Positions 1 to 37,882 of a stretch of 37,882 nucleotides of DNA are shown piece after piece. A program made the position numbers and the translations under genes. Below the pieces are notes generated by a model that had not been told where the DNA came from, did no database searches, and saw only the letters and a program-made list of their open reading frames with translations. Source of the DNA: Candidatus Gallacutalibacter pullistercoris (GTDB lineage Bacteria; Bacillota; Clostridia; Oscillospirales; Acutalibacteraceae). The stretch spans positions 1 through 37,882 of the forward strand of contig DVIY01000189.1 in assembly GCA_018710915.1 (NCBI GenBank), written 5' to 3'. The first letter of the stretch is position 1. Every line of letters begins with the position of its first letter.

Positions 1-126
1 CAATTCAGGTTACATAAAAAATATAAAAACAGAATTATGGACACGATTTTTTGAAATATTATTCTTATTTAGAATTTTAAAAATACAAGATACAGCATAA
101 TGCATAAATCGAGCGGTTTTGAAAAT

Positions 127-155
127 TTGACATTCGGCCAATCAATGCATATAAT
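127..155 (+). promoter_or_regulatory. Sigma-A type promoter TTGACA-17 nt-TATAAT upstream of the G5/3D protein
   Basis: TTGACA at 127-132, 17-nt spacer, TATAAT at 150-155. Confidence 0.8.
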
Positions 156-246
156 ACCACTCGAGCGTTGCAAATCCAAAATCTTAACACGTCGTCGCCG
201 CAGAAATCGTTCTGCGGACGCATGGCAAGACTAAAGGAGAAGCATT

Positions 247-1467
247 ATGCCTTTGAAACAGAAGACCAGAGAAAAACTGAATAAGCTCAGCCGCAACACC
301 GTGGCTCTGGTACTGATGGTTGCCATTTGCTTGACTTCGGTCATCACTGTTATGGCAAAAACGGTAGCCGTTACCATTGTAGATAACGGCGAAACAACTT
401 CCATCAGTCTGATGGACCCCACTGAGGAAAACATTCTGGAGACTGCGGTACAATATGAACGCATTGAGTCTGTCGATGCAGACGACGAAGTGACGTTTGA
501 TGCGGATGCAAACCGGCTGACCATTCGCCGCGCACTGGATGTTGTAGTGACCGCCGATGGCGAGAGCTGCACCGTACAGATGCACTATGGCGATACGGTA
601 GGGCAGGCTGTAGCAGAAGCAGGCGTTGTTTGCGCAGAGAACGATGTCCTTTCACTGGACAGCGATACTATCCTGAAAAAGGATACCGAAGTTTCTGTTA
701 CCCGTTATTATCATATTACCGTTACGGCTGACGGCAAAGAGCAGAGTTTCCTGCTCAGGGAAGGCGATGTACAATCTGCACTGGATGCCGCTTCCATCCA
801 GCTGGGCGAGGAAGATATGGCAAACTTCCCGCTGGATGAAGCATTGACAGAGAATATGCAGATTAAGGTCGCCCGCGTTGCCTACGAGGAAGAGACCAAG
901 ACCGAAACAGTTGATTATACCGTAAAAGAGGTTGAAAGCGATTCCCTGTATGTCGGCGAAACCAAGGTGCAGACCAAGGGCGTCGAAGGCGAACGCACCA
1001 TTGTTTACCGCAACAAGCTGGTAGACGGCAAGGTTGTGGAAAGCGAGGAGATCTCAAACGAGGTCACCAAAGAGCCTGTGGAAAAAGTCGTGCTGGTAGG
1101 CACCAAAAAGCGCCCTTCCGGCTACGCCAGCATTTCTTCTGATGGAACGCTGATTGACCACAACGGCAATGTGATTTCTTACAAAAGAGCCCTGACCGGG
1201 CGCTGCACCGCCTACACCGGCGGTGGCTGGACGGCTACCGGCCGCCCGGCACAGTACGGCAATATTGCCGTAAACCCTGATGTGATTCCCTATGGCTCCA
1301 AGCTGTATATCTGCTCCCCCGACGGTTCCGTTGTATACGGATACGCTGTAGCCGCAGATACCGGCGGGTTTGCCAGCCAGGGATACATTATGGCAGACCT
1401 GTATTTCGACACCTATGAGGAATGTGCAAACTTTGGTGTGCGGAATATGACCATTTATATCCTGTAA
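247..1467 (+). CDS. G5 / DUF348 / 3D-domain (YabE-like) cell-wall protein
   Basis: N-terminal TM; DUF348-like repeats; G5-like segment (EETKTETVDYTVKEVESDSLYVGETKVQTKGVEGERTIVYRNKLVDGKVV); C-terminal 3D motif (CTAYTGGGWTATGRPAQYGNIAVNPDVIPYGSKLYI...AADTGG). Confidence 0.9.
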   Translation: MPLKQKTREKLNKLSRNTVALVLMVAICLTSVITVMAKTVAVTIVDNGETTSISLMDPTEENILETAVQYERIESVDADDEVTFDADANRLTIRRALDVVVTADGESCTVQMHYGDTVGQAVAEAGVVCAENDVLSLDSDTILKKDTEVSVTRYYHITVTADGKEQSFLLREGDVQSALDAASIQLGEEDMANFPLDEALTENMQIKVARVAYEEETKTETVDYTVKEVESDSLYVGETKVQTKGVEGERTIVYRNKLVDGKVVESEEISNEVTKEPVEKVVLVGTKKRPSGYASISSDGTLIDHNGNVISYKRALTGRCTAYTGGGWTATGRPAQYGNIAVNPDVIPYGSKLYICSPDGSVVYGYAVAADTGGFASQGYIMADLYFDTYEECANFGVRNMTIYIL

Positions 1468-1481
1468 TGGATGCAAGGCTT

Positions 1482-1521
1482 AAAAGCCCTCGCAGGAACA
1501 ATTTTCTGCGGGGGCTTTTTT
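1482..1521 (+). terminator. Intrinsic terminator
   Basis: AGCCCTCGCAG / CTGCGGGGGCT stem followed by TTTTTTAT. Confidence 0.85.
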
Positions 1522-1643
1522 ATATTCCAGGGGCTTTCCTACTTGCAAAGGGAGAAAGCGTGGGGTAAAATAATCATATTGTTGATGAAAGGCAGCCTTC
1601 ATGAAAAAACCGAACATTTTTTCGAAAAATTTGTTCGATTCCC

Positions 1644-1672
1644 TTGCATTCCCTCGAAAATCGTGATATGAT
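1644..1672 (+). promoter_or_regulatory. Promoter TTGCAT-17 nt-TATGAT upstream of small membrane protein
   Basis: Spacing of exactly 17 nt, flanked by CGAAC/GTTCG half sites. Confidence 0.6.
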
Positions 1673-1720
1673 ACTCTTGAAATCGAACATATGAGCGAAT
1701 TTTAAGAGGGGGTCAATATC

Positions 1721-2032
1721 GTGAACCTGATAAGTGGGATAGGGATGCTTTGTGTAGTGTGTGGGCTGGCATTGAAATACCGCCCGCGCGAAAAAGACAG
1801 CCTGATGATTTGCGGGGTAGGCTTGTTTATGGGCCTCCTCTCACTGCTGATGAGTGACGGTCTGCCATTGCTGCAGGGGGTGGAGCATGGAATGCAGGCG
1901 GCAGTACTGGGGTGCTGCTTCTTCCAGCTTCGCAGAGAGAGCCGCGTACGCCGTGCAAGGGCTGAGGCACGCCTGCGTATGCGCCGGATGCATGCATCGA
2001 AGAAGAAGGCAGAAAAGAAGGCCTGCGCATAA
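1721..2032 (+). CDS. Small membrane protein with basic C-terminal tail
   Basis: 103 aa, two hydrophobic segments then RRESRVRRARAEARLRMRRMHASKKKAEKK; preceded by AGAGGGGG RBS. Confidence 0.6.
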   Translation: MNLISGIGMLCVVCGLALKYRPREKDSLMICGVGLFMGLLSLLMSDGLPLLQGVEHGMQAAVLGCCFFQLRRESRVRRARAEARLRMRRMHASKKKAEKKACA

Positions 2033-2091
2033 ATGCCTTCCCTTTCATCAGCGCGAAGAATAAAAACAGCGTAGTGAAAGGGAGGAACAAA

Positions 2092-2472
2092 ATGGAATAC
2101 GTTTATGCAGGGATGTGGCTGCTGGTAGGATTGATCCTGATTTTCCGTATGGGAAAGGAAAACAAGGTCTTTTATCTTGCCGGCGCCTTTTTTCTGGTTT
2201 TAGGCGGCTGGTGGGGCGCCAACATTTTTACCCAGGAAGATCTGTTTTCCGGAATTTGGGGAACGGTGCTGCGCATCATCACAGCAATCGCGCTGGTGCT
2301 GCTTTGCCTGGTGTTTTGGAAGTATTACAAAACTGACCGTGAACGGTTTCAAAAAGAACAGGAAGCAGCCAGAGCGGGCAGCATGACCAATCCCGCGCCG
2401 TCTGCCGAAGAACGCTCCCGCACGCCGGAAGAAGACGATGCAGGGCATGGGGGAGATTCTGAGGGATGGTAA
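2092..2472 (+). CDS. Hypothetical membrane protein
   Basis: RBS GGGAGG before ATG 2092; three hydrophobic segments, charged tail. Confidence 0.65.
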   Translation: MEYVYAGMWLLVGLILIFRMGKENKVFYLAGAFFLVLGGWWGANIFTQEDLFSGIWGTVLRIITAIALVLLCLVFWKYYKTDRERFQKEQEAARAGSMTNPAPSAEERSRTPEEDDAGHGGDSEGW

Positions 2473-3398
2473 CTTCAATACTGACGGTTGTACTCAAAGT
2501 AGCCGAATTGTTTTTGATGATCGGTGTCGGTGTAATCTGTGTGAAAGCCGGCATGATTACACGGCGCGGCGTCAGCCAGCTGACCTCGCTTCTCTTGTAC
2601 ATTGTAGCGCCCAGCCTGATAGTTTCATCGTTGGCCACGGATGAAAGTGCGATCAGCCTGGATAAACTGGCGCTGTCATTTGGGCTGGCGGTTTTGGCCC
2701 ATGTACTGGGGATTGTTTTAAGCTGGCTGTTTTTCCGGCGCGAGCCGGAAAGCCGTCGGTGCGTTTTCCGGTTTGCCATGGTATATTCCAATACCGGGTT
2801 TATGGGGATGCCGCTGGTACAGGCAGTGGTTGGCGAAGAAGGCGTGGTGTATGCATCCATTTTTATGGCGGTCTTCAATGTATTTGCCTGGACACACGGC
2901 TACGGGCTGATGAGCGGCGGCCAGCGTTCCAACTGGAAAAAAATCCTGCTGAACCCGGGGATTATCGGGCTTGTCATCGGGCTGCCGCTGTTCTTTTTGC
3001 GCTGCCCCCTGCCCGAACTGCTGGCCGTTCCGGTAGACAGCTTTGCGGCACTGAATACCCCGCTGGCCATGGTGGTGATCGGGTGCAATATTGCCCGCGT
3101 ACCATTGCGGGAGTTTGTTTCGGACAGGAAAATTTTCTGGCTGAGCGCGCTTCGCCTGCTTCTGGTGCCGGCGGTATTTTTTGCGGTTTCTACCCTCTTC
3201 CAGCCGGAAGCGGTGCTGCTTACCACCTGTGTGATTCAGGCCAGCGCCCCGGTTGCGGCGAATACAGTCCTGTTTGCCACACAGTTTGGCGCAGATGACC
3301 GTCTGGCAGCGCGTATTGTAGCGGTCACTACTTTGCTCTCGATTGTTACCATGCCGCTGTTTGTACTGGTCGCACAGGCCTTTACCGGCACGCTGTAA
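2466..3398 (+). CDS. AEC (auxin efflux carrier) family transporter
   Basis: 310 aa polytopic protein with AEC-like segments (YSNTGFMGMPLVQAVVGEEGVVYASIF); overlaps the preceding stop. Confidence 0.85.
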   Translation: MVTSILTVVLKVAELFLMIGVGVICVKAGMITRRGVSQLTSLLLYIVAPSLIVSSLATDESAISLDKLALSFGLAVLAHVLGIVLSWLFFRREPESRRCVFRFAMVYSNTGFMGMPLVQAVVGEEGVVYASIFMAVFNVFAWTHGYGLMSGGQRSNWKKILLNPGIIGLVIGLPLFFLRCPLPELLAVPVDSFAALNTPLAMVVIGCNIARVPLREFVSDRKIFWLSALRLLLVPAVFFAVSTLFQPEAVLLTTCVIQASAPVAANTVLFATQFGADDRLAARIVAVTTLLSIVTMPLFVLVAQAFTGTL

Positions 3399-3436
3399 TG
3401 TGGGGAACCGTTTGTACCGATGATTCATAGTATAAA

Positions 3437-3523
3437 AAGCGGGAAGATTTCGCCTGTGCGCACGGCGAATCCCGCTTGATATAGATGAAGGGCCTTCCGG
3501 GGAACCGGAGGGCCCTTTGGATT
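3437..3523 (+). terminator. Terminator region with two hairpins after the AEC gene
   Basis: AAGCGGGA...TCCCGCTT hairpin (3437-3478) and GGGCCTTCCGG-GGAA-CCGGAGGGCCC-TTT hairpin (3490-3518). Confidence 0.6.
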
Positions 3524-3566
3524 TTGCAGCGGTCTTTCCGGCAGAAAGGATATACCGCAGGTTTAG

Positions 3567-3595
3567 TAGACATAGCTGCAGAACGGGTGTATAAT
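3567..3595 (+). promoter_or_regulatory. Promoter TAGACA-17 nt-TATAAT upstream of the 33-aa small ORF
   Basis: TAGACA 3567-3572, TATAAT 3590-3595. Confidence 0.6.
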
Positions 3596-3649
3596 GACAT
3601 CAGAACAAAAGCGGTGCGCCGAATAGGCGCCTGGGAAAGGATTATCACA

Positions 3650-3751
3650 ATGGCTATCAACTCTCGTCGTTATGAAGAACGCTGCGAATACTACGCCGGA
3701 TATGAGCGTGGTTTTGTTGTTGCGCCTTCATACAGACAGGGCTGTCCATAG
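3650..3751 (+). CDS. 33-aa small ORF, Tyr/Glu/Arg rich (possible leader peptide)
   Basis: MAINSRRYEERCEYYAGYERGFVVAPSYRQGCP; AAAGGA upstream; lies between a promoter and a terminator; the longer ORF from 3485 is unlikely because the promoter lies inside it. Confidence 0.5.
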   Translation: MAINSRRYEERCEYYAGYERGFVVAPSYRQGCP

Positions 3752-3785
3752 TTGAGAGTTTTATTCCTGATATCTCCAACGAGTG

Positions 3786-3820
3786 CCGCTTGCCTTATGA
3801 GGGTAAGCGGTATTTTTTAT
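3786..3820 (+). terminator. Intrinsic terminator / possible attenuator
   Basis: CCGCTTGCC-TTATGAG-GGTAAGCGG 9-bp stem (one G.U) followed by TATTTTTTAT. Confidence 0.75.
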
Positions 3821-3839
3821 GGGCTTGGAGGTGAAAGGA

Positions 3840-4085
3840 ATGTGCATCCCAACAGTAGATATGGTTTTAACCGGTCAGAATATCCGCCGCCTGCGTGTGC
3901 AGGCAGGGCTTACAGTGGCCTCATTGCAGAAAATACTGGGCTTCTCTTCCCCGCAGGCCATCTTTAAATGGCAGCGCGGCGACACATTGCCCACCGTTGA
4001 TAATCTTGTGATTTTGGCAGCGGTTTTCAAAGTGCGGGTCGATGATATTCTGGTGGTGACTGTGGACCCTGCTTTGAAAATCTAA
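3840..4085 (+). CDS. XRE-family helix-turn-helix protein
   Basis: GQNIRRLRVQAGLTVASLQKILGFSSPQAIFKWQRGDTLPTVDNLVILAAVFKVRVDDIL; RBS GGAGGTGAAAGG before ATG 3840. Confidence 0.85.
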   Translation: MCIPTVDMVLTGQNIRRLRVQAGLTVASLQKILGFSSPQAIFKWQRGDTLPTVDNLVILAAVFKVRVDDILVVTVDPALKI

Positions 4086-4088
4086 TAC

Positions 4089-4165
4089 GGCCCCTTGGTC
4101 AAACCGGTCAAGACGCCGGCCTCTCAAGCCGGAAATGTTGAGTTCAAATCTCACAGGGGTCACCA
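4089..4165 (+). tRNA. tRNA-Glu (CTC)
   Basis: Cloverleaf by eye: GGCCCCT/AGGGGTC acceptor, loop CTCTCAA, TTCAAAT T-loop, encoded CCA. Confidence 0.9.
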
Positions 4166-4168
4166 TAT

Positions 4169-4255
4169 GGGGAGGCGGCGAAGATGGAGAGTCGCGGCGG
4201 ACTGTAAATCCGTTGCCTGCAGGCTCAGAGAGTTCGAATCTCTCCCTCCCCACCA
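4169..4255 (+). tRNA. tRNA-Tyr (GTA)
   Basis: Class II tRNA with long variable arm, loop CTGTAAA, GTTCGAATC T-loop, encoded CCA. Confidence 0.93.
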
Positions 4256-4260
4256 CCTGC

Positions 4261-4336
4261 GGCCTCTTAGTCAAGCAGGATAAGACACCGGGCTTTCAAT
4301 CCGGAGGCGAGGGTTCAAGCCCCTCAGAGGTCACCA
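4261..4336 (+). tRNA. tRNA-Glu (TTC)
   Basis: Acceptor GGCCTCT/AGAGGTC, loop CTTTCAA, encoded CCA. Confidence 0.92.
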
Positions 4337-4338
4337 AT

Positions 4339-4384
4339 AAAAAACAGGCACTCCGTCATCGGGCGGAATGCCTGTTTTGTTTTA
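4339..4384. terminator. Bidirectional terminator between tRNA cluster and rnf cluster
   Basis: AAACAGGCACTCCG / CGGAATGCCTGTTT stem with A-tract 5' and T-tract 3'. Confidence 0.8.
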
Positions 4385-4399
4385 TCCAGCGTCAGAAAA

Positions 4400-4963
4400 T
4401 CAGCGTGCAAAACCGAGAAATGCCAACGCCAGAATCGCCATATACAGAAAAACTGCCGGCATCCCGCGGAACGCCGCAGGCATACTGATATGGCGCAGCC
4501 GCGGAATCATCTCGGTGAGCAGCCATGCAGCCAGCCAGAATGCCACACCGGTTCCCAGTGAAAACCCGATTGCCTGCCACGGGTTCCATTCCTGAAGACG
4601 TACCAGAAACGGAATGGAAAAGACAACGGTATTGATTGCAGCCGGTGCAAGGCACCAGCTGATTTTGCGGTACCATTCGGGTGCGCCCATGACCAGCACG
4701 ATGCATACCAGCAAATACACACCGCCGGTCACTCCCGCCGATACCAGCGGAAGCCAGAGGACGGGCACCATTCCAGAAAGCCAGAACAGCAGCAAACCGG
4801 AAACCAACGAAAACAGCGTCACCAGCAGCGCGTAAATGCCCAGCATCGTGCCCCGGCGCGCGGCCTGCAAAACGCGGTCAAACCCCATGCCCTGCGAGAA
4901 AAACAGGTTTTCTGCTGTCAGGGCTGCCAATACGGCCAGCATCAGTTCTCCCAGTTCTCTCAC
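4400..4963 (-). CDS. RnfA-like integral membrane subunit (divergent, canonical Cys ligands apparently lost)
   Basis: 187 aa; ENLFFSQGMGF aligns with RnfA NNFVLSRFLGIC region; C-terminal FRGMPAVFLYMAILALAFLGF is RnfA-like; follows RnfE-like ORF. Confidence 0.75.
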   Translation of the reverse strand: MRELGELMLAVLAALTAENLFFSQGMGFDRVLQAARRGTMLGIYALLVTLFSLVSGLLLFWLSGMVPVLWLPLVSAGVTGGVYLLVCIVLVMGAPEWYRKISWCLAPAAINTVVFSIPFLVRLQEWNPWQAIGFSLGTGVAFWLAAWLLTEMIPRLRHISMPAAFRGMPAVFLYMAILALAFLGFAR

Positions 4964-5592
4964 AGCGTCCTCCCCCTTTCACGCTTTTCACGGCGATTCT
5001 GTATGTACTGCACCGCCGCAGCCAGACACGCCAGCACCAGCAGACCCACCATAACGGGCGCGCGGCTGAAAGAAGTCTGGCCGGGAAGTTCCATCCCGTA
5101 CAGTACAGACCACACCGCTGCCAGAATGAACAGAAGCAGCGAGAAGCCCGCTGCACAGCCCAGTGCATCCGCAATGGCAGCACCAAAGCTTTTTTCCGGC
5201 GCATAACGCGAAGCCCGAACCAGCAGTACCGCATTGGAGATGGACAGCAGTCCTAAAAATCCCCATTCAACAGTGGTTTGCGGAAAGGCCCATTGCACCA
5301 GCATCTGTGCGGGGACAGCCGCCAGCGCAGAAACCAGCAGCGCCAGCGGAAGGCGCAGCCAGTAGGCAATCCGTCTGCCCAGCAAATTGCCCACCGCACA
5401 GGCCGGAAGCATCAGGCAGACGGTCAGCAGAGAAAGCGCCGTTGCCCGGCTCATGGTCTGGCTGCCGGCGAGCACAAAATACAGCCCCGCACCAGTGGTC
5501 AGCACCGGGTTTCGGAAGAAAATACCATCCCGAAAAGCGCGCAGCCAGCTTTTATGGATGCGGCGGCGCTGGTTCCTGCTGTTGTTTTTCAT
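4960..5592 (-). CDS. RnfE-like integral membrane subunit (divergent)
   Basis: FRDGIFFRNPVLTTGAGLYFVLAG...ISNAVLLVRASRYAPEKSFGAAIADALGCAAGFSLLLFILAAV resembles RnfE topology and motifs. Confidence 0.75.
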   Translation of the reverse strand: MKNNSRNQRRRIHKSWLRAFRDGIFFRNPVLTTGAGLYFVLAGSQTMSRATALSLLTVCLMLPACAVGNLLGRRIAYWLRLPLALLVSALAAVPAQMLVQWAFPQTTVEWGFLGLLSISNAVLLVRASRYAPEKSFGAAIADALGCAAGFSLLLFILAAVWSVLYGMELPGQTSFSRAPVMVGLLVLACLAAAVQYIQNRREKRERGRTL

Positions 5593-6553
5593 GTGCGGCT
5601 ACCTCCCTTCTGATGTAAAGCACCAGGCGGTCCAGCAGCGGGCTGAACGCACCGGCGAGCAGGATGGCAAAACACCCGCCCTGTTCATATGCGCCATAGT
5701 ACCGGATCAGCATCAGCAGCAGGCCGGCCAATACACCATAAAGGCATTTTCCCACAGATGTGCGGGGCGTCGTACACGGGTCTGCGGCCATATAACACCC
5801 GCAAAACAGCAGGGAACCGGAGAGCAGTTCATATTTGACCGAGATATCCCACCCCATCGACAGACGCGGGAATAACGCGGCGAACAGTGCCGCTGTCAGG
5901 ACAAAACATACCGGCGCCCGCCAGTCTGCGCTGTGCCGGATAACCAGATACAGGAACCCCGCCGCAATAACAGCCGCAGCAGTTGCGCCCATCGGGCCTT
6001 CAAAACGTCCCCACAGCATCTCAAAGGGCATGATACCCGGCTGGATACCGTCGCGCAGCAGCGCAGCCGGTGAAGAAGCCGTCTCCATTTCCTGCCAAAG
6101 CAGGGGCAGGGACACGCCGGTTGTCATATGATAATAGGAGAACACCTGCTGTGGCCATAGCACCGTGACAAATGCCACACCAGCGGCTGCGGGATTAAAA
6201 GGGTTGCGCCCGGTCCCGCCGAACGGCTCTTTGGCGGCCCAGATGGCAAACAGGTCTGCTGACAGCACCACCCAGAACGGTACATTGGCCGGAAGCAGCA
6301 GTGCAATCATCGCGCCGGTAATCAGCGGGGAGCAGTCGGTAATCCAGATTCGGCGCAGAGTGACCAGCTGAAACAAAATATAAGCCAGCAGGCAGGCCAG
6401 CATGGAAAACCCTATGAGGGCAGCCGCCCGCATGCCATGATAGATGACCGGAAGCACAGAGGTCACCAGCAGTACCAGCAGCATATCCCACATCATTCCG
6501 GCAGAAGAACGGCCCGAATGGATGAGACGCATATTCCCTTCCAGAAGTTTCAC
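5552..6553 (-). CDS. RnfD-like subunit (divergent)
   Basis: FGGTGRNPFNPAAAGVAFV, GRFEGPMGATAAA, LLSGSLLFCGCYMAADPCTTP, LIRYYGAYEQGGCFAILLAGAFSPLLDR match RnfD/NqrB-family pattern. Confidence 0.88.
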   Translation of the reverse strand: MKLLEGNMRLIHSGRSSAGMMWDMLLVLLVTSVLPVIYHGMRAAALIGFSMLACLLAYILFQLVTLRRIWITDCSPLITGAMIALLLPANVPFWVVLSADLFAIWAAKEPFGGTGRNPFNPAAAGVAFVTVLWPQQVFSYYHMTTGVSLPLLWQEMETASSPAALLRDGIQPGIMPFEMLWGRFEGPMGATAAAVIAAGFLYLVIRHSADWRAPVCFVLTAALFAALFPRLSMGWDISVKYELLSGSLLFCGCYMAADPCTTPRTSVGKCLYGVLAGLLLMLIRYYGAYEQGGCFAILLAGAFSPLLDRLVLYIRREVAAHEKQQQEPAPPHP

Positions 6554-7761
6554 GCAAGACCACCCCGCTTCCGAAGTTCCCGTGCCTGTTTCATACAGGC
6601 TGTCAAATCAATTCCCGACGGGCATACCGCCCGGCACGCACTGCAATCCACACATTCTTCTACACGCCACAGCATATTTTGCGGAATAGGGTCCTGCCCA
6701 AGTGCTTCCTGCACAACCCAGGGTGCCAGCCCCATCGGGCAGGTGCGCTGGCACTTTCCACATCCGATGCACGGGAATACACGGTCATCCAGCTGTACCT
6801 CTGCCGGGTTCCAAGCGGTGAGGCTCTGGCAGGAAGCGGTAACCGGTGTTTCAGGCTCCAGTACAGAAACAGCAGAAACAATATTTCCCATGGCAACGTG
6901 GCACGGCCTTGCGCCAATACCACAAAACTGCAATATATCCTCCACCGTGGTGCCGATGGGAACACGCAGCAGCTGTGTTTTGGGCAAAGCGTCCCCTCCC
7001 ACTGCGATGACGGTGTGCGTCTGTACGCGGCCCTTTTCGACCGCGTCGGCCAGCGCCGCCAATGCCTGTACGCCCAGCAGCATGGATTTTCCGCCATGAC
7101 GGTTCTGGTACAGCCGCCACGCGGGATATCTTTCATCCAGCGATAGCGAAAGATAGTCAGGCAGCCCGTTGATGGCATCCCCTACCCGGCGGGAGTTCCA
7201 CGCGACACGGTACCCAGTACCGGCGGCATCCGCCAGATACTCCAGCCCCCGCAGAACTTTTTCCTGTTCCTGCAAAAAGAACGCTGCGCCCGGCAAAAAA
7301 GGCAGGTCTTCCAGTGCATTGGCGGCAATAAACTCCGGCGGGTCTTCCCACATCTGCCGCAGCCGTTTCCAAAGCAGCTCACCGCTGCATTCATCGATAA
7401 TCCCCGCCTGCATGGCGGTTTTCTGAATTTCTTCCGGAGTACAGCTGCCCTTTTGCGGCTTTGAACTGCGGTGGCCGCGCGGCGGCTGCCTGGAACCCAG
7501 CTCCAGTACTGCGCACAGCATGCGCCCCAGTACCGGGTGCACGACTTCGCGGTATTCCTGTATGGTGCCTGCATCCGGTGCAAAACCACCCTCTTCACCC
7601 AGCAGCGCACCCCGTTTCACCTGGGTGTTTGCCGGAACCATACCCACCCCCCGTGGATACAGGGGAACCAGCACCTTTTCCGGCGTATAGGACGCGATAA
7701 TCTGACCATCCGGGTCCTCCTGCCGGGACAGGAAAACCCCTTTGGGGAAGAACCGTTTCAT
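6550..7761 (-). CDS. RnfC-like subunit (divergent), two 4Fe-4S motifs retained
   Basis: CIGCGKCQRTCPMGLAP and CVDCSACRAVCPSGIDL; VIAVGGDALPKTQLLRVPIGTTVEDILQFCG matches RnfC SLBB-like region. Confidence 0.85.
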   Translation of the reverse strand: MKRFFPKGVFLSRQEDPDGQIIASYTPEKVLVPLYPRGVGMVPANTQVKRGALLGEEGGFAPDAGTIQEYREVVHPVLGRMLCAVLELGSRQPPRGHRSSKPQKGSCTPEEIQKTAMQAGIIDECSGELLWKRLRQMWEDPPEFIAANALEDLPFLPGAAFFLQEQEKVLRGLEYLADAAGTGYRVAWNSRRVGDAINGLPDYLSLSLDERYPAWRLYQNRHGGKSMLLGVQALAALADAVEKGRVQTHTVIAVGGDALPKTQLLRVPIGTTVEDILQFCGIGARPCHVAMGNIVSAVSVLEPETPVTASCQSLTAWNPAEVQLDDRVFPCIGCGKCQRTCPMGLAPWVVQEALGQDPIPQNMLWRVEECVDCSACRAVCPSGIDLTACMKQARELRKRGGLA

Positions 7762-7806
7762 AAGATACCCCTTTTCTGGAATGTACTTGTTATGGAGGTG
7801 TCCGCA

Positions 7807-8376
7807 ATGAAAGTACAGCTGCTAAACCCTTCCCGGTTCCTGGTGGTCCTTTCCCGTGAAGAATCACAGGTATTGGGGCTGAGCCGGGAGGGCGCCTCTC
7901 AATGGCAGAGCCTTCACTGCCGTCTGGCAGCCGCACGTATTTTTTCTCAAATCAGCCGAAAGTATCGGGTCCCGGTGGCTGGCCGGACCATTTTGCTGCG
8001 CGCATATCCTGCGGGAAGCGGAGAAACCATTTTGCTGTTCACCGTCTGCCCCAAAAAACGTCTTCGGCTGCGCACTGTCTCACAGCACCATGCGCTGTTA
8101 TATGAATTCAGCCGGGCAGAGGATCTGTTTCGGGCCGCGTCAGCACTGCGCGGACGCTTTCCCGGACTCTCTTCCCGGCTGTACCGATGGCCATCGCCGC
8201 CGCAGGCAGACCGGTGGCGGCTTTGTGTTTCCGCGCGCCTGCATGAAATCCCGGCGCTGCGGTGTATTTTGGGAGAATATGCCCGTTTTACAGGCGGCGG
8301 CCGGCTGGCGGCCTGTTCGGCCTGTGAGTACGGGATCCTTCTGAGCGACTGTGCGCTGGAAACACTGGCTCAGTAG
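7807..8376 (+). CDS. MecA-like adaptor protein
   Basis: C-terminal LLYEFSRAEDLFRAASALRGRFPGLSSRLYRW...LHEIPALRCILGEYARF...LLSDCALETLAQ resembles MecA C-domain; RBS GGAGGTG before ATG 7807. Confidence 0.65.
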   Translation: MKVQLLNPSRFLVVLSREESQVLGLSREGASQWQSLHCRLAAARIFSQISRKYRVPVAGRTILLRAYPAGSGETILLFTVCPKKRLRLRTVSQHHALLYEFSRAEDLFRAASALRGRFPGLSSRLYRWPSPPQADRWRLCVSARLHEIPALRCILGEYARFTGGGRLAACSACEYGILLSDCALETLAQ

Positions 8377-8996
8377 CTTTGCAGCATGCGGATCGCTTCG
8401 CCGGGGTTTTCGGCACGGAAAACGGCAGTGCCTGCCACACAGATATCGACACCGGCTGCGGCACAGGCCGCAATGGTTTCACGGTTTACGCCGCCGTCCA
8501 CCTGGATGAGAAGCCCAGGGGCATGCTCCCGGATGCGGCGCACCTTTTCCATCATGCCGGCCATAAATTTCTGTCCGCCAAAGCCAGGTTCTACGGTCAT
8601 CACCAGCACCATATCGATCTGGTCCAGCCAGGGCCACAGCGTTTCAACCGGGGTATCCGGTTTAAGCACCAGGCCGGCCTTTACGCCGCCCTGATGGATG
8701 GCGTCCAATGTTTCCTGAATGGAATCGCTGCATTCCACATGGAAAGTGATATCATCCGCACCAGCCTGTAAAAACTGCGGGATATAGGAGAGCGGGTGTT
8801 CCAGCATCAGATGTACGTCAAACGACAGCTCCGTCAGGGGACGGAGCGCCGCTACCAGTTCATGCCCAAAACTGATATTGGGGACGAAATGGCCGTCCAT
8901 AATATCCAGATGGAGATAGTCCGCCTCGGCCACACGCCGGACTTCTTCTCCCAGACGGGTAAAGTCCGCGGCCAGAAGGGAAGGAGCAATCTGCAT
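8370..8996 (-). CDS. rpe: Ribulose-phosphate 3-epimerase
   Basis: MQIAPSLLAADFTRLGEEV, LHLDIMDGHFVPNISFG, VEPGFGGQKF, QVDGGVN. Confidence 0.97.
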   Translation of the reverse strand: MQIAPSLLAADFTRLGEEVRRVAEADYLHLDIMDGHFVPNISFGHELVAALRPLTELSFDVHLMLEHPLSYIPQFLQAGADDITFHVECSDSIQETLDAIHQGGVKAGLVLKPDTPVETLWPWLDQIDMVLVMTVEPGFGGQKFMAGMMEKVRRIREHAPGLLIQVDGGVNRETIAACAAAGVDICVAGTAVFRAENPGEAIRMLQSY

Positions 8997-9099
8997 AATT
9001 TAGTACCTCGTTATGATATAGATAAAGGGAAGCGCCTGTGCGCAGGCCTTTTCTTTTTTATTCTACCGTATTTCCCCACCTATTGCAAGTATTGCAAGG

Positions 9100-10527
9100 T
9101 CAGGGTATACCGGCGTTATCCTCTACAATGCCGTCGTGCGTAACCTGGATGCGCTTATCGGGGATTCCGTGCAGCAGGTGATGAAGCCGGATGTAATAAA
9201 AAGCAGCCAGAATAACCGCCGCACCCGTCCAGGCGGCGATTTCTGCAAAATAGATGCCGAATTGCCCCAGCCAGATCGGCAGCAGCAGTGCGCAGGAGAT
9301 GCGCATGGTGAGCTCTGCAATACCCGAAACCATGGGGATAACCGTGTCCCCCATTCCCTGCAATGCCGAACGGTACAGGTGCAGAAGGTACAGGATAAAC
9401 AGTACGGAACACATAATCGAAAGATAGGTATAGGCCACTTCCAATACTGCTGCAACTTCTTCCGGTTCTCCGGAAATAAATAGAAGCAGTACATATTTTC
9501 CAAACAGGATCATCAGCACAGAAATGACCAGTGCGGTGGCAATGGCTATTTTCAGGGCAGAGCGCATTCCCAGCCGGATGCGCTCGTATTTTTTTGCCCC
9601 CAGATTCTGGCCGGCAAAGGTGGCCATGGAAAAGCCAAAGGAGGTAGCTGCCAGCTCCAACAAGCCGTACAGCTTGTTGGTAGCGGTAAATCCTGCCACA
9701 AAGATCATGCCAAACTGGTTGATGACGTACTGTACCACCAGCCCGCCAACCGCAATCACGGCGTTTTGAAATGCCATGGGCAGTCCCAGCTGGAACAAAC
9801 GGCGGATCAGTACGCTGTCGGGTTTCCAGTCGGATTTCTGCATTTTGAGAACTGTCAGGCGGCGCAATACCCACAGGCAGAATAGGCAGGAACACCCCTG
9901 TGCAATGACCGTGGCAGCTGCTGCACCGGGAATTCCCCAGTGAAAGACCATGACGAACAGAAGATCAAGCCCGATATTGACGACGGAAGCCACCAGCATG
10001 GCGTACAAAGGGGTACGGCTGTCGCCTAAAGCCCGCAGAATGGAAGCCATCATATTATATGCAGTGACAATCACCACACCCGAAAAGATAATCTGTAAAT
10101 AAGAAAGCGAACCGGGCAGAATTTCTTCCGGCGTGTTCAGAAGCCGCAGCAGCGGTTCTGCTGCCAGCAAGCTGGCGGCTGTCGTCACCAGAGCAATCAT
10201 TGCCGATAAAATCGTGCTCATCGCCGTGACCCGGCGCAGGCCATCCCCATCGTTTGCGCCAAAGCGCTGCGAAATCAGGATGGAAAAGCCCTGTGTAAAT
10301 CCCATCACAATGCCCAGCACCATCCAGTTGAGCCAGTCTGCGGCGCCCAGTGCTGCCAGTGCTTCTACGCCCAGCACCTGCCCTACCACCATCGTATCCA
10401 CCATGGTATACAGCTGCTGGCAGATATTGCCCGCCATCAGCGGCAATGCAAACGAAAGCAGCAGTCCTGCCGGTTTGCCGGTTGTCATATCTTTGGTTCT
10501 CTCTGCCATATTTCCATTCCCCTTCAA
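9100..10527 (-). CDS. MATE family efflux transporter (start probably 10509)
   Basis: MAERTKDMTTGKPAGLLLSFALPLMAGNICQQLYTMVDTMVVGQVLG...; MATE architecture. Confidence 0.95.
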   Translation of the reverse strand: MKGNGNMAERTKDMTTGKPAGLLLSFALPLMAGNICQQLYTMVDTMVVGQVLGVEALAALGAADWLNWMVLGIVMGFTQGFSILISQRFGANDGDGLRRVTAMSTILSAMIALVTTAASLLAAEPLLRLLNTPEEILPGSLSYLQIIFSGVVIVTAYNMMASILRALGDSRTPLYAMLVASVVNIGLDLLFVMVFHWGIPGAAAATVIAQGCSCLFCLWVLRRLTVLKMQKSDWKPDSVLIRRLFQLGLPMAFQNAVIAVGGLVVQYVINQFGMIFVAGFTATNKLYGLLELAATSFGFSMATFAGQNLGAKKYERIRLGMRSALKIAIATALVISVLMILFGKYVLLLFISGEPEEVAAVLEVAYTYLSIMCSVLFILYLLHLYRSALQGMGDTVIPMVSGIAELTMRISCALLLPIWLGQFGIYFAEIAAWTGAAVILAAFYYIRLHHLLHGIPDKRIQVTHDGIVEDNAGIP

Positions 10528-10531
10528 ATGT

Positions 10532-10543
10532 TGTTTGCAAACA
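10532..10543. promoter_or_regulatory. Perfect 12-bp palindrome TGTTTGCAAACA in the 5' region of the reverse-strand MATE gene
   Basis: Sequence is its own reverse complement. Confidence 0.5.
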
Positions 10544-10615
10544 TACTATACAATAACAATACATTCCCCCTGCTGTAAAAGTCAAGAGAAATCTTTTGTG
10601 CGATTGTCCGGATGC

Positions 10616-10643
10616 TTGACAAGTCAACTAATAACGTTATACT
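10616..10643 (+). promoter_or_regulatory. Promoter TTGACA-16 nt-TATACT of the MarR/MATE operon, with dyad TTGACAAGTCAA over the -35
   Basis: TTGACA 10616-10621, TATACT 10638-10643; TTGAC-AA-GTCAA inverted repeat. Confidence 0.65.
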
Positions 10644-10695
10644 GAAAGAAAGGGTGTGTGCAGCACATATTCACAAAAGAAAGAGAAGAGATTGT

Positions 10696-11151
10696 ATGCA
10701 GGAACGACTTGGACGATGGATTGCGGCGATTCATCGGCAGGAACAGAGGTTTATTTGCCGTGCCATGGAGCCGTGTGGGCTGGGGTTTCCGGAATATATC
10801 TTTTTATATGGAATTTCACGCCACGAAGGGTGTATCCAAAAGGAATTGAGCCGTGCGCAGCATATGGACAGCGCCATGGTGACAAGATCGATTCGAAAAC
10901 TGGAAGAGCAGGGATACTTATGCCGGGAAAAGCCGGAACCCGACCGGCGCGCATGGCAGCTGTATTTGACAGAAAAGGGACGAGCCCTGATTCCGCAGTT
11001 GGAAAAAGCCATGGACTGCTGGCAGGAGACTATTACCCGGGAAATGGATGACTCACAAAAAGAGCTGCTGCTGTCGCTGCTGCGCCGGGCTGCCGAGCTG
11101 GGTGAAGAAGCCAACCAGCTCGTATCTGAAACAAAGAAAGGACGGGAATAA
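10696..11151 (+). CDS. MarR family transcriptional regulator
   Basis: MDSAMVTRSIRKLEEQGYLCREKPEPDRRAWQLYLTEKGRAL winged-helix signature. Confidence 0.93.
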   Translation: MQERLGRWIAAIHRQEQRFICRAMEPCGLGFPEYIFLYGISRHEGCIQKELSRAQHMDSAMVTRSIRKLEEQGYLCREKPEPDRRAWQLYLTEKGRALIPQLEKAMDCWQETITREMDDSQKELLLSLLRRAAELGEEANQLVSETKKGRE

Positions 11152-11152
11152 G

Positions 11153-12523
11153 ATGGAGAGAAATCAATTAGGGGAAGAAAAAATCGGAAGACTGCTGGTC
11201 CGGTTTGCTGTACCCAGCGTAATTTCGATGCTGGTGAGCGCACTGTATAACATTGTAGACCAGATTTTTATCGGGAACGGCATCGGCATCAACGGCAATG
11301 CCGCCACCAATGTGGCATTCCCGCTCAGTACGCTGTGCACTTCGCTGGCACTGCTGTTCGGTATCGGCGGCGCGGCGAATTTTAACCTGTGTATGGGTGC
11401 CGGAGAACACAAAAGAGCCGGAAAATATGTGGGCAATTCGATTTTTCTGCTGTTGTCTTCCGGTATTTTGCTTTGTGTGCTGGTGAGAATTTTCCTTCAG
11501 CCGCTGATGCTGCTGTTCGGCGCAACCGAAGACACGCTGGCGTATTCATTGGAGTATACCGGAATCACCTCGTTTGGATTCCCGTTCCTGATTCTTTCCA
11601 CAGGTGGAAGCGCACTGATTCGCGCAGACGGCAGCCCCAAATTTTCAATGGTATGCATGCTTTCGGGTGCTGTCATCAATACGATTTTTGACCCGCTGTT
11701 TATCTTCGGTTTTCAGATGGGTATGGCCGGCGCGGCCTGGGCCACGGTACTGGGGCAGATCATTTCGGGCTGTATGGTGCTTTGGTATCTGCTGCATTTT
11801 CGCTCTGTCCGGCTGGAAAAGCAATATTTCCTTCCAAAGCTGCGCTGCTGCCTGCGGGTTGCAGCACTGGGCACCTCCAATTGCTTCAACCAGATTGCCA
11901 TGATGGTGGTACAGGTTGTAATGAACAACACGATGACCTTTTATGGCGCGCTGTCAGTGTATGGGCAGGAGATTCCGCTCGCCTGCTCGGGAATCATCAA
12001 TAAAGTCAATATGATCTTCTTCTCGCTGGTGATTGGAATTTCGCAGGGGCTCCAGCCCATTACCAGCTTTAATTACGGTGCCAAAAAGTATGGGCGCGTC
12101 TGGAACTCTTACCGCCTGGCAGTGACCGCCGGCACAGCCATTTCACTGGTTTCATTTTTGTGCTTCCAGCTTTTCCCGCGTCAGATTATCTCCCTGTTCG
12201 GCTCGGGCAGCGAGGAGTATTTTGTATTTGCCGAGCGGTATTTCCGCATTTTCCTGTTCTGTACCTTTATCAACGGGATTCAGCCCATCACTTCCAATTT
12301 CTTTACCTCTATGGGAAAAGCCCCGCGCGGTGTTTTGATGGCGCTTACCCGGCAGGTGATTTTCCTGCTGCCGCTGCTGGTGATTCTGCCCATGTTCTGG
12401 GGAATTGACGGCGTGATGTATGCGGGCCCCATTGCGGATACTGCCGCAGCGCTGCTGGCAATTGTACTGGTAGTGATTGAACGCAAAAAGCTGCTGGCCA
12501 TGGAAAAGACACAGGCTGCATAA
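11153..12523 (+). CDS. MATE family efflux transporter
   Basis: MERNQLGEEKIGRLLVRFAVPSVISMLVSALYNIVDQIFIGNG...; start after GGACGGGAATAAG. Confidence 0.95.
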   Translation: MERNQLGEEKIGRLLVRFAVPSVISMLVSALYNIVDQIFIGNGIGINGNAATNVAFPLSTLCTSLALLFGIGGAANFNLCMGAGEHKRAGKYVGNSIFLLLSSGILLCVLVRIFLQPLMLLFGATEDTLAYSLEYTGITSFGFPFLILSTGGSALIRADGSPKFSMVCMLSGAVINTIFDPLFIFGFQMGMAGAAWATVLGQIISGCMVLWYLLHFRSVRLEKQYFLPKLRCCLRVAALGTSNCFNQIAMMVVQVVMNNTMTFYGALSVYGQEIPLACSGIINKVNMIFFSLVIGISQGLQPITSFNYGAKKYGRVWNSYRLAVTAGTAISLVSFLCFQLFPRQIISLFGSGSEEYFVFAERYFRIFLFCTFINGIQPITSNFFTSMGKAPRGVLMALTRQVIFLLPLLVILPMFWGIDGVMYAGPIADTAAALLAIVLVVIERKKLLAMEKTQAA

Positions 12524-12544
12524 TTTCACAACAACTCAAAACTC

Positions 12545-12585
12545 GAGGGGAATCCTATATGTGTGGGTTCCCCTCAATTTTTTTG
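12545..12585 (+). terminator. Intrinsic terminator
   Basis: GAGGGGAATCC...GGGTTCCCCTC followed by AATTTTTTT. Confidence 0.85.
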
Positions 12586-12724
12586 AAAATATAAATAAAA
12601 TTAGTTTTTTAATAGACTTTTTTAACGTTGTTGTTGTAATGCGCTTTTCGATATGGTATGATAAACCCGCCTGATAAAAAACACATACAGGCGGCTGTGT
12701 AAATGTATGGAAAAGGAGAAAAAA

Positions 12725-14011
12725 ATGGACAAGTTAAAAGTACAGGGACGATATCTTGCCTGGGAGGATGGTTCCCCGTTTTTTTACCTGGGCGATACCG
12801 CATGGGAGCTGTTTCATAAGCTGAGCCGTGAAGAAATTGACCAGTATCTGTATACGCGTGCCCGCCAGGGCTTTACTGCCATTCAGGCGGTAGCACTGGC
12901 AGAACTGGAGGGAATTACTACGCCCAACTATTATGGACGGCTTCCGATTCAGTTTACCAACGGAACCCCTGACCCCGAAAAGCCCGACACTGCCGACGGC
13001 TATTCCTATTGGGATCATGTCGATTATGCTGTGGAGACAGCCGAAAAATACGGTATGTTTATCACGCTGCTGCCCACCTGGGGCGATAAATTCAACCTTT
13101 GCTGGGGCAAAGGCCCGGTTATTTTTCATGAAGAAAATGCCCGTGTATATGGCCGCTGGATTGCTGCACGGTATGCAAAATATTCCAATATCATCTGGAT
13201 GCTGGGCGGCGACCGGCAGCTGGAGCCGCAGCACCGCGCGATTGTGGATGCCATGGCAGAGGGAATTCGCATGGAAGACAAAGACCATCTCATCACCTTC
13301 CATCCGCCTGGATGCTGGGATTCCACCGACTTTGTGGCAGATGCAGAGTATATTGATTTTCATACAGCACAGACCGGCCACGGTATTGAAAAGTGTTATT
13401 GCAGCGACGAAGTGATGGCCAAAATGGCGGCCGCTTCTTCCAAACCCTATATGGACTCTGAGCCGCGCTATGAAGACCACCCCGCCTGCTTTAACGACCG
13501 GCTGGGGTATTGGTGGGATGCAGACGATGTGCGCCAGAACGCTTATTGGAACCTGCTTGCGGGCGCTTGCGGCCACACCTACGGCAACCACTGTGTTTGG
13601 AGCATGAACCGTATCCCCTGTTCCTATTTCCCCTTTGCGTGGAATGAAGTGCTGACCCATCCCGGTGCCGAGCAGATGGGCTTCCTGAAAAAACTGCGCC
13701 TTTCCCGCGACTATTTCTCGCTGCATGCAGAACCTGCCCTTTTGTGTGAAAATATCGAGGGTATGGGCCATATGACCGCAGCTGTCGGCGATGGCTACGG
13801 CTATGTGTATTCTCCGCTTGGACTGCCGTTTACGGTGAATCTGTCGATGATTCAGCCGGCAAAGTGTATCCGCGCGTTCTGGTTCAATCCCCGCACCGGA
13901 GAAGAAACGATGTTTGCCGTATTGCCGCCGGAAGGCAAAACAGCCGTTGTGCCGCCCACACAGGGCAAGGGCTGCGACTGGGTTCTGATTTTGGAGGGAT
14001 ATCATGATTGA
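12725..14011 (+). CDS. DUF4038 / apiosidase-like (GH140-type) glycoside hydrolase
   Basis: SPFFYLGDTAWELFHKLSREEIDQYLYTRARQGFTAIQAVALAE, IIWMLGGDRQLEP, SEPRYEDHPACF; RBS AAAAGGAG. Confidence 0.88.
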   Translation: MDKLKVQGRYLAWEDGSPFFYLGDTAWELFHKLSREEIDQYLYTRARQGFTAIQAVALAELEGITTPNYYGRLPIQFTNGTPDPEKPDTADGYSYWDHVDYAVETAEKYGMFITLLPTWGDKFNLCWGKGPVIFHEENARVYGRWIAARYAKYSNIIWMLGGDRQLEPQHRAIVDAMAEGIRMEDKDHLITFHPPGCWDSTDFVADAEYIDFHTAQTGHGIEKCYCSDEVMAKMAAASSKPYMDSEPRYEDHPACFNDRLGYWWDADDVRQNAYWNLLAGACGHTYGNHCVWSMNRIPCSYFPFAWNEVLTHPGAEQMGFLKKLRLSRDYFSLHAEPALLCENIEGMGHMTAAVGDGYGYVYSPLGLPFTVNLSMIQPAKCIRAFWFNPRTGEETMFAVLPPEGKTAVVPPTQGKGCDWVLILEGYHD

Positions 14012-14954
14012 GAAGGTAACTGACTGGTATTCTTTTTTCTCGCTGAGCCCCGAAGAGCGGGCGGAAAATGCCCGCCATATGGAGAACCCGCCCAAAGGGA
14101 CAGTAGATGCCGTACTGGATACCGACACTTAGACGACCAGTTTGCGCTGGCTTACCTGCTGAAATCCTCTGACCGGGTGCGTACTCGGGCGATTTATGCC
14201 GCACCATTTTATAATCAGAAGTCGGAAAGACGGTATGGAAAAGAGCTTCTGTGAAATCGGCCGGGTACTCGATGTCATGGGGCTTTCTCAGGAGTACGGA
14301 GCAAAAGTGTTCAAAGGCTCCGATCGCTTCCTTGAAAATGAGTCTGAACCGGTTGACTCCCCCGCTGCCCGTCATCTGGCAGAGCTGGCGATGCAGTATA
14401 CGCCGGAATCCCCGCTGTATGTCATTGCAATCGGCGCGATTAGCAATGTGGCTTCCGCAATTTTGATGCAGCCCGAAATTGCCCGGCGCATCGTGATTGT
14501 ATGGTTGGGCGGAAACGCGCACCACTGGCCGCATAACCGCGAGTTTAACGCGTATCAGGATGTAGCCGCCATGCGGATTGTCTTCGGCTGCGGCGCACGT
14601 TTTGTGCAGCTGCCCGCTATGGGTGTGGTTTCGGCCTTTACCATCAGCGGTGTAGAGCTGGAAAAATACCTGAAGGGTCACAACCGCCTGTGCGACTATC
14701 TTCTTGAAACCGTTTTTCATGAAATGGAAGATCCGGAACATATAGGCCTGTGGACGCGCATCATTTGGGATGTCACGGCAGTGGCCTGGCTGCTGGATGA
14801 GGGCTTTATGCTGGCACGTCCCGTTTCGGCGCCGATTCCGCAGTATGACAATACCTACGCTTTTGACAGAAGCCGTCATACCATGACCTGTGTTTTTCAG
14901 GTAAATCGCGACAGCATTTACCGCGACCTGTTTCGAAAACTGACACAGGATTGA
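14004..14954 (+). pseudogene. Nucleoside hydrolase, disrupted by two frame changes
   Basis: Frame 0: ...VDAVLDTDT-stop at 14130-14132; shifted frame from 14132: DDQFALAYLLKSSDRVRTRAIYAAPFYNQKSE; original frame resumes: DGMEKSFCEIG... to 14954. Together these read as a nucleoside hydrolase N-terminus DTDxDDxxAL. Confidence 0.8.
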
Positions 14955-14968
14955 GTTTGAACAGCCAA

Positions 14969-15010
14969 AGAGGCGCCTCAAAATCATTTTGGGGCATCTC
15001 TTTTTCTTTT
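14969..15010 (+). terminator. Intrinsic terminator
   Basis: AGAGGCGCCTCAAAA / TTTTGGGGCATCTCT imperfect stem followed by T-tract. Confidence 0.7.
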
Positions 15011-15096
15011 TCAAAGTTTCGTTTTCATGAGTATAGCAAAATACATAAATTTTACATGGAATTTTATTCTATTTAAAAATTATTTTAGGACCCGCA

Positions 15097-15125
15097 TGGA
15101 CATTTTGAGAACGGAAGAGTATAAT
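15097..15125 (+). promoter_or_regulatory. Promoter TGGACA-17 nt-TATAAT upstream of the large gene set
   Basis: TGGACA 15097-15102, TATAAT 15120-15125. Confidence 0.65.
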
Positions 15126-15268
15126 AAAAAAGACTATCATCAAACAAAGTGCTCAAAAGTTCCATGGATGTTTGGCTAGACTAACCGGATTGTTTGATAT
15201 AGTACAGCGGCAATATGGAATCATTTGCTTGAGGGGAATTTTATCTGGAAAATTTGGAGGGAAAAGAA

Positions 15269-18061
15269 TTGAAAAACCACAGGGTTCATTTGCGGAAACA
15301 TCGCAAACGGTGCAGATATCTGTTGGTGGGTGTCTGGGTATGTCTGATCGCGCTTTTTTTCACAATGAACAGTTTCCCGCAGGCTTCTTCGGCAAACCTG
15401 CCGGTACAGAAAGAAATGACGAATATCGTGGCAGTAGTGGATTGTTCCATCTCCATGGAAAAGTCCGACAGTAAATGGCAGGTACCCGAAGCGCTGAACC
15501 TGCTGATTGACATGTGCCCCGATGACCAGGATATCCGGTTTTCGCTGGTGGTGTACGGCACCGAGAGTTATATTGCGGTGCGCGATATGCCGCTGACGCA
15601 AAAGGGAAAAGAAACCATCCGCTCGGATATTTATGACTACATATACGGCGTGGGATATAAACGCGGCAATACCGATACCGGCGCCGCGCTGATGCAGGCC
15701 TATGACCTGCTGAAGGGCCGGGAAGAACAGAATAACCGCGTGCTGCTGTTTACAGACGGAATGATTCAGGCCCAGTATAACGGGCGCACCACGGAGATTT
15801 CACGCAGCGAAGTGGAGGATTTTGTCGCATTCGCGCAGGAAAACCACGTGGTCGTGGATGTGTTCGGCCTGTTCAACCATGTTTCCAAGGAAGAGGCCGC
15901 CACAGCGGAAAACGAGCTCAAGCGGCTGAGCATCCAGTCTTCCGGGCAGTATGAACAGATTACCGATATGTCGGTGCTGCCCGACCGGATGCAGACCATC
16001 CTTTCGCAGGCGCTGGATGTGCGCACCAACGCCCTCTCAGAAGGCAAAGCGGTGACATATAATACGGGTAAAGAAAAATATCCGGGATGGTCGTATGAAT
16101 TTGAGATTACCAGCAGCCTGCAAAAGGACGTCACCTTTGTAGCGCCCAATCCGGGCAGCGAGGTGACGGCGGTTTTGCTGCAATCGCCTTCGGGAGAGCT
16201 GTATGAAGCGCCATCTTCTATCCATACGGCTACCAGCGAAAAGACCCTGCCCGGTTCCAGCCGCGTATCATTTACCCGGTTTACAGACGAACCCGGCTAT
16301 TGCGTGGTACATATGGACCGCTCCGGGGCGTTGGAATGGGAGGGAAAGTGGAACCTGGTCCTGATTACCGATGCCAAATCCGTCCCGGTGGTCAACTCGT
16401 ACTATTTGTATGATGTGGAAATCCACGTAGAGGTCAGCACTATCAATGCCAGCGTGATGGCGCCCATCACTGTGGAGGCATATCTCACCACCAGCGACGG
16501 CCTGCGTGTGGATGACCTGGAGTTTATCCGCAGCCTGAACGCGACGGTTTCCGTCATCAACGGCACCAGCCAGAAGGCACAGGAGCTGGAAACCACAGAA
16601 GAAGCAGCGGAAGAGGGTACAGAAAAGACCGAAACGCCCGAACTGGTCAACGACAGCTTTGTATATCAGTTTACCCCACAGTTTGTCTCTTCCTATTATT
16701 TTTCCGTCACCTTGGAAAACGACACCCTGACACGCACCGCCATAACAAGCTCGGTGCAGGTGCAGGATGACCTCGTGACGGTCTGCAATGTGCGCCCATC
16801 CACTATCCATAAGCGCGAGCCGTTTACTATCAGCGGCTATCTGATTCAGCGCAGCGATGGTTCACGCGTGCCGGGCGACGGGGACTATTACAGCTATTGC
16901 GACGCCTATGCGCTGATTACGAAAACGGATGAAGAACCGCCTGTTACGCAGCAGGTTCGGCTCAAGGCGCTGGAGGACGGCAGCGGATTTTCGTCTTCCT
17001 GCCAGCTGGACGAAGCGGGTGAGTATGAAGTGGTTGTTTATACCGACAGCAGCCAGGAATCCCTGACACAGGAACAGCTGGAAGCCCGTGTAGAGGAAGG
17101 CGTCAGCACGGCTTCCTTTACGATTGAAGACCGCCCCCTGCAGCTGTTACAGGGCGGCTTTGGTAAGTTTTTCAGCATTGCCGGGCAGGCCAAGCATATC
17201 GACCTGTCACAGTATTTTTACGATCCGGATGACGACCTTTTCTTCCTGAGCTGTACCGACGGCAGCGGCGAGACACTGGATGTGGATATGAACGGCGTAC
17301 TGGAATATGTAGGCAGGCAGTCCGGGAATCAGACGCTGCGGGTAACGGCGACCAGCTATTCCAGCGGCGAAACGGTCGAAGCGGAAGTGGAGGTTATGGT
17401 ATTGGAAATCTGGCAAGTCATTTTGCTCCTGCTGGGAATTCTGCTGGCAGCCCTGGCGCTTCTGGCAGTGATTATTTTCAGCCTGTTGTATTTGTATCAG
17501 CGCGGAACTGCGCTGCGCGGGCTGGTAAAGGTAGGCGTTACCCTAAACGAGTGGTCTTCTGCACACGATGCACAGCGGCCGCAGGAACAGCCGCGGATGC
17601 GGTTGGGAGAGTTCTACATCTCCATGAAAGACCCCGACGGCATCACCGAAGAACGTCTGGATCAGCGTCCGAAGATGCTGGAGATGATTCAGGCGCGCCG
17701 CTACAGTGTCAGCCGACTGCTGCTGCGTTTCCAGCAGGCATACAGCGGAGCGGGGCTTCAGTTTGACCCCTCCAATGATCTGCTCAAGCAGCTGCTGGAA
17801 AGCGAAGATATGTGTGAAAAAATGGGACAGATGATAGGCCTGCGGGGTGGAAAAGGCTTTAAGCTGCAAAAGCCCCGCCATACTTCCGGCGTTGCAGTCG
17901 ACGGGAACAGACAAAAACAGAGTGTTTATATGGAACTGGACAGCCGTTTTACCGGCGGCTTTGTCAAAAATATTTCCCGGGACATCACCTACGAAATCAA
18001 AAACCTGTGCATCACCATTGAATATCTGCCGGAGAATGATAAAAAAGGAGGGCGCGGATGA
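15269..18061 (+). CDS. Membrane-anchored VWA-domain protein with C-terminal TM and cytosolic tail (TTG start)
   Basis: N-terminal TM (YLLVGVWVCLIALFFTMN); MIDAS MTNIVAVVDCSISMEKS; TM IWQVILLLLGILLAALALLAVIIFSLLYLY; GGAGG RBS at 15256-15260 before TTG 15269. Confidence 0.88.
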   Translation: MKNHRVHLRKHRKRCRYLLVGVWVCLIALFFTMNSFPQASSANLPVQKEMTNIVAVVDCSISMEKSDSKWQVPEALNLLIDMCPDDQDIRFSLVVYGTESYIAVRDMPLTQKGKETIRSDIYDYIYGVGYKRGNTDTGAALMQAYDLLKGREEQNNRVLLFTDGMIQAQYNGRTTEISRSEVEDFVAFAQENHVVVDVFGLFNHVSKEEAATAENELKRLSIQSSGQYEQITDMSVLPDRMQTILSQALDVRTNALSEGKAVTYNTGKEKYPGWSYEFEITSSLQKDVTFVAPNPGSEVTAVLLQSPSGELYEAPSSIHTATSEKTLPGSSRVSFTRFTDEPGYCVVHMDRSGALEWEGKWNLVLITDAKSVPVVNSYYLYDVEIHVEVSTINASVMAPITVEAYLTTSDGLRVDDLEFIRSLNATVSVINGTSQKAQELETTEEAAEEGTEKTETPELVNDSFVYQFTPQFVSSYYFSVTLENDTLTRTAITSSVQVQDDLVTVCNVRPSTIHKREPFTISGYLIQRSDGSRVPGDGDYYSYCDAYALITKTDEEPPVTQQVRLKALEDGSGFSSSCQLDEAGEYEVVVYTDSSQESLTQEQLEARVEEGVSTASFTIEDRPLQLLQGGFGKFFSIAGQAKHIDLSQYFYDPDDDLFFLSCTDGSGETLDVDMNGVLEYVGRQSGNQTLRVTATSYSSGETVEAEVEVMVLEIWQVILLLLGILLAALALLAVIIFSLLYLYQRGTALRGLVKVGVTLNEWSSAHDAQRPQEQPRMRLGEFYISMKDPDGITEERLDQRPKMLEMIQARRYSVSRLLLRFQQAYSGAGLQFDPSNDLLKQLLESEDMCEKMGQMIGLRGGKGFKLQKPRHTSGVAVDGNRQKQSVYMELDSRFTGGFVKNISRDITYEIKNLCITIEYLPENDKKGGRG

Positions 18062-20112
18062 TGGAAAGAATGCAGAAACCGAAAACCGAACAGCTCCGCT
18101 CCCCTTATACGGTGCTGTGTACGGAATGCGGAGATAAAATGGAGCAGAAGCTGTTCCGTCTTGACCCGCTGATTAAACAGTATTTCCTTACCGCCCAATC
18201 GGCCAAAATTGCTGACAACCTGTTCAAAAAACTGACGGTCAACGCATTTTACGGACAAAAGGTCTTCTTCCCCGTTCGGCCTCTGCTCAACGATGAAAAC
18301 GAAATTGCACCCAATGCGTTGGAAGATATCACCTATGAACAGCTTCCGGAGAGGTTCAGCTGCGAAAATAATGCGATCCCCACCGAAAAGCTGAGCCCGA
18401 TTTCGCTGAATATCAGCAATATCGTCGCGCAGTTCTGCCATGGCAGCGGATTTGATGTGCGCGATATGCGCGAGATGCTCTCTCTGTATCAGAAAAAAGA
18501 AGTGATGTCCGCTCTGGAAGAGGAAGAAGCTGTTCGCTATGACCAGCTGTGCGCAAAGTTTTCCAGCCTGCCGGATGTCAGCCTGGCAGCCATGAGTGTG
18601 GCGGAGAAGCGGCAGGCGGACATCGAGACCATTTTCAGCAATATTCTGGCGCTGGCCATACAGGAAATTCCACTGATACGCGAAGGCTCTGCCAATATGT
18701 CATTTAAACAGTATTCGGTGGGCTGGCGCTATCGAGTCGAAAATTCCTGCGAGATGCCGTATTCACTGGTCGCGTGCAGCGAAGACGGCGTAGACCTTGC
18801 CTGTGACCAGTGCTGCTGCCCGCACTGCCACCATATCGTTGACTACCGGTGCGGCGCATACCGGCAGCGTGTGGTGGGAATCCTCGGCACACAGTCTACC
18901 GGAAAGACTACCTATTTGACTGCTTTGACGGATATGATCGACGGCGGGTATCTTACCTCCCTTCGTTACTCCGATTTTGCAGGCAGTTTAAAAATCATGC
19001 ATGCTTTGCCCGATGATTTGCAGTGGAAGCGCTTTATGCGGGCCGGAAGAGAAGTCACGGAGCCTGCGGAGCAGAGGGAGTCACAGGATACAGCGGCAAT
19101 TTTGCTGGAATCTTCCGGCGAACCCACACAAAGCCAGCTCATCCTCCCCAATGGCAGCGCACCGGCGGGAAGAAAGACCGCTGGAAAGAAAACAACAGCC
19201 GGCAGAAAAACCGTTGAGGCCGAAGCGAGGAACGCGCAGGATAAAGTGGGCTCCCTCTGGCTGTACCAGCACGGGTACCCGCCCATCAAGACCCACGCGG
19301 TCAAGCTGGAAGCGCCGGTACTGAATTTTCTGGTTTCCAATGAGAAAATGGGTACAGAGCCGGTAATGTATACGCTGGCAGACGTACCGGGCGAAGCGTT
19401 CGACAACGAGGAAAAAGAAGGCCTGGACAAAGAATTTGTCAATACCCAGCACCGCATTTTGCGCCAGTGCGACGCACTGTTTATGGTCATCAGCCAGCGC
19501 CAGTTCGATAAGACCACGAACCTCGAATTGCAAAAGAACCCCAACCAGGTGCTGGCATCGTATCAGGATTTCCTGCCCGAGCATCCCGTGCCCACGGTCA
19601 TCGTGATGACAGGTGCGGACGAGATTTGCGGCGGAGACCTGCGCGGCGCATTACAGGTAGCGTATGATGTGCGGGAACTGCCTGCACTGGTACAAAGCGA
19701 ATTTGAAAATGACCTGGTGCTGAACACGGAGGCCATGTACAGCCTGTCAGAGGCAGTCAAACGGTATATCAACTGGAATTTCGGTAACTTTGTCAAGAAT
19801 ATTGAAGACAGCCTTTCCAAAAAATCGTCAGACAGCAAGCCCTGTGTGGCGGCGTTCTCCGTTTCCAGCGGTACGCAGTATGCGCCGCAAAACTATACCG
19901 GTACAGATCCCGAATATGATACGCCTGTCAAGATGCAGCAGCGGTACCAGAAAGTATGCAAAGCCCGCTTCGGTGTGGAAAAGCCCATGCTGTGGCTGCT
20001 GGGCGCAGACGGGATGCTGCAATCCGGACGGGCTGCCAACGAGTACAACCGCTATGATGCGTCAGTACAAAAGGCGATTCGCAAAAAGCTGCAAGAACTG
20101 TTTTACCGTTGA
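18058..20112 (+). CDS. Zinc-ribbon + TRAFAC-type GTPase (DO-GTPase-like)
   Basis: CTECGDKM and CDQCCCPHCHH ribbons; Walker A GILGTQSTGKTTYL; DVPGEAFD (G3); VIVMTGADEI (G4-like); ATG overlaps the upstream TGA. Confidence 0.8.
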   Translation: MMERMQKPKTEQLRSPYTVLCTECGDKMEQKLFRLDPLIKQYFLTAQSAKIADNLFKKLTVNAFYGQKVFFPVRPLLNDENEIAPNALEDITYEQLPERFSCENNAIPTEKLSPISLNISNIVAQFCHGSGFDVRDMREMLSLYQKKEVMSALEEEEAVRYDQLCAKFSSLPDVSLAAMSVAEKRQADIETIFSNILALAIQEIPLIREGSANMSFKQYSVGWRYRVENSCEMPYSLVACSEDGVDLACDQCCCPHCHHIVDYRCGAYRQRVVGILGTQSTGKTTYLTALTDMIDGGYLTSLRYSDFAGSLKIMHALPDDLQWKRFMRAGREVTEPAEQRESQDTAAILLESSGEPTQSQLILPNGSAPAGRKTAGKKTTAGRKTVEAEARNAQDKVGSLWLYQHGYPPIKTHAVKLEAPVLNFLVSNEKMGTEPVMYTLADVPGEAFDNEEKEGLDKEFVNTQHRILRQCDALFMVISQRQFDKTTNLELQKNPNQVLASYQDFLPEHPVPTVIVMTGADEICGGDLRGALQVAYDVRELPALVQSEFENDLVLNTEAMYSLSEAVKRYINWNFGNFVKNIEDSLSKKSSDSKPCVAAFSVSSGTQYAPQNYTGTDPEYDTPVKMQQRYQKVCKARFGVEKPMLWLLGADGMLQSGRAANEYNRYDASVQKAIRKKLQELFYR

Positions 20113-20151
20113 TGCAGGGGCGTTTTTCCAGGCAGGAAGGAGCGGAACATC

Positions 20152-23040
20152 ATGCAACAATATATTTACGGCAATATTGGACACCGTCAGTATACGTACC
20201 TTTCCACCGCGCCGGATTTCTTTTCGGACAGCCGGCGTGTGGAAGAGCTGCGCCATCTGGTGACCTATGATATATATGGGAAACATGGGGACTTACAGCC
20301 CGGCGAGCACCAGTGCTACTGGGGGCTTACCACCGATTTGAATATCCCCGGAGAGCCGGAGCGGCTGTATTTGCAGTGCTCGGGCGGCGATACCTACCGC
20401 AGTGCATTTTACGCGCAGGGGTTTATGAGCGACAGCAAAGACGGCTTTTTGTATGGGAAGGGGTTTTTGCAGCTGCTGCGGCTGCACTTTCCCGCCGGGG
20501 AAGATACCCTGAAACGGGCAGACAGCGGGTCGCTGGCAGAAGCATTCCCCCGTCCGGAGCTGGATGCTTCCCTCTCCCCCGCCGAGCTTGAGCCGGAGCT
20601 GCTGCGGAGCATCCTGCTTTTGCTGCTGCAGGGGCGCAGGGTGCTGCTGCGCATCGATGCTTCCGGCAGGGAGGCCATGCATCGTTCGCGTGAGATTCTG
20701 CTGGCGGTATACAGCCGCCTGCCGTATGGACAAAGAAGGCTAAACGGCTTTTTGACAGGCTGCACGCCTGCTCAACTGCAAAATGAAGAAAACACGCTGC
20801 CCGGCGCGGTGTCGCTGATTTTGGCGGATGCGGATACCCCGGCTTCGGAGCTGTACCTGGACGGCGCACAGCTGCTGGATATGAACGAGCCGGTAAAACC
20901 GGTGCCGCGCAGCTTTCAGGGCAAGCCTTTGCCGCATACCGCGCTGCTGGATTACCTGATGCAGAGCGATATGGAAACGCTGGATTCGTTTTTTGAGACA
21001 GCTTCTCAGAATATTGAACAGGACCGCTCCCCCACAGTGGCGGATTATTCCCTGATGCTCGAATTGTTTAAACAAGTTTCGCGCCCCATTACCGATGAGG
21101 TGCTGGCAGAATGGGCCATTCAGCTGCAAAGCGGGTCGCTGCAGGGCGATTTGCGGCAGATGCTGCTGGATAACGTCTGCCAGCGTGTCACAGAAGAGCA
21201 GATGGAGGAATACCTGCTGCATTCCCCGGCAGTGCAGTCTTTTTCACAGCTGGCACAGCTGGGCAATATCCCCCAGGAGCAGCGGACCGCCGCACTGTCA
21301 CAGTTCCGCAAAAGCGGCGAGGTGCAGGACCCCAATGCGGGGTTCAGCATGCTGATGTTTGATAGGATATTCCAGGCGCGCGGAGAAGCCGGGGCGGAAG
21401 AACAGCTTCGGCTGGTACAGGCAGGCGGATACCACTTCTTTAAGCTGCTGTTGACGGACTGCCCGGAACAGCAATCGCTGCGCTCGGGACAGTATACGAA
21501 AAAAGCCATTCGCGGGCTTGAAAAAATGGAGCTGCCGCAGGCGTTGGGGCAGACAACTGCTGACCGTATCCGGCAGGATGTGGCACAGCGGCGCGAAAAA
21601 TGCGTACAGGAGATGCGCGCGCGCCACGCAGAGGAGCTTACCCGGCAGAGAAATGCAGGCCTGAAAGCCATCGACCACGCCTTGCGGCTGTTCATAGAAA
21701 ACGGATATTGGGAAGGGCTGTGCAAAAAGCTGGAAGAGCTGTTTGCGCAGCTGCGCGAGAACTATCTGGCAGAGGAGCTGCTGCACGAAGAGGGTGACGG
21801 CAGCTGGCCTGTCGTCATTCGGGATAGTTTGGTGGTCATCTTTACCCGGGCAATTATTTCCACACAAAGCCAGTGCCTTGCAGCCGAAGAAGCCGTACAG
21901 CAGGTATCGGAGCTGCTCGGACAGCTGGGCTGCCCGCTTTCACAGCAGGATTTGGAAGACCTGGACGCCTGGCTGAAAAACTGCCGCACATATGCGGAGC
22001 TGTTCACGCCTTGCCGGACGCTGCGCGATTTTGTACATCGGATTCAGCAGCTGGATGTCCTCGAACTGCCGAAAGAGCTGGCGCGCAATGTATATGCCAG
22101 CAGCCTTTCTGTGATTTGCGAACGCACCTTTGTACCGCAGGAGCTTTTTGCAGAAAAGGAATCCCTTCGGTTTTTATCAAAGCGGCCGGATGGAGGGAAC
22201 TTCGTACAGAAAATCCTGCGGCATTGCCCCGGCCTGGGGACGATTCCGGAGGAAGCGCCGCAAAAGGCAAGGGAATATGTGTGCCAGGTGGATTCACTCA
22301 TGGAAGCAGCCGGGCTGGACAGCCATTCGATTTACCTGCACTTCCGCCCGCTTACAGAGAAATATACCGTGTATGAAATCTCCACATTTATGGACTGGGC
22401 AGAGCGCTTCCCGCAGGAAGAACGCTGCCCGATCCCCCTTTCTGACGGCGCGCTGCTGTGGCTGGCAAGATGGTATACGCACAACCTCAAGCTGATGGCA
22501 TTTGTATCCAAACGGCTGTCTGAAAAAAACCAGGCGGAATTTGTGCGTTTGCTGGCTGCCAACGTCAGCGCACAAAAGCACGTAGTGCAGGAATTTATCC
22601 GTGCGCTGTATATGAATGGTTTTTCAGATAAAGTGCTGCTGCAGGGGGCCGGAGAAAATACCCGTGAGACATGGAAGGCCGCCGTAAAAGAGTGCCTGGC
22701 TCCGGTCGAGCCGCTGGAGTTCCAGTGGAATCAAACACCGGAAACCAAGCTGCCGGCTTATGTATGGTGGAAAAAGAAAAGCCAGCTTCTGGCAGCTGTC
22801 AGCGCAGGGCTGCTGCTGCTGGCGGGGCTGATTATCCCACTGGTACTGCTGATTTTCGGCAATGGCTCGGTCATCCTGGCGGCAGCGGCGCTGGGCGTAA
22901 CTTTGCTGGGTGCGGCAGCTGCTTTTGCGGCCGGCCTGTGGGCAGATGAAAAAATACGGCGTTGGGTGCTGGCACAGGGCCTGGCTCTGGTTCCGGGACT
23001 GCTGCTTGACATCATTGCGTTGGTCTTGAGCCTGCTCTGA
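20152..23040 (+). CDS. GAP1-like (GTPase-associated protein 1) large protein with C-terminal TMs
   Basis: N-terminal QQYIYGNIGHRQYTYLSTAPDFFSDSRRVEELRHLVTYDIYG resembles GAP1-N; adjacent to GTPase; C-terminal hydrophobic helices LLAAVSAGLLLLAGLIIPLVLLIFG. Confidence 0.65.
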   Translation: MQQYIYGNIGHRQYTYLSTAPDFFSDSRRVEELRHLVTYDIYGKHGDLQPGEHQCYWGLTTDLNIPGEPERLYLQCSGGDTYRSAFYAQGFMSDSKDGFLYGKGFLQLLRLHFPAGEDTLKRADSGSLAEAFPRPELDASLSPAELEPELLRSILLLLLQGRRVLLRIDASGREAMHRSREILLAVYSRLPYGQRRLNGFLTGCTPAQLQNEENTLPGAVSLILADADTPASELYLDGAQLLDMNEPVKPVPRSFQGKPLPHTALLDYLMQSDMETLDSFFETASQNIEQDRSPTVADYSLMLELFKQVSRPITDEVLAEWAIQLQSGSLQGDLRQMLLDNVCQRVTEEQMEEYLLHSPAVQSFSQLAQLGNIPQEQRTAALSQFRKSGEVQDPNAGFSMLMFDRIFQARGEAGAEEQLRLVQAGGYHFFKLLLTDCPEQQSLRSGQYTKKAIRGLEKMELPQALGQTTADRIRQDVAQRREKCVQEMRARHAEELTRQRNAGLKAIDHALRLFIENGYWEGLCKKLEELFAQLRENYLAEELLHEEGDGSWPVVIRDSLVVIFTRAIISTQSQCLAAEEAVQQVSELLGQLGCPLSQQDLEDLDAWLKNCRTYAELFTPCRTLRDFVHRIQQLDVLELPKELARNVYASSLSVICERTFVPQELFAEKESLRFLSKRPDGGNFVQKILRHCPGLGTIPEEAPQKAREYVCQVDSLMEAAGLDSHSIYLHFRPLTEKYTVYEISTFMDWAERFPQEERCPIPLSDGALLWLARWYTHNLKLMAFVSKRLSEKNQAEFVRLLAANVSAQKHVVQEFIRALYMNGFSDKVLLQGAGENTRETWKAAVKECLAPVEPLEFQWNQTPETKLPAYVWWKKKSQLLAAVSAGLLLLAGLIIPLVLLIFGNGSVILAAAALGVTLLGAAAAFAAGLWADEKIRRWVLAQGLALVPGLLLDIIALVLSLL

Positions 23041-23052
23041 GGAGGAAAAGAC

Positions 23053-24810
23053 ATGAAATTCAAAAAAACAGCTGCGCTGTTTATGGCGGTATCGATGGTG
23101 TTTACCATGGTACTGTCCGGGTGCGGCACACAGGAACAGAGCCCTTCTAAACACTTACAGGATTCAGTGATTTCCGAGCATCAGGAGATCTTTGACCAGC
23201 TGACAAAGGATTCACAGAAAGAAGAACCTGACCAATCCGGCACGATTTTCCGTATGTATTATGACAATACCGAATCCATGATGGGCTTTGTAAACCCCAT
23301 GATTCAGGAGCGGGAAAAAACATCGTTTGTGTACAGCATCGATGCTGCAATCGACGTGGCTTCAGGCATGATCAGCGCACCGGCAAACGGCATTGCCGAT
23401 GCAGTAGGATATGCGCTGGAGGCGGATTCTTCCAACATCCTGCGATGGAACAAAGTAGAAATCAACGACGAATTGCAGGGGCAGTTCTGCGCCAAGAGTT
23501 TCTATACCGGAAGCGGCGGCGGGCGGCTGGGCACCCTGACCGAAAACGGGAAGGTAATCGGCCCGCTGGGCAGGCTGTTCCAGAACGATGCGAACCCCTT
23601 TGCGGCGGACGGGCTGACCGTGATTGTCAGCGATTTGATGGAGCAGGGATTTAATCTGGATACCCTGCGCGACGGGATTCAGCAGTATTTTTCTGAAAAT
23701 GAATATGCTGCGGCAATCATTCTGGGCTGCACCAGTGAATATGTGGGGAATATGTCGGTGCCGTGCTTCAGCGGTTCTTCCGGTACGGATATCGTCACCA
23801 TCAACAACTACGACGGCCCGGCGGCATACTATTTCCTGATTGTTGGCCCGCGGAACCTGGCAGAAAGCTATGCACAGCAGCTGGAAGAGCGGCTCGATGA
23901 CAGCGATGTCGAGTTTGAGCGCGCCAGCTATTACAACAGCGCGGACATCAACAGCACCGCGGCTCCCCTGTCGTTTGAGCTGATTGACGATACCATGAAG
24001 GATGTAAAGTCGCTGGAAGGCGACGCCGCGCCCAAGCGCCGTGAGGAAGGCAGAAGAGGCGGCGATGATGACGAAGAAGATGAAGATGATAAATCCGAAG
24101 ACGGAGAACGCACCCTGGAGGATGTATGGGGCAGCGCGAACACCAATGGCGTAAGCGCAGAGGGAAATGCGTTTGCCGCCCGTGTGGGACGAAATTCCAG
24201 CCCCGTGTTCGGCAACCTCATCCAGCTCTCTGCCTTTGCTGACCAGCCCGATGATGTAGAGAGCGAAATCGTCTCCTCCACTTTGTATGTATATGACGAA
24301 GAGGCCGGCGACTGGAAAGAAGGCTCGAAAAACGAGCAGTCCGGGTATACGCTGCGCATGGATTCGCTGGAAGAGCCGGTTACAGAGATAAATGACAGCA
24401 GCAAAATGATTGTTGCCGAAGGCCGCGAGGGCGTTCTCCTGAGGTGTACGCTGGACTTTTCAGAAGGAAGCGCACTTGACCGCAGCAATACATACCGCGT
24501 AGAAGTGCAGCTGAACAATCACCGTGAAAAAGACGGCGGCGAAGGCAGCGATGACGATTTGCTGGAGATGAGCATTACGACCAGCGACTTTGATACCTCG
24601 CTGAGCGCGCTGGCCATGGACAAGCAGGATGAATATAACTGGAAGAAGAGCTCAAAAGAAGCCCGTGAAGCAGCAGCTTCGGCGCTGGTGCGTACACCCA
24701 AGCTGAACAATCTGCTCAATGCGCTTTCAAACCTTTCCTATCAGCCGGAAAAACAGCAATCACAGTATGTTGACTTTATTTTTGACGCTTCTTCTTCCGG
24801 CAGAAGATAA
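23053..24810 (+). CDS. Lipoprotein with VWA-like MIDAS motif
   Basis: Lipobox VLSGCGTQ; FRMYYDNTESMMGFV (DxTxS) and TVIVSDLMEQGFN; acidic insert DDDEEDEDDKSEDGE. Confidence 0.75.
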   Translation: MKFKKTAALFMAVSMVFTMVLSGCGTQEQSPSKHLQDSVISEHQEIFDQLTKDSQKEEPDQSGTIFRMYYDNTESMMGFVNPMIQEREKTSFVYSIDAAIDVASGMISAPANGIADAVGYALEADSSNILRWNKVEINDELQGQFCAKSFYTGSGGGRLGTLTENGKVIGPLGRLFQNDANPFAADGLTVIVSDLMEQGFNLDTLRDGIQQYFSENEYAAAIILGCTSEYVGNMSVPCFSGSSGTDIVTINNYDGPAAYYFLIVGPRNLAESYAQQLEERLDDSDVEFERASYYNSADINSTAAPLSFELIDDTMKDVKSLEGDAAPKRREEGRRGGDDDEEDEDDKSEDGERTLEDVWGSANTNGVSAEGNAFAARVGRNSSPVFGNLIQLSAFADQPDDVESEIVSSTLYVYDEEAGDWKEGSKNEQSGYTLRMDSLEEPVTEINDSSKMIVAEGREGVLLRCTLDFSEGSALDRSNTYRVEVQLNNHREKDGGEGSDDDLLEMSITTSDFDTSLSALAMDKQDEYNWKKSSKEAREAAASALVRTPKLNNLLNALSNLSYQPEKQQSQYVDFIFDASSSGRR

Positions 24811-24857
24811 AAAAAACAAAAACAAATTGAGACGTATCATGACGGAGGGATCTCATT

Positions 24858-25337
24858 ATGGCAAACAAAGATGCAAACCTGAAGGCCGGTTGGAAAAACC
24901 TGGCGATCTGGATGCCTGCTACCATTTTGGTGGCGCTGATTATCCGCGTTGTAACGTGGAAATTCCTGGTGTATGACAATATGGATATTTCGGAAGAACA
25001 GTTCAGCATGGTTCTGGCCCTGCTGCTGGTAAGCGTCCTGTTCCCCATTATCGGATATTTCAGCATCTATATGCTTTACAGCCGGGCAGCGGCGGTCAGC
25101 TCTACCAGTTTGCGCGAAGTGGCCCGCAGCAAAAAATGGATTGCACCATTTTTGGTGTTTTGTGCACTCGAAGTGCTGTGGTGCCTGATTTCCATTTTGT
25201 TCATGCTGATTACCGGCAATGGCGGCATTTCAGTCAGCGCATATCTTACCTGCCTGCTGATTTCCATGGTAATAGATATCGTGATGGTGATCTGCGGAAG
25301 AATGTATTTCAAACCGGATCGCGTTCAGCAGGGATAA
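24858..25337 (+). CDS. Small polytopic membrane protein
   Basis: 159 aa with about four hydrophobic segments; GGAGGG RBS. Confidence 0.7.
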   Translation: MANKDANLKAGWKNLAIWMPATILVALIIRVVTWKFLVYDNMDISEEQFSMVLALLLVSVLFPIIGYFSIYMLYSRAAAVSSTSLREVARSKKWIAPFLVFCALEVLWCLISILFMLITGNGGISVSAYLTCLLISMVIDIVMVICGRMYFKPDRVQQG

Positions 25338-25366
25338 ACTTACTTTGAGAAGGGAGCGGAATTTTC

Positions 25367-27211
25367 ATGGCGGATCGTTATATTATCGCAACGGGCGGCA
25401 CCGGCGCCATGTGTGCACGGGCATTCCTGTATCTTCTGGCCGCCGGATGCGGCGACACGATGGATACCTACCATATTCTGCTGGTAGATAAGGATAAGCA
25501 CAGCGATGCCGGCACAGCCTGTGAAAACCTGTTGGAAGAATACAATTCACTGCGCGCACAATTGACAGACGCTCAGTCCTTTCATATGCCGAAAGTCGAG
25601 TTGGAAAAGTGGAATTTTACCGATGCGGTCATTGATGAGTATGTTTGCCGCACCGGAAGACAGGCACAGGACTTGAGCAGCCTGAACCTGAAAAATCTGC
25701 TGAACCCCGAAAACGACAGCATGAAAGCCCTTTTGATGGATACTTTATACACCCGCGACGAGATGCAGGTGGATTTGGAAAACGGATTTTACGGCCATCC
25801 CAATGTGGGCGCAGCGGTGTTCGACTATATTCGCGATCGCTTTTTGAGCCAAAGAACCATCGACCGGGAAGGCAGCGAAAAGATCAACCAGTTTATGACA
25901 GACCTGCACAACAGCCTGCGCAGCCAGCCGACATTTGTCTATCTGTTTGGCTCACTGTTTGGCGGTACGGGCGCAAGCGTGTTCCCCAATGTGGTATCGG
26001 CGCTGCGCTCCATTCGCGGCGAGACTCCCGGCGATAACTGGGGCGAGACCCGTCTGGTGCTGGGCGGTACCATGGTGATGCCGTATTTCAGGCTCCCGGA
26101 TTGCCCCGCAGACAGCATCGAGCGTTTGGAGAGCGTGGTTCCCAATGACTCTAAATTTGCCGAGCAGACCCGTGAGGCGCTGCGTTATTACGCCGAGAGC
26201 CATCTGCTGCAGCAGATGATGAACCTGATGCTGGTGGGTACCAAGCAGCTGGATGTTACCAGCGAACTGTATGCCCGCGGCGGCGACCAGTGCCAGCACT
26301 TCCATATGGTGCTGCAAATCGCGGCGGCGACAGCTCTCCGGTTCTTCCGTGGGGAGCTGGGCGGCATGCAGAATCAGTATCCTGCCGGCCAGTCCGTAAC
26401 GCCCGCAGGAAAGCTGCTTTTGTGGAAGGTACAGCCTGATAAGGGAGGCTCGAAAAATGGGTGGAGTACCCTTACCGTCAGCGAGCTTGGGCTGGAAAAG
26501 GAGTACCGCAAGATGGACCAGTTCCTGCGCTTCTCGATGATTGTCGTGTATTATCTGCAAAATAAATTTTCGAAAGAGACCGCCAGCCTGCGGGATGAGA
26601 TCGAAGTGCTGGGCACCATGAAGCAGATGAGAGACCAGAATGGCAGCCCGCTTCAGCTGTATAAGGGGCGTATTTCCACGCAGGATATCAACACATATTA
26701 TAAAGAGCCTATCGGAAAAGCCAGCGCCTTCTGCAAGAAATTCCTCCAGTATTATTTTGATGTTGCCATGAGCGGTTATGACTGGTCGAAATATCATGAC
26801 AAACAGAGCGTTCCGGTACAAAGGGGCGGCAGCCAGACAGTTTCCTGTAAAAAATACAGTGTGCTGCCGGCTGTGAGCAGCCAGGCGATGGAAGAAACAT
26901 TCCTCAGCCGCCGCTGGGTGGATATTGTCAATCTGGCGCAACTGCACCGTATATTGGAAGTCATGCATCCCAATGAGGTGGAAAAGACCACCACGCTGAA
27001 CCAGATTATGACCTTTATGCCGCTGGATACCGAGCGCCATCTGGTACAGGAAGTCAACTTCCCGCACAATATCGGACAGATTTATGTGGACCATGTGCTC
27101 GACTCACTTGACCTTGTGCGCAAGAGATTCGGCGGGGTCAAGAATGACGGCGTGCATTTCTCGCAGATCTATGACAAGATCTATCATTACTGCGATATTG
27201 CCAACCGCTGA
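25367..27211 (+). CDS. Tubulin-like GTPase family protein
   Basis: IIATGGTGAMCARAFLYLLAAG N-terminal nucleotide-binding loop; YLFGSLFGGTGASVFPNVVSALRSI tubulin/FtsZ-signature-like glycine loop; GGAGCG RBS. Confidence 0.82.
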   Translation: MADRYIIATGGTGAMCARAFLYLLAAGCGDTMDTYHILLVDKDKHSDAGTACENLLEEYNSLRAQLTDAQSFHMPKVELEKWNFTDAVIDEYVCRTGRQAQDLSSLNLKNLLNPENDSMKALLMDTLYTRDEMQVDLENGFYGHPNVGAAVFDYIRDRFLSQRTIDREGSEKINQFMTDLHNSLRSQPTFVYLFGSLFGGTGASVFPNVVSALRSIRGETPGDNWGETRLVLGGTMVMPYFRLPDCPADSIERLESVVPNDSKFAEQTREALRYYAESHLLQQMMNLMLVGTKQLDVTSELYARGGDQCQHFHMVLQIAAATALRFFRGELGGMQNQYPAGQSVTPAGKLLLWKVQPDKGGSKNGWSTLTVSELGLEKEYRKMDQFLRFSMIVVYYLQNKFSKETASLRDEIEVLGTMKQMRDQNGSPLQLYKGRISTQDINTYYKEPIGKASAFCKKFLQYYFDVAMSGYDWSKYHDKQSVPVQRGGSQTVSCKKYSVLPAVSSQAMEETFLSRRWVDIVNLAQLHRILEVMHPNEVEKTTTLNQIMTFMPLDTERHLVQEVNFPHNIGQIYVDHVLDSLDLVRKRFGGVKNDGVHFSQIYDKIYHYCDIANR

Positions 27212-27261
27212 TGCCCCCGGGAGGGAAGAATTTTTGGGATTTCAGAAGGAGATGAAACCTG

Positions 27262-30200
27262 ATGCAAATCAGAGATCTTTTTACAGATAACCTGGTTGCC
27301 AGTACCAGACTGTCCCCCACCTTGGTGCCGGGTCTGGATACTTCGGAAAGCAAGGGCCCCATTACGGCAGCCGACGGGATTGGGCCAGCTCAGATTGCAG
27401 AAAATTTCTATCTGACAACAGAGAGTGATTCGGCCAACTCTGCCTATGCACGCCCCTCTATGCTGGCGCATGTTTCCAGCTTTGCCAGCGGCGTGCGCAC
27501 CATTGCTGAAAAATGGAATGCCGGTAAGCTGACTGGTGCGGATATGGATTCCTCCGCTTACCGTGATTTTATTGAATGGCAGGGTCTGGTCGCCATCGTG
27601 GCGCTGCATGATATCTATTCCTATAAAGGGCTGGATATCTCGGTGAAGAGCATACAGCTGAACAGCAAAGACAAGCTGCATGAGTGCATCCTGCTCTCGA
27701 TGAGCAAGGATATGGACTATAAAACCACCATTACGGTTGATGAATCGGGCATACCGCAGGGAAAACTGTTTTATGTCTGCCAGAAGGACGAACCGTTTGC
27801 CATTTTTCATCCGGTAATCGGCATCTGCCCGCTGCAAACCTACTCCAAAACCCTGTTTGACGGTGTGGTGGACTGGTTCAGCAGCCAGCAGGGTACGGTG
27901 AAAACCTGCCATGAAGCCTGGCTTCCGGTATGCAGCGGAGAGGGCCGCCTGGACGATTTCTTCCTGGCGCGCATTGCCTGGTGGGCAGAAAAGAACCGCA
28001 TGAAAGACCTGCATGAGCTTATGCAGAAAGGGATGCGCGATCCCCAAAAATACAACCCTGATTTGTATAAACGTCTGGAGGCCAGCACCCAGTGGCCGGC
28101 GGTTTCCAATATCGATGAGATTTGGCAGGATCGCGGCGCTGAATTCAGTACCGCAGTACAGGCATGGCAGAACGCCGGCTCACTTTCCAGCCTGTTTACA
28201 GACACGCTGTTTCTGGCATATGTACAGGAAAAATCGGACAGCCGTTTGACCTATAATACGCCTGACGGCGCGAAACAGCTGGATTTCAGCAATGCCGGTA
28301 CGCTGCCGGAGCTGGCCCATTTTGTTCCGGTGCTTCCCTTTACCCAGTCCGGCGCAAAGCTGCTGGAAAAGGGATGCATGCTGAAAGAAGTCAGGATTAC
28401 AGCCGTTGCAGTGCCTGGCGGCCTTTCTGGGGTGCGCGTAGAGGTGAGCATCCAGACGCCGGAAGATGAAGTCCTGCCGCTGAACCGTTTTTACAGTGCA
28501 GAAGCGCTTATCCAGGGCCCCCTGCCGTATATGATGGTGTGGCCGTGGGTATCCCTGCCTGCCAAGATGTGGAAAAAATACTATGCTACCTGGCAGAAGG
28601 GCAGCGGAGATGTCTATGACGTGCTGCAGGACGGCAGCGGCAGCGACCTGCCGCGTATGGCAGAGGTTTCGCTGGAGATGGATGGCGGTGAGCATCACCG
28701 GATCCGCCGGGCAGCCTCAAAGGATGCATGGGATGTCTATTACCGCACCGATCCGTTCCGCTATGCGGTGATGAAAAACAGCGAGGGTGCCGAGCTGGGA
28801 ACTATATTTGTCCCGCAGTGCGCGCCGCTGCAGGGAGAGCCTCTCAGCGGTACAGCTATCCCGCTTTCGGTGGACTTTGGTACGACCAGTACCGTGTGCG
28901 GCCTGAAGCTTTCAGACGGGAAAAATGTGGTTCTGCCCTATCGCGATTACAGCCGCACCATTACGGTGGAAGACCCCGACACCCGCAGGAACGTATCGCA
29001 TCATCACTGGCTGGGCACCGACCCCGGTGTGGAGCATGCGCGCAAGATTTTTAGTGTGGCGCAGCTGTTTGAGCGCGCAGATGGAAGTGCAGCCCCCAAC
29101 CTGGCGGTCATGAATGGAATCGGCAACCAGACTTACTATGTAGACGGCCGCCTGTTCCTGGTTTCCGGCGCTTTGCTGAATGTGTATGCAGGCGCACATC
29201 CCGGTGTGCTGGACCCGTTCAGCACACAGAAGATTATGAACGATATGAAGTTCACCAATAAGCTCGACCTGAAGAATGCAGCTGCCGCCGCTATCTTTTT
29301 GGCGGGTGTATACCAGTATGCGCTGCTGTATCTGCTCAGCGCCAACTACCGCCCTTCTGCGGGGAGTGAGTTTATCAAGCTGCGCGTGTCATACCCCAAT
29401 GATGTGACGCTGAACGCCTTGAAGAACACCTGGAGCAATGTGAAAGAAATTCTGGCGGGTACAGTAGACCCGGTTCTGCTGCAGCCGCTGGAAAATATTC
29501 ATTATTATACCGAGGCCCGTGCTACTACACAGTATCAGCTGCGCCCCGGCGGAGGCTATGATACGCTTTCCAACCTGATTTCGCTGGATATCGGCGGAGG
29601 TACCACTGATATTTCCATCACCAACCGTACATATCCGGGCGAAGTGCGTTCGCTCTCCGTGCGGTATGCCGGTAAGGAAATCATGATTGACAGTATTATC
29701 GAGACCTTCCGGCAGTATTCTCCGCACGCAACCTTTGAGCGTGTGAAAACCTTCCGCGATTTGTGGCAGGCGTCTGAGAAGGAATCCTCTTTGATGATTA
29801 CGGATTTCGATGAAATCTGCAAGGAATTCCAAAAGAGTTCCAGTGATGATGCGGGCCGGTATGACCTGGTCGACAGCAACTCCCTGCGTATGATTGTGGA
29901 AATGCTGCTGGCCGGCGGGATGGATCTGGGCGATCCGCACCAGCCCAACGGCACCAACTTCCTGCGCCGCCTGATTATGGCGAAATTCCTGATGCTGATG
30001 CGTCTGGTAGCCGAAACGATTCGCAATAACCTGGATATGTGGTGTATTGCCGGCCATAAAGGGCCGCTGCAGCTCAACGGAAACACGCTGTCGCTGCATC
30101 TTTCTGTGACAGGTACCGGCGCCCAGCTGCTGCAATATGTGTTCAACTGCTCCCTGGGCGATCTGGACAGCAGGGACGCCAACGCACTGCGTTACGCCCT

Positions 30201-30918
30201 TCCCCACTCCAGCGCGTGCATCGATATTTTGAACGAGCTGTTCAAGAATGTCATTGGCCCTGAAAATCTGGGCGAAAATGTCAGTGTCAATATCACCTTC
30301 CATGTCAACCATGATGTAGCCGAAAAGCTGGAGGTCTGCTATGGTATGCTGCAGCCCGGAATTGAAACGGCAGCAGCCCCCGCAGCTGCGACAGCCAAAG
30401 CAGCCGCACCGGCCAGCCCGGCAGCTCCTGCCATGGGTGCATTTTCGATTGCCACAATGATTCAGCAGGAAACCGCCAAACAGCAGCAGCCTGCACTCAC
30501 CACAACCGAACAGGAGCAGGTGGAACGTCAGAAACACAGCGACGAAGTCAAGCAGATGTTCAACCAGTATCGATTCTCGCCCAAGATGGATGAAGTGGTG
30601 GAGTATATCAAAGCGCTGTCGGTGTATATCAATGTATGGGACCGTGTGATCTTTGGCGATTCATCCGAGCTGGTAGGCACCCACTACGGCCTGGAAAAAC
30701 CGGATATGACGCTGATCTGCAAGGTGTACGACCTTCTTTCTGACCATGTGGAAGAGCTGATTCCTGCCAGCTGCCTGCGGGCAAGCGAGCGCCGCGCAGC
30801 CTATATGGCAGAGGCAGAACAGGAAGAATACCGTGACCTGCTGATTAAAACCTATGTGACCGATGACCTGTTCAACCAGAAGATGGCCAGATATCAGGCA
30901 GACCGGTCGATTCACTGA
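27262..30918 (+). CDS. Giant actin/Hsp70-superfamily ATPase
   Basis: SVDFGTTSTVCGLKLS (phosphate 1) and ISLDIGGGTTDISITNR (phosphate 2); ~530-aa N-terminal extension; Ala/Pro linker. Confidence 0.85.
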   Translation: MQIRDLFTDNLVASTRLSPTLVPGLDTSESKGPITAADGIGPAQIAENFYLTTESDSANSAYARPSMLAHVSSFASGVRTIAEKWNAGKLTGADMDSSAYRDFIEWQGLVAIVALHDIYSYKGLDISVKSIQLNSKDKLHECILLSMSKDMDYKTTITVDESGIPQGKLFYVCQKDEPFAIFHPVIGICPLQTYSKTLFDGVVDWFSSQQGTVKTCHEAWLPVCSGEGRLDDFFLARIAWWAEKNRMKDLHELMQKGMRDPQKYNPDLYKRLEASTQWPAVSNIDEIWQDRGAEFSTAVQAWQNAGSLSSLFTDTLFLAYVQEKSDSRLTYNTPDGAKQLDFSNAGTLPELAHFVPVLPFTQSGAKLLEKGCMLKEVRITAVAVPGGLSGVRVEVSIQTPEDEVLPLNRFYSAEALIQGPLPYMMVWPWVSLPAKMWKKYYATWQKGSGDVYDVLQDGSGSDLPRMAEVSLEMDGGEHHRIRRAASKDAWDVYYRTDPFRYAVMKNSEGAELGTIFVPQCAPLQGEPLSGTAIPLSVDFGTTSTVCGLKLSDGKNVVLPYRDYSRTITVEDPDTRRNVSHHHWLGTDPGVEHARKIFSVAQLFERADGSAAPNLAVMNGIGNQTYYVDGRLFLVSGALLNVYAGAHPGVLDPFSTQKIMNDMKFTNKLDLKNAAAAAIFLAGVYQYALLYLLSANYRPSAGSEFIKLRVSYPNDVTLNALKNTWSNVKEILAGTVDPVLLQPLENIHYYTEARATTQYQLRPGGGYDTLSNLISLDIGGGTTDISITNRTYPGEVRSLSVRYAGKEIMIDSIIETFRQYSPHATFERVKTFRDLWQASEKESSLMITDFDEICKEFQKSSSDDAGRYDLVDSNSLRMIVEMLLAGGMDLGDPHQPNGTNFLRRLIMAKFLMLMRLVAETIRNNLDMWCIAGHKGPLQLNGNTLSLHLSVTGTGAQLLQYVFNCSLGDLDSRDANALRYALPHSSACIDILNELFKNVIGPENLGENVSVNITFHVNHDVAEKLEVCYGMLQPGIETAAAPAAATAKAAAPASPAAPAMGAFSIATMIQQETAKQQQPALTTTEQEQVERQKHSDEVKQMFNQYRFSPKMDEVVEYIKALSVYINVWDRVIFGDSSELVGTHYGLEKPDMTLICKVYDLLSDHVEELIPASCLRASERRAAYMAEAEQEEYRDLLIKTYVTDDLFNQKMARYQADRSIH

Positions 30919-31017
30919 TGATTTCAGAAAATCATGATGAAAAAGTTCTGGGCGCAGCCGCGGCTGCGCCGCAGAGCCCGATGCAGCGGTAGCTGCGCGA
31001 TAAAGGAGGATCAGACC

Positions 31018-31971
31018 ATGAATCGTTGTGTTGTCTGGGCAACAAAAAAAATTGCGGTATGCCTGAGTGTCATGCTGCTGCTGGCAGCTGGCGGATGGAG
31101 CCTGCCGGTTATGGCCAAAACCAGCACAGAAGAGCAAACGCCGATGGTGCAGAAGCTTTCGGCCGAAACCGAAGGCCAGGCGGAGGCTTTGGAAAAAGAG
31201 ATTGCGCAGCTGAACGCGGATCTTTCCACAGCCAAAACCGCACTGGTTTTGGGCATTATAGGGGCATCCCTGGCTGTTCTGGCCATAGCAGGCGCGAGCG
31301 TTGCTATTTTTATGGGGATGAAGCGCCCCACAGAAAAAGAGCTGTTTGACCCCGAAAAGTTTGCAACCAGGGACGACCTGAACGCCCTGTCTCAAAATGT
31401 GGCGCAGCAGATTGACCGGGTGAAGAACGAAGAAATGCGAAATGCCCGTATAAAGGCAGAAAAGCAGACCACTCCCCCGGAAGAAAAGAGAAAATTCGTT
31501 ATACCCGACTTGCCCGAAACAGAACCCGTGAAAAAAACGGCCTGGGCAGCTTCCCCTGTTGCTGTTGAGCCGAAAGTACAGCCGGATGTTGCGGTAAAGG
31601 CTGAAGAGCCCGAAATCAAAGCGGATGCTGTGGTGGTTGGAAAGCTGAAAGCAAATTTTGAGCCGCAGATTCGCGACCGCATCTGGCTGACAGAAGGGCG
31701 CGGCTATCTGCTCTATGAAGATAATACGCTGGAGCCGGAGCAGGGCCGCGGTTCCAATACGCTCGAAAATTTCGCGCAAAACGGCCTTTTGCGTTTATTT
31801 GATGCACAGGTAAATGGGCAGACCTATACCTACCAGCAGATTATCAACGGCGAGTATCCCCGCAACCAGTACTATCAGCCTGGCGATGTGCTGAAAAAAG
31901 CAGTTGTCAAGCAGGAGAGCGGCGGAGAATACAGCCTGGTGCACCCGGGACGGATTGAAATGCGGCCGTAA
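31018..31971 (+). CDS. Membrane protein with signal peptide, coiled coil and uncharacterised C-terminal domain
   Basis: Signal-like N-terminus IAVCLSVMLLLAAGGWSLPVMA; TM ALVLGIIGASLAVLAIAGASVAIF; RBS AAAGGAGG. Confidence 0.75.
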   Translation: MNRCVVWATKKIAVCLSVMLLLAAGGWSLPVMAKTSTEEQTPMVQKLSAETEGQAEALEKEIAQLNADLSTAKTALVLGIIGASLAVLAIAGASVAIFMGMKRPTEKELFDPEKFATRDDLNALSQNVAQQIDRVKNEEMRNARIKAEKQTTPPEEKRKFVIPDLPETEPVKKTAWAASPVAVEPKVQPDVAVKAEEPEIKADAVVVGKLKANFEPQIRDRIWLTEGRGYLLYEDNTLEPEQGRGSNTLENFAQNGLLRLFDAQVNGQTYTYQQIINGEYPRNQYYQPGDVLKKAVVKQESGGEYSLVHPGRIEMRP

Positions 31972-31984
31972 ATTTACAGAAAGG

Positions 31985-32028
31985 AATCCCCCCTTGGGCT
32001 TTACAGTCTGAAAAAAGGGGGGATTTTC
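31985..32028 (+). terminator. Intra-cluster terminator / attenuator
   Basis: AATCCCCCCTT ... AAGGGGGGATT perfect 11-bp stem followed by TTC. Confidence 0.7.
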
Positions 32029-32048
32029 ATATACAGGGAGGAATGACT

Positions 32049-32771
32049 ATGCCAGCAGTCAATCAAAACCGACAGTTTCAGATTATCAATGTGACAGAAC
32101 CGCATCTTCCGTGCGTGCTGATTCTCGATGTTTCCGCTTCCATGGATGGAGACCCCATCGCGTTTGTAAACCGCGCGTTGACGCGGGCTGTTGAAGTGAT
32201 TGCAGATGACTCCATTGCAAGCAGGCGGGTAGAAATATGTTTGATTACCTTTGGCAGCTCGGTAAAGGTAGAAGTACCGTTTCAGACCAGCAGCCAGTAT
32301 TCACCAAAAAAGCTGTTTGCCGGCGGGCTGAGCAGCCTGAACACAGCGCTGATTATGGCAATGGATGAAATTGAAAAGCGGATGGAAGCATACAGCAGCC
32401 TGGATGTAGCCAGCTGTACCCCGTGGATTTTCCTGCTGTCTGATGGGTATCCGAGCGATATGGAGCGCTTTGAAGAGGCCAGCGGCAGGCTTCATCAGAA
32501 AATCCGCGATAAAAAGCTGAATTTTTTCCCCATGGCAGTGGGTGGAGCAGATGTGGATTTTCTGCGCCGGTATTTTCCAGAGCAGGAAGAAGGCGCCGTG
32601 CTGAGCGGCACAATGGAGGAACTGGAAGACGTATTAGCATGGTTTGCCGGGCAGGTGTCGGAATCTTCCCACAGCGGCGTGCGCAAAAACGCAGAAATTC
32701 CGCTGTATGTACGGCGCGCACAGCGCCAGGAGGGGAAAACGGCGCAGCGGATGATTACCATCAACCTGTAG
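32049..32771 (+). CDS. TerY-like cytosolic VWA protein
   Basis: LPCVLILDVSASMDGDPIAFVNRALTRAVEVI (DxSxS), CTPWIFLLSDGYPSD; GGAGG RBS. Confidence 0.9.
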   Translation: MPAVNQNRQFQIINVTEPHLPCVLILDVSASMDGDPIAFVNRALTRAVEVIADDSIASRRVEICLITFGSSVKVEVPFQTSSQYSPKKLFAGGLSSLNTALIMAMDEIEKRMEAYSSLDVASCTPWIFLLSDGYPSDMERFEEASGRLHQKIRDKKLNFFPMAVGGADVDFLRRYFPEQEEGAVLSGTMEELEDVLAWFAGQVSESSHSGVRKNAEIPLYVRRAQRQEGKTAQRMITINL

Positions 32772-32787
32772 AGAGGGGGAAAAACAG

Positions 32788-33663
32788 ATGCATTCCTGTG
32801 AAAAGGTGTTTGACAGGATTGGCAAGGAATACAGGATTGGGCAGCGGGTGCACTGTCGTCCGGACGGCGGGGAGTTGTTTTCCGTACAGGAAAATCCGCA
32901 GCAGCTTGTGCTGCAAACAGCATGCAGTATTCCCGAACAGAACCGCCTTTCGTGCGATTCTTCCAGCCTGATGCAGGTACAGGTTCCGGTGTATGACCAG
33001 GACGGGCAGGCTTTCGGTTTTCTGATGCGGCTGAAACGCGAGCTGCCGAACCCGGTTTCACTGGAAGCGCGTTTGACGCAGCTGGGAGAGGAGGTTTCCA
33101 GCTCGGTTCCTGTGCGCAAACTGCTTGCGGTACAGATGTGCCGTATTTTTTCGCTGGTACATCAGGAGGGCTTTGTGTTTGGGTTTGCAGAGCCGGGCGA
33201 TTTTCTGGTATCAGGGCGCAACCGGCTGGTGTGTGCCAGCACTGACCGCTGCCTGACAAATCCCGTGGAATGGGAGAGCATGTGGTATTATTGTGCGCCC
33301 GAGGTGCTGGCTGCGGACGCAAACTGTGAATATGATTTTGCAGGCGACTGCTATACGCTGGGAATTTTGCTGTTTCAGATTCTTACCGGCAGTTATCCGT
33401 TTGGCAGAGGTCTTTTGCCAAAGGAGGAACGGATTCTGGAGGAGATTCTGGACGGGAAAAGCGTGTTTTTTTATTCTGACCGCCCCGAAAACCAATCGAT
33501 TCTTGCGCGGCTGCGGGAATACGATGCAGACGGGGAAATGGTTTCACAGACGCTGCTGAGCCTGTTTCAGAGGACATTCGACTATTCGGGAAGCAGCTCG
33601 TATCAGGAGGGACGCCCTTCACTGGCGGAATGGGCCCGCTTTATGCAGGCGGCCAAATGGTAA
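32788..33663 (+). CDS. Kinase-like protein lacking catalytic residues (pseudokinase)
   Basis: HQEGFVFGFAEPGDFLVSG (catalytic loop without HRD/GD Asp), YYCAPEVL (APE), YDFAGDCYTLGILLFQILTGSYPF (subdomain IX). Confidence 0.75.
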   Translation: MHSCEKVFDRIGKEYRIGQRVHCRPDGGELFSVQENPQQLVLQTACSIPEQNRLSCDSSSLMQVQVPVYDQDGQAFGFLMRLKRELPNPVSLEARLTQLGEEVSSSVPVRKLLAVQMCRIFSLVHQEGFVFGFAEPGDFLVSGRNRLVCASTDRCLTNPVEWESMWYYCAPEVLAADANCEYDFAGDCYTLGILLFQILTGSYPFGRGLLPKEERILEEILDGKSVFFYSDRPENQSILARLREYDADGEMVSQTLLSLFQRTFDYSGSSSYQEGRPSLAEWARFMQAAKW

Positions 33664-33675
33664 GGAGGGAATCAT

Positions 33676-36111
33676 ATGGGGGTATCTAAAGAGCTGGTGC
33701 AGGAATCTTCCAAAGACCGGGGGTTCCAGCTTTTGTGCCGTATTTTTTCCATTTTATCTGTGCGGCAGAGCTGGAAAAACCAGTTCGCAGAAAGGGCGGT
33801 ACAGCTGAAGGGGTTTTCTACCCGCAAAAATGGCTCTACCGAAGAAAAGGCACAGGACAGCATTACCTGTGTCAATGATATTATGGACGAATGGCTGCGG
33901 TTTTCATTTCCATGCGTCCGGCAGAAAAAAGAAGTGTTTGAAAAAACACAGGAAGCGTTTTTGGAGAAGCTGCAAAGCGTAAAAATAGAAAGCAACGCCA
34001 TTCAGGAATATCAAAATGATTTGCAGGGGATTGTCGATAACTATACTTCCGACCCGCGTTATGTTACCTGGAGCGGGGATGCGTATAATCGGTGGAAGCG
34101 CAATTTCAACAGTACGCTCGGCGAAAGCCGCACCGGTTTTTCATTAAAAATGCTGGCAGGCATTTCGCTGACAGTCAGCGTGCTGGCAGGCGAAGACACC
34201 ACCTGCGGCCTGTATGCGGGCCCGCAGCAGGTATGCGAGCTGCTGTCTTTATGCATGAAAGAATTTGGGTACCGGTATACAGAGTTCCTGATGCCGTTAA
34301 AGGCAGAAAAAGCCTGTACGGACGATCAGAAAGAGCTGCTGTTGTATGCGATGTTTTTTCTGCTGAATTCATATTATGCCAATGGCGTCCAAAAGCAGCA
34401 GAATGCATGGGAGCGCGGCAAAGCATTTCTGGAAGCCCTGATTCTGGAGCGGCAGAATGGCCAGACCGAACCGGGCTCAATCTATCAGGTGCTCCAAAGG
34501 ATAGAGGAATTTAATGGCTGCTTTGAAAGGTACGAAACATCCCTGATTACATATGCGCAAACCTTTGAAGTCGGCGCGCACAGCTGCGAAGTAGAGAGCT
34601 GCTATGTGCCCCCGGTGCTGGAATATCTGGGTACCAATTCGAATGGCTTGGAAAAGCTGTTTGACGCAGAATTGCTCTCGGAGAAAAAAGGCCTTTTTCT
34701 GATTGATGACAGCGGTGATGAAACATCGCGCCAGCAAAAAGCGGTGCTGCTTTCGTGCCTGCACAGCAATGAGGCATTCTGCGCCTCCTTTCCGAACATG
34801 GCAGAATTTGCCGCCGGGCTGGGGCTTGAAAACAGCCGCCTGTATCCGGTTGTGGCCGACTGCCGCCATCTCGTTGGCATCCAGGGGATTACCCTGGAAA
34901 TACTGCTGGAAGAAGCGCTGGGGAATTCCTTCCAGTTTACAGGCAGCTACCGGGGGGAAGAAGCCTATATCTGCCAAATGAAAGAATTTTTAGAGCATGC
35001 GGCCGCACAGGGAAAGCTGCTTTTGTTCCTTGACCACTTTACGCGGAATGATTTTTCCATACTCAGTGAGCTGCTGTGGAACCTGAAACAGGAACATCGC
35101 GGCTGGAAGGTGCTTTTGTATATCACTTCACAAAAACCAGCGCCGTCACAGCTGCGAACGCTGCAAAGAGACCTGGCAATCTGGCAGATGTCAAAGCCGG
35201 AATCATACGAAGAAAAGCTGATTGAGCGATTGCGCAGATTTCTGGCAGTCGGGGTCGGCGGGGAGCTGCGGTTTGAAAAGCGGCTTCAACAGCGAAGCGG
35301 GCGCTTTGAAAGCCTGTGTACCAATACACCCGAAAGCCTGATCCGGTATTTTATCGATCCGCACCAGACAGATGCGTATTCGCTTTTGATAGAAGATATG
35401 GAAGCCCAGCTGGAGATTGACTGTTCGCGCGAACCGGGCAACCGGGACGGGGCAGTCACGCGCGATGAGTGCCGAAGCCTGCTGCGGAAAATTGCCGTGC
35501 ATGTGGTGGAGCACCGTTTTACAGATGCAGCAGGGCGTTTTACAGATGTTTTTTCGGAATCGACTTTGCGCCGCAGCGGGATTCTGCTGGATGATATACA
35601 CCGGAGGGCGTGGGAAATTATCTGCCGGCGTATGCTGCTGATTTCCCCGCAAAATATCAATGCATTTTCTTTTCAGCATCCGCTGTTCTGTTACCATCTG
35701 GCAGCCGAAGAATACTTCGAGCTGTTCCGGTATGACCAGAGCCGGTTTTTCCATCGGCTTGGCCATATCAGCGCAGAAGATTTTTCGTATCTGCTGGTAA
35801 TTCTGGTGCGTTTTCTGAGCCGGGCATACCGGCCGGAATATGTGGAAGAAAAAAATGCATTGACTCCCGCAGATATCCTGGTTTTTGCACAGTTTGTATC
35901 GGGATATGTCTTCAGCCATCTGAGTGAAACCCGGTTTCAGGATGCCCAGTGTTATGCAGAGGGGCTTTCTGATGTGATTCATGAAACGCTGGGCAAAAAC
36001 CTCTTCAGTTCTGATAACCCCATGATACAGATGGGCAGGTATGCGCTGTATGTGGCGTGTGAATATGCGAGCCGGTATTATTCCTACTATGCGTCTGAAA
36101 GTGGTGTATAA
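33676..36111 (+). CDS. Large protein with degenerate STAND/NACHT-like NTPase core
   Basis: GLFLIDDSGDETSRQQKAVLLSCL in Walker-A position, KLLLFLDHFTRNDFSILSELLWNL Walker-B-like, then helical region; no GK[ST]. Confidence 0.5.
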   Translation: MGVSKELVQESSKDRGFQLLCRIFSILSVRQSWKNQFAERAVQLKGFSTRKNGSTEEKAQDSITCVNDIMDEWLRFSFPCVRQKKEVFEKTQEAFLEKLQSVKIESNAIQEYQNDLQGIVDNYTSDPRYVTWSGDAYNRWKRNFNSTLGESRTGFSLKMLAGISLTVSVLAGEDTTCGLYAGPQQVCELLSLCMKEFGYRYTEFLMPLKAEKACTDDQKELLLYAMFFLLNSYYANGVQKQQNAWERGKAFLEALILERQNGQTEPGSIYQVLQRIEEFNGCFERYETSLITYAQTFEVGAHSCEVESCYVPPVLEYLGTNSNGLEKLFDAELLSEKKGLFLIDDSGDETSRQQKAVLLSCLHSNEAFCASFPNMAEFAAGLGLENSRLYPVVADCRHLVGIQGITLEILLEEALGNSFQFTGSYRGEEAYICQMKEFLEHAAAQGKLLLFLDHFTRNDFSILSELLWNLKQEHRGWKVLLYITSQKPAPSQLRTLQRDLAIWQMSKPESYEEKLIERLRRFLAVGVGGELRFEKRLQQRSGRFESLCTNTPESLIRYFIDPHQTDAYSLLIEDMEAQLEIDCSREPGNRDGAVTRDECRSLLRKIAVHVVEHRFTDAAGRFTDVFSESTLRRSGILLDDIHRRAWEIICRRMLLISPQNINAFSFQHPLFCYHLAAEEYFELFRYDQSRFFHRLGHISAEDFSYLLVILVRFLSRAYRPEYVEEKNALTPADILVFAQFVSGYVFSHLSETRFQDAQCYAEGLSDVIHETLGKNLFSSDNPMIQMGRYALYVACEYASRYYSYYASESGV

Positions 36112-36242
36112 ACAGTTTGTTTGCCATTTTTTATTGAAATTCCGTATTTCCTTTGTATTTGCCAGGGTTTATGATAGAGGCATAAAAACGAGAGGAATTC
36201 AGGTCCTGTAAAAGTACAGGAAAATAAAAAGGAGGAATTTCA

Positions 36243-37373
36243 ATGACATGTATGGGTATCAGCGGAAAAACCTATCAGCTGGGAGAAAAAATCCAGGATG
36301 GCGGCGAAGGGACCGTATATCATATTCAGAAGGACCAGAATCTGGTGGCGAAAATCTATCACAATACGACCTCGCCCGACAAAATGCAGCGTCTCGAAAA
36401 GAAGCTGCGGGTGATGGTAAAGGATACATCCTTTGAGGCCTGGCAGGACGGCGCCATGCGTTTTGCCTGGCCGCAGGATGTCCTGTATGAAAACGGCAAA
36501 TTCTGTGGGTTTGTCATGCCGTTTGCAAAAGATACTTTTGCGTTTCACGAAATCTTGTGGGACAGCGGCCGCGACAAATTCAAGCATTATGATTACAACC
36601 GGTCAATCGCCATTGCCTATAACCTGACACAGGCGGTGGATTATGTGCACACGCATGGCTATGTAATCGGCGATATGAATATCAAAAACTTCCGGTTCAG
36701 CCGTGACTGCCGTGTGATTGTACTGGATGTGGATTCGTTTGACATCACCGACCCCGCTACCGGCGAGCATTATAAATGCAGCGTAGGGCACCCCGAAATG
36801 CTGGCGCCCGAATTGCAGGGCATGCGGCTGGATACCGAGCGGGCCAAGTTTACCAAAGAAACGGATTATTTCTCGCTGGCAATCCTGATTTTCCGAATCC
36901 TGATGAACGGCGCGCACCCGTTTAACGCGCCCAAAATCGAAAGCGCCGATGATTACGATTCCTCTTCCAGCGACAACGGCACCATGACCGATATCGCCAA
37001 AGGCAAGTGCCCGTATGTGAGTGTGGACACGGGACGCAAAATCCCCATTTATGCGCCCGATTTTGCCATGCTTCCGGCATCGCTGCAAACGCTTTTCTGC
37101 CGTACCTTCCGCTATACCGAAGCGACGGCGCGAAAAGCTGCCGCTGGCCGCGCAAGCACGATGGAGTTTGCCGTGGCATTGTACCGCTTTTACCAGCGCG
37201 ACAAAGTGACCTGCAGCGCAGACCCAAGGCACAAGTACCTTTCCCGTGTGGGCAAGTGCCCGTTCTGCGAAGTGAAGGCAAAACAGAACTCCGTTGCACA
37301 GGCGTCTATCAGCCGCGCTGCGGCGCCGCATCGTTCATCCCTGTTTGACCAGCTCAAATTTAAATTTCTGTAA
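36243..37373 (+). CDS. TerY-associated type Ser/Thr protein kinase with C-terminal zinc finger
   Basis: LGEKIQDGGEGTVYHI, VAKIY, HGYVIGDMNIKNFRFS, VLDVDSFDI, APEL, and CSADPRHKYLSRVGKCPFCEVK. Confidence 0.9.
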   Translation: MTCMGISGKTYQLGEKIQDGGEGTVYHIQKDQNLVAKIYHNTTSPDKMQRLEKKLRVMVKDTSFEAWQDGAMRFAWPQDVLYENGKFCGFVMPFAKDTFAFHEILWDSGRDKFKHYDYNRSIAIAYNLTQAVDYVHTHGYVIGDMNIKNFRFSRDCRVIVLDVDSFDITDPATGEHYKCSVGHPEMLAPELQGMRLDTERAKFTKETDYFSLAILIFRILMNGAHPFNAPKIESADDYDSSSSDNGTMTDIAKGKCPYVSVDTGRKIPIYAPDFAMLPASLQTLFCRTFRYTEATARKAAAGRASTMEFAVALYRFYQRDKVTCSADPRHKYLSRVGKCPFCEVKAKQNSVAQASISRAAAPHRSSLFDQLKFKFL

Positions 37374-37380
37374 AGCCATG

Positions 37381-37416
37381 CCGGCTGTGGGAGTTTTCCC
37401 ACAGCCGGTCAGTTTT
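37381..37416 (+). terminator. Strong intrinsic terminator closing the gene set
   Basis: CCGGCTGTGGGA-GTTT-TCCCACAGCCGG perfect 12-bp stem, then TCAGTTTTTA. Confidence 0.9.
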
Positions 37417-37430
37417 TATCAGGAACAAAC

Positions 37431-37522
37431 AGGAACTTTGCAGAAAAGGGGCTTTTTGCGGCGTGTACTTTGTCAATACAAAAAGATATGATATAGACAA
37501 GCAAAACGCCAGACAGAAAGCC
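37431..37522 (+). repeat. Promoter-bearing direct repeat, copy 1
   Basis: AGGAACTTTGCAGAAAA...TGTACTTTG...ATATAGACAAGCAAAACG...AAAGCC. Confidence 0.7.
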
Positions 37523-37557
37523 TGGTGAAGCAATCCTCAAGTAAGGGAAGTGAGAGA

Positions 37558-37749
37558 ATGAACACGGAAAATCCCCAGCGCCGTCCCTGTTCTGCCAGCC
37601 AGCCAAAACGCATCACGATTTATTTTCCCAGGGAAGATACATCCGATTCCATGGTGCCAGAACAGATTGAAAAGATGAAACAGTCTTTGAAAAGGATTCA
37701 GCATGACGCTTTGTTCCCCGCGGATGCGAAAGAGAACCCGCAAAAATAA
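37558..37749 (+). CDS. 63-aa hypothetical protein
   Basis: MNTENPQRRPCSASQPKRITIYFPREDTSDSMVPEQIEKMKQSLKRIQHDALFPADAKENPQK; preceded by AAGGGAAGTGAG. Confidence 0.5.
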   Translation: MNTENPQRRPCSASQPKRITIYFPREDTSDSMVPEQIEKMKQSLKRIQHDALFPADAKENPQK

Positions 37750-37751
37750 AA

Positions 37752-37837
37752 AGGAACTTTGCAGAAAAAGGAAGAATACGGCAATGTACTTTGCACAGCC
37801 GCAGGAATACAATATAGACAAGCCAAACGGAAAGCCG
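37752..37837 (+). repeat. Promoter-bearing direct repeat, copy 2
   Basis: AGGAACTTTGCAGAAAAAGG...TGTACTTTG...ATATAGACAAGCCAAACGGAAAGCC. Confidence 0.7.
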
Positions 37838-37882
37838 CCGATTCAAAAACGGCCCCGATAAACGAAAAACAACCATCTGTTA

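Follow-up and report, generated by a model that had tools for sequence, protein, structure and literature searches.

A putative envelope-linked operon with paired tubulin-like and actin/Hsp70-like proteins, related to the predicted FtsZl1 and GAP1-N2 systems

Introduction

FtsZl1 genes were described in 2010; their operons also encode VWA, GTPase, kinase and OmpA proteins, and membrane remodelling was inferred as their role (Makarova & Koonin 2010, PMC2875224). GAP1-N2 'GTPase-centric' systems have been known since 2020 (Kaur et al. 2020, PMC7159879). The literature search found no paper testing the function of either, and no described tubulin/actin/ZorAB module was found in the open-access literature. 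Apart from Zorya, the systems used here for comparison are themselves predictions.

The operon was analyzed within a window of 37,882 bp, the entire contig of a gut-type Clostridia MAG, on which housekeeping genes are among its neighbours. An original prediction from this DNA had treated 12 genes as a single system, and its claims are considered below with the results that bear on them.

Operon layout

Twelve ORFs follow one another in tight succession on the + strand from 15254 to 37373 (~22 kb), with an 11/12 promoter upstream and a strong terminator downstream, and the claim of 12 codirectional, mostly closely spaced ORFs was thus borne out. The start of ORF1 is a TTG at 15254 chosen by a mechanical rule, and alternative in-frame starts are possible. 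The predicted TGGACA-17-TATAAT promoter was recovered as the best promoter-like site; the remaining sites near it each matched 9/12 positions only. The terminator proposed at the operon end, with a 12-bp stem, was also recovered, as a stem of 13 pairs followed by CAGTTTTT (MFE -28.9 kcal/mol; equally good in 0/200 shuffles). On the + strand from 26001 to 37882, no internal terminator site approached it in strength. The features are as follows.

15097..15125, + strand: putative sigma-70 promoter TGGACA-17-TATAAT (11/12 consensus match, the region's best)
15254..18061, + strand: ORF1, membrane protein with extracytoplasmic VWA domain (Pfam VWA 3.6e-12)
18058..20112, + strand: ORF2, DO-GTPase2 (Pfam PF19993, 5.9e-12)
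20152..23040, + strand: ORF3, putative divergent GAP1 (N2-type) with C-terminal TM segments (HHalign and position)
23053..24810, + strand: ORF4, candidate VWA-like lipoprotein (lipobox VLSGC; DNTESM and VSDL motifs)
24858..25337, + strand: ORF5, small multi-TM membrane protein (relatives at the same position in loci L036 and L037)
25367..27211, + strand: ORF6, tubulin/FtsZ superfamily, short FtsZl1 (Tubulin_2) type (HHalign, AlphaFold, Foldseek)
27262..30918, + strand: ORF7, 1218-aa actin/Hsp70-fold ATPase (motifs, family profile, Foldseek)
30934..31971, + strand: ORF8, TM and coiled-coil protein (profile homologues at the same position in L036 and L037)
32043..32771, + strand: ORF9, stand-alone TerY-like VWA protein (Pfam VWA 5.7e-9)
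32788..33663, + strand: ORF10, pseudokinase with unrecognisable catalytic motifs (Pfam Pkinase 3.8e-6, below cut-off)
33676..36111, + strand: ORF11, 811-aa orphan (no Pfam or PADLOC match)
36243..37373, + strand: ORF12, protein kinase with C-terminal zinc ribbon (Pfam Pkinase 2.2e-8)
37380..37409, + strand: intrinsic terminator (13-pair stem and T run; z = -5.35)

Protein assignments

The family calls for ORF1 and ORF2 were confirmed by direct Pfam matches. ORF1 has its VWA domain at residues 57-235, followed by a long beta-rich ectodomain, a single late TM segment and a cytoplasmic tail, and it was matched by HHalign to the VWA-TM protein of classical GAP1-N2 operons at 98.5%. No FNIII match was obtained with Pfam in any operon protein, including this beta-rich ectodomain. 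ORF2, proposed as a Zn-ribbon GTPase, has zinc knuckles CTEC (21) and CDQC/CPHC (249-257), both before the P-loop GTQSTGKT (277), and a Walker B motif DVPGE (442) with the Glu; HHalign to classical DO-GTPases gave 97.1%. As a single sequence ORF3 had no Pfam match, and because of this it was classed as a divergent GAP1 member; the GAP1-like call was backed by profile-profile comparison with classical GAP1-N2 proteins (HHalign 91.4%, E 9e-7; unrelated controls at most 0.2%). The gene sits immediately 3' of the DO-GTPase gene, matching how GAP1 is defined.

The VWA-like lipoprotein call for ORF4 held in part: the lipobox and the conserved DxTxSM...SDL motif make it plausible, but homology to VWA was only weak by HHalign. 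D71, S75, M76, G78 and D194 are conserved across the 61 rows of the family alignment, and 45/62 members have a lipobox-like motif. The tubulin-like and actin/Hsp70-like calls, below Pfam cut-offs for the sequences alone, gained support from profile-profile and fold comparison. ORF6 (614 aa; signature GSLFGGTGAS, with GGTG at 199) was matched to Tubulin_2 proteins by HHalign (97.8%, E 1e-12). Its AlphaFold model (pLDDT 82, pTM 0.89) retrieved FtsZ/tubulin by Foldseek at prob 1.00, yet with low TM-scores, and contained no long coiled coil, its helices being separate with loops. ORF7 has phosphate-1 and phosphate-2 motifs (DFGTTST, DIGGGTTDIS) an N-terminal region of ~500 aa, and a helical tail. 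A genome scan with the single sequence gave zero matches; the family profile matched MreB (5e-8) and also Hsp70 NBDs, and Foldseek with the model (pLDDT 69.8, pTM 0.67) returned Hsp70 NBD, MreB and BeeR (E about 1e-7, prob 1.00).

For ORF9, the TerY VWA call agreed with the direct Pfam match. The pseudokinase call for ORF10 was supported by the sub-cut-off Pkinase match and by HHalign to ORF12 (91.4%). Kinase family membership of ORF12, predicted to be an active kinase, was confirmed by Pfam; its motifs are GDMNIKN, DVD and CPFC, and the genome has a paralogue (35% identity) on contig C92, where its neighbour is a PP2C gene. ORF11 had been called degenerate STAND-like, and this was dropped, as the profile search gave no match; homologues were found in none of 200 genomes of the family. 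No nuclease or toxin was found in the operon, in agreement with the original prediction, and PADLOC on the window returned nothing beyond generic kinase models.

Conservation and phyletic spread

The 12 genes do not form one conserved unit, and the claim of a single 12-gene system did not stand. The ORF1-8 block was kept together in two other Clostridia genomes, Anaerofilum sp. An201 (L038; ORF1 homologue with 36% identity) and a Lachnospiraceae MAG (L037; ORF1 truncated). ORF9-12 do not accompany it, being missing after ORF8 in the Lachnospiraceae locus. In the tree, the window, L036, L037 and L038 formed one clade with support 100/100. A first tubulin alignment of four rows was too divergent for patterns, and a second was usable.

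The inner block ORF4-8 (lipoprotein, small TM, tubulin, actin, coiled coil; hereafter the core) is far more widespread than ORF1-8. Across many phyla, 68/69 tubulin loci had an actin-like gene immediately 3', and a small gene was the immediate upstream neighbour of the tubulin gene in 67/75 loci. The tubulin loci number ~466 in total. Core partners vary by lineage, being DO-GTPase/GAP1, Hsp70 or ZorAB-like motors. The core is also joined to DO-GTPase/GAP1 in a Bacteroidota locus (L109), where the GAP1-M (0.004) and GAP1-N2 (0.017) matches were below cut-off. Its distribution is patchy and mobile in pattern: the tubulin was present in 4/200 genomes of the family, and the core occurs on cyanobacterial plasmids. 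No relative was found on viral contigs. The five-gene core, the tubulin-actin pairing and the ZorAB-like motor link are not visible from the window alone.

Association with Zorya

In one locus (L014), ZorA (9e-27), ZorB (4e-78) and an EH_signature, ZorC-like gene (1.7e-5) lie immediately upstream of the core and codirectional with it, and the best solved-structure match of this ZorB was 8qyd, an entry of the ZorAB defence complex. The L014 tubulin was very divergent in the tree, and the lipoprotein, small TM and coiled-coil genes there were assigned mainly from order and size. ZorA- and/or ZorB-like genes were found in about 19 further loci, including L066 and L041; L014 alone is a clear case of true Zorya. 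ZorA and ZorB are absent from the window, and a ZorB encoded elsewhere in the same genome was considered and dropped, as an OmpA-domain search of that genome gave no match.

Among 118 flanking proteins there were few strong defence matches (RT, Gabija GajB, MzaA), and the core therefore does not stand out as a gene set of defence islands. Because the sample had no matched control, it was not counted as defence evidence.

Predicted mechanism and alternatives

The GTPase/GAP1, tubulin and actin/Hsp70 assignments survived independent tests, and the earlier reading of a membrane-spanning, switch-controlled, cytoskeleton-like machine with extracytoplasmic VWA domains was upheld. We put at about an even chance the reading that the operon is a GAP1-N2 'GTPase-centric' variant on an FtsZl1-type tubulin that senses the envelope, phage infection or comparable envelope injury being the likeliest trigger. 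The ORF1 ectodomain and the VWA-like lipoprotein would sense an envelope change or ligand, and the ORF1 cytoplasmic tail would signal to the DO-GTPase/GAP1 pair, which may act as a threshold switch that the TM segments of GAP1 keep at the membrane. Once thrown, it would allow the tubulin-like and actin/Hsp70-like proteins to co-assemble in a nucleotide-dependent way, with ORF5 and ORF8 as anchors, and this assembly could reinforce, seal or isolate a membrane site, or shut the cell down. In other lineages, a ZorAB-like ion-driven motor may drive the same core in place of the GTPase. ORF9-12 would be a separately acquired TerY-VWA/kinase layer, tuning the machine via phosphorylation.

How far the system extends is a separate question, compatible with the remaining readings. 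That ORF1-8 and ORF9-12 are two unrelated operons merely in tandem is a serious possibility short of an even chance: a 71-bp gap precedes ORF9, ORF9-12 are missing 3' of ORF8 in L037, and in another genome (G015) relatives of ORF9 and ORF12 occur together, the ORF9 relative adjoining a kinase gene, with tubulin genes absent. However, the ORF8/ORF9 junction has no strong terminator and no + strand promoter-like site, and GAP1-N2 systems are already described as having a kinase with a stand-alone VWA among their partners (Kaur et al. 2020, PMC7159879).

As to function, an envelope or membrane remodelling machine rather than defence, as in the FtsZl1 proposal, is likewise a serious possibility, though less likely than not. 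Its polymers would shape or vesiculate membrane, or help build a surface structure, and the OmpA/MotB-like motors and transglutaminase-like proteins of relatives would act on the wall. Remodelling has been inferred for FtsZl1, whose operons carry VWA, GTPase, kinase and OmpA genes (PMC2875224), and it accords with a secreted or lipoprotein transglutaminase-like protein after the core in L036 and Poribacteria, with GH3 and CAP-associated genes adjoining the core in one genome (G769), and with the few defence matches in core flanks; the very patchy, partly plasmid-borne occurrence is unlike that of a core shape system, and Zorya ABC adjoins the core in L014. A role of the proteins as cytomotive filaments (TubZ/ParM-like) that segregate DNA or plasmids would account for tubulin and actin folds and for the plasmid-borne relatives, but is very improbable and was rejected: no ParR/TubR-like gene was seen, the contig has housekeeping neighbours, the partners are membrane and secreted VWA proteins, and a Gloeothece plasmid with the core already encodes its own ParA/ParB. 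It is unlikely, finally, that the core of many phyla is an obligate assembly of two cytoskeletons, tubulin-like and actin/Hsp70-like, set off at the envelope by interchangeable drivers, DO-GTPase/GAP1 in some lineages and a ZorAB-type ion-driven motor in others. Such a machine would be a new class of immune or damage-response system, related to Zorya, with a polymer in place of a nuclease as effector; if the polymer were an immune effector, it would parallel the filament-forming immune assemblies of animals.

With the near-constant tubulin and actin/Hsp70 gene pair of many bacterial phyla, the machine can be defined briefly and in a form open to testing. The Zorya link points to phage challenge as a specific assay and to ZorAB as a specific partner, and Anaerofilum sp. 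An201, as a named ORF1-8 relative, may be obtainable as source material.

Comparison with known systems

With FtsZl1 operons the locus shares the same divergent tubulin family, a VWA protein, a distinct GTPase and serine/threonine kinases, and ORF6 has the tubulin nucleotide-binding core with its GGTG signature; many relatives have OmpA proteins, and the bacterial distribution is likewise patchy. In most FtsZl1 members, though not all, the FtsZ-like domain is followed by a long coiled coil, which ORF6 lacks. The main text of the FtsZl1 paper makes no mention of an actin/Hsp70 or MotA/ZorA partner, and OmpA proteins were taken there for outer-membrane ones (PMC2875224).

The likeness to GAP1-N2 systems comprises a TRAFAC-type DO-GTPase with zinc knuckles and Walker-B Glu, a GAP1 with C-terminal TM immediately 3' of it, an extracellular VWA-TM protein, a tubulin, and a zinc-ribbon kinase with stand-alone VWA. 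The operon differs in that its GAP1 and tubulin are strongly diverged, ORF7 is not a standard Hsp70, and GrpE and PP2C were not found in it. Pfam gave no FNIII match either, the beta-rich ORF1 ectodomain having no assigned family. Tubulin, actin/Hsp70-like and kinase/VWA themes occur in this one operon; their non-overlap in GAP1-N2 systems has been reported as a pattern and does not strictly define them.

Relatives resemble Zorya types I-III in having a MotA/ExbB protein with a long coiled-coil tail and a MotB/OmpA protein beside the core, but the window lacks ZorA and ZorB and any ZorD, ZorE, ZorF or ZorG effector, and none of types I-III as described in PMC11890865 has a tubulin/actin core. 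ORF9 and ORF12 resemble the stand-alone VWA and kinase of TerY-VWA/kinase modules; the TerY-P triad differs in its PP2C, which is absent from the window, a PP2C-kinase pair lying on another contig.

The gene set is not wholly new, most part types being already in FtsZl1 (2010) and GAP1-N2 (2020), and on its gene content the operon is a variant of these two predicted bacterial systems. What is new is that the actin/Hsp70 partner is near-constant, that there is a link to Zorya-like motors, and that themes reported not to overlap are mixed.

Operon structure

The window is a complete contig of 37,882 bp from a Clostridia-type MAG totaling 2.35 Mb in 269 contigs. In bases 1-15,000 the gene content is ordinary, with transporters, three tRNAs, Rnf-type subunits, MATE proteins and a nucleoside hydrolase, the Rnf and MATE names being taken from translations by eye. 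ORF calling gave the following feature:

15254-37373, + strand: twelve ORFs (ORF1-ORF12)

The top promoter-like site of the region, TGGACA-17-TATAAT, lies upstream of ORF1 and a strong terminator closes the series (z = -5.35), which bears out the original observation of a codirectional array between promoter and terminator.

Protein family assignment

Direct Pfam matches were obtained for ORF1 (VWA), ORF2 (DO-GTPase2), ORF9 (VWA) and ORF12 (protein kinase), and the kinase match of ORF10 was weak. ORF3 had no match in a single-sequence Pfam search. A profile was built with its homologues from a Lachnospiraceae MAG (L037) and Anaerofilum sp. An201 (L038) and compared with GAP1-N2 proteins of three same-phylum genomes (91.4% probability, E 9e-7; unrelated families of the same operons, as control, ≤0.2%). 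The same comparison gave 97.1% for the GTPase (ORF2) and 98.5% for the VWA-TM protein (ORF1). Besides a lipobox, ORF4 has the conserved motif pair DxTxSM...SDL, which resembles a VWA metal site; it looks VWA-like, the profile comparison being too weak for proof.

ORF6 matched Tubulin_2 proteins by profile comparison (97.8%, E 1e-12). For its AlphaFold model (pLDDT 82, pTM 0.89), the best Foldseek matches were FtsZ and tubulins (probability about 1.0) with TM-scores of only 0.2-0.4, thus indicating a divergent tubulin-superfamily member. The two nucleotide motifs of the actin/Hsp70 superfamily are present in ORF7. A profile of its family matches MreB and Hsp70, and its model, with terminal parts at low confidence, matched NBDs of Hsp70 as well as MreB and BeeR (E about 1e-7).

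Conservation and phylogeny

The tubulin search returned hits, some weak, in 4/200 family genomes (own included), 7/345 in the order and 2/399 in the phylum sample. The gene order ORF1-8 is preserved in Anaerofilum (contig stopping at ORF8; ORF4 position occupied, its frame ambiguous) and in L037, where ORF1 is cut to the C-terminal 231 aa. This homologue (L037:1990-2685) comprises the cytoplasmic C-terminal part without ectodomain and VWA, so sensing and tail of ORF1 may be separable. The twelve genes had also been read as one system, and they are not a single conserved set: ORF9-12 do not accompany the block in L037, and ORF11 is an orphan among the 200 family genomes. The nearest tubulin (L036, 50% identity over the matched segment) has ORF4-8 only.

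On another contig of the same MAG (G000:C92, 6324-9891, - strand), beside nusA-infB, the gene for a second kinase (35% identical to ORF12) adjoins two genes whose translations, read by eye, suggest a PP2C-like phosphatase and a transglutaminase-like protein; the PP2C partner absent from the window may sit there.

A genome-wide pattern scan of the GTDB set gave 466 tubulin relatives; the top 80 were examined. An actin/Hsp70-like gene lies directly downstream of the tubulin gene in 68 of the 69 loci having a downstream gene (75 tubulin loci), a small gene directly upstream in 67/75, and a 380-730-aa gene at position -2 in 55/75. Hosts include Bacillota, Bacteroidota, Cyanobacteriota, Poribacteria, Acidobacteriota, Nitrospirota, Ignavibacteriota and Cloacimonadota; on cyanobacterial plasmids, nearly all core members are deposited as 'hypothetical'.

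Three or four paralogous coiled-coil genes follow the actin-like gene in cyanobacterial cores (L083, L084, L108), and Hsp70 lies directly downstream of it or one gene further in Bacteroidota and Ignavibacteria (L048, 1.5e-83; L070, L073, L087, L094). A secreted/lipoprotein transglutaminase-like family with conserved Cys-His motifs (L036:15275-16165, L066:19054-20016 and six more Poribacteria) comes after the core, or after core plus ZorAB. The loci L054/L056 and L072/L085 are identical or nearly so and are filed under phylum names that differ (Cloacimonadota, Bacilli, Caldisericia), a probable case of MAG mis-binning.

Linkage to Zorya components

In a genome of the same family (G024), the core (genes for a protein of lipoprotein size, a small TM protein, tubulin, actin and a TM protein) is immediately preceded, on the same strand, by genes for ZorA (PADLOC, 9e-27), ZorB (4e-78) and an EH_signature protein (Pfam, 1.7e-5). 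The best solved match of this ZorB was 8qyd (3.9e-17), an entry named ZorAB defence system. A PD-T4-6-like kinase gene (L014:1227-3263, 1.3e-20) is divergent from this locus. Downstream of the core in Poribacteria, Acidobacteriota, Nitrospirota, Cloacimonadota and Phascolarctobacterium come genes for a MotA/ExbB protein bearing a long coiled coil and for an OmpA/MotB protein. The solved relatives of one such ZorA were ZorA structures only, and the ZorB of Poribacteria is at least as similar to MotB as to ZorB; outside G024 these proteins are more safely called 'ZorAB-like'. In the tubulin tree the window clusters with L036-L038 (support 100/100). The best tree requires at least three changes for the ZorAB-like link and two for the GTPase link, with the G024 locus as a long branch; therefore drivers were swapped more than once or lost repeatedly.

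Functional interpretation and known systems

From the families and gene order observed, the best-supported account is an envelope-anchored sensor-switch-polymer machine, whose sensing, switching, co-assembly and outcome we infer. Zorya linkage and patchiness favor a putative role in defence or conflict, as predicted for GTPase systems by Kaur et al. (PMC7159879), and transglutaminase/GH3 neighbors and flanks that are not defence-rich favor a possible role in membrane remodelling, as predicted for FtsZl1 by Makarova & Koonin (PMC2875224).

In the main texts of the open-access papers searched, no mention was found of the actin/Hsp70 fold of the constant neighbor, of a ZorAB-like motor partner, or of the overlap of themes within one operon, and to that extent these three are new here. 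The part types have been known since 2010, when FtsZl1 was described with VWA, GTPase, kinase and OmpA (PMC2875224), and 2020, when DO-GTPase, GAP1-N2, tubulin, Hsp70 and kinase/VWA were described (PMC7159879).
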